Assembly (NCBI GenBank): GCA_024401395.1
Contig: JAKSLD010000016.1
Coordinates: 1-64,000 of the forward strand
DNA: 64,000 bases
Direction: 5' to 3'
Source of the DNA: Bacteroidales bacterium
GTDB taxonomy: Bacteria > Bacteroidota > Bacteroidia > Bacteroidales > Marinilabiliaceae
A program made the position numbers and the translations under genes. Shown here in pieces: positions 1-64,000 of this stretch. A model generated the notes under the pieces. The model was not told where the DNA came from and did no database searches. It saw nothing but the letters and a program-made list of their open reading frames with translations. How positions within the stretch are numbered: position 1 is the first letter of the stretch; the number at the start of each line of letters is the position of its first letter.

Positions 1-714
1 CTACGCAAGGAGTCAAAGAGATTCATTTGCAGCACTCTTTGTCACGACATAGAGGTAAAGTTGGCAGAGTTCGGCGTACTTCAGGAATGTAAGGTCGTCG
101 TACCAGAAACTTCTGTTAGTGATCTTGACCCAGTAGTGCTGTTCGTAGAGTACAATACAGTCCTAAGCCAAGCAGTCCACTACATTCCAGAGCGTGTCAA
201 GATTGAAATCAGTTGCCGTTCTTTGATGGAGCCTTACGAGAGGATTGCAATGCGCTCCATGATAGAGGACGCTTATCCTGATGAAGAGTTCGCGATGCCA
301 GCAGTGGACGTTCCGACTGTAGTACCAGGTAGAACTTTTCTTGAAAAGGTATTTCTTCTCCATGAGGAATTTACAAGACCTGGCGGTTGTTCACGAACTG
401 AACGGCTCACTCGCCACATGTACGACATCGTTAAGATGATGGACAGACCATTCGCCATAGAGGCAATGAATAACCGTACCTTGTATGATGAGATAGTTGC
501 CCATCGAAAAGCTTTTACGGCGTGGAGTGGTTTGGATTACAACACACATAATCCTGAAACAATATCATTTGTGCCACCAGCTAGTATAGATTCCGTGCTG
601 CGTGCAGACTACGATCAAATGAAATACGGCTTCATCTACAAAAATGCCCCTTCCTATGATTATTTAATGGAGAGGCTTTCGGAGTTACAAAATAGATTTC
701 GAGACATAAAGTAA
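1..714 (+). CDS. AbiEii/AbiGii-type nucleotidyltransferase toxin, C-terminal part
   Basis: The reading frame is open from the first base of the window, so the start lies upstream; 237 residues are visible. The visible part resembles the C-terminal half of the AbiEii/AbiGii nucleotidyltransferase toxins, with the family-like stretch RTFLEKVFLLHEEF, a downstream RHMYDIVKMMD and a C-terminal MKYGFIYKNAPSYD. Members add nucleotides to tRNA acceptor ends and act in abortive infection or toxin-antitoxin pairs. The catalytic GS...D motif and any AbiEi-like antitoxin would lie upstream, outside the window, so whether the system is complete cannot be judged. A strong hairpin terminator follows the stop. 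Family assignment is from recall of the sequence pattern; fairly sure. Confidence 0.75.
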   Translation, partial: LRKESKRFICSTLCHDIEVKLAEFGVLQECKVVVPETSVSDLDPVVLFVEYNTVLSQAVHYIPERVKIEISCRSLMEPYERIAMRSMIEDAYPDEEFAMPAVDVPTVVPGRTFLEKVFLLHEEFTRPGGCSRTERLTRHMYDIVKMMDRPFAIEAMNNRTLYDEIVAHRKAFTAWSGLDYNTHNPETISFVPPASIDSVLRADYDQMKYGFIYKNAPSYDYLMERLSELQNRFRDIK

Positions 715-718
715 AAGA

Positions 719-766
719 AGCAAGCGATGCCAGATAATTTGTTGGCATCGCTTGTTCCCTTTTTTA
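719..766 (+). terminator. Hairpin terminator after the AbiEii-type gene
   Basis: Inverted repeat with arms CAAGCGATGCCA (721-732) and TGGCATCGCTTG (743-754), ten-base loop, extended by two weaker pairs, then a T-rich run at 755-766. It starts 5 bases after the stop codon. A classic Rho-independent terminator for the plus strand. Confidence 0.85.
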
Positions 767-1132
767 GTCATCCTCTTGCTTCTTCAGCCTTTCTAGCTTC
801 TGTCTTGCAGACTCAAGACTTTCCTGCTTACGCTTCTGCCACTCCTCGGTGGAGATGTCGTCGCCACGAGTTCCGTTTATGCGTGCAGCTTGCGCTTGTT
901 CTTCTGGAGACAACGATGCAAACCACTCGTCATAGGTAATTACACGCCCCTCCAGAATGTCAGTCCATCGCTTAAGATTTATATGATTGAGAATGGGTGT
1001 TATGTAAAACGATGAACTCTTCGTAAGTCTCGACTTTGCCTCCATGAGTAATTTTTCCCATCGTTGTATGTTGTTTATAAAAAGTATTATATTTTTGTGA
1101 TGAAAATGATCGGAAAGGTCGCGGACCGCCAA
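764..1132 (-). CDS. Hypothetical protein interrupted by the 27-bp repeat (doubtful)
   Basis: Open frame of 122 codons, not recognised. Its C-terminal half (about residues 55-122) is charged and looks like real protein, with a likely coiled tail rich in E, K, Q and R. The 27-bp repeat at 983-1009 is read through in frame as FYITPILNH near residue 42. A second minus-strand ORF at 1156-1401 carries the same peptide from another copy, so the N-terminal part is probably repeat-derived and the true start is uncertain. It converges on the plus-strand terminator at 719-766. It may be a remnant of a longer gene. Confidence 0.3.
   Translation of the reverse strand: MAVRDLSDHFHHKNIILFINNIQRWEKLLMEAKSRLTKSSSFYITPILNHINLKRWTDILEGRVITYDEWFASLSPEEQAQAARINGTRGDDISTEEWQKRKQESLESARQKLERLKKQEDD
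983..1009 (+). repeat. 27-bp dispersed repeat, copy 1
   Basis: Begins ATGATTGAGAATGGGTG and ends TTATGTAAAA; identical over 27 bases to the copies at 1306-1332 and 2689-2715. Read on plus it would encode MIENGCYVK, read on minus FYITPILNH. Flanking sequence is unrelated between copies. Confidence 0.9.
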
Positions 1133-1148
1133 GACCCTCTCATTTTTG

Positions 1149-1176
1149 CGCTGGACTATTCCAGCGTTTTTATTTT
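1149..1176 (+). terminator. Plus-strand terminator-like hairpin without an obvious gene
   Basis: Arms CGCTGGA (1149-1155) and TCCAGCG (1160-1166) with loop CTAT are followed by a run of T broken by a single A. It is shaped as a plus-strand terminator, yet I see no plus-strand gene just upstream; it may be left over from a lost gene. It also overlaps the end of the doubtful minus-strand ORF that follows. Confidence 0.6.
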
Positions 1177-1401
1177 TTGTTCCAATTTGAAGTTGAGTTT
1201 CTCTCTAGATTGCTTGGTATAGTCGAATCCGTCAAAGTCACTTTTGTCTATTTTAATAAATCTTCCATTTTTAAGGATAAAGCCTTCAACAAGATTGCGG
1301 TTTTTATGATTGAGAATGGGTGTTATGTAAAACATAGGCACTATCAAAGGAGCATATATCAAAAGTGGTGTGATGCCAGTAGAGTTAGACGAACTGAACA
1401 A
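1156..1401 (-). CDS. Hypothetical short ORF carrying the 27-bp repeat (doubtful)
   Basis: An 81-codon frame, not recognised. The in-frame peptide FYITPILNH comes from repeat copy 2 (1306-1332); the rest (about 48 residues, ending in a charged EQKIKTLE tail) looks protein-like. A second possible start lies at the MFYITP methionine just before the repeat. Its stop falls inside a hairpin that is oriented as a terminator for the other strand. It could be a remnant or chance ORF. Confidence 0.25.
   Translation of the reverse strand: MFSSSNSTGITPLLIYAPLIVPMFYITPILNHKNRNLVEGFILKNGRFIKIDKSDFDGFDYTKQSREKLNFKLEQKIKTLE
1306..1332 (+). repeat. 27-bp dispersed repeat, copy 2
   Basis: Exact copy of the 27-base sequence at 983-1009. 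It lies 157 bases before the nitrilase-like gene at 1490 and 1383 bases before copy 3. Confidence 0.9.
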
Positions 1402-1489
1402 TCTCCTTCCCCAGGCAGCTCATTGGTTCAGGTTTTATGGCTATGAGAAATAGTATTCTATGATAATAACGTATTAAAAGATTTACACT

Positions 1490-2239
1490 ATGGTGATTCA
1501 ACTTGTATCATATAAATCAACATTAAGAGCTAATAGTAGATTGAAACATACCGCATATATCATCAATTCATCCAAGGCTGATTTGATATTATTCTCAGGG
1601 CATACGTTAGCTTCTAATACAGATGTTTTTGAACTTAACTCTCTAATTGAGAACAAGACGACAACAGCTATACTTGAAGTAAAAGAGAATGCTATAAGTC
1701 TGCTAAATCCTGTATGCAATTCGCTCTTTATGCTGAAATGTGGTGTTGTGAAAGATATGTACACACATCAACTATTCACGGACTCAGCCACCATTAACGC
1801 TTATACAGAACTGTGCGATCATTTATTGCTTGAATTAGAAACGAGACGATCTTTTGAAGCAGCGAATAGAAACGTCACCGTAATTCAATGTGGCGAGAAT
1901 GGTATTCTTAGAAACAAACAATCAGAGGGGAATAAGGCGGTCTTCAGATTTGAGGATAATGAAGAATTGAGCCAACGGTTTGCGAACATTTTGGACAATA
2001 CACATATTGTATTAAATCCGATTCACTCTCCTATGGGCAATCAGGGAAAGATGAAAAAAAGAAGAGAGTATTACAGCAATAATAATAGAGCCTACTTCTC
2101 TACAGCGAATTTCTCTAATGATGAATCTATCAACAACAAATCACTGCAGTATGCTTGTATCAATGGGAACGAACAAGAACCCATTGACGTGAAAATTGGA
2201 CAAAAAAACGCTTATATCATCCGTACATTCGTAATTTAG
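1490..2239 (+). CDS. Nitrilase-superfamily-like hypothetical protein
   Basis: A 249-residue protein without signal peptide. The pattern suggests the carbon-nitrogen hydrolase (nitrilase) fold: a strand ADLILFSG near residues 50-57 at the place of the usual FPE glutamate motif, a VIQCGENGIL segment near 130-139 at the nucleophile position (family form iCGE), and NPIHSPMG followed by KKRREYYSNNNRAY, like the late NP.H....R..ls.....y signature. The first catalytic Glu is not where expected (FSG instead of FPE), so activity is uncertain. Ends 28 bases before the next gene and probably forms an operon with it. Fold call is inference from motifs. Confidence 0.5.
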   Translation: MVIQLVSYKSTLRANSRLKHTAYIINSSKADLILFSGHTLASNTDVFELNSLIENKTTTAILEVKENAISLLNPVCNSLFMLKCGVVKDMYTHQLFTDSATINAYTELCDHLLLELETRRSFEAANRNVTVIQCGENGILRNKQSEGNKAVFRFEDNEELSQRFANILDNTHIVLNPIHSPMGNQGKMKKRREYYSNNNRAYFSTANFSNDESINNKSLQYACINGNEQEPIDVKIGQKNAYIIRTFVI

Positions 2240-2267
2240 AAGTTTGCCACTTATCAATACACAGATC

Positions 2268-2696
2268 ATGAGTAAGAACAGGACAGAACAGCCAAATATC
2301 GCTTCTGGCAAAATAGACTCTCTGGAGAAGGATGAAATTTTCGTCTTCGGCAGTAACCTTGCAGGTCATCACATGGGTGGTGCAGCAAGGGCAGCTAATC
2401 TAAAGTTCGGTGCCGAGTGGGGTGTTGGCACAGGTATGACAGGACAAACCTACGCCATACCAACCATGCAAGGAGGTGTAGAAACGATAAAACCATACGT
2501 GGATGAATTTATAGAGTTTGCAATGCGACGCCAAGATTTGAAGTTCTTGGTGACACGCATAGGCTGTGGCATTGCAGGTTTCAAAGACGAGGAGATAGCT
2601 CATTTGTTCAGAAAGGCTGTAAACATCAACAATATTTACCTACCAAAAGAGTTTTATGACATTCTTGTAGCCCCTTATTTGGGTGTATATGATTGA
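2268..2696 (+). CDS. A1S_2505-like (phage non-structural) protein
   Basis: 142 residues from the ATG at 2268; an in-frame TTG at 2244 is possible but less likely. The order IFVFGSNLAG, HHMGGAARAA, GVGTGMTGQTYAIPT, and VTRIGCGIAGFKDEEIA matches the A1S_2505 family, a small macro-domain-like family found in phage and accessory regions; its biochemical role is not settled. The glycine-rich loops suggest nucleotide or ADP-ribose binding (inference). The stop codon lies within the third copy of the 27-bp repeat, so the repeat defines the 3' end of this gene. Likely co-transcribed with the nitrilase-like gene. Confidence 0.7.
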   Translation: MSKNRTEQPNIASGKIDSLEKDEIFVFGSNLAGHHMGGAARAANLKFGAEWGVGTGMTGQTYAIPTMQGGVETIKPYVDEFIEFAMRRQDLKFLVTRIGCGIAGFKDEEIAHLFRKAVNINNIYLPKEFYDILVAPYLGVYD

Positions 2697-2715
2697 GAAT
2701 GGGTGTTATGTAAAA
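2689..2715 (+). repeat. 27-bp dispersed repeat, copy 3
   Basis: Exact copy of the 27-base sequence at 983-1009. It overlaps the stop codon (2694-2696) of the A1S_2505-like gene. Copy 4 lies 1369 bases further on, just after the next gene. Confidence 0.9.
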
Positions 2716-2837
2716 TATAGTGTATAGCCTTAATTGGGTCTTATAGCAAAAGCCCTAGCCGATCAGTTGGATATAATCATTATCAAGTAATAATATCGTT
2801 AAGTGTTGTTAGTTAGCGCGTTATGAGAGAATGAGAT

Positions 2838-2878
2838 ATTGGTTCACTACTTTGTGGACCACAATGTTGTGAACCAAT
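2838..2878. promoter_or_regulatory. 41-bp two-tier palindrome upstream of the AAA ATPase
   Basis: Outer arms ATTGGTTCAC and GTGAACCAAT (2838-2847, 2869-2878) and inner arms TTGTGG and CCACAA (2852-2857, 2859-2864) share one centre at 2858; only two base pairs in the dyad mismatch. No T-run follows, so it is not a terminator. It sits 44 bases before the ATPase start and could be an operator, a cruciform or a recombination site. Confidence 0.7.
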
Positions 2879-2922
2879 AAAATGTTGATTATATTCGCAA
2901 TGCAATCACGAGAATAATTGAT

Positions 2923-4050
2923 ATGAAAAAAGCGTTTGTATATGGTATGTCTGTCGAGGGGGTAAACTTTACAGATAGAGTTGCAGAGACAAAGAGACTT
3001 AAAGCCAACTTTGAAAATGGGGTAAACTCTATCATAATATCTCCTCGTCGTATGGGGAAAACATCATTGGTCAAAAGAGTGATGTCTCAGATTACGGATC
3101 CAGATATCAAAGTGGCATACATGGACATATACGACTGTCGTAGTGAATATGATTTTTACAACAGATTTGCTTCAACGATTCTCAAAGCAACGGCAGGTCA
3201 TGTAGACAATATATTGTCGTCAGTAAAACAATTCTTGGAAAGAGTATCCCCAAAAATTAGTCTAGGCAATGATATTGATACAGAGATATCTTTGTCGCTT
3301 GGTATTACCCCCGACAACTATTCTCCAGAGGAGATACTCAATTTGCCTGAAAAGATTGCAGAGAAGAAAAACATTATGTTAGTTGTCTGTATTGATGAGT
3401 TTCAGCAGATAGGAGAGTTCAATGATTCATTGTCCGTCCAGAAAAGAATGCGAGGAATTTGGCAACATCACCAGAATGTATCCTACTGCATGTTCGGCAG
3501 TAAGAAACATTTAATGTCGACTATTTTTCAGAGTAAGAAAATGCCATTTTATCAATTTGGAGATATGATAATACTGGACAAGATATCTGTAGCAGACTGG
3601 ACATCGTTCATAGTGGATAGGTTCGGTAACGCTGGGAAAACTATAACTAGTAGGCAGGCAGAATGGATATGTATGGCGGTAGATTGTTACTCATCATACG
3701 TACAGCAACTTGCATGGAATGTGGTAATAGCCTCAGATGAAGAGGTAGCAGATGATGACATCAGAACAGGCATAAACGACCTGTTGAACCAGAACAGAGC
3801 ATTATTTGAGAAACAAGTAGAGTCATTGACAGCGTATCAAATGAACTTCTTGAAAGCTGTATGTAACGGAATAGAAGACGACTTTGGTAGTGCAAGAATC
3901 TCTACTCAATACAATTTAGGGACCAAATCCAATATCAGTAGGCTCAAAGAAACATTATTAGATAAGGAACTGATAGATATAGAGCACGGCAAAATACGGA
4001 TTGCAGATCCGGTGTTTTCATTATGGTTCAAAAGAGATATGATGGGATAA
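2923..4050 (+). CDS. AAA ATPase of the archaeal-type ATPase_2 family
   Basis: A 375-residue soluble protein. Walker A is SPRRMGKTS at about residues 40-48 and Walker B VVCIDEF at 154-160, preceded by the family-typical N-terminal motif NFTDRVAE..RL. After the ATPase core there is a winged-helix-like region (about 285-375) ending DPVFSLWFKR, the usual end of this family. Such ATPases are abundant in Bacteroidetes and archaea, often mobile and of unknown target. It is flanked by repeat copy 3 upstream and the diverged copy 4 seven bases after its stop, so it forms a unit by itself. No partner nuclease domain is seen. Confidence 0.8.
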   Translation: MKKAFVYGMSVEGVNFTDRVAETKRLKANFENGVNSIIISPRRMGKTSLVKRVMSQITDPDIKVAYMDIYDCRSEYDFYNRFASTILKATAGHVDNILSSVKQFLERVSPKISLGNDIDTEISLSLGITPDNYSPEEILNLPEKIAEKKNIMLVVCIDEFQQIGEFNDSLSVQKRMRGIWQHHQNVSYCMFGSKKHLMSTIFQSKKMPFYQFGDMIILDKISVADWTSFIVDRFGNAGKTITSRQAEWICMAVDCYSSYVQQLAWNVVIASDEEVADDDIRTGINDLLNQNRALFEKQVESLTAYQMNFLKAVCNGIEDDFGSARISTQYNLGTKSNISRLKETLLDKELIDIEHGKIRIADPVFSLWFKRDMMG

Positions 4051-4057
4051 AGAGAAA

Positions 4058-4080
4058 ATGATTGAGAATGGGAGTTATGA
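4058..4080 (+). repeat. 27-bp dispersed repeat, diverged copy 4
   Basis: Shares the first 15 bases exactly (ATGATTGAGAATGGG) with copies 1-3, then reads AGTTATGA instead of TGTTATGT. It lies 7 bases after the ATPase stop codon, the same position relative to a gene end as copy 3. Confidence 0.7.
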
Positions 4081-4123
4081 CTATCATAATAACCGCATGT
4101 TACCATTTAGCTAAAAAAAATGT

Positions 4124-4131
4124 TATATTTG
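4124..4131 (+). promoter_or_regulatory. Bacteroidetes -7 promoter box
   Basis: TATATTTG matches the Bacteroidetes -7 consensus TAnnTTTG. It lies 44 bases before the ATG at 4176. A good TTTG -33 box is not evident. Confidence 0.5.
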
Positions 4132-4175
4132 CGCAAGAATATAGCATAACAAAAAACATCTCATAAATTTTAGGT

Positions 4176-5279
4176 ATGAAACGTCTTATTACAATTGTCC
4201 TCTTCTTATGCCTTTGTCATTTTTCCTTTGCACAGGTCACTAATGATTCATCGCGTGTTTACTCTATCTTGTCATCAATAGATACAACAACCAATACAAT
4301 TCGCGTCAAAGGAAATCTATCTTCAGATATTCGGACAATGACCAGTTACGAAAAGATGTTAGCTTGCTATCTGACGGGCAATTATCAAGAAATCCTCGAT
4401 GCCAAGCTATACGAAGGCACCGAATGTAGAAAGAATCAAATCAACAGTTTTTCTGCCAAAATTGGAGATGACCCTCAACCATACAAATTGCTATATGAAT
4501 TTGAACGAAAGCTTAGAGAGACCGTCATAAATAATTATGATTTTATCATTGAAGATATAACAAGATCCCAGTTGTCAGCAGCAGAGAAGGAATTTCTTGT
4601 GCTTAATATGGAGAACATCAAGTACTTCTATTATGACAAAGTTGAGAATGAATTCAAGAAAAAGGTTGATAATTATAACAATCAGTGCGAAGAATACGCT
4701 AAGACTTACCCCGAGAGTGAATATAATGGTCATGTAACCCATAAAATGCCATACAAATTAGAGGCATCACCTTTCGGGGCGCAGATAACTATATATAGGC
4801 CTAGCATTGCTAAATATCCGGTATACGAAAAAACTGCTATAGATCGCGGCTTAGAATTAGGCATCATAGGATATCGCTTTACTCTCAATGTATTGTTACT
4901 TAAAAACATTAGTGAGGCGACAAAACAGGTATATAAAACGTTGCCAAAATTGAAATATACCAAACAATTAGAAATAGTTCAAAGTGGCATATCATTAGGA
5001 TATATTATTCTAGATAAAGATAGATTTCGAATAACCCCTTTTGTTTCTAGAAGTATAAAATATCCATCAACAGGTATCGGCATAAATGCAGATCTTAAAT
5101 TATTCAGAAGATTGTGTCCTGCCTACAAGCCTTTTTGCACGTATCCTGCACTTAGAGTCCAATATCAGTTTATACCAAATCATTTTGAGAAATCTTTTGA
5201 AGGAGTAACTGGAAATTCGCACATATTATCTATAGGACTAAATATCACGGCGCAGAGAACAAAACGCATGAAACAATAA
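4176..5279 (+). CDS. Secreted hypothetical protein with beta-barrel-like C-terminus
   Basis: 367 residues, family not recognised. Residues 1-20 form a signal peptide ending FSFAQ. The first half is mixed and charged with helix-like segments (about residues 60-180); the last 100 residues alternate hydrophobic and polar residues and end in HILSIGLNITAQ, which suggests an outer-membrane beta-barrel or strand-rich end. A promoter box lies 44 bases upstream. The gene runs toward tamB and the two stops are only 3 bases apart, with no hairpin between them. Its AT-rich codons resemble the accessory genes before it rather than the operon after it. Confidence 0.7.
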   Translation: MKRLITIVLFLCLCHFSFAQVTNDSSRVYSILSSIDTTTNTIRVKGNLSSDIRTMTSYEKMLACYLTGNYQEILDAKLYEGTECRKNQINSFSAKIGDDPQPYKLLYEFERKLRETVINNYDFIIEDITRSQLSAAEKEFLVLNMENIKYFYYDKVENEFKKKVDNYNNQCEEYAKTYPESEYNGHVTHKMPYKLEASPFGAQITIYRPSIAKYPVYEKTAIDRGLELGIIGYRFTLNVLLLKNISEATKQVYKTLPKLKYTKQLEIVQSGISLGYIILDKDRFRITPFVSRSIKYPSTGIGINADLKLFRRLCPAYKPFCTYPALRVQYQFIPNHFEKSFEGVTGNSHILSIGLNITAQRTKRMKQ

Positions 5280-5282
5280 GTA

Positions 5283-8200
5283 CTATTCAGACTTTTCTTC
5301 TGTGGAGGTCTCCTTCTTCCTACGCATCCAGCCGAAGTATTTATGAAGGAGTTCGCGGAAGGTGTCGAAAGACTCCTGATATGAGATACCTATGCCCTGA
5401 GTAGTAGGGGATGTTTCGTAGATTACATCATTATTAGAGTGGGTATAAGCCTTAGCGCGGAGAGTTTCCTTCTTATTCAGCTTCACCTCCACGTCGAAGT
5501 CGCCGATGAAGCTACCCTCCTTATTAGATTCAGAAGAGACATCTCGGCCATAGCCGATATTACCGCTAAGGACTATCTTATTATCCAGCACACCAGTCTG
5601 GACAGCTACCTCATACTCCTCATTAGTCACCTCGTCACCAGGACGGTAGTTGACGCCCATACCTACATTGTACTTATTCTGAGAAATCCAGTTAGAGAAC
5701 TGATTAGACATCAATTCAGACAATGTAGTACCGAGATAATTACTTGTTGAAGCGCCACCAGTAGCGTTATTAGCGTTAGACTGAGCCTCCTGAGTAGCGT
5801 AGAAACGGCCAGCGAGCAGGAGAGAGAATACCTGACGGTTCATCTCCTCATCGGTATTCACGTATTGGTCGAACGTATACTGGCTGAAATTCTGAGAAGA
5901 AGGTATTTCGATCTCGAAGCGAATCTTAGGGTTAAGGAGATGTTCGGTAAGGAAGAGATTGCAATTAATAGGCACACGCTTCTTCAGGTCGGCAACAGAC
6001 TCATCTGCTGCACCCTGTACTAAGTCGTACAGAGAAGCACGAGTCTTGTAAGTAGCCACGAGGTCCACTATAGCATCGTAAGGGTCGCCATTCCACATAA
6101 CGGTACTACCCTTTCGGATATCGAACTTCTTATTGACGATATTCTGGAGATTGAAGTTATACACACCCTGCTCCATAGTATATGTACCCTCCATAAGCAA
6201 GGCACCCTCGCGAGTCATTTCCACATTAATCTTACCCTGACCGCGACCTTCGAGCATATTATCAGAGCGAGGATCCACTATAGCATAGATCTTAGCATCA
6301 GGACGTATTTCAACCTCCAGTTGAGCCTCGACACCCTCCTGCTGCTTCTCCAAGTCGAATTCATCAGTTTTCTTATTCTCTTCAGAATCATCATAAACAG
6401 TTTCCCTATTAGAAAAACGGATATAATCAGTCTGACCCAATTCCGATTTAGTGAGAGGGAGAATATAGAAGACAGAATTCTGGACAGTATGAGCCTTTAC
6501 CAATAGGCGGCAAAGAGAGGTAGTACCACGCACGCCGAAGTAGCCATTACCGAAGACCGTTCCATAGTATGAAGGGTTATGTTTCTCCTGAGTATCAAGG
6601 ACAAGCATATCATTCACATCGAAATCGATAAACATCCTCAAGTTTGAGAACATATCATGAGCAATATACCCATGGAAGTCGCCATATTTCCCATACCTAT
6701 CTCGGAAACGCAAATGTTTAAACTCCATACGATCAGGCGAAAGGATAATACTATCGTTATGGTCTATGATATAATCCACTACAGTCTGCTTGACAGAAAA
6801 AGTAGAATGGTGGACACACAGACGAGAATTGAGCTTTATATCATCCAAAGGGCCATGCAACTGGAGATTGCCAGAAGTAGTACCCTGCATATTATCGATA
6901 GACGTATCGAGATAGAAGTTAAGGAATCCGATAGAGAGAGAATCGATATCGAAATTAAGGAACATATTACCATGCGCCAGATCCAGTTGTCCGTTAGCAT
7001 CCACACACTGGCGGCCATGAGTAACTATAGCCAAGTGGAGATCGAGGTTCTTATTCTCGGGACGCCAAGCCGACTCGATATCCATGTGTTCAAGATTATC
7101 GCCATCTACGAAAAGATTATCGATAGAAGACTTACAATTGACGATAACGTTACCATATATATCATTAAGATATACCAAAGCAGAAAGATCACCATCCAAA
7201 GAGAACTTATCCTCGGGAGATGTAGAGAGGACATCAGATATAGCAAACTGATTGACACTAACAGTCAGAGTATCAGCAGGATTCGCCTTAGAAGACTTGC
7301 CATCTATACGAAGGAACCTATCCTTATGCATCATGGCGAAATCATTCACCTGCAGAGAATTAGGAGTAATCAGGCAAGAAGATTCAGCTATTTCCCAGCG
7401 ACGTTTACCGAGGACGATGAAAGAAGAATCGAGATTAATGCTACTAGACAAGACATTACCCTTATCACGAGAAAAGTCGCATTGGAGAGAAATATCACCG
7501 CCAGGTTCCCCCAGTCGCTTAACCCACTCAAAATGAGAAACCAGTTTATCACCATAAAGTTTATCGACGTTATGGAAAGAACCGATATTCCCCAAAGTTG
7601 CCAATTTAGTTGTTTTGGTACTCCATTCCACGACAGAAGTATCACCATCGGCAGAAGAATAATTAAGAGACAATCCCCCAAAGCTCTGATTGCCATAGGA
7701 CACCTGAGACATACTAAGGGCCAGATCAGAAGAATGGTCGGATGCATCGATATTCGCTCTCAAAGAACCATTACCAGAAACAACCAAGTTAGTATCAACA
7801 AGTTGAGACAACGCAGAAATATCGTGATAATCCAGATCAAAATTCATCCATGCATCAGAAGGAGCCTTACGAGATGGACGAGAGAAAAGAGAAGGAGAGA
7901 CTCCATACAGTTGAGACTGGAGTTCAGTCCAGAGATCCCTCATAGCAAAATGGCCCTCCATTGTAGCTTTCAATCGGTCGGATTTCAGAGAAAGAGTACG
8001 ATTACGCTCAGCGGTCTGACGCAGCAGAGTCAGATTCAGTTGACCGAAGGAGACAGTATCACGGAGGGCGCATAACGAGAGGTCATAAACGACAAGACTA
8101 CCCTCGGCGTTATCGATATCAGAACCTTCGATAGCAGCGGATATTTTACAATCCACCATAGAATTAGGGTATTGAGGCATAATACCCAATTTACCCAATC

Positions 8201-9725
8201 GGAGAGTATCTGCTAAGAGCAAGAGATTGAGAGTAGGATATTGACCCACCTCATAAAGCCTAGCATCAACTTTAAGTCCGCCATTATGGTCAGAGACATT
8301 TACCAGTGCGGAATGAGACATTTTCTGTTTTGAATACTCCAACTGGACATTCTGGTATGGGTAGTCCAAGAAAGTCAGAAGAGGTGCGACACCCTTACAC
8401 TGGATAACAGACTGATCCAGGTCAGAAGACAAAGTAGCTGAGAAATCCACAACGGCAGTTGAACCACCCAGCAAAAGACGAGACACCTGCCCTGGATTGT
8501 ATGTAGTGCCCAAAGTACCCTCGACAGCAAGCAGATCGTTCGAGATACAACGAGCATGAGAATCCAAAATCAGAGAGATAGTCCTACTCAAGAACTGGGC
8601 ACTAATAGAGATATTATCAGAAGGGCCAGAAAGAGTAAGTTCACCAGACAAAGGAGTAAGAGTACTATCTACAGAAGCAGAAGTCTGGATGCCAGCATAT
8701 TGAAGAATACTCTGAGGGACAATGTGGAACTTAGAAAGAGACAGTTCAACATTACCCCTTTCTATATCATTCCAATTAGATATAGAGCCATCTATAGAAA
8801 AGCGATTATCCTCCAAGATAGAAACATCAAGCGCTTTAGTCAGAATAGAATTATTATCCACTGACAAGAACCCAGAGAGACTTGCCTTCGGGATATCAGG
8901 CAGATTATCGAGAGACAAAAGGTCGATATCAGCAGTTATAGAAGAAATCTTAGCAGAAGAGACCATCAAGCTATCCAGGTTACTCAATCCTGCGATCTGG
9001 AGAGAATTAAGATTAGCGACAGAATTACCAAAATAACTTCTAAATTCAGAGACAGAGAGAGTATCATTCTGCAGAGCCACGTCACCCGAGAAGAAAGAAG
9101 GATAATCATCCACCTGCATATAAACGCGAGAAACAGAAGCACCTACTGCATCAGAGGCGATATCAAGATCCTCAACCTTAGCATTCAAGGCACGTATAGC
9201 GTGAGGGAAATTATTGAGAGGGGTATAGAACACCTCTGCATCGCGAAGTCGTAGAGAAGTGATACCGAAAGCAGTATACAAAGCCAAGGTATCATCGGGA
9301 TGCAAATCAGAAATTGAATCCCTAGCAGTTAATTTCGAGATATTATAGAGAGAAGGATTCTCCGACAACTGAGTAACATAGAGACGCAAAGAATCTATGT
9401 CGAGCTGAGACAAACTAAGTTTAGAGCTAAAGACAGAAGTGATATCCACCGAAGCCTTGATACGAGATGCTGTTGCTATAGCAGTAGAATCCTCATCAAG
9501 CAATTTTATACCACGGAGGCTAAGCGTTCTAAGAGGATAATACTGAAGCTCATCGATAGTAAGCTTATGACCCAAAGAAACAGACAGCTGATGTTCGATT
9601 TTAGAGCAAAGCCAAGAATCGACAGCCGGCACAGCCAAGAGAATAACGAACAAGACCACCACTGACACGCCTGTCACGAAGAGTGCCACGAGTAATTTTC
9701 TTATCTTGCGATAATTAATGGTCAT
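5283..9725 (-). CDS. tamB: TamB-like translocation and assembly protein (DUF490)
   Basis: A 1480-residue envelope protein. A single N-terminal membrane segment (about residues 10-33) anchors it in the inner membrane; the rest is a long repetitive beta-strand region typical of AsmA/TamB proteins, ending in the DUF490 domain (about 1050-1440, with VNKKFDIRKGSTVMWNGDP and a C-terminal NVGMGVNYRPGDE). Proteins of this group bridge the periplasm and are linked to lipid transport and outer-membrane protein assembly. The start codon shares one base with the stop of the upstream transglycosylase gene (TGATG), which suggests coupled translation. Last gene of a five-gene envelope operon. The codon bias leaves long meaningless open frames on the other strand. 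Confidence 0.9.
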   Translation of the reverse strand: MTINYRKIRKLLVALFVTGVSVVVLFVILLAVPAVDSWLCSKIEHQLSVSLGHKLTIDELQYYPLRTLSLRGIKLLDEDSTAIATASRIKASVDITSVFSSKLSLSQLDIDSLRLYVTQLSENPSLYNISKLTARDSISDLHPDDTLALYTAFGITSLRLRDAEVFYTPLNNFPHAIRALNAKVEDLDIASDAVGASVSRVYMQVDDYPSFFSGDVALQNDTLSVSEFRSYFGNSVANLNSLQIAGLSNLDSLMVSSAKISSITADIDLLSLDNLPDIPKASLSGFLSVDNNSILTKALDVSILEDNRFSIDGSISNWNDIERGNVELSLSKFHIVPQSILQYAGIQTSASVDSTLTPLSGELTLSGPSDNISISAQFLSRTISLILDSHARCISNDLLAVEGTLGTTYNPGQVSRLLLGGSTAVVDFSATLSSDLDQSVIQCKGVAPLLTFLDYPYQNVQLEYSKQKMSHSALVNVSDHNGGLKVDARLYEVGQYPTLNLLLLADTLRLGKLGIMPQYPNSMVDCKISAAIEGSDIDNAEGSLVVYDLSLCALRDTVSFGQLNLTLLRQTAERNRTLSLKSDRLKATMEGHFAMRDLWTELQSQLYGVSPSLFSRPSRKAPSDAWMNFDLDYHDISALSQLVDTNLVVSGNGSLRANIDASDHSSDLALSMSQVSYGNQSFGGLSLNYSSADGDTSVVEWSTKTTKLATLGNIGSFHNVDKLYGDKLVSHFEWVKRLGEPGGDISLQCDFSRDKGNVLSSSINLDSSFIVLGKRRWEIAESSCLITPNSLQVNDFAMMHKDRFLRIDGKSSKANPADTLTVSVNQFAISDVLSTSPEDKFSLDGDLSALVYLNDIYGNVIVNCKSSIDNLFVDGDNLEHMDIESAWRPENKNLDLHLAIVTHGRQCVDANGQLDLAHGNMFLNFDIDSLSIGFLNFYLDTSIDNMQGTTSGNLQLHGPLDDIKLNSRLCVHHSTFSVKQTVVDYIIDHNDSIILSPDRMEFKHLRFRDRYGKYGDFHGYIAHDMFSNLRMFIDFDVNDMLVLDTQEKHNPSYYGTVFGNGYFGVRGTTSLCRLLVKAHTVQNSVFYILPLTKSELGQTDYIRFSNRETVYDDSEENKKTDEFDLEKQQEGVEAQLEVEIRPDAKIYAIVDPRSDNMLEGRGQGKINVEMTREGALLMEGTYTMEQGVYNFNLQNIVNKKFDIRKGSTVMWNGDPYDAIVDLVATYKTRASLYDLVQGAADESVADLKKRVPINCNLFLTEHLLNPKIRFEIEIPSSQNFSQYTFDQYVNTDEEMNRQVFSLLLAGRFYATQEAQSNANNATGGASTSNYLGTTLSELMSNQFSNWISQNKYNVGMGVNYRPGDEVTNEEYEVAVQTGVLDNKIVLSGNIGYGRDVSSESNKEGSFIGDFDVEVKLNKKETLRAKAYTHSNNDVIYETSPTTQGIGISYQESFDTFRELLHKYFGWMRRKKETSTEEKSE

Positions 9726-10888
9726 CAGCCGTAGAGCATTTCCTGTACAACAAAAAAGAATTTACGAGCGGGCTCCTGCTGGACTATAGTCAGCTTCTGC
9801 CCTATCTTTATATCCTTGGTTGTCAATCCATTCCACTCCATGATTTTTTCGGCAGTGGTATTATATTTCATAGCCACCTTATGAAGATATTCGCCAGCCT
9901 GGACAACGTGAGTGAGGTTAACCTCCCTCTGTTCCCCGAAATAACCCACCAAATCCGGAGCAGTATCAGGTCGGAGTCGGCGTTCATTACGCAGATACCT
10001 AGAAACATTATCCTTCGGGAGCACTAGGAGACGTGGCATATCATCATAAGGAATGAAATCCTTGATATACTGCGGATTAAGAGTCTGCAAATCATCTCGA
10101 GACACGCCAGAAGCGCGAGAAATCTGATCGAAGCCTAGAGACATATTCACATAAACAGTATCGATATCCTGATATGTAAACTTAGGTTTTGCGGGCACTA
10201 CATTATGAAGTTGGTAATAGTTCATAACATAGTTGACAGCAATAAAAGCAGGCACATAAGCCTTCATCTCATTAGTAAGGTATGGGGCAAGTTCCCAGAA
10301 AGACTTTTTACCACCAGAGCGTTCGATAGCCTTTTGGACGGTACCAATACCACCATTATATGCGGCGAGAGCCAACTGCCAATCGTGAGTATTCTGGAAA
10401 AGATACTGAAGGTAGCGGCAAGCGGCATCAGTGCTTTTCACAGGATCGCAACGATCATCCTCATAGCTAGTCACCTGAAGGTCGAGCATGAGGCCAGCGT
10501 GGTATAAGAACTGCCACAGGCCCATAGCACCAGACTTAGACTTAGCCTTAGGGTCAAGAGCAGACTCTATGATAGCCAGATATTTAAGTTCCTGCGGGAG
10601 GTTATATTTAGCCAGGCACTCCTCGAAGATTGGGAAATAAAGTTCGGCGCGAGATATGATATTAGCCAGATGGTCGCGACGACGAACCAGATAAGCATCA
10701 ATATATGCACGTACCTGAGGATTATACTCCAACTTGATAGGAGACTGTTTATCCAGAGTCTCCATACGGCGTTGGTATATATACTCAGGCACCTGAGGGT
10801 TAGTACCGGTACCCTGCGCATTAGCACATAAGGCATCTGTCATAGTAAGAAAAACTATGAGCAAACAATATATGAGCAAGTGACGCAT
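9725..10888 (-). CDS. mltD: MltD-like lytic transglycosylase with LysM domain
   Basis: 387 residues. Signal peptide at 1-25 (ending CANAQ), then an SLT transglycosylase domain: LAIIESALDP contains the catalytic Glu (residue 108), followed by SGAMGLWQF and LALAAYNGG, all standard SLT motifs. A LysM peptidoglycan-binding domain follows at about 325-370 (HVVQAGEYLHKVAMKYN). It cleaves glycan strands in the periplasm during wall remodelling. It lies between rseP (21 bases) and tamB (one-base overlap), so it is part of the envelope operon. Only one LysM is seen, fewer than in E. coli MltD. Confidence 0.9.
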   Translation of the reverse strand: MRHLLIYCLLIVFLTMTDALCANAQGTGTNPQVPEYIYQRRMETLDKQSPIKLEYNPQVRAYIDAYLVRRRDHLANIISRAELYFPIFEECLAKYNLPQELKYLAIIESALDPKAKSKSGAMGLWQFLYHAGLMLDLQVTSYEDDRCDPVKSTDAACRYLQYLFQNTHDWQLALAAYNGGIGTVQKAIERSGGKKSFWELAPYLTNEMKAYVPAFIAVNYVMNYYQLHNVVPAKPKFTYQDIDTVYVNMSLGFDQISRASGVSRDDLQTLNPQYIKDFIPYDDMPRLLVLPKDNVSRYLRNERRLRPDTAPDLVGYFGEQREVNLTHVVQAGEYLHKVAMKYNTTAEKIMEWNGLTTKDIKIGQKLTIVQQEPARKFFFVVQEMLYG

Positions 10889-10909
10889 GGGTAATACAGA
10901 TTATACTAT

Positions 10910-12532
10910 CTAAAACAAATACCTCAAGACATCGTTACCGTTGGCATAGAGAACCAATAGCAAGAGGATAGCCATACCCACCAACTGGGCATACTCCATA
11001 AACTTATCTGGAACCTTCTTACCAGTGATTACCTCCACGATGAGGAACAACACGAAACCGCCATCGAGGGCAGGAATTGGGAGGATATTCATTACGGCAA
11101 GCATGATAGCCAAGAATGCAGTATTGAACCAGAAAGCACGCCAATCCCACGAATCAGGGAACAGTTTAGCTATGGTACCGAAACCACCCACCTTAGTAGC
11201 GCCCTCCTTAGTGAAGAGCAGAGGCAACTGCTTTACGTAGTTGGACAGCAATTCGCAGCCCTTCTCAATACCAGCTGGGAAAGCCTCGAAGAAACCATAC
11301 TCGCGAGTCTTGATATTGATCCAGCGAGTAGGATGCATAGGATTAACGCCAATTTTACCTTCGGCAGAGACGGCAACGAACAAAGTATCGACAGCACTAC
11401 CAGCTGCGCGAGCGACAACGACAGGAATAGTATTACCAGCGTTAGCCGTCAAGACAGGCATAATATCGGTAAAAGATTCAATAGTATTACCTCCCATACT
11501 GATAATGCTATCGCCGTGAAGGATACCAGCCTTATAAGCAGGAGCATCGACGAGGACAGAATCTATGACAGCAGGGATACGGATTGCACAAAGCTGTTCA
11601 ACATCCTTACTAAGTATAGTACGGAAAAACTCACGAGGCATACCGATAAACTGATGTTCGCCATTACGAACGATTTCCACGGTACAAGTATCGGTAAGGA
11701 GGATAGTATTAGCGATATCCTTATAGGTATCAACCTTTTTACCATCGATAGCAACAATAAGGTCACCATCCTGGAAGCCAGCCTCGTGCATTACCTCGTG
11801 ATAATGCAGACCGATAGGAGCCTCAGAGAATGGGATATAGCTCTCACCCCAAGTATAGAGGACGAACCAGAAAATGAGAGGAGCAGTAATGAAATTAACC
11901 AATACGCCACCAATCATGATAAGGAGACGCTGCCAAGCCGGCTTAGCGCGGAACTCCCACTTCTCAACAGGCTTACCAACCAACTTATCAGCGCTTTGAG
12001 TCTCATCCACCATACCAGAAATCTGGCAATAACCACCCAGAGGGAGCCAACCCAGACCGAAATCAGTATTATGCCACCAAGACTTACTATTTTCTACACC
12101 CTCAGTATACTTACGAGTAAAAGATATGAGAGAAAAACCACATTTCACGCGACGAGTAATCTTGATGACCTTTACCATCTTACCCTTCACGTTTTCCTCG
12201 GCCTCCTCGAATTTTTCAGACAAGACCTTAGAATCCTTACCAAGTTTTACAAATTGGTCGGGATTAGCATTATAATCCTCAATCTTACAAGAAGAGACCT
12301 GCTCCTCGACATCGGTATATTTACAGAAATCGAAGCCCTCCTTAGAATCGGCACCCTCGTGAGAGCCATCAGGTATATATTTGAATATACTGAAATAAGG
12401 GTCGAAGAACATATAGAACTTCGGCACCTTAACGCCGAATATCTTTGAGAAAAGAAAATGTCCGAACTCGTGAGTGACAACCAATATTGAAAGGCTCAAT
12501 ATCAACTGGCACACTATGATCAATGTATCCAT
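10910..12532 (-). CDS. rseP: RseP family site-2 metalloprotease
   Basis: A 540-residue polytopic zinc protease. HEFGH at residues 21-25 in the first membrane helix is the zinc site; the second motif, PIPALDGG, is in the C-terminal helix block. One or two PDZ domains lie between. It cuts membrane-bound substrates such as anti-sigma factors and signal peptides. At 540 residues it is longer than the E. coli protein (about 450) because of a charged insertion after the first helix (about residues 55-150), a feature common in Bacteroidetes. It sits in the middle of the envelope operon, 53 bases after the acyltransferase gene. Confidence 0.93.
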   Translation of the reverse strand: MDTLIIVCQLILSLSILVVTHEFGHFLFSKIFGVKVPKFYMFFDPYFSIFKYIPDGSHEGADSKEGFDFCKYTDVEEQVSSCKIEDYNANPDQFVKLGKDSKVLSEKFEEAEENVKGKMVKVIKITRRVKCGFSLISFTRKYTEGVENSKSWWHNTDFGLGWLPLGGYCQISGMVDETQSADKLVGKPVEKWEFRAKPAWQRLLIMIGGVLVNFITAPLIFWFVLYTWGESYIPFSEAPIGLHYHEVMHEAGFQDGDLIVAIDGKKVDTYKDIANTILLTDTCTVEIVRNGEHQFIGMPREFFRTILSKDVEQLCAIRIPAVIDSVLVDAPAYKAGILHGDSIISMGGNTIESFTDIMPVLTANAGNTIPVVVARAAGSAVDTLFVAVSAEGKIGVNPMHPTRWINIKTREYGFFEAFPAGIEKGCELLSNYVKQLPLLFTKEGATKVGGFGTIAKLFPDSWDWRAFWFNTAFLAIMLAVMNILPIPALDGGFVLFLIVEVITGKKVPDKFMEYAQLVGMAILLLLVLYANGNDVLRYLF

Positions 12533-12585
12533 TTATGATTATATATAATTTCTACAACTAGACTATTTAATTAGACAGAATTGGT

Positions 12586-13461
12586 TCAATCTGGGTAATC
12601 CTCGTGTTTATGTTTCCAACGATTATGGCTCCACAACCACAATTCAGGAGTACGACGTATATCATCCTCCAAGAGGACTGCGAATTTATCTATGATACCT
12701 GCGCCAGAATTCTGGCTTGCCTTATCATCAATAAGTTTCATCTCAATCTCATAGTAGCCCCTTTTATAGGACACAATAGAAGGATAGATGAGCACCTGAT
12801 TAGTTTTGACAGCCATAGCTTCCGGGCCCATTAGGAAAGCAGTATCGTGATTAAAGAAATTAGTCCAATGCTTTTTAGCCTTACGGTGAGGCGACTGATC
12901 TGCGATGATGAGAGTAAAAGTCTGGATATTATTTCTCATACACTCGACGATATGGCGATAAGCCTTATGGCTTTCGATAGCCAAATTACCCACTCGAGTA
13001 CGCATTTCAGTCATAATTCTATCGATACCCTTACCAGACTGAGACTGGTAGAAAGTCTGGAACTGGCACTTTGACAATACAGAAGGATAGACGAGAGACC
13101 ACTCCCAGTTGCCGAAATGGCCACAATACAAGAAAACCGAGCGGCCATTATCCAGATAATAGTTGACCAATTCAGGATTTCTTATCTTATAGCGTTTATT
13201 AAGATCCTTGAGATCGATAGAAAAAGCCTTGATAGTTTCGAACACGTAATCGCACAAATGGCGGTAGAAGCGCTTTTCGACCTTACGTCTATATGCTTCA
13301 TCCTTATCTCCGAAGGCTATATCCAGGTTTTTACGGACGACAGTGCGTCGGTATCTCACTACGTAATGGAGGATGACGTATGCGAAATCAGACAACGCAT
13401 ATAGCACCCCCAGAGGGAGATGAGAAAGTGCGATGAGAAGATATTTAACTACTGTGTACAA
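12586..13461 (-). CDS. LpxL/HtrB-type lipid A acyltransferase
   Basis: 291 residues. An N-terminal membrane segment is followed by the HX4E acyltransferase motif HFGNWE (residues 115-120) and by IIADQSPHR and DTAFLMGPEAMA, typical of lysophospholipid/lipid A acyltransferases. The protein should add a secondary acyl chain to lipid A at the inner membrane. It starts 12 bases after the DUF3467 gene and precedes rseP, as expected for an envelope operon. The exact acyl donor and position cannot be read from the sequence. Confidence 0.88.
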   Translation of the reverse strand: MYTVVKYLLIALSHLPLGVLYALSDFAYVILHYVVRYRRTVVRKNLDIAFGDKDEAYRRKVEKRFYRHLCDYVFETIKAFSIDLKDLNKRYKIRNPELVNYYLDNGRSVFLYCGHFGNWEWSLVYPSVLSKCQFQTFYQSQSGKGIDRIMTEMRTRVGNLAIESHKAYRHIVECMRNNIQTFTLIIADQSPHRKAKKHWTNFFNHDTAFLMGPEAMAVKTNQVLIYPSIVSYKRGYYEIEMKLIDDKASQNSGAGIIDKFAVLLEDDIRRTPELWLWSHNRWKHKHEDYPD

Positions 13462-13473
13462 ATTCTTATTGAT

Positions 13474-13776
13474 TTAAGCTTCGCCCTGAGGCTTTACAAA
13501 GTCGGGATGAACAGCTGCACGTTGAGCGACGCGGATAGGACCATTCTCCTGTTCGTATTTACCTACGTTCTCCTGCAAAGCCAAAAGTAGACGTTTAGCG
13601 TTATCTGGGGTCATGACTATACGAGCTACAGCATTAGCTTTATCGACAGCTGGCATGATAGCGATAAAGTCCAATACGAACTCAGATGGGCTATGAGTAA
13701 TCATAGCCAAGTTAGAATACTTGCCGTCCTGCATTGCCTCGGGCATATTTATGGTCAAATTTCCCTTTACTTCCAT
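13474..13776 (-). CDS. DUF3467 protein
   Basis: 100 residues without signal or membrane segment. The order FVLDFIAIMP, ARIVMTPDNAKRLLLALQENV is the DUF3467 signature, a small conserved family with no settled function. It is the first gene of the minus-strand envelope operon. A promoter-like TAACTTTG box (minus strand, 13807-13800) is located 24 bases before the start codon. Confidence 0.88.
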   Translation of the reverse strand: MEVKGNLTINMPEAMQDGKYSNLAMITHSPSEFVLDFIAIMPAVDKANAVARIVMTPDNAKRLLLALQENVGKYEQENGPIRVAQRAAVHPDFVKPQGEA

Positions 13777-14116
13777 AGATATTTATTTCAATTAGCAGAC
13801 AAAGTTAGTAAATAAATTGTAAACACTCGGATTGCTCACTGTATTTATATTCCGGCGAGTCACGGCAAATTCATAGAAAACTCACTTCAGGCACTATACA
13901 GAACAAATTATTCAGTCTTTTGTAGTCACTGTCTACACTATGTCTAGACCCTTGCTAGATACGGGGAAGTCCCTTGTTCATCGTAAATTTTTATTTTAAA
14001 TACTACGAAATACGACTACCCGACCATGGAACATCAAGGACAGGAACCCGGCACAACCCAGCGCAAAGGCAAATAAAAAACACCAGCGAACCTTATATTA
14101 TGAGACGAAAAAAAAG
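13777..14116. other. Intergenic region with dispersed repeat copy
   Basis: Between the DUF3467 gene start and the alaS terminator. It holds the DUF3467 promoter box at 13800-13807 and one copy of the plus-oriented intergenic repeat at 13961-14000. No ORF or RNA gene could be supported in the rest. Confidence 0.6.
13961..14000 (+). repeat. Intergenic TTGTTCATCG repeat, copy 1
   Basis: Contains GGGGAAGTCCCTT followed by core TTGTTCATCGTAAATTTTT and ATTTTAAA. The core matches seven other intergenic copies in the window, all on the plus strand. Here it lies between two minus-strand genes. Confidence 0.9.
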
Positions 14117-14145
14117 ACGCTGATTCCTTTTGTAGGAATCAGCGT
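14106..14145 (-). terminator. alaS terminator
   Basis: Perfect 12-bp arms ACGCTGATTCCT (14117-14128) and AGGAATCAGCGT (14134-14145) with a five-base loop. On the minus strand the hairpin is followed by a run of eight or more T. It ends transcription from alaS. Confidence 0.9.
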
Positions 14146-14167
14146 GCTTTGTATTGGACAGTATATA

Positions 14168-16801
14168 TTATTTCAACTTATCCTGGAAGTAGTATTTAGC
14201 TTCACGGAGAGCAGCATCCATACCTGCTGCGTTCTTACCACCTGCAGATGCGAAGAAAGGCTGACCGCCGCCACCACCCTGGATGTGCTTAGCTACGGCG
14301 CGGATAGCCTCCACTGCGTTGATATTCTTAGAAGCCACCACGCTATCAGAAGCGATTATCATAATCTGAGGCTTATCAGCGGCTACGCAACCGAGGACAC
14401 AAACGATATCCTCAGATTCGCCACGGAGCTGATATGCGAGATCCTTGAGGCGGTCTACGAACATAGGCTTAATTTCAGCTACGAGGAGCTTGATATTACC
14501 CACATTCTCGATTTTCTCACGGAGGGCAGCACGTTCGATACCGAGCATGCTATCCATCATATCTGCGCACTGCTGCTCGAGCTTCTGGTTATTAGCGATA
14601 AGAGACTCGATAGCCTTCTGGAGATTTGCAGGAGTAGTCTTCAAGCCCTCTGCCAGGGACTTAAGAGCGTTGTAGTTAGACACCATCAACTCCTCAGCCT
14701 TAGCGGCAGTAACAGCCTCGATACGGCGTACGCCAGCAGAAGAAGCAGACTCACCGATAATCTTGAACATACCGATGCGGCCTGTAGACTGAGTATGAGT
14801 ACCACCACAAAGCTCGATGCTAGAACCGAACTTGATTACACGTACTGTATCACCATACTTCTCACCGAAGAGAGCCATAGCTCCGAGAGCCTTAGCCTCG
14901 GCGATAGGTACATTACGATGCTCATCGAGAGCGATATCCTCACGAATCTTCTCATTTACGAGACGTTCAACCTCAGCGATCTCCTCATCAGTCACCTTAG
15001 CAAAGTGAGAGAAGTCGAAGCGGAGAGAATCAGGAGTTACATAAGAACCCTTCTGCTCCACGTGCTCACCGAGAACCTTACGGAGAGCCTCCTGCATGAG
15101 GTGAGTAGCCGAGTGGTTGTTAGCGATAAGCTGACGACGCTTAACATCCACTACAGCGTGGAACTGAGCTGATGGATTCTCAGGGAAACGATCAACGAGA
15201 TGGATAATAAGACCATTCTCCTTGATAGTTTGTATAACATTGACAGTCTCGTTAGCAGACTCGATATAACCAGTATCACCTACCTGACCACCCGACTCTC
15301 CGTAGAAAGGAGTAAGGTTGAATACTACCTGGAACTGCTCCTTATTCTTCACCTTAACCATACGGTAGCGCATGATCTTCACGTCGGCCTCAGTTGTATC
15401 ATATCCGACGAAATCCTCCTTATCATTCTCCTCGAGGACAGCCCAGTCGCCAGTCTCAATCTTACCAGCATCGCGAGCTCGGTTTTTCTGAGCCTGCATC
15501 TCTGCGTCAAATTCAGCGAGATTTACAGTAAGACCATTCTCACGGAGGATAAGTTCAGTAAGGTCGAGAGGGAAGCCGTAGGTATCATAAAGTTCGAAAG
15601 CGACCTTACCTGCGACCTCAGACTTCTTAGCAGCCTTAGTCTCGCCCATAATCTTATCGAGCATAGAGATACCCGTTGCGAGGGTACGAAGGAAAGAATC
15701 CTCCTCCTGCTTGATAACCTTAGAAACGAGATCCTTCTGAGCGATGAGTTCAGGATAAGCGACACCCATTGTTGCGTTAAGCACAGGGAGAATCTTATAG
15801 AGAGTAGCCTCACGCTGGCCGAGGAAAGTATAATAGTAACGAACAGCGCGGCGAAGGATACGACGGATTACGTAGCCAGCCTTGTTGTTAGATGGCTGCT
15901 GACCATCAGTAATAGAAAATGCGATAGTACGGATATGGTCGGCAACTACGCGCATAGCGATATCCACCTTCTCATCCTTGCCATAAGTATGACCAGTAAT
16001 CTTACCTATTTCGTCGAGGATAGGAGTAAATACGTCAGTATCGTAGTTAGAAGTCTTATGCTGAACGGCGCGAACGAGACGTTCGAAGCCCATACCTGTA
16101 TCTACGTGGTGATTTGGAAGGAGTTCAAGGCTATGGTCGGCCTTACGGTTGAACTGCATGAACACATTATTCCAGATCTCGATAACCTGAGGATTATCCT
16201 TATTTACAAGGTCACGGCCACTAACCTTCTTACGCTCCTCATCAGGGCGCATATCGAAATGGATTTCCGAGCAAGGGCCGCAAGGACCTGTATCGCCCAT
16301 TTCCCAGAAGTTATCATGCTTATTACCTTCGAGGATACGATCTTCAGCGATATGTTTCTTCCAGCAGTCGTATGCCTCCTGGTCGCGCTCGAGGCCCTCC
16401 TCCTTAGCGCCCTCGAAGATAGTCACATAGAGGCGATCCTTATCGAGTTTGATAACCTCGGTGAGATACTCCCAAGCAAAAGCGATAGCCTCCTCCTTGA
16501 AGTAGTCGCCGAAAGACCAGTTACCGAGCATCTCGAACATAGTGTGGTGGTATGTATCGTGACCTACTTCCTCGAGGTCATTATGCTTACCACTAACGCG
16601 GAGACACTTCTGAGAATCAGCCACGCGAGAATTTACGATAGGTGCGTTACCGAGGATTACATCCTTGAACTGATTCATACCAGCATTGGTGAACATCAAT
16701 GTTGGGTCGCCCTTAACTACCATTGGGGCTGAAGGAACAATCTTATGTCCCTTAGATGCGAAAAAATCCAGAAAGCTCTGGCGTACTTCTGCTGCAGTCA
16801 T
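14168..16801 (-). CDS. alaS: Alanyl-tRNA synthetase
   Basis: 877 residues, the normal length. The class II aminoacylation core is at the N-terminus (start [41 protein letters not shown]), followed by the editing domain with HSATH zinc ligands near 560 and CGGTH near 670, and the C-terminal DHHA1 domain with [14 protein letters not shown]. It charges tRNA-Ala and clears Ser and Gly mischarges. It starts 8 bases downstream of the M23 peptidase stop, so the two genes are likely co-transcribed from the promoter before the peptidase. A strong terminator follows. Confidence 0.98.
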
Positions 16802-16809
16802 ATAAAAAA

Positions 16810-17781
16810 TTAGTCGAACGTTCTGTTTGAATTTACTGATATTTCGATCATACGGTCGTACTCTTCAGGGGTAAGAGACTCCTGGAAGTAGTAGAACTGT
16901 GGGTTTACCTGTTTATCCTTAACCTTCACCTCATAGTGGAGGTGAGGAGCCGTACTAGTACCTGTTGATCCCACGTATCCGATGACATCGCCACGTTTTA
17001 CCTTCTGGCCTACGCGGCAGTGGAACTTAGACAAGTGAGCATAGAGGCTCTTATATCCGAAACCGTGGTCGATTTCGACGTGCATACCATATCCTGAGAA
17101 AGACGTCTTCACGGCAGACACCACGCCATCGCCTGTTGCGAATATTTCGGTACCAGTCGGTGCGGAGAAATCCATACCGTAGTGGAATTTTTTAGTCTTA
17201 TAGATAGGGTGAATACGCATACCCCAACCAGAAGCGGTACGGTTGAGGTCGCGGTTATTCATTGGCATGATAGCTGGGATGCACTGGATCATCTCCTTGT
17301 TACGTTTAGCGAGGGCGATGATTTCGTCGAAAGAAACGCTCTGGACGTAGAGTTGCTTAGCAGCGACATCGAGGCGTTTAGCGGTAGCGATAACCATATC
17401 CGAGTTAGTCATAGACTCGAGGTTTTCATAGCGGTTTACGCCACCGAAGCCAGCCTTACGAACAGAAGTCGGGATTGAATCAGCCTCATAGATAACGCGA
17501 TAGATATTTTCATCGCGCATATGGATATCATCGAGCACATCCTCGATCTGAGCGAGGCGGCGGTTCATAATTTCGTATTGAGAGAGAAGTTCCTGATTAT
17601 CACGCTTCAGCTGTTTCTCCTTTGGGGAATCTATGAAGTGGATATACAGCAAGAAAAATATACCTCCCGTCACCAAGCCAACGGCACAACGTTTCAACAC
17701 GAAATTTAAGTAGTACTTAAAGCCGTGTTCGATACGTTTATATGTCAGTGACTCTGGGTCGAATTTATACTTGTCTGCCAT
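16810..17781 (-). CDS. M23 family murein endopeptidase
   Basis: 323 residues. One membrane helix (about 33-50) anchors it in the inner membrane, followed by a coiled coil (52-90), and then a LytM/M23 domain with zinc residues H200 and D204 in [10 protein letters not shown] and the HLH motif at 280-282. The layout is that of Bacteroidetes M23 peptidases that cut peptidoglycan cross-links during growth or division. All metal ligands are present, so it should be active rather than an EnvC-like activator. It has its own well-formed promoter (17824-17855) and leads alaS by 8 bases. Confidence 0.92.
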
Positions 17782-17823
17782 TAATTTTCTGTTTTAGTAG
17801 TAGAGTTAGTCCTTAAAAACGTG

Positions 17824-17855
17824 CAAAAGTAAGAAACCTTTTGTATAAAAACAAA
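17824..17855 (-). promoter_or_regulatory. Bacteroidetes-type promoter of the M23-alaS unit
   Basis: On the minus strand TTTG (17855-17852) is followed after 20 bases by TACTTTTG (17831-17824), close to the Bacteroidetes consensus TTTG-N19-TAnnTTTG. The start codon is 43 bases downstream. Confidence 0.75.
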
Positions 17856-17868
17856 TTGACTGTCCACC

Positions 17869-17892
17869 AAGTGCCCTTTAAAGGGACATTTT
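17869..17892. terminator. Palindromic hairpin upstream of the M23 gene
   Basis: GTGCCCTTTAAAGGGACA is a near-perfect inverted repeat followed by six T on the plus strand. No plus-strand gene ends here; on the minus strand it lies downstream of the aminotransferase gene and may still stop transcription or act as an operator. Confidence 0.4.
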
Positions 17893-17940
17893 TTCTTATC
17901 AAGATAATAACATTTATACAAATGGGGAACCAGGCTCTGT

Positions 17941-17984
17941 ATTAAGGGAGCATTAAGGGAGTGTTAAGAGAGCATTAAGAGAGA
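17941..17984. repeat. Four 11-bp direct repeats
   Basis: Units ATTAAGGGAGC, ATTAAGGGAGT, GTTAAGAGAGC and ATTAAGAGAGA follow one another without gaps. The 11-bp period places each unit on the same face of the helix, like OmpR/PhoB-type operators. It lies 160-200 bases upstream of the M23 start and 26 bases after the aminotransferase stop. Confidence 0.8.
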
Positions 17985-18009
17985 CTATAGAGAACAAAAT
18001 AATAAGAAA

Positions 18010-18903
18010 TCAATAGACCAGGCGCTGTTTCAGGTAGACAGCCAAACGTGCCAGACGGTCGTTCTTGAAACGGCGGTCGGCAGCACCTACAACCAGGTGG
18101 ATACCAAATTCATTAGAAGCGACGAAACACTCAGTAGATTTAGAAAACAAATCAGCGGTAAGACCATCTATATAAACGACATGGAGGCCCTGCTGAACAG
18201 CTTCGAACTCGATCATATCCTTCATAGGGTCAAGAAGAGCGCCATATTTAGGGCTAGTGGTATAGATATCATCATCAATGAGGATATAGACATTACCGAG
18301 AGTAGACTGCACTACCCTATTCTGAGAATCGCGAAGAAGAGCGCCGTGGTATTTCAGTTCATTATTAGAGACATAACGCTCAGCCATATAATGAATCAGC
18401 GACGGGCGAGGGATGCAATTATACGGAGAATCAGGGAGACGCTCACGGTCGTAGTCGACCAAGAAAACAGGTTCGGTATTGATTTCGAAGACATTACGGT
18501 CCAGTCGGCACTGCTGCATAGAATAATGAGCCCTATCATCGTCCATCCACACAGAGAGAATCACCTGAGAATGACCGGGATAGTGGTTTTTAGCTGCTAG
18601 AAGTTCGATCTGACGATAAAGCACATCCCACTGAGGGAGAGCATCTTCGGGCATAGAGAGGAGAGAAATGCACTGCTGAATGACGATACACTGTTCGCGC
18701 CAAAGATATGGGACAGAGCCCTTGAGAGAGAGAGTCAGTCGGAAACCGTAGCCATTAGCGAAGAAAGAGTTATTGACGCCCAACAACTTAGTATCAGGCT
18801 TATAGAACACACCATCGCAACAAATAACATAGAGCCAGCTCCGACGAGTATCCTCGACAGGAGCCAGCCCTTGTGCTATACGTATTGAATCTTCGATATT
18901 CAT
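18010..18903 (-). CDS. PLP-dependent class IV aminotransferase-like protein
   Basis: 297 residues, soluble. The C-terminal half has the class IV layout: LKYHGALLRD with the candidate PLP lysine, then VVQSTLGNVYILIDDDIYTTS (usual E..N.F.v....l.TP) and GLHVVYIDGLTADLFSKSTECFVASNEFGI. The match is weaker than in true branched-chain aminotransferases or aminodeoxychorismate lyase, so the substrate is unknown. It follows fabD by 8 bases in the same transcript. The gene may have drifted in function, because the usual LPGITR motif reads LLDPMKDM here. Confidence 0.6.
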   Translation of the reverse strand: MNIEDSIRIAQGLAPVEDTRRSWLYVICCDGVFYKPDTKLLGVNNSFFANGYGFRLTLSLKGSVPYLWREQCIVIQQCISLLSMPEDALPQWDVLYRQIELLAAKNHYPGHSQVILSVWMDDDRAHYSMQQCRLDRNVFEINTEPVFLVDYDRERLPDSPYNCIPRPSLIHYMAERYVSNNELKYHGALLRDSQNRVVQSTLGNVYILIDDDIYTTSPKYGALLDPMKDMIEFEAVQQGLHVVYIDGLTADLFSKSTECFVASNEFGIHLVVGAADRRFKNDRLARLAVYLKQRLVY

Positions 18904-18911
18904 TGAGCCGA

Positions 18912-19796
18912 TTAGGCCAAAGAAGAGACGCCAGCAGTAGCTACATCGCGGCTAGTCTTCTTGATGAGACCTTGGAGAACTGCGCCAGGGCCTACCTCAG
19001 TAAACGAATCGACGCCATCCTCGATCATCTGGCGAACAGTCTGAGTCCAGCGAACAGACGCTGTAAGCTGAGCCACGAGATTCTTCTTAATCTCCTCAGG
19101 ATCAGTAACAGGCTTAGCCACAACATTCTGGTAAACAGGGCAAACAGGAGCTGAGAACTTAGTAGCCTCGATAGCAGCAGCCAAAGCTACACGAGCAGGC
19201 TCCATGAAAGGAGAGTGGAAACCGCCGCTAACAGAGAGTTTGAGAGCACGTTTAGCGCCCTTCTCAGTAAGTTTAGCGCAAGCCTCGTCGATACCAGCCT
19301 CAGAACCAGAGATTACGAGCTGACCAGGGCAGTTGTAGTTAGCAGGAACTACATCCTTGATACCAGCGCAAACCTCCTCAACCACTGCATCCTCGAGACC
19401 GATGATAGCAGCCATAGTAGACTTAGCCATTTCGCAAGCCTTCTGCATAGCCTGGGCACGCTGAGAAACGAGCTTCACGCCATCCTCGAAAGACATAGCG
19501 CCAGCGGCTACGAGAGCAGAGAACTCACCGAGAGAGTGACCTGCGACCATATCAGGCTTAAAATCAGCGCCCATAACCTTAGCGAGGATAACTGAATGGA
19601 GGAAGATAGCTGGCTGAGTAACCTTAGTCTGCTTAAGTTCCTCATCTGTTCCAGCGAACATAATATCTGTGATCTTGAAGCCAAGAATCTCATTAGCTTT
19701 ATCAAAAAGGGCCTTAGCCTCTGCTGAGTTCTCGTAGAGGTCCTTACCCATACCTACGAACTGTGCACCCTGACCAGGGAAAACGTATGCTTTCAT
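18912..19796 (-). CDS. fabD: Malonyl-CoA:ACP transacylase
   Basis: 294 residues from MKAYVFPGQG; a longer in-frame start upstream would break this conserved N-terminus. GHSLGE carries the nucleophile Ser88 and GGFHSPFM the catalytic His194. It loads malonyl groups on acyl carrier protein for fatty acid synthesis. A TATATTTG box lies 40-47 bases upstream on the minus strand. The class IV aminotransferase gene follows by 8 bases. No other fab genes are adjacent; the ketosynthase is at 61.3 kb. Confidence 0.97.
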   Translation of the reverse strand: MKAYVFPGQGAQFVGMGKDLYENSAEAKALFDKANEILGFKITDIMFAGTDEELKQTKVTQPAIFLHSVILAKVMGADFKPDMVAGHSLGEFSALVAAGAMSFEDGVKLVSQRAQAMQKACEMAKSTMAAIIGLEDAVVEEVCAGIKDVVPANYNCPGQLVISGSEAGIDEACAKLTEKGAKRALKLSVSGGFHSPFMEPARVALAAAIEATKFSAPVCPVYQNVVAKPVTDPEEIKKNLVAQLTASVRWTQTVRQMIEDGVDSFTEVGPGAVLQGLIKKTSRDVATAGVSSLA

Positions 19797-19835
19797 TTTT
19801 AATATAGTATTTGTTTTCTTAATCGTTTTATGTTG

Positions 19836-19843
19836 CAAATATA
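19836..19843 (-). promoter_or_regulatory. -7 promoter box of fabD
   Basis: Minus-strand TATATTTG, 40 bases before the fabD ATG, matches TAnnTTTG. The -33 box is not clear. Confidence 0.5.
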
Positions 19844-19863
19844 ATCAAATTCACATTACCATG

Positions 19864-22632
19864 CTATTTAAGCTTCTCTTTTAGGAACTTTCCGGTTACG
19901 CTATCAGGGCAAGCTACAATCTGCTCCGGTGTACCACAAGCGACTATTTTACCACCGTGAACGCCAGCTCCAGGACCCATATCTATGATATAATCGGCAC
20001 ATTTTATGACATCCATATTATGTTCGATTACCACTATAGAGTGACCAGCCTCGATGAGACGGTTGAAAGCCTTCATCAGCTTATTAATATCGTGGAAATG
20101 GAGACCAGTAGTAGGTTCGTCGAAGATAAAGAGAGTAGGCTTCATACGTTCCTCCGCGATAAAAGCAGCCAATTTGACACGTTGGCTTTCGCCACCAGAG
20201 AGCGTACTAGAAGACTGACCCATCTTGACATAGCCCAAGCCGACCTCCTGTAAAGGGAGCAGACGCTTCACGATACGCTGTTCGGCAGGTCCCATTTGCT
20301 CGCTAAAGAACTCAACAGCCTGATTGATAGTCATATCGAGGATATCAGAAATATTTTTATCGCGATATTTCACGTCGAGAATCTCATCTTTAAAGCGTCG
20401 ACCGTGGCAAGCCTCACATTCGAGGACCACATCGGCCATAAACTGCATTTCGATATGCACCTTACCCTCGCCCTGGCAAGTCTCGCAACGTCCACCCTTA
20501 GCATTAAAAGAGAAATGAGCTGTAGTATATCCATTCTGCTTAGAAAGCTGCTGAGCGCACATAAGCTTACGAATCTCGTCATAGGCTTTAATGTAAGTAG
20601 CTGGATTAGAGCGAGTGCTCTTACCGATAGGGTTCTGATCTATGAACTCCACGGCGAAGATACTATTCAGAGAGCCAGACAATTCGCCCATTTTACCAGC
20701 ATGCTCCTCCACGCCCTCGCCCAGAGCCGCTTTGAGAGCCGGATAGAGGATACGAGTCACGAGAGTAGACTTACCGCTACCGCTGACACCAGTAACGACC
20801 GTCAAGCAATTAAGAGGGAATTTAGCATCAATATTCTGTAAGTTATTCTCATTGAGGCGAGTAAGCGTAATACACTTATTCCAGGCGCGACGGCTCTTAG
20901 GAACAGATATTTCCATCTGGCCACTTATGTACTTAGTAGTAAGAGTATCAGCCTTAGCCATTTCCTCCACAGAGCCCATAAAAACGACCTCACCACCCAG
21001 GCGGCCCGCTTCAGGGCCAATATCAATAACCTGATCAGCAGCCTTGATGATATCCTCATCATGCTCAACCACAACCACGGTATTACCCAGCTGCTGCAGC
21101 TGGCGAAGCACCTTGATCAGGCGTTCAGTATCAGCAGAATGGAGGCCTATACTAGGTTCATCCAAGATATAGAGGCTACCTACGAGGCTACTACCTATAG
21201 AAGTAGCGATATTAATACGCTGACTCTCACCACCAGAGAGAGAATTAGACAGACGGTTGAGCGTCAGATATTCCAGTCCGACATTACAAAGCACATCGAC
21301 GCGCTGACGAATCTCCTTGAGAAGACGTTGAGCCACACGAGCCTCATAATCAGAGAGAGAAAGTTCGTGGAGCCACTGCTGAAGGTTCTCGAGAGACATC
21401 TCCACGAGATCCGTTATGCTTTTGCCATTGATTTTCACATATTCAGCCTCCGGGCGAAGACGCGTACCATTACAAGCAGGGCAAGTCGTCTTACCTCGAT
21501 ACCTAGCGAGGAGGACACGATATTGAATCTTGTATTGGTTCTCCTTCACCATCTGGAAGAAATCATCGATACCATACAATCCTGGGGCGCCATGCCATAG
21601 GAGATCGCGCTGAGCCTTAGTCAGATCCTTATAAGGAGTATAGACATCAAACTGCTTATAAGGGACACGGCGCATAAATTCAGTTTTCCATTCGCCCAAT
21701 TTCACGCCAGACCAAGGAGATACGCACCCCTCGGCTACAGAAAGATTAGGGTCACGGATTACAAGATCAGGGTCGATATCGACTATTTTACCGAAGCCCT
21801 CGCAACGAGGGCAAGCGCCTACAGGAGAATTGAAAGTAAAAAGCTGTTCAGAAGGAGGCTCGAAAGTCATGCCATCAGCCTCAAACTTATTAGAAAAAAC
21901 ACTCTCAGAAAAAGAGCGATCAGGATTAAAGACACGCAAAATACAATAACCCTTACCCTCGTAGAAAGCCGTAGAGACAGAATCGGAGAGGCGAGTTACG
22001 GTATCAGCCTCACGATTAGCCACTACACGGTCGATGATAAGATTCACCTCATCCGATACCGAAGGAATATTATCTGGAGAAATATTTATCGTCTCACCTT
22101 TGATATCGATGCGAGTAAAGCCCTGGCTAACAAGACTCTCGTAGTCGGGATTCTTCAAAGGGGCGAGAATCATAGCCTTAGTACCCTCTGGGAGAGACGT
22201 TATGGCATCGACCACATCAGTAACAGTATGACGTTTCACCTCTACGCCAGAAACAGGAGAAAAAGTCCTACCTATTCGAGAGAAAAGGATCTTGAGATAG
22301 TCATATACCTCAGTAGATGTTCCCACGGTAGAACGAGGGTTGCGAGTATTGACCTTCTGTTCGATAGCGATTGCAGGCGGGATGCCGTGGATATAATCCA
22401 CCTCAGGCTTATTATTACGACCGAGGAACTGACGAGCGTAGGAATTAAGGCTCTCCACATATCTACGCTGACCCTCGGCGTAGAGAGTATCAAATGCGAG
22501 AGACGACTTACCACTACCGCTGACACCAGTTATGACGACCAATTTTCCCAAAGGAATCTGAACGTCAATATTCTTAAGATTATTCACACGAGCGTGGTGA
22601 ACATCAATATATTTCTTATTACTATCTGTCAT
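19864..22632 (-). CDS. uvrA: Excinuclease ABC subunit A
   Basis: 922 residues. Two ABC ATPase modules, each with GVSGSGKS (near 35-42 and 610-618) and LSGGESQR signatures, plus two zinc modules with CPRCEGFG and CETCQGEG...CEACHGRR. It recognises DNA damage with UvrB in nucleotide excision repair. At the site after FSRIGRTF many UvrA proteins have CPxCG; here it reads SPVSG, so that optional Cys pair is absent. The 5' end overlaps the end of ppk1 by 11 bases, so the two are co-transcribed. Bacteroidetes often carry two uvrA paralogues; which one this is cannot be told. Confidence 0.96.
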   Translation of the reverse strand: MTDSNKKYIDVHHARVNNLKNIDVQIPLGKLVVITGVSGSGKSSLAFDTLYAEGQRRYVESLNSYARQFLGRNNKPEVDYIHGIPPAIAIEQKVNTRNPRSTVGTSTEVYDYLKILFSRIGRTFSPVSGVEVKRHTVTDVVDAITSLPEGTKAMILAPLKNPDYESLVSQGFTRIDIKGETINISPDNIPSVSDEVNLIIDRVVANREADTVTRLSDSVSTAFYEGKGYCILRVFNPDRSFSESVFSNKFEADGMTFEPPSEQLFTFNSPVGACPRCEGFGKIVDIDPDLVIRDPNLSVAEGCVSPWSGVKLGEWKTEFMRRVPYKQFDVYTPYKDLTKAQRDLLWHGAPGLYGIDDFFQMVKENQYKIQYRVLLARYRGKTTCPACNGTRLRPEAEYVKINGKSITDLVEMSLENLQQWLHELSLSDYEARVAQRLLKEIRQRVDVLCNVGLEYLTLNRLSNSLSGGESQRINIATSIGSSLVGSLYILDEPSIGLHSADTERLIKVLRQLQQLGNTVVVVEHDEDIIKAADQVIDIGPEAGRLGGEVVFMGSVEEMAKADTLTTKYISGQMEISVPKSRRAWNKCITLTRLNENNLQNIDAKFPLNCLTVVTGVSGSGKSTLVTRILYPALKAALGEGVEEHAGKMGELSGSLNSIFAVEFIDQNPIGKSTRSNPATYIKAYDEIRKLMCAQQLSKQNGYTTAHFSFNAKGGRCETCQGEGKVHIEMQFMADVVLECEACHGRRFKDEILDVKYRDKNISDILDMTINQAVEFFSEQMGPAEQRIVKRLLPLQEVGLGYVKMGQSSSTLSGGESQRVKLAAFIAEERMKPTLFIFDEPTTGLHFHDINKLMKAFNRLIEAGHSIVVIEHNMDVIKCADYIIDMGPGAGVHGGKIVACGTPEQIVACPDSVTGKFLKEKLK

Positions 22633-24703
22633 TTGTTGCTGTCAGTTCTTCAAAAATCATATCTTGAGCTCTCATCTCCGGCTGATGCTGGCCGACTGAA
22701 GGTTTAATACCCTTAAGCATCTTATTAAGAATACGCGCCTTGACGTTATCCTTCAGCTGAAGGTCGAGAATTGTCTGTATTTCGTTTTTAATCAGTCTAT
22801 CCTTAATTGGGAAAGCCAATTCGATACGTCGTCCAATGTTACGATTAAGCCAATCAGAAGAGGTGAGATACATTTTAGACTCCTCCCCTTTACCGAATAC
22901 CCATACACGGCCGTGTTCCAGGTAACGGTCTATGATACGGCGGACCGTGATATTAGAGCTATAAGGCTGTTCAGGCACCAGGCATGAGACTCCACGGATA
23001 ATGAGGTCGATTTTCACCCCTGCCAGGCTAGCCTCATATAGCATATCGATGAGCATATGGTTTTGCATACCATTCATCTTGAGGAGGATATACCCCTCGC
23101 CGCCAGTATTAACCTTAGCTATTTCACACTGAATGAGACGTCGGAGTTCGTATACCATATTAAACTGCGACATCAGCAAAGAATTCAGTCGAGGCAATCT
23201 ACTCTGATCCTCCAGGAAATCAAACACCTCATGAAGTTCGGAAGTAATCTCCCTATCGGCAGTAAAGAGGCCATGATCGGTATATATTTCCGCTGTTTTC
23301 TCATTAAAATTACCTGTAGAGAGGTAAGCGTAAGTCAGATCAGAACCATCATCCTCCTCACGTATCACCATAGCCATCTTAGCATGGACCTTCAGTTTTG
23401 GAAGAGAATAGATGACTTTCACCCCAGACTGTTTAAGCATTTCACCGACATCGAGGTTATTATGTTCATCGAATCTGGCCTTTAGTTCGATGAAAGCCGT
23501 CACACGTTTCTGGTTATGGGCAGCAGCTGCTATGAGCGAGTTGATGATAGCCGAATTATGGCAAACGCGGTATAGCGATATTTTTATCTCCTTGACCTTA
23601 GGGTCGATAGCCGCCTCGCTAAGGAAGCGGATGACATAATCGAACGACTGGTATGGGTAATGTAGAATCTGGTCACGTTGTTTTATTGCGGAGAAAATAG
23701 AATTACCTACGTGCATACGCTTTGGACGCAAAAAGACACGTTTTTCCGTTTTATCCTCCTTAAGGAGATGGCTAGGGAACTGCTCGAGCTGATTAAGAGA
23801 AAGATAATGCCCCACATTGACAGTCTCCATAGAAGAAAAGCAGAAAGTCTCCTCGAGATAACCAAGCAAATCGGGAGCGATATCAGAGTCGACATAGAAA
23901 CTAGACTCAGCGCCAGTATTACGTCGGGAAGAAGAGTGTCGCACCCTATCCACCAGTTCTTGTCCTGCCAGGTCAAGGAGCCCGAGGTCGGCGTCACGTG
24001 CCACCTTCATACACCACACGCCATCCACATCATACCCTGGGAATAGAGTATGGACAGAGAGACGGATAATATCATCCAGGAAAACCAGATGATGGAACCC
24101 GTCGCCTATATCAGGGAGTTGGACGAAGCGAGGAAAATTATGAATAGGGAGTTTAACGAGGGCATAGTGTGGAGTTAAATGCTCCACACTATTATTGTTC
24201 TCGTTTTTAGGATAGACTTTCAAGGCAAAGTAAGGGCGGTCATTACGCAAGAAAACGCGAGTAGCCTTACTTAGCACCAGAGGTTGGAGATAAGGAATTA
24301 TTTCACTCTCGAAATAATCCCTCATAAACTGGAGGTGCACCTCAGAATGAGGCATTTCTCCAAGATGGAAGCGTACGCCCTGTGCTTCGAGAGCTGGACG
24401 GATCTGCGAATAGAGGATATCATCGACCTCACGCATCTGATCCGAGACGATCTGATTAATCTGGGCGAGAGTAGAGAGAGGATCTATTACATCCTCGATA
24501 GACTGGTTATTATTAGCCGCCTGTCGGTACTCAGCTACTCTAACGCTATAAAATTCTATAAGATTAGACGAATAAATCGATAGGAAACGTATACGTTCGG
24601 ATACAGATATATCCGTACTCCTTGCCTCCTCGAGCACACGGAAGTTGAACGCTAGCCAGCTAACGTCACGATTGAAGTATGCATATTTCGACTGTTTCGC
24701 CAT
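22622..24703 (-). CDS. ppk1: Polyphosphate kinase 1
   Basis: 693 residues from the MAKQSKYAYFNRD start at 24703; a start four codons earlier would lie inside the promoter box. N-terminal FNRDVSWLAFNFRVLEEA is the family signature; the catalytic domain has KLKVHAKMA with the phosphorylated His and YLSTGNFNEKTA. It makes polyphosphate from ATP at the membrane. The TATCTTTG box ends 9 bases before the ATG, so the mRNA should be nearly leaderless. It overlaps uvrA. Confidence 0.96.
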   Translation of the reverse strand: MAKQSKYAYFNRDVSWLAFNFRVLEEARSTDISVSERIRFLSIYSSNLIEFYSVRVAEYRQAANNNQSIEDVIDPLSTLAQINQIVSDQMREVDDILYSQIRPALEAQGVRFHLGEMPHSEVHLQFMRDYFESEIIPYLQPLVLSKATRVFLRNDRPYFALKVYPKNENNNSVEHLTPHYALVKLPIHNFPRFVQLPDIGDGFHHLVFLDDIIRLSVHTLFPGYDVDGVWCMKVARDADLGLLDLAGQELVDRVRHSSSRRNTGAESSFYVDSDIAPDLLGYLEETFCFSSMETVNVGHYLSLNQLEQFPSHLLKEDKTEKRVFLRPKRMHVGNSIFSAIKQRDQILHYPYQSFDYVIRFLSEAAIDPKVKEIKISLYRVCHNSAIINSLIAAAAHNQKRVTAFIELKARFDEHNNLDVGEMLKQSGVKVIYSLPKLKVHAKMAMVIREEDDGSDLTYAYLSTGNFNEKTAEIYTDHGLFTADREITSELHEVFDFLEDQSRLPRLNSLLMSQFNMVYELRRLIQCEIAKVNTGGEGYILLKMNGMQNHMLIDMLYEASLAGVKIDLIIRGVSCLVPEQPYSSNITVRRIIDRYLEHGRVWVFGKGEESKMYLTSSDWLNRNIGRRIELAFPIKDRLIKNEIQTILDLQLKDNVKARILNKMLKGIKPSVGQHQPEMRAQDMIFEELTATNDR

Positions 24704-24712
24704 AACTAAGTG

Positions 24713-24720
24713 CAAAGATA
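24713..24720 (-). promoter_or_regulatory. -7 promoter box of ppk1
   Basis: Minus-strand TATCTTTG matches TAnnTTTG and ends 9 bases before the ppk1 ATG, which decides the later of two possible starts. Confidence 0.6.
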
Positions 24721-24728
24721 AGCAAAAA

Positions 24729-26057
24729 TTACTTGCTCATCTTCCACCAGTCGAGTTGGAATAGCTCATCAGAGCCCTCGCCCTTAAAAACAAGGTAGAG
24801 ATTATGCACGCCGTTAGCCTTAGCGTTAAGTTTAGCAGAGAAAGACTTCCAAGCATCAGGCTTACCCTTGATATCCACTGTACCAACGAGTTCGCCATCG
24901 ACAGCATCCAGTCTCAGTTCCACCTTACCACCCTTCTTAGGCATAGCAGATACGCTGACAGACTTAGCGCCTGCTGCCATATCTACGCCACGGAGCATTA
25001 TATAGTCACCATTCTCGATGTTGGTTACGATTACGCCCTTATCAGACTTAAGAGTCTTAACCCACTCAGCCTTAGCCATTGTCTCAGCCTCAACGCGAGA
25101 GAAAGGGTTGAGCCACTTAATCTGCTTTACGCCAGCTGGGTCCCAGTAGTCGATTTTCTGTATTGTACCATCGGCATTGAAGTTCATTTCAGCTACAGAT
25201 ACAGAGCGGCGTTCAGCGTGGCGATACTCCTTACCCTGTTCCTTGAGCTGAGTAGCCCACACGTCATAGTTAAGACCAAATATATACCACTTTCCACCAA
25301 ATTCTACGATACCAGGGTGGTTGCCACGGCTCTTCTGAGTATGAGGCATGATATCACCCTTAGCCTCCCATGGGCCCTCGATAGAATAGCTCATAGCATA
25401 ACCTATACCCTCTGGGCAGCAAGTAGAAGCGAAAGCCATATAGTACCAATTATCCTTCTTAAAGATCCAAGGTCCCTCCTGGTAATCCTTAGGAGCCTCG
25501 AGGCGAACGATACCGCCAGAATAAGAGATCATATCACGATTGAGCTTACAATAATAAGGACGAGGGTTACCCCAGTATAGATAAGCCTGACCATTATCGT
25601 CGATGAATGGAGAAGGGTCGATATCATACCAATGCTCCTTCTGCCATACCAAAGGCTGACCTACAGGGTCTTTGAAAGGGCCATAAGGAGTATCAGACAC
25701 CAAGACACCGATACCGTGACCATGAATAGGGCAATACATATAATACTTACCATTACGCTTGATTACCTGCTCGGCCCATGCGCCATTCTTATTATCATAC
25801 CACTTAAAATCATCGAGAGAAGCCACAGCGCCACGATCAGTGAAATTAGCCATATCCGTTGTAGTATAAAGCAACCAATCGTACATAGCGAAATTCTCTG
25901 CAGTATCTGCATCGTGAGTTGTGTAGAGGAAGAGAGTATCACCCTCTACGTAAGGTGCTGGGTCAGCGGTAAATTTAGTCCACACCACAGGGTTCTGTGC
26001 TGTGAGCGCACCTGAGACGAAAAGAACAAGTGCTGGTAAAAGGAAATTCTTAATCAT
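24729..26057 (-). CDS. Secreted glycoside hydrolase family 43 with CBM6-like domain
   Basis: 442 residues. Signal peptide at 1-20, ending ALTAQ. A five-bladed propeller follows (about 25-315) with the three GH43 acidic residues visible: D32 in TADPAPY, D147 in DIDPSP and E194 in EGPW. The C-terminal 120 residues (from RVEAETMAKAEW) form a CBM6-like carbohydrate-binding domain. Likely acts on xylan or arabinan side chains as a xylosidase or arabinofuranosidase; the linkage is not predictable from sequence alone. It stands alone, with no SusC/D pair beside it. A strong AT palindrome lies upstream at 26115-26139. Confidence 0.92.
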   Translation of the reverse strand: MIKNFLLPALVLFVSGALTAQNPVVWTKFTADPAPYVEGDTLFLYTTHDADTAENFAMYDWLLYTTTDMANFTDRGAVASLDDFKWYDNKNGAWAEQVIKRNGKYYMYCPIHGHGIGVLVSDTPYGPFKDPVGQPLVWQKEHWYDIDPSPFIDDNGQAYLYWGNPRPYYCKLNRDMISYSGGIVRLEAPKDYQEGPWIFKKDNWYYMAFASTCCPEGIGYAMSYSIEGPWEAKGDIMPHTQKSRGNHPGIVEFGGKWYIFGLNYDVWATQLKEQGKEYRHAERRSVSVAEMNFNADGTIQKIDYWDPAGVKQIKWLNPFSRVEAETMAKAEWVKTLKSDKGVIVTNIENGDYIMLRGVDMAAGAKSVSVSAMPKKGGKVELRLDAVDGELVGTVDIKGKPDAWKSFSAKLNAKANGVHNLYLVFKGEGSDELFQLDWWKMSK

Positions 26058-26114
26058 AACTAAATGTGTGTCAACATGTTTTTACAAAAGTGCATATTTC
26101 TACGCTAACTATAT

Positions 26115-26139
26115 TATTATGTATATATATAACATAATA
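26115..26139. promoter_or_regulatory. AT-rich palindrome upstream of the GH43 gene
   Basis: Arms TATTATGT and ACATAATA around the centre ATATATATA. It lies 58-82 bases upstream of the GH43 start, just beyond a promoter-like CACTTTTG box (minus strand, 26092-26085). Possible operator or, less likely, the end hairpin of crcB. Confidence 0.5.
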
Positions 26140-26164
26140 CAAAGCTAACCATAATAGTGTAAAA

Positions 26165-26518
26165 TCAAAATTTTCCACCCAAATAAACCATAAACAAGCC
26201 TCCAGCGATGGTAGCGGACAAATATAACGCCAGTAAAAACCACTGACCGCTATTCAACATAGAGAGGCTTTCGTTGCAGAAAGTAGACATTGTTGTAAAA
26301 CCGCCACAAAGTCCGACTGTCAGCATAGGTTTTAGATCCTGAGGGATATGTTTACCTACAGAGGCATTAAAGAGGCCTATCAAGAAGCAGCCCAATAAGT
26401 TAGCAATGAGAGTACCTACCGGGAAACCGCAGAAGGAGCCCGCAGGCATCATCTTACCTAAGAAGAAGCGCAGGACAGAACCTACGCCTCCACCTATAAA
26501 AACATAAAAAAACTGCAT
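26165..26518 (-). CDS. crcB: CrcB/Fluc fluoride channel
   Basis: 117 residues, four membrane helices. GGGVGSVLRF at the N-terminus and GGFTTMSTFCNE near residue 75 are the Fluc signatures. It exports fluoride as a dimer. The start at 26518 shares a base with the nadE stop (TAATG), so translation is coupled; a longer frame that begins inside nadE is not needed. I saw no fluoride riboswitch, as expected for an internal operon gene. Only one crcB copy is seen here, consistent with a homodimer. Confidence 0.95.
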   Translation of the reverse strand: MQFFYVFIGGGVGSVLRFFLGKMMPAGSFCGFPVGTLIANLLGCFLIGLFNASVGKHIPQDLKPMLTVGLCGGFTTMSTFCNESLSMLNSGQWFLLALYLSATIAGGLFMVYLGGKF

Positions 26519-28440
26519 TAATCTAGAGTCTCCAAAGCGTCCAACCACAAAGCGCTAGATGCGTCACTAGGCATACGCCAGTCGCCGCGAGGAGAGAGAG
26601 TCACGCTACCCACCTTAGGTCCATCCGGCATAGCAGAACGTTTAAACTGCTGATTGAAGAACCTTCTGAAGAAAGTAGAGAGCCACTTCTTGATGAAAGG
26701 TCGGTCGTACGTCCCCTTGAAAGCGTTACAAGCCATATGGAGCAACACCTCTGGGGAATAACCGAAGCGCATATAATTGTAGATAAAGAAATCGTGCAAT
26801 TCGTATGGGCCTACCAAGTCCTCAGTTTTCTGAGCTATTTCGCCCTTCTCATCAGCTGGGAGCAGTTCTGGGCTGATAGGAGTATCATAGATATCCAACA
26901 GATAAGGTTTAGCCTCTGCCATATCAGGCTGTTCGGCAACATACTTAACGAGATACTTAACCAACGTCTTAGGAACAGAAGCGTTGACGCCATACATAGA
27001 CATCTGGTCGCCATTATAAGTAGCCCAACCGAGAGCCAACTCGCTCAGGTCGCCAGTTCCGACGACCAATCCGCCATCGCGGTTAGCGATATCCATCAAA
27101 ATCTGAGTACGTTCGCGAGCCTGAGAATTCTCGTAAGTAACAGAACGGTCCGTCTCTGGGAGGTTGATATCCTTGAAATGCTGTATGCAGGCATCCTTAA
27201 TACTTATTTCGCGTATTTCCACGCCGAGAGCCTTCATAAGGTTGATAGCATTATTATAGGTACGTCCTGTAGTACCGAAGCCAGGCATAGTCACGCCGAT
27301 AATTTGGCTTCTATCCCAACCTAGGACATCAAATGTACGAGCAGTCACGAGAAGAGCCAAAGTAGAATCCAAGCCACCAGAGATACCCACTACGGCGCGT
27401 TTAGAATGAGAAGCCTCCATACGTTGAGCCAATCCCCACACCTGGATATTAAATATCTCCTCACAACGCTCCTGTACGCTACGTTCGTCCTTAGGGATAA
27501 AAGGATGAGGGTCGAAGTCGCGACGTATATCATCCACATCGAGAGAATCTCCGAGACTTAAATTCACCAATTCATACTGGTTGATATTGTACGAATTAAA
27601 AGAAGTCGTCTTAGCTCGCATAGCCTTAATCTTATTGAGGTCGATATCAGCTACTACGAGTTGGCTTTCTCTGCAGAAACGTTTAGCAGAAGCTATCAGC
27701 TTACCATTTTCGAATACGAGGCCATTACCTGCGAAGACGAGGTCGGTAGTTGATTCCCCTATACCGGCAGAAGCGTAGACATAGGCGCTGATTGTACGAG
27801 CGCTCTGCTGGCTGAGCAAAGAGACGAGATAATCGTGCTTACCCACCATCTCATTAGAAGCAGAGAGATTGAAAATCACCTCGGCACCTGCCTGAGCGAG
27901 GGCAGCAGACGGAGGGTTTGGAGTCCAAACATCCTCACACAATTCGACACCGAAGAGGAAATCCATATCGTTACCGAAAATCAGATTAGTGCTGACAGGA
28001 GCATCAAAACCTGTATCACGAGCTCCGGCAGGGATTTCGCGGCCACTCTTAAACCAGCGAGATTCATAAAATTCACCATAGTTAGGAATATACTGCTTAG
28101 GTACGATACCCATGACATTACCCCTATTTATTACGAAGGCGCAATTATACAAAGCACCTCTATAGTAATAAGGTGCGCCGACGATGATAACCAAATCCTC
28201 CATGTGTCTAGTGTCATCCATGATTTCAAGGATGCCCGACATAGCCTCGTTCTGGAAATGTGGTTGAAGGAACAAATCAGCGCAAGTATAACCCGTAACA
28301 CAGAGTTCTGGAAATACTACGACGTTAGCGCCTTCTTCGTTAGCGCCATGAATTAAGGAGATAATCTCCTCGACATTAGTTTTGATATCGGCAACTGTTA
28401 TACGTGGTATTGCAGTCGCCACTCTGTAAAATCCTGACAT
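26518..28440 (-). CDS. nadE: Glutamine-dependent NAD+ synthetase
   Basis: 640 residues with two domains. N-terminal nitrilase-type glutaminase with E45 (VVFPELCVTGY), K115 (VPKQYIPN) and C168 (GVELCEDVW). C-terminal synthetase with the P-loop GISGGLDST near 356-364. It amidates deamido-NAD using ammonia from Gln. First gene of a nadE-crcB pair with a one-base overlap. The upstream 525-base gap toward pflB holds short repeats. Confidence 0.97.
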   Translation of the reverse strand: MSGFYRVATAIPRITVADIKTNVEEIISLIHGANEEGANVVVFPELCVTGYTCADLFLQPHFQNEAMSGILEIMDDTRHMEDLVIIVGAPYYYRGALYNCAFVINRGNVMGIVPKQYIPNYGEFYESRWFKSGREIPAGARDTGFDAPVSTNLIFGNDMDFLFGVELCEDVWTPNPPSAALAQAGAEVIFNLSASNEMVGKHDYLVSLLSQQSARTISAYVYASAGIGESTTDLVFAGNGLVFENGKLIASAKRFCRESQLVVADIDLNKIKAMRAKTTSFNSYNINQYELVNLSLGDSLDVDDIRRDFDPHPFIPKDERSVQERCEEIFNIQVWGLAQRMEASHSKRAVVGISGGLDSTLALLVTARTFDVLGWDRSQIIGVTMPGFGTTGRTYNNAINLMKALGVEIREISIKDACIQHFKDINLPETDRSVTYENSQARERTQILMDIANRDGGLVVGTGDLSELALGWATYNGDQMSMYGVNASVPKTLVKYLVKYVAEQPDMAEAKPYLLDIYDTPISPELLPADEKGEIAQKTEDLVGPYELHDFFIYNYMRFGYSPEVLLHMACNAFKGTYDRPFIKKWLSTFFRRFFNQQFKRSAMPDGPKVGSVTLSPRGDWRMPSDASSALWLDALETLD

Positions 28441-28504
28441 TTGTTATGTGATTAATTCATTTAATGTGATTAACCTCGGTACGAAGGTAATTACAATTTC
28501 ATAT

Positions 28505-28540
28505 AATTCCAATTCCTAATTCCTAGTACCTAATTCCTAA
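28505..28540. repeat. AATTCCT heptad block
   Basis: Irregular repeats of AATTCC(T) (AATTCC, AATTCCT, AATTCCT, a break, AATTCCT). The same heptad recurs in tandem at 42294-42312, again upstream of an intergenic repeat copy. Confidence 0.7.
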
Positions 28541-28671
28541 ATACGGAAATAGAGGGTGACTAGAAAAATCACTGTTTTCGGAAACTTTCTCAATTACTCT
28601 TAAAAAGTGGGTATGGAGGTACTATGAGAGTGCTTTGTGGTTCCTGCGTTGTTCCTCTGTAGTCCCTTTGT

Positions 28672-28715
28672 AGTATAAGGGAAGTCCCTTGTTCATCGTA
28701 AATTTTTATTTTAAA
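28672..28715 (+). repeat. Intergenic TTGTTCATCG repeat, copy 2
   Basis: AGTATAAGGGAAGTCCC followed by TTGTTCATCGTAAATTTTT and ATTTTAAA. Nearly identical to copies 1, 4 and 8. It lies between two divergent genes. Confidence 0.9.
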
Positions 28716-28913
28716 CCAATCCAGATAGAGAGCAAGAAACCTGTTAGTGAGGCAAAGCAATCTAGCGATTGGCAGAAGAGTTTTTACAAATATTCACGCG
28801 GCACGAACCGTTAAGACATTGATAATCAACACCGGCAAACAACACAATATATAATTGAGGTTAATAAATACAAAATACGTGCGCACAAGGACAAGCGATA
28901 TATTTATTGGAGT

Positions 28914-28921
28914 TAATTTTG
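28914..28921 (+). promoter_or_regulatory. -7 promoter box of pflB
   Basis: TAATTTTG fits TAnnTTTG, 44 bases before the pflB ATG. No clear -33 TTTG. Confidence 0.45.
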
Positions 28922-28965
28922 TAACACAATAGACCTCCAAATAGAACAATATCAACAAAAAGAAT

Positions 28966-31215
28966 ATGGCTGAAAATGCGACAACCGCATGGAGCGGTTT
29001 CAAGGGGCAAAGATGGCGTACAGAGATAAACGTACGAGACTTTATTCAGAACAATTACACACAGTATGACGGAGACGAGTCGTTCCTTGTTGGACCGACA
29101 GATGCTACGAACAAGCTTTGGGGCAAACTCAAAGAGCTACAGAAAGAAGAGCGTGCCAAGGGCGGAGTTCTTGACATGGAGACAGAAGTAGTATCGAGTC
29201 TCACTGCATACGGAGCCGGGTACCTTGACAAAGAGTTAGAAAAGATAGTAGGACTCCAGACAGACAAGCCACTCAAGCGAGCATTCATGCCATACGGCGG
29301 AATCAAGATGGCAGAGCAAGCGTGTACGACATACGGCTACACCCCATCGCAGAAGATTCACGAGATATTCACGAAATATTGCAAGACACACAACGACGGA
29401 GTATTCGATGCCTACACAGCAGAGATGAAGCTCGTTCGTCACAATCATATACTCACCGGACTACCTGACACATACGGCCGCGGTCGTATCGTAGGTGATT
29501 ACCGTCGTGTAGCGCTTTACGGTATCGACTTCCTCATCAGAGAGAAGCAGAACGACCTCAACAAGATGGGCGACAGAGGCATGATAGACGACGTGATACG
29601 CCTTAGAGAAGAGGTAGCGATGCAGATAAAAGCCCTCAAAGGCATGAAAGAGATGGCAGCCATCTATGGCTTTGACATTTCAAATCCAGCTACCAATGCA
29701 CGCGAGGCTGCGCAATGGCTCTACTTCGGTTATCTTGCTGCTGTAAAGACACAGAACGGAGCTGCCATGTCAGTAGGTCGTGTCTCAACATTCCTTGATA
29801 TCTATATCAACCGTGACCTTGAGGCAGGTATTCTCACGGAGTCAGAGGCTCAGGAACTCATAGACCACATGGTAATGAAGTTCCGCATGGTTAAGTTTGC
29901 GCGTATACCTAGCTACAACGAACTCTTCACAGGCGACCCAGTATGGGCTACACTTGAGGTAGCAGGCCTTGGCACAGACGGCAGACACATGGTAACAAAG
30001 AACGACTACCGTTTCCTCCATACACTACAGAACATGGGACCAAGTCCAGAGCCAAACCTCACCGTACTCTACAGCAGCCGCTTACCAGAGACCTTCAAGA
30101 AGTTTGCTGCCATGATATCCGTTGAGACAAGCTCCATCCAGTATGAAAACGACGACGTAATGCGCGTAGTATGGGGAGACGACTACAGCATCTGCTGCTG
30201 CGTATCTGCGACACAGACAGGCAAAGAGATGCAGTTCTTCGGTGCTCGTGCCAACCTTGCCAAGTGTCTCACATACTCAATCAGCGGTGGTGTAGACTCA
30301 AAGACAAGAGAGCAATGCGGACCTAAGATGCGTCCTATCACAGGCGAGATACTTACATACGACGAGTTCCTGCCACGCTTCGACATTATGATGGACTGGT
30401 TGGCAAGTGTTTACGTCAAGACACTCAACCTCATCCACTACATGCACGACAAATACTTCTACGAGGCAGCAGAGATGGCACTCATAGATACAGACGTACG
30501 TCGTACATTCGCTACAGGCATTGCAGGCTTCAGTCATGTAGTAGATTCAATTTCAGCAATCAAGTACGCTACAGTCCACGTCAACTATGACGAGACAGGT
30601 TTCCCTGTAGACTTCAATACAGAAGGCGAGTTCCCACGCTACGGTAACGACGATGACCGTGCTGATGAGATAGCAGTATGGCTTCTAAAGACATTCCTCG
30701 AGAAGATCAAGAAATACCATACATACCGCAACAGCGAGCCTACTACATCAATCCTAACTATTACATCAAATGTAGTATACGGCAAGTATACAGCTGCCAT
30801 GCCAGACGGACGTAAGGCAGGCACACCACTTGCGCCAGGTGCCAACCCATCGTACGGAGCAGAAAAGAACGGACTCTTGGCATCACTAAACTCAGTTGCG
30901 AAGCTTCCATACGAGTACGCCCTTGACGGCATATCGAATACACAGACAATCAGTCCAAATGCGCTAGGTCATAACGACGAAGAGCGTGCCAATACCCTCG
31001 TATCGGCAATGGACGGCTACTTCGACCGTGGAGCGCACCACCTCAACGTCAACGTATTCGGACTTGACAAACTCCGCGATGCTATGGAGCACCCAGAGAA
31101 AGAAGAGTACCAGAACTTCACAATCCGCGTATCAGGTTACGCCGTTAAGTTCATTGACCTTACACGTGAGCAGCAGCTTGACGTTATCGCACGCAATGCA
31201 CATGAGACACTCTAA
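28966..31215 (+). CDS. pflB: Pyruvate formate-lyase
   Basis: 749 residues, close to the usual 760. The catalytic cysteines are in SICCCVSAT (Cys411 and Cys412, after an extra Cys410), and the glycyl radical site is Gly724 in [10 protein letters not shown], 25 residues from the end. It splits pyruvate with CoA into acetyl-CoA and formate under anaerobic conditions. The activating enzyme gene follows 96 bases on, with a hairpin between them. Codon use (C-ending codons, ACA for Thr) differs from the neighbouring minus-strand genes, as expected for a highly expressed gene. Confidence 0.98.
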
Positions 31216-31247
31216 CAGAGTGACAGATAGAAAACAATAACCAACGA

Positions 31248-31280
31248 AAGAGAAGACGCACCACCAATGCGTCTTTTCTT
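31248..31280 (+). terminator. Hairpin between pflB and pflA
   Basis: A 13-bp stem, AAGAGAAGACGCA (31248-31260) with TGCGTCTTTTCTT (31268-31280), one G-U pair, loop of 7. The T-rich 3' arm suggests a leaky terminator or mRNA-stabilising hairpin that lowers pflA relative to pflB. Confidence 0.75.
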
Positions 31281-31311
31281 TTATCTTTACCTTCAAGAAA
31301 GAAAACGACAT

Positions 31312-32049
31312 ATGACAAAAGGCTACGTACACTCCACAGACAGTTTCGGTTCCGTAGACGGACCTGGGATACGCTATCTGATTTTCCTGCAAGGCTGCGA
31401 TATGCGTTGCAGGTATTGCCATAATCCTGACACATGGACACACGGTGCCGTAGCCAACAACGTCACAGAGATGACTGTAGACGAGATACTCACCAAAGCA
31501 GAGAGATATCGCAGCTACTGGAGACAAAACGGAGGAATAACAGTCAGCGGAGGCGAGCCCCTGCTACAGATAGACTTTCTCATAGAACTCTTTGAAGAGG
31601 CACATAAGAGAGGCATCACTACATGTCTTGACACCTGCGCTCAGCCATTCAGAAGAGAAGGCGAATTCTTTGAGAAATTTGAAAGACTAATGGCTGTGAC
31701 AGATACTGTTCTTCTTGACATAAAGCATATTGTATCAGAAGAGCACAAGGCGCTTACGGGGCATAGGAATGAGAACATACTTGAGTGTGCCAAGTACTTA
31801 TCAGACATTAACAAGCCAGTATGGATAAGACACGTACTAGTACCAGGCATCACAGACAAAGTGGAACATCTGAAAGAATTGAGATTATTTCTTGACACCT
31901 TGACCAACGTAGTAAAAATAGAAATTCTGCCATATCACTCTATGGCAGAATTCAAGTATGAGCAACTAGGCATAGAGTACACCTTGAAGGGTGTGCTGCC
32001 ACCAAGCAAAGAATCTGTAGAGGAGGCCAGGCGGATATTACTCGCCTAG
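31312..32049 (+). CDS. pflA: Pyruvate formate-lyase-activating enzyme
   Basis: 245 residues from ATG 31312; a longer in-frame start at 31267 would run through the hairpin and lacks family match. The radical-SAM motif is C29, C33, C36 (CDMRCRYCHNP), preceded by the family sequence DGPGIRYLIFLQGC. TVSGGEPLLQ follows. It makes the glycyl radical on PflB. It is the second gene of the pfl operon. A 38-codon remnant of a similar gene lies 1.2 kb downstream at 33296. Confidence 0.97.
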   Translation: MTKGYVHSTDSFGSVDGPGIRYLIFLQGCDMRCRYCHNPDTWTHGAVANNVTEMTVDEILTKAERYRSYWRQNGGITVSGGEPLLQIDFLIELFEEAHKRGITTCLDTCAQPFRREGEFFEKFERLMAVTDTVLLDIKHIVSEEHKALTGHRNENILECAKYLSDINKPVWIRHVLVPGITDKVEHLKELRLFLDTLTNVVKIEILPYHSMAEFKYEQLGIEYTLKGVLPPSKESVEEARRILLA

Positions 32050-32074
32050 TATCCTAAAACCCCTCTTTGGGATA

Positions 32075-33025
32075 TTATATTTCCTGAATCAGAGATTTAC
32101 CAGACTCTCCATTCTCCCATTGCCAAGATTCATGGAACCTTAGTTTCCCATTCTCCAGGAATTCTGGAGAAGAGTCACAGTGACCCTTTTTGAACTCGTT
32201 ATGGACATTGACGTGCTGATAGTCGAAATGCAAGCAACCATTCTCGTCCATATTGCCGAATAAGATTCCCTTAAACACCATACCTCCGGAATACTCCGCC
32301 CAGACAATATTATCTTTCTGGTGATAACTGAAGACAGTCTGACCAGACACCTCACCAGAGTCAGAGTTCTCAATAGCGGTGAAATATCTATCATCTACAG
32401 AGAAATGGGATTCAGACTTATTGAAAAGATTATAACCTAGAGAATATGCCTTAGCCAGATGAGGGTCGCTATTAAGCGCACGGCTTTCAGTAGATTTTGA
32501 CATGCCATCAAGTACTACGAACTTCTTATCCTTCACTCTATTGAAAAGGCGATCGCCCAGCATAACCTTCTTCATGGCATATATCAAGTCGTAGCACTCC
32601 AACTCTGCCTGCGAATTACCAGCTATACACAACACCAATGACTTTTCCAGCAACTTCATATGCAAAGAGTTCAACTTCTTCTCTTTTGTTCCGTACGCGA
32701 ACCCATAACGCCATACTCTATCAAACCAACCTTTCAATTTAGCTGGCACATCGGTCCAAAATACAGGATATATGAAGACAATAGCATCACTAGAGTTGAT
32801 CTTTCTCTGCTCTTCTAAAATATCTTCTGCAATGTCATCGTTATTGATATAATTGGAGTCGCGTAGATATTCAGACTCTATCATATCCGATTTGAAATTC
32901 ATCTTATACAAATCAGATATTATATACTCATTTCCTGACTCAACAATACCCTTAATAAAAGAATCTCTAACTAAAGACGTGAAGGAATCTTCTGATGGGT
33001 GGCAATAAACTACAAATACTTTCAT
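32075..33025 (-). CDS. Flavodoxin-fold NAD(P)H oxidoreductase fused to a C-terminal domain
   Basis: 316 residues from MKVFVVYCHP. Residues 1 to about 195 form a Flavodoxin_2 (NQO1/MdaB-like) domain: YCHPSEDSF for FMN phosphate binding and FIYPVFWTDVPAKLKGWFDRV. Residues from about 205 form a strand-rich domain (ENSDSGEVSGQTVFSYHQ, IVWAEYSGG, FDYQHVN, LRFHESWQW) that I know as a separate small bacterial family of unknown role. The fusion suggests that the second domain binds a substrate or product of the flavoprotein; that is inference. A minus-strand TACATTTG box (33057-33050) precedes the start. It converges with pflA. Confidence 0.8.
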   Translation of the reverse strand: MKVFVVYCHPSEDSFTSLVRDSFIKGIVESGNEYIISDLYKMNFKSDMIESEYLRDSNYINNDDIAEDILEEQRKINSSDAIVFIYPVFWTDVPAKLKGWFDRVWRYGFAYGTKEKKLNSLHMKLLEKSLVLCIAGNSQAELECYDLIYAMKKVMLGDRLFNRVKDKKFVVLDGMSKSTESRALNSDPHLAKAYSLGYNLFNKSESHFSVDDRYFTAIENSDSGEVSGQTVFSYHQKDNIVWAEYSGGMVFKGILFGNMDENGCLHFDYQHVNVHNEFKKGHCDSSPEFLENGKLRFHESWQWENGESGKSLIQEI

Positions 33026-33295
33026 TTTATTTATGGATTGAGGAATACACAAATGTAATACTAATTTTTAACAATCCTACCATTTATAGAATACAGCAAC
33101 AATAATAAACCTTAAAAACACACAATTTATGACCATAGCAACTAGTTTTCTACTACTTTTGCACCGCTTTTCGCCATAAAAACGAAGAGACTCTTATTTA
33201 AGCGCTAGTATACAGACATTTGCGATGACAATAACAAACAACAAACTAATTAAAGAGTTCGACGCATAGGTGTAATTACTCTTGCCGCCCTTCTG

Positions 33296-33409
33296 ATGGC
33301 AGAATTCAAATATGAGAAGCTAGGGATACAATACACGCTAAAAGGAGTAGAAGCGCCAAGCAAAGAGAGAGAAGAAAAAGCAAAGAAGATATTAGGAATA
33401 GAACAATAG
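33296..33409 (+). pseudogene. C-terminal remnant of a pflA-like gene
   Basis: A 37-codon frame starting MAEFKYEKLGIQYTLKGV and ending at TAG is a clear match to the last 35 residues of the intact pflA (MAEFKYEQLGIEYTLKGV). The DNA before it no longer matches pflA; in the same frame it reads GVITLAALLMA, which resembles a signal peptide, and a stop lies a few codons earlier. It seems to be a deletion product of a second, more diverged pflA, not a recent duplicate: synonymous and amino acid changes are many. Confidence 0.85.
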
Positions 33410-33462
33410 AGAAAGACCTATAGAATACCTACGGAGGTACTATGAGAGTCCTATGAGCATAG

Positions 33463-33482
33463 TTGTTCATCGTAAATTTTTA
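33463..33482 (+). repeat. Intergenic TTGTTCATCG repeat, copy 3
   Basis: Core TTGTTCATCGTAAATTTTTA only; the AAGGGAAGTCCC part is missing. A different upstream segment (33430-33449) matches sequence upstream of copy 2, so the two copies are related outside the core. Confidence 0.85.
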
Positions 33483-33500
33483 ATAACTCGCGTACTTCCA

Positions 33501-33546
33501 GAGGAAAAAATTAAGCCCTGCATCGTTTCGCAACGGTACGGGGCTT
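33501..33546 (-). terminator. Terminator of the outer-membrane protein gene
   Basis: Arms AAGCCCTGC..TCGTT (from 33513) and AACGGTACGGGGCTT (to 33546) form a long hairpin with one bulge and loop TCGC. On the minus strand it is followed by a T run. It lies 44 bases after the stop of the minus-strand gene. Confidence 0.8.
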
Positions 33547-33589
33547 GCGCTATTTTTATATATTAATACCATGAATGAAGAGGCAAAAC

Positions 33590-36520
33590 TTAACGCATTG
33601 GTGGGCCCATCATCATCATTGGAGGACGTTGACCTCCACCTTTACCGCCGCGATTCATCATAGGGGCGAATGGGTCTACTTGTTTTTCACCAATGGTTTT
33701 AAACTTATAAGTAAATGTCAACATAGCATACTGCTTGAGGACATCAGTTGTAGTAACAGTTGTCGAGTTAGCGCCAACCATTTTAGATACACTCTTAGTG
33801 TTATCGAGAAGGTCGTTCACCTTCAAACGCAACTCAGCGCGACGATCGTCGAAGAACTTCACACCGAGAGAAGCATTCCACAAGAGGTAGTTATCATCAT
33901 AGTTCTTACCGCGACCACTAGAATACTGGTGAGACAAATGGTTAGCGAATACGAGACGATTATTGAACCACAAGCATGTTACGTCGGCACCCAACGTATG
34001 GTTATAGACATTTACATCCTGGCTATTCTGTCTTGTAGAACTCTGCATTGAGTATCCACCATTATAGCTAATAGTAAAGTCGACACTCTCAGAGATATTA
34101 GAAGCCAATGTAGCACCGAAGTTGAGGCTATTATTCTTAGTAGTAACCTTCTCACCATTATAGATAGAAGGGCTCTTAGACAAACTAGCACCCAAAGACA
34201 AGTTACCAGTACTCTTAAGGAACTTGATAGGAGTAGTCAAAGTAAGATGGAGACGACCAGTGAAGTAGCCATCCATATTGACAGGCTTGCTGAAAGATGT
34301 ATTGATAGGGATGATAATCTTAGTATGTTCCAGCTTACCATCATTACCACGAACCAAAGCTTCAATCTCACGCTCCTCAGTCTCACTCAAAGAGACATCA
34401 GAAGAGATATAATCAGTAGCGAAATTCAATCCAGCCATTACGAAGACACCTCTTGAAGTCTCAGGATTATTTCTAGCCATGAAGAGGTTGATATTATGGC
34501 TATACTGCTGGCTCAGATCCTTATTACCTGTAGTATACTGCATAAGGTTACTTACGTCCACTACCTCCTGCAACTGGTTGATACTTGGAGCAGAAGTGCT
34601 AGTACGGTAATCGAATCTACCATGCGACTGCATACCATTCTGCAAGCTAATGCGGACAGAAGGGAGAAGGCTATTGTATGAAGTAGAAGTCTCCAATTCA
34701 TAAGGATACTCCTGATCAGTTTCCAAGATAGCCTTTTGGAAATCGAGGCCGAAAGTAGCGTTAAAGCTCTTACCCTTAAAGATATTCCAACCTATACCAC
34801 CCTTGTGCTGAGTATAAGTACTCTCCTTCTTGTTGGACAAAGTTGGAGAGAAGGTATAAGTATTGAAAACAGACTGAGCATCTACTGCGACTGTATCAGC
34901 ATTTACCTGCTTATCAGAGTTATTGATACGTACGCTAGGGCTGTAGTTGATCTGCAAAGCCATATTTTCTCCGAAAGGCTCAGTATACATAGCAGTAGCG
35001 TTGAAAGAATTATTCTTAGTCTCGTTATCAGAGAGGTTAGAAGTCTTCATATTGAAGATATTCGACGCATCGCCATACTTATTGGTCATTCTAGAAGTAT
35101 TGTCAGAGTTGTTCATTGAGATAGAGAAACCACCTCTAACGGTCAATGTACGTCTAGGCAAAGAGAACTTATGACGCCACATGACGTTACCAGAACCTGT
35201 TACACCACTTGACTCGCCATCGGCATCCTGAATACGCTTCTGCCAAGACTCATTCTTAGCCAAAGCCTCCTCGATAGTCTTAGCATACTTAGTATCATTA
35301 ATGCTAGCCGAGTTAGACTCGCTGCTCTGCCATGTAAAACGAGGAGTAAGGATAAGGCTATTATTCTCGTTGATAGTCCAGTTGAGGCGGAGAGTAGCTC
35401 TATTATTCATTGACCTAGACTCGCCATTGCTAGAAGAGAACTCGAAGTGAGTAGTATCGACACCCTGACGAGCGAAATACTCCTCCTCAGATATAGTCTC
35501 CGAGATATTTTTACGGTTATCGTAGCTATAACTGAACTCCACCTTGATTTTATTCTCCTTATCCAAGCTATAGTTTACGCCGAGGCTTCCTGTACGGTTC
35601 TTGCCGCCGTTGGAATTCCAACCGCCTCCGCCCATCATCATGCCACGGCCACCACCGCCATTAGACATCATGCTAGACATATCCTCGAAAGAGAAATTCT
35701 GCTGGTTGATATTATTGAGCATACCGATGAGCGATATTCTATGGTCGCCGCGGAAATAGTTCATATTACCGCCCAACTCATAGCGGTCGTTTGTACCATA
35801 ACCAGCATATACACGACCGAAGCGGCCCGACTTGATACCCATCTTAGTGAGGATATTGATGGTACGTTCATCATTACCATCAGAGAAGCCAGTAAATTCA
35901 GCCTGATCGCTCTGCTTATCGTAGACCTCAATTTTAGACACCATATCTGCAGAGATAGTTCTAAGAGCAGTCATTGGGTCATCACCGAAGAACTCCTTAC
36001 CATCGACGAGCACCTTTTTCACTGTCTCGCCACCATTCTTCACCTGACCGCCCTCTACCTGCATACCAGGCATCTTCTTAATAAGATCCTCTGTTGTAGC
36101 ATCAGGATTAACTTTGAAGGCATCAGCATTAAATACGGTTGTATCGCCTCGCTGTTCCTGACGAACCATTACGCCAGCGACCTTAACCTCATCGAGTTTT
36201 TTATTCTCGACTTTCAGTTTAATAGTACCGAGGTCGATATTTTCACCATTTACATCGATAGTCTTTTCGAAAGAAGTGTAACCGACGAATGCGACCTTAA
36301 CAGTCCATTTGCCATTATCGAGTTTGATTCGGAACTTACCATCAAGATCCGTACTTGTGCCAACCGACTTACCGCCATTAGCTGGAGTGAATGCAGCCTG
36401 GGCTCCTGGCAATCCTTGATTATCTGCCCTATCAAGCACTGTTCCCGAGACATAAGCCTGAGAAAAAGCGTTGATTGCAGCCAACATCATGGTGCCGATT
36501 AATAGAATTATTCTGTACAT
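33590..36520 (-). CDS. TonB-receptor-like outer-membrane beta-barrel protein
   Basis: 976 residues. Signal peptide 1-20 (INAFSQA), a CarboxypepD_reg-like Ig domain (about 22-110), a plug-like domain with DLIKKMPGMQVEGGQVKNGGETVKK-type sequence (about 130-230), and a large beta-barrel to the end. It is of the OMP_b-brl_3 group, typical of Bacteroidetes. There is a Gly/Met-rich loop near 285-305 and a Gly/Met/Pro-rich tail (PPMMMMGPPMR). No SusD partner is near. Substrate unknown. A TATATTTG box (minus, 36577-36570) precedes it and a terminator follows. Confidence 0.88.
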   Translation of the reverse strand: MYRIILLIGTMMLAAINAFSQAYVSGTVLDRADNQGLPGAQAAFTPANGGKSVGTSTDLDGKFRIKLDNGKWTVKVAFVGYTSFEKTIDVNGENIDLGTIKLKVENKKLDEVKVAGVMVRQEQRGDTTVFNADAFKVNPDATTEDLIKKMPGMQVEGGQVKNGGETVKKVLVDGKEFFGDDPMTALRTISADMVSKIEVYDKQSDQAEFTGFSDGNDERTINILTKMGIKSGRFGRVYAGYGTNDRYELGGNMNYFRGDHRISLIGMLNNINQQNFSFEDMSSMMSNGGGGRGMMMGGGGWNSNGGKNRTGSLGVNYSLDKENKIKVEFSYSYDNRKNISETISEEEYFARQGVDTTHFEFSSSNGESRSMNNRATLRLNWTINENNSLILTPRFTWQSSESNSASINDTKYAKTIEEALAKNESWQKRIQDADGESSGVTGSGNVMWRHKFSLPRRTLTVRGGFSISMNNSDNTSRMTNKYGDASNIFNMKTSNLSDNETKNNSFNATAMYTEPFGENMALQINYSPSVRINNSDKQVNADTVAVDAQSVFNTYTFSPTLSNKKESTYTQHKGGIGWNIFKGKSFNATFGLDFQKAILETDQEYPYELETSTSYNSLLPSVRISLQNGMQSHGRFDYRTSTSAPSINQLQEVVDVSNLMQYTTGNKDLSQQYSHNINLFMARNNPETSRGVFVMAGLNFATDYISSDVSLSETEEREIEALVRGNDGKLEHTKIIIPINTSFSKPVNMDGYFTGRLHLTLTTPIKFLKSTGNLSLGASLSKSPSIYNGEKVTTKNNSLNFGATLASNISESVDFTISYNGGYSMQSSTRQNSQDVNVYNHTLGADVTCLWFNNRLVFANHLSHQYSSGRGKNYDDNYLLWNASLGVKFFDDRRAELRLKVNDLLDNTKSVSKMVGANSTTVTTTDVLKQYAMLTFTYKFKTIGEKQVDPFAPMMNRGGKGGGQRPPMMMMGPPMR

Positions 36521-36569
36521 GTCTACTGTGGATTTAAAAAAATAGCTCTATGTTCTAATTTTGATATTG

Positions 36570-36577
36570 CAAATATA
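36570..36577 (-). promoter_or_regulatory. -7 promoter box of the outer-membrane protein gene
   Basis: Minus-strand TATATTTG, 50 bases before the ATG at 36520, fits TAnnTTTG. Confidence 0.5.
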
Positions 36578-36674
36578 ATACACCATTATTTTACTGAAAA
36601 ACAATATCTACAAACACCCCCCAATTATCGACAAACACGTATATTGCGTTCTTACGGCTAGGTATACATACGAC

Positions 36675-36717
36675 GAAACTGCCTAAATGACCGACGAATC
36701 GGTATTCAGGCAGTTTC
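36675..36717. terminator. Long hairpin after the T9SS cluster
   Basis: Arms GAAACTGCCT (36675-36684) and AGGCAGTTTC (36708-36717) with an inner GACCGA/TCGGT stem. It lies 33 bases after the stop of the last gene of the minus-strand cluster. No strong T run follows, but the stem is long. Confidence 0.6.
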
Positions 36718-36749
36718 TTGTAGTCTAAAATCGTATCGCGCTTATTACA

Positions 36750-37751
36750 TCATTTCTTCTTAACAGGGGCTGCGTTACCCTTCTTATCAGACTGCTTAGC
36801 AGTAATATTGTACTTATACTTAGGTACGCCACCGATAGGTACAGAGTAGAATGGGAGCAACTCACCATATTGGTTTTCCAGATAGAATACCACATTATTA
36901 TTCTTCAAAGGCTTAGCCTTAGACTTAATCATCTGGATATCCCAAGAAGTACCGCGTTCTCCTTCGTCAATCTTGAGAGTACTCTCAGCCCAATTATCAT
37001 CACCAGAAACCTTTACAGGGATACCATTCTTTGTACAAGAGATAACACGTATCATACCATCGCTATCCCAGTCGAAGTTAGACTGCTTGATAGAGATTAC
37101 AGACTTATCGATGAATGGGTAGATATGGCTCACCTGATCTGCAGTATCATAGAGGCGGAACTTATACTTGAAGTAAAAAGCGAAGCCACCTTCTACAGCT
37201 GCGTTATCATTAGCCTTGCTAGACATAAAGAAACGGTACATATTACCATCGTCACCAGTCAGGCCCTCAACGACAATCTTGAATATACGTCCGCCGAACT
37301 CAGGAAGATTCTCGCCTTCAGAAGGGTTAAAAGGTCCGAAAGTGTACCAGTTGTTATCGTACTGGGCATCCTCACCGAATACCTTTTGAGCCAACTGAGT
37401 ACCCGAGTCGTAATCGCCATCCCTGTTGCAACGTTGAGCATCCTTATTACTACAAGCACCAACGCCGCCATAGATAGAAAAACGAGTTTTAGAGTTCCAG
37501 GCGCCATTCTGCTCGTCATTCTTACCGCCATTATCTGGGTCGAACACACGAAAATAGATAGGCTTAGTATGTTCTACAGGCACTGTAAAAAATATTATCT
37601 GCACGCCATTATCATCACCCCAAGAAGTCAAAGTCTTGCTACTGAACGTCATCAAGTATGGTATATTCTCATCTATACCAGGTACAGGCTGCGCCTTAAC
37701 AGCCGATGCCAATGCAAAGAAGGCAACAAACGCTACTATAAAATTCTTCAT
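36750..37751 (-). CDS. Secreted hypothetical protein of the T9SS cluster
   Basis: 333 residues from MKNFIVAFVA; an ATG two codons earlier is also possible. Signal peptide 1-21 ends AVKAQ. The mature protein is rich in D, N, G and aromatic residues with a strand pattern; the tail is basic (PVKKK). Family not recognised. No C-terminal sorting domain or lipoprotein Cys is seen, so it is probably periplasmic or a component of the outer-membrane complex. It follows the PD40/PKD gene by 97 bases and is the last gene of the cluster, so a role with PorP/SprF is plausible but inferred. Confidence 0.75.
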   Translation of the reverse strand: MKNFIVAFVAFFALASAVKAQPVPGIDENIPYLMTFSSKTLTSWGDDNGVQIIFFTVPVEHTKPIYFRVFDPDNGGKNDEQNGAWNSKTRFSIYGGVGACSNKDAQRCNRDGDYDSGTQLAQKVFGEDAQYDNNWYTFGPFNPSEGENLPEFGGRIFKIVVEGLTGDDGNMYRFFMSSKANDNAAVEGGFAFYFKYKFRLYDTADQVSHIYPFIDKSVISIKQSNFDWDSDGMIRVISCTKNGIPVKVSGDDNWAESTLKIDEGERGTSWDIQMIKSKAKPLKNNNVVFYLENQYGELLPFYSVPIGGVPKYKYNITAKQSDKKGNAAPVKKK

Positions 37752-37848
37752 TTCCATCCGTTTTTACTATTTCCATAAACTCCGGTACCAATAATCGTGC
37801 CAGAATTTCCAACTAACATATTCTTCTACGGAAAATAATCCCTTAAGG

Positions 37849-39240
37849 TTATTCGACATTCACCATAATATAAGTAGCCACATACTGAGACTTATCCTCC
37901 TCATTCATTGTGCCTACCTCCACCTTATAGGTTCCAGGCTTAGAGAAACGCACCTTAACCTTCTTACCCTTTATCTTCTGGCCATTACTGATAGTCCAGT
38001 AGAAATATTTAGGTTCAAAAGAAGTGACGTATGAAGCATCAGCATTAAATACCACCTCTCGGCCAGCCTTTATTGTTTCAGGACCGTCGATATACAACTG
38101 CTCAGCGTGAACCAATTCGAGGCTATATTCAGCGATATTAAACATCTCCTCCTTAGACAGTTTATCGAGGACACTCAACTTAATATCATAGTCGCCAGCA
38201 TCGGCGAAGCAATGCTCCACCTCGAGGCCCATTTCCACGCCACCATCAGAGAAAGCCCACTTGAAGTCATATTGTTCGGCATCATAATACTGAGCGCTCT
38301 CCTCAGTGAACTCGTAGCAGAAATTATCCTCCTCAAACTCCGTAGCATTTGGGAATACAGGGAACTCCTGAGTGAAATAATAGAGACGATCCTTACCATT
38401 ACGGTTACTAGTCACATAACCCCACTCCTCATTCTCGGAGATGAACAGGCCATAGTCATCCGCATTAGAGTTGATATCCGAATCCACGCGCTCAGGCTTA
38501 GCAAAGCCAGCAGGAGTACGATACGTATAATACAAATCGAGACGTTTACTATCCGAATGACCATTCGATGCGAAATAGATTTTACCAGACGGGTGAATAA
38601 ACGGAGTAGTCTCGGCACCTGCTGTATTTACCATAGAGCCCATATTCTGAGGTTTTGACCAACCCTTCGACTTACGTTCGCAATAGTACAAATCACTCGA
38701 GCCCTGACCACCCTTCTGGTCGGACGCGAATACCATAAACGAGCCATCAGGAGCGAATGCCACGTAGGCATTACTACTATTACCATTATGAGCGACAGAC
38801 ACCACGCCCTCCACGGCACTCAGATCAGAGTAGGACTTAACGCTAAGCACCCTACCACGTCTAGAATCGATAGCCACATTATTTTCAGTCACGTAAGCCT
38901 TGCCCTTAGTATCGAAAGCCACAGCCACCTGATTCAGTTTCTTATTAGCATTAGGCATCAAAGGCTCGACAGAGCCACTAGGCTTTCTGTTTTTCAACGG
39001 CACCTTATATACATGATAGAGATCCTTACCCAACTCATTGATATAACGCACCAAGAAGTCGCTATTCATATCCGAAGAAAAATAGAGGACCGAATCCACT
39101 ACTACAGGATTGATTACCGACTGTCCGCGCAAGAAGTTAAGTTGCTTAATCTTCACATCCTGAGCATAGAGAGATGCAGGAATGAAGCACAACAACAAAA
39201 GTGATATATATAATACTCTTCTCATTGCTCTATCACACAT
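37849..39240 (-). CDS. PD40 propeller and PKD-domain protein of the T9SS cluster
   Basis: 463 residues. Signal peptide ends SLYAQ (about 1-26). A propeller of PD40 repeats follows (about 60-290; AFAPDGSFMVFASD, PFIHPSGKIYFASNG), and then two PKD-like Ig domains (about 300-375 and 380-463, with FADAGDYDIKL and FSKPGTYKVEV). The layout recalls PorE/SprE-neighbourhood proteins but lacks an OmpA peptidoglycan-binding domain. The start at 39240 is chosen because it overlaps the PorP/SprF stop (TAATG), although a methionine five codons on would also give a good signal peptide. Confidence 0.82.
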   Translation of the reverse strand: MCDRAMRRVLYISLLLLCFIPASLYAQDVKIKQLNFLRGQSVINPVVVDSVLYFSSDMNSDFLVRYINELGKDLYHVYKVPLKNRKPSGSVEPLMPNANKKLNQVAVAFDTKGKAYVTENNVAIDSRRGRVLSVKSYSDLSAVEGVVSVAHNGNSSNAYVAFAPDGSFMVFASDQKGGQGSSDLYYCERKSKGWSKPQNMGSMVNTAGAETTPFIHPSGKIYFASNGHSDSKRLDLYYTYRTPAGFAKPERVDSDINSNADDYGLFISENEEWGYVTSNRNGKDRLYYFTQEFPVFPNATEFEEDNFCYEFTEESAQYYDAEQYDFKWAFSDGGVEMGLEVEHCFADAGDYDIKLSVLDKLSKEEMFNIAEYSLELVHAEQLYIDGPETIKAGREVVFNADASYVTSFEPKYFYWTISNGQKIKGKKVKVRFSKPGTYKVEVGTMNEEDKSQYVATYIMVNVE

Positions 39241-40184
39241 TAAAAGAATCTTGGACCCACATTCTTAACCCTATAGACGAAATCGTATGATATACTAATC
39301 TCGTGGCTTCCGGAATTGTAGCCGCTGAAGTCGCCCGTTGTTCTCTCATACGTATAAGACACATTAAGCTGCGAAGCCTTAGGAGGGCGGAAAGAGATAC
39401 CACCCAGCATCACACCTGTAGTTCTGTAACCCAACTCGACATACAGCATACGATTCCAGCCCGGTGTGAGAGTAAAATCAATATCATTGCCATATCTCTT
39501 AGTATGCTGCACCATGATACTAGGCTGGAGAGTCATTACCTCACCCAGTTCGAATTCGACACCAGCCGTAGCATAATATGTAGCATCACCAGGAGCAAAT
39601 TCAGCCTCCTTATTAAATTCATCCGACACCATCAGCGACTGAGTGCTGACACCCAAGAAATAATTATCGCCATACAGAGAGATACCCACGCCCACTGTCG
39701 GATTGATAAAAGACTCATTCTCAGCAAAGACATCATCCTGCTTATCGAAGTCATACACCTTCATATTTGTCCAATCAGTCTTTACCATCTTCATACCAGG
39801 CTGAATACCGAAAGCCAAAGTATTACCATTAGAGCCGACATCGATTCTGTAGGCTATAGTAGCCTGAGCTGCTGTTATACCAGTCTCGAGAATAGACTGG
39901 TTAACGACAGACAAACCTATAGCCACGCTATTAGTCCTCAATGGAGTATGAGTTGTGAACAATATGCTACGAGGGCTATTATCCACGCCCATCCACTGTT
40001 TACGGAAACTAGCGAAAGCAGTAAGGCCCTCACGAGAACCAGCAAAAGCAGGGTTGATAGCGAACTGATTGTGCATATACTGGCTCATCAGTACATCCTG
40101 TTGAGCCCTTGCACCACATAGAAACAAGAATACAGTCGCGAACAGTAGTGATAATCTATAAATCTTCATCTTCATTCCCTCCAT
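39240..40184 (-). CDS. PorP/SprF family outer-membrane protein
   Basis: 314 residues. Signal peptide to GARAQ, then the family signature QDVLMSQYMHNQFAINPAF with AGSREG and FRKQWMG. The rest is a beta-barrel ending in F. PorP/SprF proteins hold or export T9SS cargo with type B sorting domains; each usually pairs with one adjacent cargo gene, here the one directly upstream (40184-41755). Both ends overlap the neighbours by one base (TAATG), so the three genes are translationally coupled. Confidence 0.93.
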   Translation of the reverse strand: MEGMKMKIYRLSLLFATVFLFLCGARAQQDVLMSQYMHNQFAINPAFAGSREGLTAFASFRKQWMGVDNSPRSILFTTHTPLRTNSVAIGLSVVNQSILETGITAAQATIAYRIDVGSNGNTLAFGIQPGMKMVKTDWTNMKVYDFDKQDDVFAENESFINPTVGVGISLYGDNYFLGVSTQSLMVSDEFNKEAEFAPGDATYYATAGVEFELGEVMTLQPSIMVQHTKRYGNDIDFTLTPGWNRMLYVELGYRTTGVMLGGISFRPPKASQLNVSYTYERTTGDFSGYNSGSHEISISYDFVYRVKNVGPRFF

Positions 40185-41755
40185 TACTTGTTAGACGTTC
40201 TCTTTATTGCCAGCATCTGCTTATAAGTCTCACCGCCGACCTTCACCACATAAACATAATGACCATCCTCCACATCATCAGCCGACCAGGTATTGCGATA
40301 ATTCATCTCCTCATACACCAGCTTACCCTTCATATCGAAGACATAGAACTCATTCTCAGGGATGATACCCTCGATAATAAGCACATCATTCACCCCATCG
40401 CCATTAGGGCTAATAGCACTAGGCAAGTGGAACTCCACAGTCGGGCGGATATATAGGCGCTTATCAACCTCGCAAGCCACGCCATCGGTATTAATCTCCG
40501 TATAGTCAAGAGCGAAGAGTGCATTGATAGAAGAAGTCAGCTTACAAGTATACTCATTGATATTATCTACGATCATAAGGCCATACTTGCCAAGCAACTC
40601 ATCATATTCAGTAGGGATACTCCACTTAGTTGTGTTATCCTCAGTATAATTATCTATGGCGATATTGAAGTATCTGCTATTACGAGACACCGTTACCTGC
40701 ACCGTATCCTGAGGGAACCTACACACTGGGGTACGGTCGAGCACATCAATATGACCCGACACATCAGCAGGCTTACTATGGCAACCATTAGCATCGCTCA
40801 CATAAGCAATCTCCAATTTAGCAGCCTTTTTCTGATAGATATCGACAACAGACTCACCCAGAGGCAGATTATTAACGACAGAACCATTAGTCAGCTTCAA
40901 GCTAAAAGGAGGATAATCGCCCTCCACTGAGGCATTTGAAGAAAAATGCATTGCAGGGTCCTCAATGATAGAGCATACCCTTACAGTCTCAGGTCGTCCA
41001 TTTTCATCGACATTCTCGATAAAACCCTTAGGAGTAGTATATATATGTACCTTCTCAGAAATTTCAGTTGAGCAACCTGGCCCACGAGTCTGCAGCAGAC
41101 TAACATTCAGGTTAGCAGGCTTAGGAGCCTTGACATTATACCTATTACCATCAGCGCCGGCGCTAAGAAGCTCGATATCAGACGTCACTGTCCAGTCATA
41201 TATATCCCCAGCCACATAGTCGGCCACCATCACCGTATCCAGCGAGCAGAGTCGGCCCTGACCATTTATCCTATCGAACTGGAAATGAGGCTCCGGGTAT
41301 TTATAGACATCCAAGAACAAAGTATCCTTACGGTCGTTATAATACTCAGAGGTACCAGTCTTATCGGCACTGATATAGACACGCTCCAGCACATACGGTA
41401 TTCTACGGTGTATACCCTCAGTCACCTCAGGTATTGGGAAAGTAGTACCACCTATTGTCTTACCCTGTTCAATTTCTATAGGGATACCAGCCTTAGTTTC
41501 ATCCTCCGTACTGGTACTATTATCAGTAATAGCTCTGACCCTCACCACGCAAGAAGCAGGATAAGGGTTAGATATTCTTACAGCGACCTCAAAAAAAGAC
41601 TTAGTCTCGCATCTCTCCTCGTGATGAGAGATAAACTCAGCCGTAAGGTCATCGACTTTCTTGGGGGTATTCTGTGCAGACAGGTCTACTCCACCACCTA
41701 AAAGAGTAATCAGAGAGAACCCGAATATGCTAGTTATTAGTTTTTTGACTGCCAT
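40184..41755 (-). CDS. T9SS type B sorting-domain (gliding-motility C-terminal) protein
   Basis: 523 residues. Signal peptide 1-27, several Ig-like strand domains, and a C-terminal type B sorting domain (about 435-523) with the diagnostic PSAISPNGDGVNDVL and FYVFDMKGKLVYE, then NTWSADDVEDGHYVYVV. It should be exported by T9SS with the help of the PorP/SprF protein encoded next. The middle has PVCRFPQDTVQVTV, typical of such proteins. It is smaller than the SprB adhesins, so it is more likely an anchor or minor surface protein. Function otherwise unknown. Confidence 0.92.
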   Translation of the reverse strand: MAVKKLITSIFGFSLITLLGGGVDLSAQNTPKKVDDLTAEFISHHEERCETKSFFEVAVRISNPYPASCVVRVRAITDNSTSTEDETKAGIPIEIEQGKTIGGTTFPIPEVTEGIHRRIPYVLERVYISADKTGTSEYYNDRKDTLFLDVYKYPEPHFQFDRINGQGRLCSLDTVMVADYVAGDIYDWTVTSDIELLSAGADGNRYNVKAPKPANLNVSLLQTRGPGCSTEISEKVHIYTTPKGFIENVDENGRPETVRVCSIIEDPAMHFSSNASVEGDYPPFSLKLTNGSVVNNLPLGESVVDIYQKKAAKLEIAYVSDANGCHSKPADVSGHIDVLDRTPVCRFPQDTVQVTVSRNSRYFNIAIDNYTEDNTTKWSIPTEYDELLGKYGLMIVDNINEYTCKLTSSINALFALDYTEINTDGVACEVDKRLYIRPTVEFHLPSAISPNGDGVNDVLIIEGIIPENEFYVFDMKGKLVYEEMNYRNTWSADDVEDGHYVYVVKVGGETYKQMLAIKRTSNK

Positions 41756-41813
41756 TTATGGAGAAATTTCCCACTGATACGGCAATCGTAAAAAAATGTT
41801 ACAATACGCTCAG

Positions 41814-42293
41814 CTAGTGCCTCCTGCCCTTTCTGTAATCCTGAGGCCTAACAGACACGCTATCCCTCCAAAGGCCCAACCTACTGTTTCTAGCCAGCAC
41901 CTCCGCTATGGCATAGTTCTCGTCCTTGTTATACTCCTTATAATGCCAAGCATAGCCAGCCTTAATCATTTCATAATTCACATCAGGTATACTATCAGTA
42001 GAGACCTTTGCTACAGAGCGACCATACCTATCGTTTTTCGTCACGGTTATAGTGACAGGGACACCCCATATCATAGACGAGAGATACTCCTTAGCCTTAT
42101 TACCAAACGGCTGTTTCTTTTCAGGTGCATCAATACCATCCATACGCACCTTTATCTGGTCGTGCTCATTCACAAGCAGCGTAAAAGTATCGCCATCGGC
42201 TATTTTCACCACACGTCCTGTATAGACACGCTGAGCCGACAACGCCATAAGAGACAGCATTGGCAATATCAACAATAAAAAAAGACTCTTCAT
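41814..42293 (-). CDS. Secreted staphylococcal-type thermonuclease
   Basis: 159 residues. Signal peptide to ALSAQ (1-20). SNase fold with YTGRVVKIADGDTFTLLV, RMDGIDAPE (first catalytic Arg and Asp region) and KNDRYGRSVAKV (second Arg), then AGYAWHYKEY. It degrades extracellular or periplasmic nucleic acid. The start codon is directly preceded by tandem AATTCCT heptads (42294-42312). It lies 58 bases upstream of the T9SS type B gene and may be the first gene of that transcript. Confidence 0.93.
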   Translation of the reverse strand: MKSLFLLLILPMLSLMALSAQRVYTGRVVKIADGDTFTLLVNEHDQIKVRMDGIDAPEKKQPFGNKAKEYLSSMIWGVPVTITVTKNDRYGRSVAKVSTDSIPDVNYEMIKAGYAWHYKEYNKDENYAIAEVLARNSRLGLWRDSVSVRPQDYRKGRRH

Positions 42294-42312
42294 AATTCCT
42301 AATTCCTAATTC
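42294..42312. repeat. AATTCCT tandem heptads abutting a start codon
   Basis: AATTCCT twice plus AATTC, directly adjacent to the thermonuclease ATG (minus strand), so the repeat is its 5' leader. Copy number change would alter the leader length. Confidence 0.75.
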
Positions 42313-42392
42313 GGGGGTATTACCAAATACTCTTACGGAGGGACGTAGTGGTAGGTTGTGTATAGTTTGAGGACAGTTTGATGGTCCTTTGT

Positions 42393-42432
42393 AGTATAAG
42401 GGAAGTCCCTTGTTCATCGTAAATTTTTAAAT
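42393..42432 (+). repeat. Intergenic TTGTTCATCG repeat, copy 4
   Basis: AGTATAAGGGAAGTCCC and TTGTTCATCGTAAATTTTT as in copies 2 and 8. It lies between the divergent thermonuclease and trmH genes. Confidence 0.9.
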
Positions 42433-42484
42433 TAAGCGTCAAGGCATAGTTACACGAGGGGAAAGATAGCTAGCAAAAAAACAC

Positions 42485-42492
42485 TATCTTTG
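42485..42492 (+). promoter_or_regulatory. -7 promoter box of trmH-menF
   Basis: TATCTTTG, 18 bases before the trmH ATG, fits TAnnTTTG. Confidence 0.55.
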
Positions 42493-42510
42493 TCGGGCTA
42501 AAGATAAGAT

Positions 42511-43191
42511 ATGACAGACAGTGAATTGATAGAGAAGCTGAGGCCCTTCCTCACTGAGAAGCGAATGGAGACACTAGAGTCGATGCTTGCGAAGCGAACC
42601 AAGCATATGACTGTGGTATTAGAGAACATATTCCATTCACACAATGCCTCGGCAGTGATGCGCACCTGTGAATGCTTTGGCATACAGGACCTTCATGTGA
42701 TAGAGAACAACAACCAGTTTCAGATACATCCAGATATTGTAAGGGGGGCTACCAAGTGGCTCAACATAAACCGCTATTGCAATTCGACAGACAACACCCC
42801 TGTATGTATAGACGCGCTGAAGAAAGACGGCTATCGTATTGTGGTGACCTCGCCCCATGGAGAAGGAGTGACCAATCTAGAAGATTTTGACGTTACCAAA
42901 GGCAAGTTTGCCATTATGATGGGCAGCGAGAAAGTCGGCATATCCGACTATGCGTGGGAGCATGCCGACGAGCGACTCACCATACCCATGTGCGGGTTCA
43001 CCGAGAGTCTGAACATATCAGTATCCACAGCCATCATACTACATACATTGAGGGCCAAGATAGATGCTGCCGGTGTCGAATCGGACTTCTCAGAAGAAGA
43101 AAAGCGCTCTACGCTAGTACATTGGATGGTAGAGAGCATCAGCAGCGGCAAAGAAGTATTGAGGCGTATTTTGGAAGAGAATCTAGACTAA
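42511..43191 (+). CDS. trmH: SpoU/TrmH family tRNA ribose methyltransferase
   Basis: 226 residues. Motif 1 HNASAVMRTCECFGI, motif 2 FAIMMGSEKVGIS and motif 3 LTIPMCGFTESLNISVSTAI of the SPOUT fold are all present. The N-terminal helix (LIEKLRPFLTEKRMETLESMLAKR) and overall length fit TrmH, which 2'-O-methylates G18 of tRNA. The stop overlaps the menF start (TAATG), so the two are coupled although the functions differ. Confidence 0.9.
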   Translation: MTDSELIEKLRPFLTEKRMETLESMLAKRTKHMTVVLENIFHSHNASAVMRTCECFGIQDLHVIENNNQFQIHPDIVRGATKWLNINRYCNSTDNTPVCIDALKKDGYRIVVTSPHGEGVTNLEDFDVTKGKFAIMMGSEKVGISDYAWEHADERLTIPMCGFTESLNISVSTAIILHTLRAKIDAAGVESDFSEEEKRSTLVHWMVESISSGKEVLRRILEENLD

Positions 43192-44144
43192 TGGACTATC
43201 AGCAGACAGCAGATAGAATAGACAGCCTGACCGGCTCGTTTGCAGTAATGCGAGAACCAGACACAGAAGAAGTACTATGGTTCACAGGCGAAAACCGCAA
43301 ACAGTTCGTCATGCGCCCATACTCCGAGGGGGCAGTTGGCCGCAAGCCATACAAAGCAACTACAGAAGCAGAATACAGAGAATCATTTGCAGAAGTAAAG
43401 AAAGCCCTAGTTTCCGGCACGGTAGACAAAGTAGTGCTATCCCGCGTCATTATGCACCAAGGCTTTGCGAAGAACACCCTTGGGCAGCTATTTGCGCACG
43501 CCTGCAAGATATACCCACACCAGATGATATACCTATCCGTAGACGGAGACAGGATCTGGCTAGGCTGCACACCAGAGCTACTACTATCCTACGATTCCAA
43601 AGAAGGCGTGGGAAAGACTATGGCCCTTGCCGGGACACGACCAGCGTGCGGCTCAGACGTAGTATGGGACGAAAAGAACATACGCGAGCAAGCCGTAGTG
43701 AGCAGATGGATAGGCGAGCAACTCATCAAAGAAGGGATAGACGTCAAGATGAGCGAAGCATACACCACCCAGGCAGGCGGGCTAGAGCACCTACGCACCG
43801 ACATAGAGATGCAGATAGCAGACGGCACGGTCGCGGAGAAAGTATTGAATATACTCCACCCTACCCCAGCCGTATGCGGTCAGCCGCGAGCCAAGGCGAT
43901 GGATATAATCTCCAAGGTAGAGAAGCACGACAGAGAATTCTATTCAGGCTTCATAGGCTACCATGACGAAAACGGCATGCGCATATACGTCAACCTTCGC
44001 TGCGCTGCGCTTGACCTCAAGACAGACAAAGCCTACATATTCGTAGGAGGAGGCATTATGCCAGACTCACAATGCGACTCAGAATATCAGGAGACAGAAT
44101 ATAAGGCAACTACTATTAAGAGAGTGCTAAAGAGGGACAATTAA
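43191..44144 (+). CDS. menF: Isochorismate synthase
   Basis: 317 residues from the ATG that overlaps the trmH stop; a longer frame within trmH is a chance extension. Chorismate-binding enzyme core: VDKVVLSRV, LSVDGDRIWLGCTPELLL, ALAGTRPA, HLRTDIEM, LHPTPAVCGQPRAKA and YVNLRCAAL, as in MenF/EntC. It makes isochorismate for menaquinone. At 317 residues it is at the short end, as is common in Bacteroidetes. The next pathway enzyme, menD, lies 15 kb away. The last 4 bases overlap the end of the convergent hypothetical gene. Confidence 0.9.
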   Translation: MDYQQTADRIDSLTGSFAVMREPDTEEVLWFTGENRKQFVMRPYSEGAVGRKPYKATTEAEYRESFAEVKKALVSGTVDKVVLSRVIMHQGFAKNTLGQLFAHACKIYPHQMIYLSVDGDRIWLGCTPELLLSYDSKEGVGKTMALAGTRPACGSDVVWDEKNIREQAVVSRWIGEQLIKEGIDVKMSEAYTTQAGGLEHLRTDIEMQIADGTVAEKVLNILHPTPAVCGQPRAKAMDIISKVEKHDREFYSGFIGYHDENGMRIYVNLRCAALDLKTDKAYIFVGGGIMPDSQCDSEYQETEYKATTIKRVLKRDN

Positions 44145-44668
44145 GAAGCCAGTTGCAGTAACGCATCACGATATTTCTGGGGGGAGTCGAATTTGACCCA
44201 GAAGAAAGTCGTTCCATTTTTGAACAGCCTCATATCGTGGGCATTAGAGCTAATATTACTGCGCTGTGCAGAAGGCAATATATAGTGCACCGATTGAGGA
44301 GAGCGACCAGCGGCAGATTTCTCATTGGACAACACCTGCAACTTATTGCCATGCTTACGGATGAGGCTATAGTAATACGACACAGCGGCGCGATAGGCGC
44401 CCAGTTTATGGTGCTTACGAGCATATCTCCTCCAGTGGCGCAGGCGGTTCCAGCGAGACATATCATCCTTTGCCAAGGCATTAGCATCGGCAAACATATC
44501 ACGCACAGCACGTTGCTTATCTGTAACGTGAACCATGATGATTTTGAAATTATTTCCAGGATACCTTTTAATAAAGGTGCTACGACCATCGATGCGAGCG
44601 GTAGAATCATTTCGAGCGACTCTGCGGGCGTGTGTTATGTGTTTTTTCAGAATGGTTACTGATGCCAT
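44141..44668 (-). CDS. Bacteroidales hypothetical protein
   Basis: 175 residues from MASVTILKKH; the longer start at 44695 is less likely. The N-terminal half is strongly basic (HARRVARND, RYPGNNFKIIMVHVTDKQRAVRDMF, RWNRLRHWRRYARKHHKLGAYRAAVSYYY), and I recall similar short proteins in other Bacteroidales, without known function. High Arg/His content suggests nucleic acid contact (inference). It converges with menF with a 4-base overlap. Confidence 0.65.
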   Translation of the reverse strand: MASVTILKKHITHARRVARNDSTARIDGRSTFIKRYPGNNFKIIMVHVTDKQRAVRDMFADANALAKDDMSRWNRLRHWRRYARKHHKLGAYRAAVSYYYSLIRKHGNKLQVLSNEKSAAGRSPQSVHYILPSAQRSNISSNAHDMRLFKNGTTFFWVKFDSPQKYRDALLQLAS

Positions 44669-45014
44669 GTGTGAATGATTTGTTGGATTAAACATTTACC
44701 TTGTACGCGGTGTTTCATGAAAGGTTACATTATTTGCGGTAAAATTCAGAATTTTTAGAGTCGATACGGGACGACAGTGAAGGCAAGGCAATATACAAGG
44801 AAGAGCCTTTGCAGGTAGCTGGGAGTATAATGCTAGTAAGAAGCAAGTCAGTTGTTCATCGTAAATTTTTTATTTGGGAATGAATAAGAGTGAGTAAAAT
44901 CAAAGTCAAAGAACATTTATTTCCTTAACCCTTGATATAATGGAAATATGTTATTAAACTTGCATTTGAACATAAATATATTGCACGAATAAAAGATAAT
45001 CATACTAGTATACT
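44669..45014. other. Intergenic region with repeat copy
   Basis: Divergent spacer between the hypothetical and GLPGLI genes. It holds repeat copy 5 (44833-44878) and AT-rich sequence before the GLPGLI gene. No other feature can be supported. Confidence 0.6.
44833..44878 (+). repeat. Intergenic TTGTTCATCG repeat, copy 5
   Basis: CTAGTAAGAAGCAAGTC then GTTGTTCATCGTAAATTTTTT and ATTTGGG. With copy 6 it forms a subfamily that has CTAGTAAGArGCAAGTC in place of the AAGGGAAGTCCC segment. Confidence 0.9.
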
Positions 45015-45851
45015 ATGAAGATAATCACGATAGTATTATTCCTATTAATATCACTTAATTGCTTTTCACAGAACATGCAAGTCATTGATACGGTTAAGAT
45101 TCTGTGCAGTTATAAATACGTCAAACAACTAGATACTATAACAGGAAGAACAAACGACGATTTAATCTACTTACAAGTAGGAACAAAATGTTCGAAAAGT
45201 TTCAGCTACTATACATTTCAGTGTGATTCCCTCAAATCGACACCACAAGGAGAGAAAAGGTTCAAGCAACTATTTAAAGAAGCATACGAGAAAGGAGGTG
45301 CTAAGGAAGTTATAAAAACAGTTCCAAATCGTCGATCGACTATGTATGTATTTAAAAATTACCCAGAGGGGACAATTACGGTCCTAGACAATATATTGGG
45401 ATCATATTATATCTATAATGACAATCTAGAGTTACAGGACTGGACATTCAACATTGATTCTGTAAAAACAATTCTTGGGCATCAATGTCAGATAGCGACT
45501 TGTGATTTTAGAGGAAGACACTGGACAGCATGGTTTGCCTTAGATATACCAATATCAGATGGGCCATGGAAATTCAGAGGGTTACCAGGATTGATAATGG
45601 AAGTTTATGACCGCAATTATCAGCACCATTTTTGCATTAACGGATTGCAAGGTACAGTAGCAACCCCTATGCATTTTGGTATATATCGCAAGGATGTAAT
45701 ATTTGAAAAAACAGACCAGTCATCATTCTTGAAAGCACTATATAACTGGGACAAGAATTATAATAGTTTTACAGAAGCGATGACAGGCATTTCACTGGGC
45801 AAGTCAGAGTCAGAGCCAAGACGAGATTTTTTGGAAAGAGAAGAAAAATAA
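45015..45851 (+). CDS. GLPGLI family protein
   Basis: 278 residues. Signal peptide 1-19 (LNCFSQ). The diagnostic FRGLPGLIMEVYD is at about residues 190-202, after the family-typical WTAWFALDIPISDGPWKF. GLPGLI proteins are secreted Bacteroidetes proteins of unknown function, very often encoded just before a TonB-receptor-like gene, as here (138 bases). Confidence 0.92.
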   Translation: MKIITIVLFLLISLNCFSQNMQVIDTVKILCSYKYVKQLDTITGRTNDDLIYLQVGTKCSKSFSYYTFQCDSLKSTPQGEKRFKQLFKEAYEKGGAKEVIKTVPNRRSTMYVFKNYPEGTITVLDNILGSYYIYNDNLELQDWTFNIDSVKTILGHQCQIATCDFRGRHWTAWFALDIPISDGPWKFRGLPGLIMEVYDRNYQHHFCINGLQGTVATPMHFGIYRKDVIFEKTDQSSFLKALYNWDKNYNSFTEAMTGISLGKSESEPRRDFLEREEK

Positions 45852-45989
45852 CTTGTCACGGCGAGAGCAAAGATCAATCAATCATACCATTATAATAAAT
45901 TCATACAACATGAATTTCCATCCGTATTATAATCTCATACCATACATATTATTAGAATTATGTATGATTCATTCACAAAAGCAATAGTC

Positions 45990-48590
45990 ATGAGAGGATT
46001 ACTATTCATAATTGTCATGCTGAGTATTATCTCGGCAAACGCTCAGAAGATTACGCTATCTGGCAAAGTAACAGAGCAATCTTCTGACAAGGCAATGGCA
46101 AACGTGGTAGTAACAGTGAGGCCTAATGGGCAAAATAAAATAATAAAGTTCGCCACGACAAAGGCAGACGGAAGCTACACCCTCATGCTTAACGCTATGC
46201 CAGAGGGGAACCATGTACTGCATTTCTCCATGATAGGTTATGCCGTAAAGACTATACCATTGACAAGCGGACAGACGATATACAATGTCGCGATGGAAGA
46301 GAAAGCGACTGAACTGAAAGGCGTCAAGATAAAGGCACCGAGTATTCGGCAGAAGGGAGATACCATATCATACAGCGTTGCAAGTTTTGCAGATGCAAAT
46401 GACAAGAGCCTAGAGGATGTATTGAAGAAGATGCCTGGAGTAGAAGTAGAAGAGAGTGGCAAAATAAAATATAACGGCAAAGAAATCAACAAATTCTATA
46501 TAGAGGGGCATGATATGTTGGGAGGGCGTTATTCTCTAGCAACCAACAATATACACCAAGAGGATGTAGGCACAGTGGAGGTCATGACAAACCATCAGCC
46601 AATAAAGGCATTGGAAGACATGGTCTTCTCTGAAAATCCGGCTATTAACATCAAACTGAAAGAAACTGCGAAAGGGCGCTGGGCTGGCACTGCAAAAATA
46701 GGGGCAGGTGCTGAAGATAAAGACATAGTGTGGAATGGAGAGTTGGCATTGATGCGATTTGCGAAGAAGGTACAGTCGCTCAATACTCTCAAGAGTAACA
46801 ACACTGGAACAGATATTACACGCGAGATAACCCTAAAATTTGATGACTTTGATGGAGGCTCTCTTGGCAACACCTATTCGTTGCAAAACTACATAAGTGC
46901 CACACCCGACAGACTTACTGAGATTTCAGATTCCCGAGTACGAGATAACCAAACACACACAATTACGACAAATGACCTATGGGCAATAAGCAACCGAACA
47001 GACGTTACTACACAAATTACTTACATAAAAGACAAACTTACCTCATCATCGATAAGCCGTACGCAATATTTTCTGAACGACACGACAATAATAATCGATG
47101 ACTATGAGAAAGCATTACAAAAACGAAACGAGGCGTCAATCAATTTAACGCTGACATCAAATGGAGATTCGGCATACATAACCAATAAGCTTTCTACAGA
47201 ACTCAAGTGGAATGACGTCACGATGGATATTGTCCAAAATGGACAACCACTATATCAAGTTGCCGAAGTGCCTAAGTATCAGATTTCGGATAATTTTGAG
47301 ATACTACTAAGAAAAGGTCAAAAAGCTTATTCCTTTGATACATACAATGTTTACATGAGGAATCCTCACACACTATCGACAAGCGATGCAATACAGAATG
47401 TACGTTCCTCTGCCTATTTCAATCATACCCACACTTCGCTAGGCTTTTATCTCAATCCATTTACTGTTTCCATGGAAGTTGGGATTCAGATATTAAACCG
47501 CTTGATGGAGAGCGATTTGACAGGGGCGATAGATACAAGTTTGCACAAGAACGACATAAAAATGGCATTTGTACGGACATACGCTACGCCCAAAGCAGAA
47601 TACAATAATGGAGGATGGCATATCAAATTCAAGATACCATTAACATATACGCCATACGTATTCAACGACAATCTATCAAGAGAAAAAGACAGAGCATACA
47701 AAACACAGATTTCCCCTAGTCTGCACGTTAGCTATGATTTAAACAATCACCTAAAATGTGGATTATCTGCAAGAGTTGCGCAACGAGACATAAACGAGAA
47801 AAATTTCTACCATGGGATTATAATGCAAGACCATAGAAATATAAACATAGGATTTGTAGATTATACAGAAGACAAGAGTAAAATTGCAAGTTTCAACGTA
47901 GACTACAAACGACCACTTCTGACAATATTCATGAATGGGTACATAAGCAAAAGCTGGACCGACATGCATCTGACAGCCAAACGAGACTTCATAGGCGACT
48001 ATGTAGTAAACTCATATTACTCAGACAAAAGCAAATCGGAATTCACAATGGCTGGAGGAGCGATAAGCAAAGGACTAGGATTCATGAGAGGTCTTATCAG
48101 AACGAGTTTTGACTACATAAAGAGTAACGGCACAATGCGGCAAGGAGAGACGACATCAGACTACCAATCAGACAACTACACATGGGGAGCGAAATTGAAT
48201 GGTCGGCCACTACTATGGTTCAATTTCACGTACGAGATAAAAATGAATAAGAGTGTAATGACGATGAAAGAGGTTGCGATGGAGACGAAGACTACCGACC
48301 AGTCGCAACACCTTACTATCAACTTTTTCCCGACCGAACGATGGCAAATAAAACTTATTGGAGACTACTTCCACAACCAAGTAGCTGAGGGACAGCACAA
48401 AAACCTATATCTAGCAGATGCTTCGACAAGTTACAATCTGAAAAACGGAATAGAATTCACACTTACTGCTCTAAACCTTTTTGACCAGCATACATACGGA
48501 TATACGACTGAAGGAAGTTTGACACGCATGAGCAAGGAGTATAAGCTCAGGGCTAGAACTATTATTGGGTCGATGTTCTTTCATTTTTAG
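45990..48590 (+). CDS. TonB-receptor-like outer-membrane protein, GLPGLI partner
   Basis: 866 residues from MRGLLFIIVM; the longer start at 45960 would spoil the signal peptide. Signal peptide to SANAQ, carboxypeptidase-regulatory-like Ig domain (ITLSGKVTEQSSDKAMANVVVTV, about 22-105), plug-like region with DVLKKMPGVEVEESGKIKYNGKEIN, and a large barrel. It ends TIIGSMFFHF with the C-terminal aromatic typical of barrels. It pairs with the GLPGLI gene upstream. Ligand unknown. Confidence 0.9.
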   Translation: MRGLLFIIVMLSIISANAQKITLSGKVTEQSSDKAMANVVVTVRPNGQNKIIKFATTKADGSYTLMLNAMPEGNHVLHFSMIGYAVKTIPLTSGQTIYNVAMEEKATELKGVKIKAPSIRQKGDTISYSVASFADANDKSLEDVLKKMPGVEVEESGKIKYNGKEINKFYIEGHDMLGGRYSLATNNIHQEDVGTVEVMTNHQPIKALEDMVFSENPAINIKLKETAKGRWAGTAKIGAGAEDKDIVWNGELALMRFAKKVQSLNTLKSNNTGTDITREITLKFDDFDGGSLGNTYSLQNYISATPDRLTEISDSRVRDNQTHTITTNDLWAISNRTDVTTQITYIKDKLTSSSISRTQYFLNDTTIIIDDYEKALQKRNEASINLTLTSNGDSAYITNKLSTELKWNDVTMDIVQNGQPLYQVAEVPKYQISDNFEILLRKGQKAYSFDTYNVYMRNPHTLSTSDAIQNVRSSAYFNHTHTSLGFYLNPFTVSMEVGIQILNRLMESDLTGAIDTSLHKNDIKMAFVRTYATPKAEYNNGGWHIKFKIPLTYTPYVFNDNLSREKDRAYKTQISPSLHVSYDLNNHLKCGLSARVAQRDINEKNFYHGIIMQDHRNINIGFVDYTEDKSKIASFNVDYKRPLLTIFMNGYISKSWTDMHLTAKRDFIGDYVVNSYYSDKSKSEFTMAGGAISKGLGFMRGLIRTSFDYIKSNGTMRQGETTSDYQSDNYTWGAKLNGRPLLWFNFTYEIKMNKSVMTMKEVAMETKTTDQSQHLTINFFPTERWQIKLIGDYFHNQVAEGQHKNLYLADASTSYNLKNGIEFTLTALNLFDQHTYGYTTEGSLTRMSKEYKLRARTIIGSMFFHF

Positions 48591-48758
48591 CATTTGAAGA
48601 CAAAGGACTATACTACAATTTAGTGAAGAATCAACTTGAGTTAGGAGATAAATACTAGAAACAATATGATATTTTTAGATAGAATCAACACCAGTAGATA
48701 CTTTTAACAATAATTGGTATGATTCACACATACTTCCTGTTAAGACAATGGCATGCTA

Positions 48759-48800
48759 CTAGTAAGAGGCAAGTCCGTTGTTCATCGTAAATTTTTTAGG
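48759..48800 (+). repeat. Intergenic TTGTTCATCG repeat, copy 6
   Basis: CTAGTAAGAGGCAAGTCC then GTTGTTCATCGTAAATTTTTT. Closest to copy 5. It directly precedes a bidirectional terminator. Confidence 0.9.
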
Positions 48801-48811
48801 GAATGGAAGGA

Positions 48812-48847
48812 AAAGAGGCTGTGTCGGAAATTTGACACAGCCTCTTT
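48812..48847. terminator. Bidirectional terminator
   Basis: Perfect arms AAAGAGGCTGTGTC and GACACAGCCTCTTT with an 8-base loop between two convergent genes; T-rich on both sides. Confidence 0.85.
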
Positions 48848-48933
48848 ATCTGAGTATTTCAATTTATTTGTCGGGCTATTGGCTGTAAAAGATTACTACT
48901 TACCATAAGCCATTACAAGCTATGACAGTAGCA

Positions 48934-51816
48934 TTAGTTACGGCCGAATCCGAAATTAACGCCGAATGAGAACATAGGCTTCATTTTATCGGTGTAAACG
49001 AACTGTCGCTTATTAGAAGAGAACAGATTGTGACCCTCCACGAAGAATTCAGCGCACTCCTTCAGACGATAAGCTGCGCGGAGATTCATAGTGAAGAAGC
49101 CATCAACCACCTCCTGTCCGAAAGTAGAATCGATGTTACGCTTACCAGCGAAATAGCCCATTGTAGAGAACGAAAGCTTATCCATTGGGCGGAAGATAAA
49201 GCCTACAGATCCATATACAGAAGGAGTTGCCTTATGCTTGAAATTATCTTTACGATTCTCCTTATGGTCGCCAGGATTATCTACATCATCAGCGCCGATA
49301 TAATACTCCTGCTTAATGTCGTTGCTATAACGCACACCATACTTGAGAGCATAATAAAGTCCGAGAGGGCGCTCGATACCTGGAGCAGTCTCATTGCTCT
49401 GATACATAGCTAGAAGCTGCTGTTCGAAGGCAGCCTTATCAGCATCACTCATTTTCTTGTACTTATCAGCAAAAGCAGAAATAGGAGTATAGCCAAGGCA
49501 CGCATCCAACACGTCCTGAGGATTGCCCCCCTGCATAGCAGTACCGACTACACGGCCAACGATATCCTGGATAAGGCCAGGATTAGACTGACCATCGCCA
49601 GCCAATTTAACTTGGCAATCAGCAAACTGCTTAACAAACATATCAGTCTGCTCATATACATAATAGTCATCAATCTTAGTCTGCTGAGCATTAACATTAA
49701 ACTTAGCGATAAGTTTAGGAGAGATGATCCAGTCCACGTTCAAGCCCAAACCCTTTTGATATACTGTAAAAGGCATACTACCATAACGTACAAAAGCCTT
49801 AGTACCAAGAACATCCGCCAAAGCAGAAGAAGCGGTACCCAACAGCGCTGGAAGTTGTGACGGGTCGGTCTGCAATTTTTCCATCACCTGCCCCAAGAGA
49901 CCTTTCAAGTCCTTTTCAGCCAAAGTAAGCATAGCAGAGTGAGCCTTGAGAACGCCATAATCAGAGCTAATAGAATAGAACGACTCAAAATCGACGAGCA
50001 AGTTTCTAGTCGGCTTAATACGGTATCCGAACTCGAAATTATCTATCTTAACCAGAGGAGACTCCTCATTACCAAGGAACTGGATATAATTAGGCACGCC
50101 AGAATTATGCCAGTTATAGTTAGACGAAGAGTGGAAGAATACGGTAGAACGGCGAGCGTGACCATAATTTACACGTACGAAATTCTTGTCATTAATCTGG
50201 TAAGAAGCGACGAACTGCCAAGAAGGATTCAAGTCATCCGGAATACTAGTCTTATCGATACGGCCAGCACCCACGAGACGCAAGCCATCGCGCTTATAGT
50301 CAAGTCTCAAAGACGCCTCAAAGTCGTCATTCTCAGCAGAAATATTACCCTCGCTACGGTAGCCCAAGAAACCAGAAGTCTCGACGGCGCCCTTACCATC
50401 GCCATAGTCGATAAACTCAGGTTTATGGTCCTCGATATACATCTTCTTATAACCCACGGCAGGCTTCAGAGCCAAGTCGCCCAAATGAAAAGTATACTCA
50501 GCAGAGACCTGAGCCAGTTTCTGATACATCTGGAAGCCCGGAGTACCCACGCAGAAGTGGTTACAGCCACCATAGTAGTTAGCCAGAAGCTTAAGATCCT
50601 TAATATCAGCATCGAGAGCCACGTAAGCGGTAGAGAACTCACGGACACGATAGCCCACGTTATCCTGACCCACCTGAGTGTTGAGGTTAGACGAATACTG
50701 ATAACCACCAGTAAGATTCAGACGGATACCATTAGCAGGAGTGAACGTCAGATAGCCATTGACGCCATCATTACGACGCGACATATAAGGATCCTTATAT
50801 TGAGTAGACGGGTCCTCGATGCCAGTAAGCGACAACACCACGCCTTCATCATTAGCGGCAGAAACATTATAATAATACTTCAAGTCATCAATATTAATAT
50901 AAGCGCCACCACTGACATCCTTGATAGTTCCATTCTGGAGGCCCAATCCCAATTGAGTTTTAGAGACTGGTATAGCGCGACCACCCTCCACGCCAGAGCC
51001 AGGATAGCAGATATACTTATTAGCAGACGGGATGAGATACAACTCACCATTATCACGCCAACGACGATTGACATTATAGGTAAGACCAGAGGCAAACTTA
51101 GAGTTAAACCTATGACGGAGAGCAATCTCACCCTGGACATTCTTGTCTCCGGCGCGTAGATTACCCGAGGCAACATATCGGCTCTCGTCAGGCTTAGTCG
51201 TGATGATATTGATAACACCCTGAACAGCATTAGGACCGTAGAGAGCCGAAGTAGCGCCACGTACGACCTCGAGACGTTCAATATCCTCGATAGAAATAGG
51301 GAGATTATCGAGGTTTGGGGTACCGATAGCATAACTATGAACAACGCGGCCGTCGATCATTACGAGGATATTCATACTCTCGGCATACAACAAGAAGTTG
51401 TTATCAGGGATATTATTCAGGCCACGCATCTGAACGTCATAAACGCCATTGAGCTTTTCAGCGACGATCATACCAGGCACGAGACGCAGAGCCTCCTCAA
51501 TGGTAGACACTCCATAAGTACGAAGTTCGTCATGAGTAATAACCGTACTAGACAAAGGAGACGTAAAACTACTCTCCTCCTCCTTCGAGGCAGAAGAGAC
51601 ATTCTTGTTCATAATGAGAGCGAACAGCTCGTCGACACTTTTAACTCCGAGAGTCTCGACAGCTTCCATAAGCTGTTCAAGAGGTAAATCAGACAACTCC
51701 TCGGTTGTCATACTTAGAATCTGCTCTCGTGACAATTTCCCGTATTCCTGTGCTTGGGTGCCAAAAGACAATGCGCAAAAGAGAGCGATAGTGTAAAAAA
51801 GTCTTTTCATAGACAT
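48934..51816 (-). CDS. TonB-dependent receptor
   Basis: 960 residues; MKRLFY two codons on is an alternative start. Signal peptide to FGTQAQ. An N-terminal helical stretch (EQILSMTTEELSDLPLEQLMEAVETLGV) precedes the plug (about 75-205), with TVITHDELRTYGVSTIEEALRLVPGM, VMIDGRVVHS and RLEVVRGATSALYGPNAVQGVINI. The barrel follows and ends FGVNFGFGR. Plug motifs are of the classical vitamin/siderophore type rather than SusC. No SusD is adjacent. It has a well-formed promoter (51857-51886). Ligand unknown; the AraC gene diverges from it. Confidence 0.93.
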   Translation of the reverse strand: MSMKRLFYTIALFCALSFGTQAQEYGKLSREQILSMTTEELSDLPLEQLMEAVETLGVKSVDELFALIMNKNVSSASKEEESSFTSPLSSTVITHDELRTYGVSTIEEALRLVPGMIVAEKLNGVYDVQMRGLNNIPDNNFLLYAESMNILVMIDGRVVHSYAIGTPNLDNLPISIEDIERLEVVRGATSALYGPNAVQGVINIITTKPDESRYVASGNLRAGDKNVQGEIALRHRFNSKFASGLTYNVNRRWRDNGELYLIPSANKYICYPGSGVEGGRAIPVSKTQLGLGLQNGTIKDVSGGAYINIDDLKYYYNVSAANDEGVVLSLTGIEDPSTQYKDPYMSRRNDGVNGYLTFTPANGIRLNLTGGYQYSSNLNTQVGQDNVGYRVREFSTAYVALDADIKDLKLLANYYGGCNHFCVGTPGFQMYQKLAQVSAEYTFHLGDLALKPAVGYKKMYIEDHKPEFIDYGDGKGAVETSGFLGYRSEGNISAENDDFEASLRLDYKRDGLRLVGAGRIDKTSIPDDLNPSWQFVASYQINDKNFVRVNYGHARRSTVFFHSSSNYNWHNSGVPNYIQFLGNEESPLVKIDNFEFGYRIKPTRNLLVDFESFYSISSDYGVLKAHSAMLTLAEKDLKGLLGQVMEKLQTDPSQLPALLGTASSALADVLGTKAFVRYGSMPFTVYQKGLGLNVDWIISPKLIAKFNVNAQQTKIDDYYVYEQTDMFVKQFADCQVKLAGDGQSNPGLIQDIVGRVVGTAMQGGNPQDVLDACLGYTPISAFADKYKKMSDADKAAFEQQLLAMYQSNETAPGIERPLGLYYALKYGVRYSNDIKQEYYIGADDVDNPGDHKENRKDNFKHKATPSVYGSVGFIFRPMDKLSFSTMGYFAGKRNIDSTFGQEVVDGFFTMNLRAAYRLKECAEFFVEGHNLFSSNKRQFVYTDKMKPMFSFGVNFGFGRN

Positions 51817-51856
51817 CTATTTTAAGGTATATTCCAGTTGGTTTTTTTATCAAAGG

Positions 51857-51886
51857 CAAAGATAGAATAAAAAAATTAACAACAAA
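51857..51886 (-). promoter_or_regulatory. Bacteroidetes-type promoter of the TonB-dependent receptor gene
   Basis: Minus-strand TTTG (51886-51883), 18 bases, TATCTTTG (51864-51857), 40 bases before the ATG. Near the consensus. Confidence 0.7.
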
Positions 51887-52006
51887 TAACACAAACTACG
51901 CATTTTTTGGAGAAAACAAGAACAATACAACAAAAATATCCATTTGTAACTTTTATTCTTGGAGAAGAAAAGAAAACACGTAACTTTACGTCCAAATTAC
52001 ACAGAT

Positions 52007-52909
52007 ATGAACGAAAGAAACGTCATAACACTCGAGAATATAATTCATCAGGTTCTGAACGAATCTGTGAACTACAAGAATCAGGTGATGATATCACATA
52101 TCAAAGACCTGAGTCTATTCAAGACGCCATGTCATCTAAAGGCGATCAGCATACTAGTCTGTCTTAATGGAGAATTAGAGTGTTCGATAAACCTACATAC
52201 ATATAAATTAGGCAAGAACTCAGTATTGATTATTTTCCCAGAGAATATCATACAGCTCAAGAGCACCAAGGATTTGGAAGCCTTTGCTATAATACTCTCA
52301 TCAGAATTTGTACGCAAGCTCTCCTTAGACCCGTTATCAGTTTCGCATCTTTTGGCCTGGGAAGTAACCAGGAAAGCAAAGCTAGAGTTACCCGAGAAAG
52401 AAATAGACCATCTGTCGCACTATCTGGCGATATTAGAAAAGACCATGAAATCGCCGTTCAACGAGACGAGCGACAATCTGATGATGTATATAAGTTCAGC
52501 CTTTATGGCCGAGATAATACAGCTACACCATCACTACCAGCCTGCCATAGCAGAAGATATCAACGGATCGAAGAGAAAGCTGAATATCCTTGACAAATTT
52601 GTGAAACTAGTCGGGATATATCACTCACAAGAGCGAGAACTGAAGTTCTATGCAGACAAGATGTGCATAACCCCCAAATATCTAGCAGACACTGTGAAGA
52701 ATATAAGCGGCAAGAAAGCTACGGAATGGATCTGCGACTTTGTCATAATGGAGGCGCAATCACTGTTAAGATATTCAGGGTTGACAGTTCACGAAATATC
52801 CGAGAAGTTGAATTTCTCGTCGCAGTCTGCATTCGGCAAATACTTCAAGTACCAGGTAGGAGTCTCGCCATCAGAGTATCAGGGAAGAGGTCAAGACGAA
52901 GAAAAGTAG
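52007..52909 (+). CDS. AraC family transcriptional regulator
   Basis: 300 residues from MNERNVITLENI; upstream in-frame starts would lie within the promoter-like TAACTTTA box (51981-51988). The C-terminal 100 residues form an AraC HTH pair: LKFYADKMCITPKYLADTVKNISGK (helix-turn-helix 1) and SLLRYSGLTVHEISEKLNFSSQSAFGKYFKYQVGVSPSEY (helix-turn-helix 2). The N-terminal domain is a cupin-like sensor. It diverges from the TonB-dependent receptor gene across about 190 bases, so it may control that gene (inference). Confidence 0.92.
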   Translation: MNERNVITLENIIHQVLNESVNYKNQVMISHIKDLSLFKTPCHLKAISILVCLNGELECSINLHTYKLGKNSVLIIFPENIIQLKSTKDLEAFAIILSSEFVRKLSLDPLSVSHLLAWEVTRKAKLELPEKEIDHLSHYLAILEKTMKSPFNETSDNLMMYISSAFMAEIIQLHHHYQPAIAEDINGSKRKLNILDKFVKLVGIYHSQERELKFYADKMCITPKYLADTVKNISGKKATEWICDFVIMEAQSLLRYSGLTVHEISEKLNFSSQSAFGKYFKYQVGVSPSEYQGRGQDEEK

Positions 52910-52953
52910 CTTAGAAGATAGTCCAGCGTACGATGATCGTATGAGACGATACC

Positions 52954-52981
52954 CTGTTCATCGTAATTTTTTTATATTTTG
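52954..52981 (+). repeat. Intergenic TTGTTCATCG repeat, copy 7 (diverged)
   Basis: CTGTTCATCGTAATTTTTTT; one base short in the AAA part and lacking the upstream inverted repeat. Confidence 0.8.
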
Positions 52982-53015
52982 TAGGCTATGTGTACACTCT
53001 GCCTATACCCTGTCT

Positions 53016-53060
53016 AGTATAAGGGAAGTCCCTTGTTCATCGTAAATTTTTTATTTGGGG
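53016..53060 (+). repeat. Intergenic TTGTTCATCG repeat, copy 8
   Basis: AGTATAAGGGAAGTCCC, TTGTTCATCGTAAATTTTT, then TATTTGGGG. Nearly identical to copies 2 and 4 upstream, and to copy 5 in its downstream TTATTTGGG end. Confidence 0.9.
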
Positions 53061-53085
53061 AAGAGGGGGTGTACGGTGTGGAAAC

Positions 53086-53433
53086 ACCCCTGACGGGACA
53101 GCAAAAAATGTCGTTCGTCACAGATTAGATGCAGTTCGTCAAAAAGTTTGCGCTGACGGTAAGGCTGTCAAGATTAACTATATGACGGCTACAAATGAAG
53201 GTTTGATGTCAGATGTGACTTCGGAACAAGAACTCGTAGCACTTATGCAAGGAAAGGACTTTGCGGACCCAAACACGCCATTTATAATCAATTTGCAAGG
53301 TGGTCATATAAACCGCTCTTACGGACATGGTGGTTTTAAGCGAGATAAGGCTATCAAGACCATAGAGAACGGCAAGGTAGTGATTATACGCGATGGCAAG
53401 AAATACAATCTATCGGGCATGAGACTCAACTAA
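53086..53433 (+). pseudogene. C-terminal fragment of a secreted protein, truncated at a repeat
   Basis: The frame is open from within the repeat copy: TPDGTAKNVVRHRLDAV..., and passes an internal ATG at 53182 to the stop at 53433. The end GKVVIIRDGKKYNLSGMRLN resembles the C-terminal tail of Bacteroidales secreted proteins (GKKYN.SG.r). No signal peptide or good start exists, and coding-like sequence begins about 26 bases after repeat copy 8, so the 5' part of the gene has been lost. If translated from 53182, it would give an 83-residue peptide. A good terminator follows. Confidence 0.65.
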
Positions 53434-53461
53434 TCAGGAAGTTTCTGGCGAGAAAAATTAT

Positions 53462-53497
53462 AGAGGCGTTGCTTAAGAGCAGCGCCTCTAATTTTTT
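53462..53497 (+). terminator. Terminator after the truncated gene
   Basis: Arms AGAGGCGTTGCT (53462-53473) and AGCAGCGCCTCT (53478-53489), one G-U pair, loop TAAG, then AATTTTTT. Strong plus-strand terminator. Confidence 0.88.
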
Positions 53498-53508
53498 GCG
53501 GCTATTAT

Positions 53509-53610
53509 TTTTTGCCTTGGATTTTTTACCAAAACGTCAAGTTTTTGCCTTGGATTTTAGTTTTTGCCTTGGATTTTATGCCAAAACGCGATATTTTTGC
53601 CTTGGATTTT
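53509..53610 (+). repeat. Four 17-bp repeats upstream of the DUF4143 ATPase
   Basis: TTTTTGCCTTGGATTTT occurs at 53509, 53542, 53561 and 53594, with spacing 33, 19, 33. Units 1 and 3 are followed by (A/G)CCAAAACG. Translated in one frame it reads FALDF. It ends 18 bases before the ATPase start codon. Confidence 0.9.
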
Positions 53611-53628
53611 TTACCAGAGAATAAATTT

Positions 53629-54972
53629 ATGGCATATTTCAAACGACATATTGACGAACAATTACTCAAATGGAAAGATTCTGCCCAACACAAACCATTA
53701 TTGATCAGAGGTGCTCGTCAGGTTGGCAAATCGACTGCTGTCAGGGAACTTGGAAGAACATTCACATATTTCGTTGAGATAAATCTCGAAAAACAGCCAA
53801 CGATGCGACAGCTATTTACTGAGGATATAGATGTAAAAAGAACGTGTGAGAAACTTAGCGGAACACTAGCAGTACCCATTATCCCTGGAGAGACATTACT
53901 TTTCATAGACGAAATACAAGTATCAAAAGAGGCGATTATGTCGTTGCGCTATTTCAAGGAAGATTATCCAGAGCTACATGTTATAGCTGCAGGATCGTTG
54001 CTTGAATTTGCGCTTGAGGAACTGCCATCGTTTGGCGTAGGAAGAATCAGATCGCTCTATATGTACCCATTCTCATTTGATGAATTTCTTATGGCGCAAG
54101 GACTTGATATGCTTGTCGAGTTCAAGAAGAAAGCGACATCAAGCAATCCCTTGCCCGAGGTTACGCATAATCAATTAACTGACCATCTACGAACATTCTA
54201 TTTAGTCGGCGGAATGCCAGACGCTGTATCGCAATGGATAGAGACGCGCAGTTACATTGACGTCACAAGAACACACAATGATATACTAGACACATATCTT
54301 GATGACTTTTCAAAATACAAGAGGCGTGTTTCACCTATTGTATTACAACAAGTGCTTAGGTCCGTTGCACTACAAGCAGGAACAAAATTTGTATATTCAC
54401 AGGTATCGACCGACACTAAAACGAATATCATAAAAGATGCACTTCATCTGCTTACGCTGGCAGGGCTGACAGTACCTGTAAAACATAGTGATGGTAATGG
54501 GGTGCCATTAGGTGCAGAAGAAAATGACGCCTATGTAAAATATCTGTTCTTCGACTTAGGACTCATGCAAACAATGCTTGGTATTGCAGCATCCGAGATA
54601 ATTACATCGTCGGCAACAGACTTTGTAAACAAAGGTTCGGCATCAGAGATGTTTGCCGGGTTAGAATTGCGCAAATATCAAGATAGTTTTCAGAAGCCAG
54701 ATATTCACTATTGGCAAAATATGTCGCGTAACGGCAATGCAGAAATAGATTATCTTATTGCCAACAACGGGAAAGTTTTACCGATAGAGGTGAAAGCAAG
54801 TACGCAAGGAGGGATGCAAAGTTTATGGTTGTTCATGCGAAAAAAGCACTCAAGCAATGCTATAAGGACATCGCTTGAGAACTTTGGTGCGTTTGACTAT
54901 TTTGACAAAGAAGATGCTGACGGTATGCGTCATGTAGAAATTGTACCACTATATGCCCTAAGCAACATATAG
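53629..54972 (+). CDS. AAA ATPase with DUF4143 domain
   Basis: 447 residues from MAYFKRHIDE; a 39-codon in-frame extension upstream is only the translated 17-bp repeats. Walker A IRGARQVGKS (26-35), Walker B LLFIDEIQ near 90-97, then FKEDYPELHVIAAGSLLEF with the sensor region and YPFSFDEFL. The C-terminal DUF4143 domain (about 200-445) has PIEVKAS, a nuclease-like IEVK motif (.D..: AEIDYLI, then IEVK). The family is abundant in Bacteroidetes and is of unknown target. It appears to be a recent arrival, since it lies between repeats and a truncated gene. Confidence 0.9.
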   Translation: MAYFKRHIDEQLLKWKDSAQHKPLLIRGARQVGKSTAVRELGRTFTYFVEINLEKQPTMRQLFTEDIDVKRTCEKLSGTLAVPIIPGETLLFIDEIQVSKEAIMSLRYFKEDYPELHVIAAGSLLEFALEELPSFGVGRIRSLYMYPFSFDEFLMAQGLDMLVEFKKKATSSNPLPEVTHNQLTDHLRTFYLVGGMPDAVSQWIETRSYIDVTRTHNDILDTYLDDFSKYKRRVSPIVLQQVLRSVALQAGTKFVYSQVSTDTKTNIIKDALHLLTLAGLTVPVKHSDGNGVPLGAEENDAYVKYLFFDLGLMQTMLGIAASEIITSSATDFVNKGSASEMFAGLELRKYQDSFQKPDIHYWQNMSRNGNAEIDYLIANNGKVLPIEVKASTQGGMQSLWLFMRKKHSSNAIRTSLENFGAFDYFDKEDADGMRHVEIVPLYALSNI

Positions 54973-54983
54973 CACGAAACAGT

Positions 54984-55769
54984 TTATACAACAGCGTTTT
55001 TCTTCTTGTTGTGGCGATGCCAGAGGGTGAGAGCGATGGTAAGGACGATGGTGATGGCGCGTCCTACATTAGTTATGGTATTACCCGTAGCGCCATAAGA
55101 CTCGTCGCCGACAGGGAAGAGAGACCAAGCGGCATCCATCATAGCGTGGAGGGCGATAGGAACCCAGAGGTTGAAATCCCATTCCACGTAGAGCCAAGCG
55201 AACAATAAGGCTCCGATACCTGTGACTGCGACGGTGAGCAGCCCAGAAATGAAATCGTGCGACTGATAAAGATGACCCGATGCGAATACGATTGTAGGGG
55301 CGATAATAGCCAAGAAGAAATTCCACTTACACCTACGGTACAGCGGTCCGAAAGGGAAAGCTCTGAAAGTGACCTCCTCGAAGAAACCCGGCCAAAGAGC
55401 AGAGAAGAAAAGAGTCTTCCAAGAGAAGACGAACTGACCTGCTATAGCGTTGGTTACAAACATAGGGATACACAGAGCGATACCGATGCCCCACCCCTTA
55501 AGGAAACCCTTCATTCCGAGGCCCAATTCGCTCCAAATCTTACGGACAGGGCAAATGAGAGCCATGGTGGCAGCTATGATGATGAAAGCCATCAAACCTC
55601 TCCAGAGAGGTTTATATTCGGGGTACTCTTCAAAAAAAGCAGGTCTGATTAACGCAGCGAGAGTATATCCGCTACCCTCGGGGCCATCGAACAGACCGAT
55701 ATTACAGACTATCTGAAGAAGCAAAAAGCCTATCAAAATGATGATGACTGTGATGACGTTTTTTTTCAT
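54984..55769 (-). CDS. CPBP intramembrane metalloprotease
   Basis: 261 residues from MKKNVITVII; four codons upstream another start is possible. About seven membrane helices. The CPBP (Abi) motifs are WPGFFEEVTFRAFPFG (EExxxR), ASGHLYQS (His) and AWLYVEWDFNLWVPIALHAMMDA (HxxxN/D type). Known members cut prenylated or membrane proteins or protect from bacteriocins; the substrate here is unknown. A minus-strand TAAATTTG box lies 30 bases upstream. It converges with the DUF4143 ATPase gene. Confidence 0.9.
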   Translation of the reverse strand: MKKNVITVIIILIGFLLLQIVCNIGLFDGPEGSGYTLAALIRPAFFEEYPEYKPLWRGLMAFIIIAATMALICPVRKIWSELGLGMKGFLKGWGIGIALCIPMFVTNAIAGQFVFSWKTLFFSALWPGFFEEVTFRAFPFGPLYRRCKWNFFLAIIAPTIVFASGHLYQSHDFISGLLTVAVTGIGALLFAWLYVEWDFNLWVPIALHAMMDAAWSLFPVGDESYGATGNTITNVGRAITIVLTIALTLWHRHNKKKNAVV

Positions 55770-55861
55770 GGTTTCTGACATTTAATGCTATGTGTGGGCA
55801 AATTTAGGATATTTCAACAATACGAGTCAAAAAAATATTATGAGATTATAGGTTAAGGCGG

Positions 55862-55869
55862 TATCTTTG
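55862..55869 (+). promoter_or_regulatory. -7 promoter box of the membrane protein/GT2 unit
   Basis: TATCTTTG, 22 bases before the ATG at 55892, fits TAnnTTTG. Confidence 0.55.
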
Positions 55870-55891
55870 CACCCAAGAAGACAGACAGCGA

Positions 55892-57202
55892 ATGATTAAA
55901 AATATAACAACATTCATATTGACATTAGCAGGGCTAATTATCCTGTTCCTTGCATCGGCATTGATTCCCCAAGATGCGATAAGAGAAAATACCATAAAGA
56001 GTTCCCTTGAATACAAGATGGTAAAGCCACAAGAATTCAACAGTGGCAATAAGTTCAACTCGCTGAGCGACAACTATGCAGACGTCATTGAGCTAGGGGT
56101 AATGTGGAATATGACAGACGAGAACCCCATCAAAGCCATATTAGACAGCAGATACTACGACGGCAACACGGAGAAGAGAGATTACGGAGAGAACTACGGC
56201 TTCTATGCCAGCGTCAACAAAGGAGTAGAACCCAATACCGACTATACCAGATATTGGCATGGAGACGTGATATACCTAAGAGCACTACACGTTTTCACAA
56301 ACATTGTAAATATAAGGATTATATTAATGTCGGTATGTATGGCACTACTAGCATGCCTATGCTGGGTACTATACAGAAAAGAGAGGCGAGCCATAGCGAT
56401 GATGACCTTAGCTGCACTAGCATGTGTACAAATATGGAATATCAGATTAGCCGTTGAATATATACCAGCAGTATTAGTAGGACTTATAACAGCCATATAC
56501 TGCGTCAAGAATCACGAAAAAGTGATGACCGACATGAAGATCTGGATAGTAAGCGGCGTATTGATAGCCTTTTTCGACATACTCACCTGTGAGCTACTCA
56601 CCATAGCCCTACCGCTAGCGATAGTATACGTCATGCGGCAGCAAGACAAGAAGATAAGAGAGACGAAGCAAGAGATTATACAGATGGCAAAGATATTCAC
56701 GGCATGGGGGGCGTCGTATTTAGCTACATTCCTCAGTAAGTGGACATTAGCCAGTCTGGTATTAGGAGAAAATAAATTTACGGCAGCCATATCCGCAGCG
56801 GGAGTCAGGATAAACGGAGAGACCGATTCAGACTATACCCCTATGGAAGTATTCTTCAGGGCGCCGGCAGCCAATATCTCCACGATGATGGGAGGCGAAG
56901 AGACAATAGCGTGGAAAGGTGTATTTATCTTTCTGATTATCACAGCTATTGCTGTGTCATTGATTTATATTTTGAAGCGAAAAGAAGACAAGACATTCCT
57001 GGCAATAATGTCGCTACTAGCAGCAATGCCTATAGTACGCTTTTTCGTACTAAGCAACCATTCGTATTTACATGAATACTTCACATACAGGGCATTAGCT
57101 GTAACAGTATTTGCGCTTATTTCGATGATATACGTAGTGACATCGAAGGAGAAAGGCAGCAAAGCTGCAGTAAAGGCACAGAACAAGAACAGAAAGCGAT
57201 GA
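55892..57202 (+). CDS. Polytopic membrane protein, possible GT-C glycosyltransferase
   Basis: 436 residues with about nine membrane helices and one large extracytoplasmic loop after helix 1 (about 25-130; contains YYDGNTEKRDYGENYG and DYTRYWHGDVIYLR). The tail is basic (KAQNKNRKR). The late NHSYLHEYFTYRAL and a HG..I.LR.LH motif after the loop recall lipid-linked GT-C transferases. It overlaps the following GT2 gene by 4 bases (ATGA). If GT2 makes a polyprenyl-phosphate sugar, this protein could transfer it; that is inference. Confidence 0.6.
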   Translation: MIKNITTFILTLAGLIILFLASALIPQDAIRENTIKSSLEYKMVKPQEFNSGNKFNSLSDNYADVIELGVMWNMTDENPIKAILDSRYYDGNTEKRDYGENYGFYASVNKGVEPNTDYTRYWHGDVIYLRALHVFTNIVNIRIILMSVCMALLACLCWVLYRKERRAIAMMTLAALACVQIWNIRLAVEYIPAVLVGLITAIYCVKNHEKVMTDMKIWIVSGVLIAFFDILTCELLTIALPLAIVYVMRQQDKKIRETKQEIIQMAKIFTAWGASYLATFLSKWTLASLVLGENKFTAAISAAGVRINGETDSDYTPMEVFFRAPAANISTMMGGEETIAWKGVFIFLIITAIAVSLIYILKRKEDKTFLAIMSLLAAMPIVRFFVLSNHSYLHEYFTYRALAVTVFALISMIYVVTSKEKGSKAAVKAQNKNRKR

Positions 57203-57900
57203 AACTATCCTTTGTCATACCCTGCCTTAACGAAGCTAGCACTCTGCCCAGCGTCATATCAGAAGCCCGAGAAATGGCGGGCAAGCTATACGAGCGGACA
57301 GAGTATGAGATAATAGTCGCAGACAACGGCAGCAGCGACGGCTCCATAGAGACAGCAGAAGGAAACGGTGCCAGGGTGGTAGCCGTTGTGCAAAAAGGCT
57401 ATGGTGCGGCGCTACGTGCGGGGCTATCAGCAGCCAACGGAGAAGTGATAGTCATGGCAGATGCCGACGGGAGCTACGACTTCAGAGAAGCCGACAAGAT
57501 GGTGAAAATGATAGAAGAGAACGGATACGGCATGATAATAGGAGACCGTTTTGGGGGAAGGATAGAAAAGGGAGCCATGCCGTGGGCACACAGATATATA
57601 GGAGTACCCATACTATCGGCGTTAGGAAGAATCAGGTACAATACAGACGTAAAAGATTTTCACTGTGGGCTGAGAGCCATCTCCAAGACAGCCTGGTCGG
57701 CAATAGCCAAAAAATGCGATGCCGACGGCATGGAATTTGCGACAGAGATGATAGGCAAGGCAGCACAGAACAGAATCAGCATAGGTCAGATTCCCATTAC
57801 GCTAAGGCGAGATTTACGTCCCCGAGGACAGAAACCCCATTTGAGAACTATTCCTGACGGATTGCGGCATCTAAAAGAGATATTTTATGACACCAAGTGA
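57199..57900 (+). CDS. GT2 glycosyltransferase, polyprenyl-phosphate mannose/glucose synthase-like
   Basis: 233 residues, soluble (no C-terminal membrane helices). FVIPCLNEASTLPSVI, IIVADNGSSDGS, GYGAALRAGLSAANGEVIVMADADGSYDF (DxD) and GDRFGGRI, DFHCGLRAI are the DPM1/GT2 motifs. It should transfer a sugar from a nucleotide donor to a polyprenyl phosphate on the inner face of the membrane. The ATGA overlap with the membrane protein gene suggests they work together. Confidence 0.88.
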   Translation: MKLSFVIPCLNEASTLPSVISEAREMAGKLYERTEYEIIVADNGSSDGSIETAEGNGARVVAVVQKGYGAALRAGLSAANGEVIVMADADGSYDFREADKMVKMIEENGYGMIIGDRFGGRIEKGAMPWAHRYIGVPILSALGRIRYNTDVKDFHCGLRAISKTAWSAIAKKCDADGMEFATEMIGKAAQNRISIGQIPITLRRDLRPRGQKPHLRTIPDGLRHLKEIFYDTK

Positions 57901-57921
57901 ACAATTTGGCAAAATAATGAT

Positions 57922-57929
57922 TATCTTTG
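57922..57929 (+). promoter_or_regulatory. -7 promoter box of the type A cargo gene
   Basis: TATCTTTG fits TAnnTTTG; it lies 131 bases before the ATG at 58061, which leaves a long AT-rich leader. Confidence 0.45.
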
Positions 57930-58060
57930 TGCCCTGAAAAACAAACAATAAGACATTATAGACAACATAAGAAATGTACTAACGAATAACTACTATAAAA
58001 AAACTACTAGTTGATTCATACATTTCTTAAACAAACAGACAATAACAAATAATCAATAAC

Positions 58061-59449
58061 ATGCTTAAACATTTATTTTTTGTACTTATCAGTGTGCTCG
58101 CTTTGTGTGCTCCTGTGACTGCGTATGCGGAGGAAGCGCCTACTAGCGAGGATTTTCCGTTCTATAAAGATATCATAGCCACCGTAAAAATTGGTGACAA
58201 TGAGTTTTTTTACGAGGACCCAGTACCCATAACAAACGCTCAAACAATCACTGTTACCTACGGTGAAACAACCGTACAAAATATCATAGATCAAACAACA
58301 TCTCCAGACTCCCAAAAATACAGAAGAGTGGGACCTGAGGTAGACGACGAAGTAGGCTGGTATTTTTGGCCTAGTCATAGGTCTGGCTGGAGAAACCGAA
58401 CAACAGTAAAGTCCAGCGACGTAATCACTACGGAGCTTTTTGGCGGCGACAAAGGACTTAAAGGAGTGGGTGCAGTATATGAATATATTGGCAAGACAAC
58501 CATCAAGGTAGTCGATAAAGATGGTATGGAAGTGAATACAGTAGACCTCGCCGAAGAATTCGACATCCCATACACTTCAGAGTATCCTTGCTGGTGCTAT
58601 GAGCAATATAAAAATGGACAATGGGAAATTTCATGGACAAACAGAACTAGTTTGCTGCGTAAATTATGTAACCCTATGGATAATTCCTTGAATTTGGATA
58701 ATTACCGCATCAAGCTTACCAATCACGACATAGATGACGAGTACTTTTCGTGCAATTATTGCTACAAGTATATCGTCACCAAGGCTAGTGACTTTGATAC
58801 CCTATGGGAACTATACGAGGACGAAAAACTTTGGGACAACGAAATCAGCATTGAGAGTGACATAGATTTATCTAGCTATACACCAACACGTGCTTTGCTG
58901 CCATTCGATAATTATACAGAGATGACAATAGATGGTCACGGTCATACAATATCAAACTTCAAGGGCAACTACCCTTTTGCGAGTGATTATTGCGCATACG
59001 GTAATCAGACTATCAAGAATCTGACTATTGATAATTTTGATATCGCACTCACACTCTCTGACGGACGCTGTGACACAAAAGAAGGCGAAAATGATGATGT
59101 ATACGTATTGATTATGGGTGACAATAACGACATCAGCAATTGCAACTTCACTGGTAAGGTAGCCATCGAAGGAGAGGAAGGCAAGAACTATATCCCATGC
59201 TTAGGATATGAGCATCTTAACCTCAGCAATACTACCGTTTCTATCAATGGTAAAGTGGAAATATCTACAGGCATTGCAGAGGTAGAAGCTGACGGCAGTA
59301 TATATGTTCGCGGTCGTGAGATAATCGCTACAGAAGATGTACGCATATACAACCTCATGGGTGAAGATGTGACAAGACTCAACGGCATGTTGAGCAAAGG
59401 TGTATACATTGTAAAGGGAAGCAAAGCCACAAAGGTAGTGGTTCGCTAA
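58061..59449 (+). CDS. Secreted protein with T9SS type A sorting domain
   Basis: 462 residues. Signal peptide 1-23 (VTAYAEE). The middle has DIDLSSYTP, MTIDGHGHTISNFKG and NQTIKNLTIDNFDI, a short right-handed beta-helix pattern (GLUG-like). The last 80 residues are a type A T9SS sorting domain: EVEADGSIYVRGREIIA, VRIYNLMGEDVT and GVYIVKGSKATKVVVR. So it is exported and probably anchored on the surface. The internal CWCYEQYKNGQW and CNYCYK cysteines could pair. Function unknown. It stands alone, with its own terminator. Confidence 0.85.
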   Translation: MLKHLFFVLISVLALCAPVTAYAEEAPTSEDFPFYKDIIATVKIGDNEFFYEDPVPITNAQTITVTYGETTVQNIIDQTTSPDSQKYRRVGPEVDDEVGWYFWPSHRSGWRNRTTVKSSDVITTELFGGDKGLKGVGAVYEYIGKTTIKVVDKDGMEVNTVDLAEEFDIPYTSEYPCWCYEQYKNGQWEISWTNRTSLLRKLCNPMDNSLNLDNYRIKLTNHDIDDEYFSCNYCYKYIVTKASDFDTLWELYEDEKLWDNEISIESDIDLSSYTPTRALLPFDNYTEMTIDGHGHTISNFKGNYPFASDYCAYGNQTIKNLTIDNFDIALTLSDGRCDTKEGENDDVYVLIMGDNNDISNCNFTGKVAIEGEEGKNYIPCLGYEHLNLSNTTVSINGKVEISTGIAEVEADGSIYVRGREIIATEDVRIYNLMGEDVTRLNGMLSKGVYIVKGSKATKVVVR

Positions 59450-59471
59450 TACATTAATGACATCACAATAC

Positions 59472-59511
59472 AGGGAGCTCCTAATTTTTTAACAGGAGCT
59501 CCCTCTTTTTG
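59472..59511 (+). terminator. Terminator of the type A cargo gene
   Basis: Perfect arms AGGGAGCTCCT (59472-59482) and AGGAGCTCCCT (59494-59504), loop of 11, then CTTTTTG. Confidence 0.88.
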
Positions 59512-59523
59512 TCGCTATTGAGC

Positions 59524-59531
59524 TATCTTTG
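59524..59531 (+). promoter_or_regulatory. -7 promoter box of menD
   Basis: TATCTTTG, 22 bases before the ATG at 59554. It rules out the in-frame start at 59509, which lies upstream of it. Confidence 0.6.
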
Positions 59532-59553
59532 CACAACAAAAAGAGAAAGGTTC

Positions 59554-61140
59554 ATGCTGATAACATCATTATTATATAGGTTTGGCATTAGACATGTGGT
59601 AGTATGTCCCGGCTCACGCAATGCACCTTTGGCAGATGCGTTTGCCAGATGTTCCGACACATACACGGTACACCCAGTGACAGACGAGAGAAGTGCAGGA
59701 TTTGTTGCCATTGGCCTGTCAGAGATAACAGACAAGCCAGTAGCAGTATGCGTAACAAGCGGCACTGCCGTTGCCAATGTATACCCAGCCGTAGTAGAAG
59801 CGTACCATAGGAATATACCCCTTGTAGTAATATCAGCCGACCGACCAAAAGAGTGGATAGACCAGATGGACGGTCAGACCATGACACAACCCGGCGCGTA
59901 TGGGAAATATGCAGAATACTGTGACATATTGCCACACGTCGAAGAAGATGAAGAGCGAGAGTGGTACAACAACCGTGAGATGAACCGGGTATTGGGGTAC
60001 GTTATAAATTCCAACAAACCAGGGCACATCAACATACAGCTGAGAGAGCCACTATTTGACTTTGAGTCAGACAGCGAGCTGATATACGAAGGCGAGCGGA
60101 CAGTCAGACAGGCGCCCCCAAAATGTGCACCATTAGAAAAAGAAGCGTTACAAGAATGGGCAGATGCCAAGCGCAGGATGGTAATAGTGGGACAAGGATA
60201 TTACGACCTTGCCCAAGAGCTGACAAAAAGGAAAAACAAGAGAGAGACTGTTGTCCTTGCCGAATCGCTCTCCAACCTACCAAGACGTTGCGTCACGGGA
60301 GAAAAATATGACATAGACCCCACAGAAGAGGCAATAGCGCCAGACATGGTCGTTTATCTAGGCGGGCATATCATCTCCAAGAAACTGAAGCAATGGCTGC
60401 GGCAGCAAAACATAAAGAATGTCTGGAGGATAGACCATTGGGCGAGCAGAGAGATGCCAGACACATTTATGAAACTAACGCGGCGCATACTAGTAGACAA
60501 AGCAGAAGAATTCTTTGCCTTACTGCCGTATGCAGGCGAGGGGCAAGAAAGTGAAGCAGAATACTATGCATCGTGGGAGAACAGGAGATACAATTATCCC
60601 CACAAGAATCAGCAAGAGATAGCAGACAAGCTGATGAAAGCGATACGACGCACAGACGCGCTAGTCCTTGCCAACAGTTCGTCGGTACGCTATGCCCAAA
60701 AGAGCGAATTTCACGATGCGGGGAAGACACGACTGACCACATGCAACAGAGGAGTAAACGGCATAGAAGGCACCATATCCCAAGCTGTGGGGATAGCACT
60801 TGGAAGTGAAAACGGGCGCGTAGTATGCATTACAGGCGATCTAAGCTTCTTTTACGACCACAATGCGCTATGGAATACACACTTACCCAAGAACCTGAGG
60901 ATAATGCTGATAAACGACTACGGCGGAGAGATATTCAAAGGGCTCAAGGGGCTGGGCAAATCGCCAGTAAGCGACACATATATCGGAGGGAAGCACCGCA
61001 CGAGCGGAGAAGGATGGTGCAAAGACTGCGGAGTGAAATATATGAATGTGAGTATCAGCGATGCCACAAAAGGGGTAAGATGGCTGATGAACCAAGAAAC
61101 AGACGAGACGAGATTACTAGAAGTGACGGTATGGGTATAA
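59554..61140 (+). CDS. menD: SEPHCHC synthase (menaquinone biosynthesis)
   Basis: 528 residues from MLITSLLYRF. A thiamine diphosphate enzyme: VVVCPGSRNAPLADA and VTSGTAVANVYPAVVEA in the PYR domain, DRPKEW, and VCITGDLSFFYDHNALWN with NDYGGEIF in the C-terminal ThDP-binding domain (GDLSF...N). It joins isochorismate and 2-oxoglutarate. The isochorismate synthase gene is at 43.2 kb; menB, menC and menE are not seen in the window. Confidence 0.95.
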   Translation: MLITSLLYRFGIRHVVVCPGSRNAPLADAFARCSDTYTVHPVTDERSAGFVAIGLSEITDKPVAVCVTSGTAVANVYPAVVEAYHRNIPLVVISADRPKEWIDQMDGQTMTQPGAYGKYAEYCDILPHVEEDEEREWYNNREMNRVLGYVINSNKPGHINIQLREPLFDFESDSELIYEGERTVRQAPPKCAPLEKEALQEWADAKRRMVIVGQGYYDLAQELTKRKNKRETVVLAESLSNLPRRCVTGEKYDIDPTEEAIAPDMVVYLGGHIISKKLKQWLRQQNIKNVWRIDHWASREMPDTFMKLTRRILVDKAEEFFALLPYAGEGQESEAEYYASWENRRYNYPHKNQQEIADKLMKAIRRTDALVLANSSSVRYAQKSEFHDAGKTRLTTCNRGVNGIEGTISQAVGIALGSENGRVVCITGDLSFFYDHNALWNTHLPKNLRIMLINDYGGEIFKGLKGLGKSPVSDTYIGGKHRTSGEGWCKDCGVKYMNVSISDATKGVRWLMNQETDETRLLEVTVWV

Positions 61141-61204
61141 ACACCCATTTTGCACCAAAGTGTTCCGTAATTCAGAAAAAAGACTGAAATTAGCATCGGA
61201 TAAG

Positions 61205-61223
61205 AAGGGCTAAAACCCTTTTT
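61205..61223 (+). terminator. Weak terminator after menD
   Basis: AAGGG, loop CTAAAA, CCCTTTTT; a five-pair stem with a T run, 64 bases after the menD stop. Confidence 0.5.
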
Positions 61224-61272
61224 GTGGAGTATAATTAATTGATAACAAACAAATTCACTATATTAACCCATT

Positions 61273-62502
61273 ATGGAAAAGAGAGTAGTAATCACGGGTA
61301 TGGGCATCTATTCATGCCTTGGTACAACCCTAGATGAAGTAAAGAATTCACTTTATAATGGCGTATCAGGTATAATTTTCGATCAGGCACGCAAGGATAT
61401 GGGCTTCCGTTCTGCCTTGACAGCTAATGTACCTGTACCAGATTTGAAAGGTATTGTAACCCGTCAGCAGCGCAACTTCATGGCAGACGAGGTTAAATAT
61501 GCTTACCTAGCAACACGCGATGCATTGGCACACGCTGGCATTGACCAAGATTACCTTGACAAGCACGATGTAGGTCTGCTCTACGGTAATGACTCATCGG
61601 CAGATGCTGTTGTAAAGAGCGTAGATACAATGCGAATCAAGAAAGATACAACACTTGTAGGTTCGGGTGCTATCTTCCAGTCGATGAACTCGACAGTAAC
61701 AATGAACCTTGGCTGTCTCTTCCACTTGAAGGGCATCAATATGACAGTTTCTGCTGCCTGTGCTTCTGGTTCACATGCTATAGGTCTCGGCGCGCTTCTC
61801 ATCCGCAACGGTCTTCAGGACATGGTAGTCTGCGGTGGTGCGCAGGAGGTAAACCCATTCTCTATCGGTTCATTCGACGGTATCTCGGCATTCTCTACAA
61901 GAGAGTCAGAGCCAACAAAGGCCAGCCGTCCATTTGACCGTGACCGAGATGGTCTTGTACCAGGTGGTGGTGCTGCTACAGTAATCATCGAGTCGTACGA
62001 GAGCGCGGTAAAGCGTGGCGCTACAATCCTCGGTGAGATATTGAGCTACGGTTTCTCATCAAACGGAGACCATATCTCTTCACCTAACGTAGAGGGTCCA
62101 GCTAAGTCACTTGAGAATGCCATCCGTCTTTCGGGCATCAACCCTAAAGAGATCGGCTATGTAAATGCTCACGCGACATCTACACATATCGGCGATACAA
62201 ACGAGGCTAAGGCTATCGCGCAAGTATTTGGCGACCACAAGCCATACGTTACATCTACAAAGTCACAGACAGGACATGAGATGTGGATGGCAGGTGCATC
62301 AGAGGTTATCTACTCTATGCTCATGATGAAGAACAACTTCATCGCTGCCAACCTCAACTTTGAGAATCCAGATGAGGATACTGCTAAGTTGAACATTCCT
62401 GGCGCACGAGTAGACAATGTTCATTTTGACACATTCCTGTCGAACTCATTCGGCTTCGGTGGAACAAACTCGACATTGATTGTACGCGACTTCAAGGGAT
62501 GA
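61273..62502 (+). CDS. FabB-type beta-ketoacyl-ACP synthase
   Basis: 409 residues. The catalytic triad is C163 (VSAACASGSHA), H300 (VNAHATSTHIGD) and H335 (SQTGHEMWMAGA), with K330; the spacing is close to that of E. coli FabB (C163, H298, H333). NSFGFGGTNSTLI is the glycine-rich C-terminal motif. It extends acyl chains by condensation with malonyl-ACP. It has no other fab genes beside it and may serve bulk fatty acid synthesis or a special lipid. Terminator follows. Confidence 0.92.
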   Translation: MEKRVVITGMGIYSCLGTTLDEVKNSLYNGVSGIIFDQARKDMGFRSALTANVPVPDLKGIVTRQQRNFMADEVKYAYLATRDALAHAGIDQDYLDKHDVGLLYGNDSSADAVVKSVDTMRIKKDTTLVGSGAIFQSMNSTVTMNLGCLFHLKGINMTVSAACASGSHAIGLGALLIRNGLQDMVVCGGAQEVNPFSIGSFDGISAFSTRESEPTKASRPFDRDRDGLVPGGGAATVIIESYESAVKRGATILGEILSYGFSSNGDHISSPNVEGPAKSLENAIRLSGINPKEIGYVNAHATSTHIGDTNEAKAIAQVFGDHKPYVTSTKSQTGHEMWMAGASEVIYSMLMMKNNFIAANLNFENPDEDTAKLNIPGARVDNVHFDTFLSNSFGFGGTNSTLIVRDFKG

Positions 62503-62527
62503 TTAATTACAGATTATATTATCAGGG

Positions 62528-62558
62528 GCGCCTCATACATAGTATGGGGCGTCTTTTT
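62528..62558 (+). terminator. Terminator of the ketosynthase gene
   Basis: GCGCCTCATAC (62528-62538) pairs with GTATGGGGCGT (62542-62552), two G-U pairs, then CTTTTT. Confidence 0.8.
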
Positions 62559-62598
62559 ATAGTATAAATCCTGATTTGCCATTCTGCAAAACAATATC

Positions 62599-62606
62599 TA
62601 AGTTTG
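62599..62606 (+). promoter_or_regulatory. -7 promoter box of the pseudouridine synthase gene
   Basis: TAAGTTTG, 26 bases before the ATG at 62633. It excludes the in-frame start at 62576. Confidence 0.55.
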
Positions 62607-62632
62607 CACTCACAAACAGAACAACAGACGAC

Positions 62633-63538
62633 ATGGGAAATCCACATAGACATCAACCTCGACAGGGGACACAGATATCAGTAAAACAATCGTGCACAAT
62701 CGAAGAGCTTCTCGGCAAGCATATGCAAGGCAAGAGCATCACAGCCATCAAGCAGTTGCTCTCGAAAGGAGTAATTACCCTCAATGGTAAGCCTATCAAG
62801 AAGCTCGGCGTCATGCTAGAGCCTGGGATGACCATACAGATGCTTCCGAAGGCAGAGCCACAATTCAAGATGCCACAAGGAGTGCGCATAGTATTTGAGG
62901 ATAAGGACATCATTGTGGTCAACAAAGATTCCGGGCTACTCACTATGGCGACAGACAAGCAGCAGAACAAGACAGCTTACGCCTTCATATCGAGATACCT
63001 GAAATTCTACAATCCAAACGACAAAGTATTCATTGTTCACAGAATAGACCGAGACACATCGGGGCTACTGCTTTTTGCGAAGAGTCAGGCTGTACAAGAA
63101 GAGTTACAGCGCGACTGGAACGAAACAGTCCAGCAGAGAAAATACGTTGCCATTTGTGAAGGTTACCCAGAAGAAAAAGAAGGTGTGATACATACCTACC
63201 TACGAGAGCATCCAAAATCTCTGAAGGTAAGCGTATGCGAGAAAGACGATGAAGGGGCGCAAGAAGCCATCACCCATTATAAAGTCATCAACAAGAAACA
63301 CGGCTATGCCCTACTCGAATTGGAACTTGAGACCGGCAGAAAAAATCAGATACGAGTCCACATGGCCCATATAGGGCATCCACTAGCAGGCGATGTAAAA
63401 TATGGAGCCAAGAGCAATCCTGCAGACAGGCTCTGCCTGCATGCCCAGCAGATAAAGTTCACACATCCTACGACAGGCAGGACGATAGAACTAAGTTCCC
63501 CATTGCCACAAGAGATGAAGATTATCTTCGAAAGCTGA
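62633..63538 (+). CDS. RluA family pseudouridine synthase
   Basis: 301 residues from MGNPHRHQPR. An N-terminal S4-like RNA-binding domain (about 18-72; ITAIKQLLSKGVITLNGKPI) precedes the synthase domain with the catalytic Asp139 in VHRIDRDTSGLLLFAKS. GRKNQIRVHMAHIGHPLAGDVKYG is the conserved RluA C-terminal motif. It isomerises uridine in rRNA or tRNA; which site cannot be told from the sequence. Confidence 0.93.
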   Translation: MGNPHRHQPRQGTQISVKQSCTIEELLGKHMQGKSITAIKQLLSKGVITLNGKPIKKLGVMLEPGMTIQMLPKAEPQFKMPQGVRIVFEDKDIIVVNKDSGLLTMATDKQQNKTAYAFISRYLKFYNPNDKVFIVHRIDRDTSGLLLFAKSQAVQEELQRDWNETVQQRKYVAICEGYPEEKEGVIHTYLREHPKSLKVSVCEKDDEGAQEAITHYKVINKKHGYALLELELETGRKNQIRVHMAHIGHPLAGDVKYGAKSNPADRLCLHAQQIKFTHPTTGRTIELSSPLPQEMKIIFES

Positions 63539-63551
63539 TACAAAAAAAACA

Positions 63552-63583
63552 AAAGCCATCGATCATCTCGATGGCTTTATTGT
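63552..63583. terminator. Bidirectional terminator
   Basis: Arms AAAGCCATCGA (63552-63562) and TCGATGGCTTT (63568-63578), loop TCATC, between convergent genes, T-rich on the plus side and A-rich before it. Confidence 0.88.
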
Positions 63584-63596
63584 TTTACATTAGCTC

Positions 63597-64000
63597 TCAC
63601 TCGTTCTTGATTACCTCAGCAGGATTCTGCTTAACCGCCGAATTGATACACCCGATGACGGTAAGGAAAATGATGACAGCCACTACGATAAGAATAAGCG
63701 GCATGAGCCACCACGCTATCGGCACCTGCTGGACATATGACGAAAGCCACTCCTTCATAATCATATAACCTAATGGGAATGCAATGACAGCACTGACAAG
63801 AAGAGGAACAAGCTGCCTTTTAAGGAACATGGTCAAAACCTGACAGACTGTTGCACCATGCACCTTACGGAGCGCTATCTCCTTCTTACGTTGCTCCAAC
63901 GAGAGCGAGAGCAACGAAAAGACACCAAAGAGAGAGACTATGAGAGATACCACAGCAATGACGATGAGAACATCGAGCAACAACGACTCCTTGTAGAGCA
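63597..64000 (-). CDS. FtsX-like ABC transporter permease, C-terminal part
   Basis: The frame is open to the right edge of the window, so the N-terminus lies outside; 133 residues are visible. Three membrane helices surround the FtsX/MacB signature SLEQRKKEIALRKVHGAT, followed by GYMIMKEWL and the usual end NPAEVIKNE. It belongs to the MacB-like permeases abundant in Bacteroidetes, with a role in export or mechanotransmission. Substrate unknown. Confidence 0.9.
   Translation of the reverse strand, partial: LYKESLLLDVLIVIAVVSLIVSLFGVFSLLSLSLEQRKKEIALRKVHGATVCQVLTMFLKRQLVPLLVSAVIAFPLGYMIMKEWLSSYVQQVPIAWWLMPLILIVVAVIIFLTVIGCINSAVKQNPAEVIKNE

Follow-up and report, generated by a model that had tools for sequence, protein, structure and literature searches.

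A 64,000-nucleotide stretch of the genome of an uncultured gut bacterium, referred to here as the window, carries eight short intergenic repeats that all read on one strand. The question is what kind of element these repeats are and whether they are confined to this locus.

Copies, strand and placement of the repeats

With up to three mismatches allowed, a search of the window gave eight core matches, all on the plus strand (Table 1), versus 0.03 expected by chance; eight or more were reached in none of 100 shuffles. Seven cores were exact and the copy at 52954 had two mismatches. All eight lay between open reading frames (ORFs). The sequence AAGGGAAGTCCCTT, or a near variant, stood just before the core at 13974, 28689, 42410 and 53033, and CTAGTAAGArGCAAGTC stood upstream of the core at 44852 and 48778. 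The original prediction of an intergenic, plus-strand family of eight copies with two upstream variants was thus confirmed. Its remark that no copy lies on the minus strand held inside the window and failed on the same contig, where minus-strand cores were found outside the window at 69722 and 69799.

Table 1. Positions of array-core elements, a core-less array and the associated gene in the window.
Position	Strand	Feature	Remark
13927–13992	+	Array-core element: four 11-bp units (13927–13970), core CCCTTGTTCATCGTAAATTTTT (13971–13992)	Units by phase
17929–18009	+	Core-less 11-bp array	Unit like TTAAGGGAGCG
28612–28707	+	Array-core element: 11-bp array 28612–28685, core 28686–28707	Array from period scan
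33416–33481	+	Array-core element, core 33460–33481	Weak array
42363–42428	+	Array-core element, core 42407–42428	Array by phase only
44141–44695	-	Family gene P0001, small basic protein, 184 aa	Inner ATG start would give 175 aa
44805–44870	+	Array-core element, core 44849–44870	Array by phase only
48731–48796	+	Array-core element between convergent genes, core 48775–48796	Array by phase only
52907–52972	+	Array-core element, core 52951–52972	Weakest copy (core with 2 mismatches)
52973–53051	+	Tandem second copy: array 52973–53029, core 53030–53051	

Searching both strands of the whole genome for the core, as had been proposed, yielded 162 copies, so the family does extend through the whole genome, its core conserved and its upstream part variable. 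Since 91 of the copies were forward and 71 reverse (binomial p 0.135), the single-strand pattern in the window is local. Relative to local GC skew, the 77 cores in the stretches examined divided into 39 and 38, and relative to the majority coding strand into 42 and 35. A replication-oriented motif, one of the roles originally suggested, was therefore rejected. Most of these cores (63 of 77) lay between ORFs, six lay inside crude ORF calls and eight were not classed. Genes flanking the 63 classed cores were oriented ++ (23), -- (19), -+ (13) and +- (8). The core was present in four of 15 genomes of the genus.

Arrays of 11-bp units upstream of the core

The core turned out to close a longer element at its 3' side: some three to eight imperfect 11-bp units come first, and the 22-bp core, which is fixed, follows in the same phase. 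The two upstream sequences given above are the final units of such arrays and no fixed modules. Lag-11 identity upstream of 76 cores was 0.449, compared with 0.269 in shuffles (sd 0.0066) and a maximum of 0.288 among 200 shuffle sets. A strong lag-11 window was present at 45 of 76 cores versus 13 of 114 other intergenic stretches. Spacings between tandem cores were multiples of 11 in 17 of 19 cases; the tandem pair ending at 53051, with a spacing of 79, was one of the two exceptions. As 11 bp is about one turn of the helix, this strict step, kept despite letters that vary by site, is a physical clue.

The logo of the array unit was position-specific and common to different loci, and the dominant unit differed from locus to locus. 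Arrays without a core also occurred. A dominant unit of its own at each locus is expected from local slippage, and this, together with the core-less arrays, would fit ordinary minisatellites that slippage and gene conversion have spread with no dedicated protein. We regard that explanation as improbable, because it leaves unexplained the fixed core and the between-locus unit logo, the link to a gene family and the existence of a second core paired with a separate gene subfamily, both described below.

The core has a AATTTTTTT tail, and in some copies (52954; L032 in G010) a hairpin could be drawn by eye with the core as its 3' arm. Core-complementary 6-mers were found upstream in 20% of copies versus 8% in shuffles. 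These features would suit an element acting at the transcript level, namely a terminator or a family of small RNAs ending in a T run. However, folding of array plus core hardly differed from chance (76 copies; mean z −0.70 for the sense and −0.49 for the antisense strand), copies also stood in divergent intergenic regions, and an Rfam scan of the window at the gathering threshold gave no matches. The small-RNA family that had been proposed was thus not upheld, a structured RNA or terminator was unsupported as a general role, and we consider a transcript-level element very improbable.

Two local features were also observed. The upstream part of the element at 52907..52972 could, by eye, form a hairpin with the core. 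The element at 33416..33481 was flanked by a gene remnant (the gene is longer in the relative G010) and by a terminator-like hairpin conserved in G010.

A gene family linked to the elements

By our own count, the genome contained 25 genes for a family of small basic proteins, including P0001 in the window. A core in the same direction lay at most 330 bp upstream of 16 of the 24 family genes examined, versus 31 of 493 ORFs (Fisher p 7e-13). Most of these cores sat about 105 bp before the start codon, ten of the 16 at 104–114 bp. Two genes had an upstream core in the opposite direction, among them P0001 with the element at 44805..44870, and six had no recognised core in the 330 bp upstream. The upstream lag-11 signal was detected for only six of the 24 genes at p 0.003 and seven at p 0.013. 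Strong relatives of the window protein occurred in the same four of 15 genus genomes as the core. Genome G011 had 23 cores, and the TTCATCG core was upstream of none of the six family copies inspected (of ten in G011).

Copies of the gene were alike as units together with the element in front of them. The copies L164 and L165 were 95.5% alike over 672 bp. Inside one genome, L268 and L269 (92.9% over 658 bp) and L273 and L275 (95.0% over 717 bp) were alike over a stretch that starts on the array side of the core and ends at the stop codon. For several copies at unrelated sites the likeness was confined to the stretch from the array through the stop codon; in the near-identical pair L270/L271 it ran past the stop codon. 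No clean empty site with a target duplication was seen in the comparisons made, and in two both-flank comparisons the flanks were too diverged for a target-site duplication to be read.

A −7 box of the Bacteroidota type (consensus TAnnTTTG) followed the core in 9 of the 16 family-gene copies, and in G000 and G008 the core was kept before the same gene while the array had diverged. Both observations favour a regulon: the family proteins would act as transcription factors, with the elements serving as their operators or as parts of promoters, and solo copies would mark the genes under control. On the other hand, the box followed only 2 of 77 cores overall versus 5.1% in shuffles, so that for solo copies a general promoter role is unsupported, and the elements were mixed in their orientation to genes. 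We therefore consider a regulon unlikely.

A second core, AAAGTACGTGTTTCG, was found in eight copies each in G005 and G006 and in none of the other 13 genus genomes, standing before family genes and also alone. G005 and G006 are two sister species with distant relatives of the family (weak matches to the window protein, E 1e-4 or worse). Lag-11 identity at 12 sites of the second core, with the strongest array left out, was 0.338 versus 0.279 (p 0.001), and lag 15 was close to it (0.322). Core type and protein subfamily matched up, but common descent alone would produce the same pattern.

Beyond the genus, homologues had an 11-bp array upstream in 5 of 29 cases versus 4 of 80 controls at a threshold of 0.5 (p 0.054), 4 of 29 versus 4 of 80 at 0.55 (p 0.21) and 2 of 29 versus 2 of 80 at 0.6 (p 0.29). 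Of these homologues, six passed at lag 8 and seven at lag 11, and of the neighbouring ORFs 8 of 86 passed at lag 11. In G133, both family genes had a high upstream lag-11 identity (0.68 and 0.71), and a third array had the same unit, although the stretch read there contained no family gene. An accompaniment of homologues by arrays across the phylum was thus suggestive in G133, but overall not clearly above controls.

The P0001 protein had no significant match in Pfam, NCBIfam or PHROGs. A profile built on three aligned short Bacteroidales homologues matched our own family (best E 2.9e-8) as well as the distant relatives L249 and L250, which match Pfam DUF6266 (PF19781). By this profile the family protein appears distantly linked to DUF6266, although the window protein has no significant Pfam match and none of the own family proteins tested matched PF19781 above the cut-off. 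In the literature library searched, no paper was found to name DUF6266. Neither of two structure models gave a fold match (pLDDT 67.0, best E 1.2; 149 aa, pLDDT 79.9, pTM 0.70, best Foldseek E 0.4), and defence-system models gave no match for four proteins. The exact 21-base core had no match in viral contigs, and five looser matches there all lacked 11-bp arrays. The family protein was found neither in viral contigs or plasmids (L165 protein as query) nor in phages (L225 protein as query). The absence of the exact core and of the family protein from viral contigs speaks against carriage by phages.

A candidate two-component repeat system

Since the family gene often carries the element just in front of it, a two-part spreading repeat system that has not been described before is suggested. 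We consider it probable that the repeats and the multi-copy gene for the small basic protein together form a dispersed system of two components, and that this system works like REP/RAYT with unrelated parts. The family protein would bind the array with one protomer per helical turn, the core would anchor it there, and the protein may control its own gene at the array-core element. Gene units that extend from the array through the stop codon have been copied to unrelated places; the way they move is inferred, and the solo elements would be non-autonomous offspring.

REP/RAYT (TnpA-REP) systems likewise have many short intergenic repeats per genome on both strands, a small protein gene with a repeat beside it and a lineage-specific repeat sequence (compare PMC2817692, PMC8266576, PMC3733652). 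The high-copy, dispersed, intergenic occurrence of the present elements and their position upstream of a cognate gene agree with the earlier suggestion of REP-like repeats instead of decaying transposon ends. In contrast to REP/RAYT, the elements have 11-bp direct units in place of a constant palindrome (AAGGGAAGTCCCTT is variable and folding is near chance), the associated protein has no Pfam match to a Y1 (HUH) transposase, and there are 25 copies of the associated gene.

In ParR/parC-type systems a protein filament assembles on direct repeats of 10–11 bp, one helical turn. The present arrays share this repeat length, but they occur at about 160 chromosomal sites and not at a single centromere, and the protein differs. 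We know of no core or linked gene family for the TAACTGA repeats of Beggiatoaceae. These are many sets of short intergenic direct repeats, with an exact 7-bp unit unlike the one here (PMC4679880). Bacterial genomes also have a weak 11-bp A/T periodicity near the helical repeat, a statistical dinucleotide signal, unlike discrete arrays of like units that end in a core (PMC516772, PMC4132750). No description of the core or of core-ended 11-bp arrays was found in the library searched.

More tentatively, the elements may represent a new selfish two-component repeat system of Bacteroidota, in which DUF6266-like proteins would assemble on the arrays, each turn of the helix offering one binding unit. 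Each lineage would evolve a core and an array unit of its own, and these would spread through the genome with and without the gene. If this is right, a protein family of unknown function would gain a testable role, and bacteria would have, beside REP/RAYT, another and independent kind of dispersed repeat linked to a gene.

Core copies on both strands

The core, TTGTTCATCGTAAATTTTT, occurred eight times on the plus strand of the window (seven exact copies, one with two mismatches) against 0.03 expected from shuffles, and all eight copies lay between ORFs, as the original prediction had it. The genome-wide family was likewise borne out: the source genome (G000; 3.30 Mb, 47 contigs), searched on both strands at up to two mismatches, contained 91 forward and 71 reverse copies, and a reversed control pattern gave none. 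The reported lack of minus-strand copies thus applies within the window but not to the genome. Since minus-strand cores were present on the same contig 5.7 kb past the window's end, the single-strandedness is local.

Detailed counts were made in 706,957 bases of G000, i.e. the window and 33 further stretches (approximately one fifth of the genome), with a slightly wider core pattern. This sample contained 77 cores, 46 on the plus and 31 on the minus strand. Core strand agreed with the sign of the local GC skew at 39 cores and opposed it at 38; for the majority coding strand the values were 42 and 35. These figures speak against the proposed replication-oriented motif. In core orientation, the flanking genes were ++ at 23 cores, −− at 19, −+ at 13 and +− at 8, with six more cores inside crude ORF calls and eight unclassed.

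An 11-bp array ending in the core

The core is the terminal part of a longer element, with imperfect 11-bp units upstream and in phase with it. The 99 bp upstream of the cores showed periodicity at lags of 11 bp and multiples thereof (identity at lag 11, 0.396; at non-multiple lags, 0.24–0.32), most strongly in the 44–55 bp nearest the core and approximately at background by 80–110 bp. In the 66 bp upstream of 76 cores, lag-11 identity was 0.449, compared with 0.269 (sd 0.0066) in dinucleotide shuffles. A strong lag-11 window preceded 45 of 76 cores versus 13 of 114 other intergenic stretches, and a scan over periods from 4 to 24 yielded 33 arrays for 11 bp versus 0 to 12 for any other period. 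Core-less 11-bp arrays were also present. Tandem cores spaced by less than 260 bp were a multiple of 11 bp apart in 17 of 19 cases (77 bp ten times, 88 bp four times, 66 bp twice, 253 bp once); the exceptions were 79 bp, inside the window, and 89 bp.

The dominant unit was specific to each locus (e.g. CTCGGTCTACA, CCTATACTAGA or GACTTTGTGGG). Wrapped at 11 in core phase, however, the units had a common position-specific pattern: positions 1–2 rarely G, 7 C/G, 8 T/A, 9 A/G and 10 G/C. The upstream parts AAGGGAAGTCCCTT and CTAGTAAGArGCAAGTC, described earlier as alternatives, are present, but as last-unit variants of the arrays rather than as separate modules. At three loci (L037, L057, L066), a repeated hairpin (ggctgtgtc...gacacagcc) stood just after cores with CCTATACTAGA-like arrays.

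The family gene and other features of the window
Feature	Position	Strand	Description
TAATTCC repeats	28504-28540		7-bp repeats ahead of the array at 28612; akin AATTCCTAATT stretches precede arrays of other copies
High-identity stretches	32359-33302; 55001-56000		DNA identity unusually high, 98% to G008 and 99% to G010 (genus relatives), other window matches to these being mostly lower; may reflect recent exchange
Coding remnant	33240-33440		End only of a coding stretch longer in G010, most of it missing here; looks by eye like a gene of the pyruvate formate-lyase activating-enzyme type
Family gene	44141-44695	minus	184-residue basic protein
Tandem repeat	53505-53610		52 bp, two copies; a similar stretch (90%) adjoins a G010 family gene with inner stops (C56:45913-46547)

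A linked gene family

The element is linked to a multi-copy gene family. Its window protein had no significant match in Pfam (best E 0.14), NCBIfam or PHROGs. Among 15 genomes of the genus, this query found strong relatives in G000, G008, G010 and G011, weak ones in G005 and G006, and none in the remaining nine. The core occurred in exactly the four genomes with strong relatives (G000, 158 copies; G008, 44; G011, 23; G010, 10) and in none of the other 11; outside the genus, single matches were found in 2 of 46 genomes. A family profile (A2) matched 27 times in G000, which we read as 25 genes and two short fragments, and also in G010 (20), G008 (16), G006 (12), G005 (11), G011 (10), G002 (3), G003 (2) and G012 (1), but in none of 56 other genomes of the taxonomic family.

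Distances could be counted for 24 of the 25 genes, one having no ORF by the signature used. Within 330 bp upstream, 16 of the genes had a core-like sequence in their own direction and 2 had one pointing the other way, compared with 31 and 26 of 493 ORFs of the sampled stretches, which include at least two family genes (Fisher p 7e-13 for the same direction). The distance was 104–114 bp in 10 of the 16. A TAnnTTTG box, a Bacteroidota-type −7 box, followed the core in 9 of these 16 copies versus 2 of 77 cores overall. TTCATCGTAA preceded MGRVTIRKK-type genes, and TTGCTCGCAA or TTGCTCGTAA the others, a pairing of core variant and protein subfamily that may be simple common descent.

Distant family members in G005 and G006 had a second core, AAAGTACGTGTTTCG, 64–109 bp ahead of the start. 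It occurred eight times in each of these genomes and in none of the other 13 of the genus. Among the 12 sites examined out of these 16, five preceded family genes (L182, L184, L188, L189, L190), one (L191) adjoined a family gene facing away, and six lay elsewhere, including L193 with five near-identical 11-bp units in front. Without L193, lag-11 identity over 12 sites (the other 11 and L168, a one-letter variant) was 0.338 versus 0.279 (p 0.001), with lag 15 reaching 0.322.

In 393 genomes of the order, a profile search found two copies outside the genus in G133 and one in G392. Both G133 genes had an 11-bp array directly upstream (0.68 and 0.71; p 0.001), and a pattern built from their unit picked up a third array, behind which the sequence covered held no gene of the family. 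The G392 homologue (L224) was preceded by 7-bp TGTCAAT-like repeats in place of 11-bp units. A profile of these short proteins matched the G000 family (best E 2.9e-8); across a sample of 395 genomes of the class it also hit other proteins, in a total of 10 genomes, and both of the two put to Pfam were DUF6266. Arrays before homologues outside the genus were not clearly above neighbouring ORFs or lag 8: at p ≤0.0125, lag 11 was found in 7 of 29 upstream regions versus 8 of 86 neighbouring ORFs, and lag 8 in 6 of 29. With overlaps removed, a threshold of 0.5 gave 5 of 29 versus 4 of 80 (p 0.054), 0.55 gave 4 versus 4 (p 0.21) and 0.6 gave 2 versus 2 (p 0.29). Periodic 11-bp stretches also fronted neighbours near some homologues (control ORFs L242, L245, L198 and L223).

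AlphaFold2, given 32 family sequences, predicted a pair of N-terminal helices and a beta hairpin, then three helices and one more at the C terminus (mean pLDDT 79.9, pTM 0.70); Foldseek found no significant match among solved structures (best E 0.4). The invariant residues were chiefly basic, aromatic or small, and by eye no nuclease or recombinase motif was recognised.

Dispersal and a possible mechanism

Several gene units at unrelated places shared a stretch that began on the array side of the core and reached the stop codon, with no similarity reported past it: L164 of G010 and L165 of G000 (95.5% over 672 bp) and, within G000, L268/L269 (92.9% over 658 bp), L273/L275 (95.0% over 717 bp) and L165/L281 (85.6% over 680 bp). 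In L270/L271 (93.9% over 822 bp) the likeness continued beyond the stop codon, and L176/L180 of G010 agreed from the core to slightly beyond it. Solo elements, i.e. array and core without a family gene, are dispersed as well and end in a T run.

At an orthologous place in G000 and G008 (L051/L088), the core before the gene was common to both and the array had diverged. Fifteen relatives' stretches (L135–L149), chosen for their position next to the counterpart of a gene beside a G000 core, had no sequence within four mismatches of the core (best, five); L144 had a variant of the TTGCTCG kind. Comparison of 68 G000 core sites with 172 loci from elsewhere than G000 gave matches on both flanks for two sites, in three subject loci of which one pair overlaps. 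These comparisons suggest a gain of roughly 50–70 bp in G000, at a divergence too great to read a target duplication.

In the part of the literature our searches reached, no description of the core or of core-ended 11-bp arrays was met. Among named records, the exact 21-base core was carried by three metagenome assemblies, all of uncultured Bacteroidales/Bacteroidia. Isolate names place two of them in horse faeces, and the third is isolate S22M_St_71. The system works like REP/RAYT, but the constant palindrome that defines the latter is absent from the element, and the family protein has no match to Y1, a defining feature of RAYTs. We hypothesize that protomers of the family protein occupy the array, one to each helical turn. 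The core would anchor the protein and overlap the promoter region of its gene, and the solo elements would be non-autonomous offspring.
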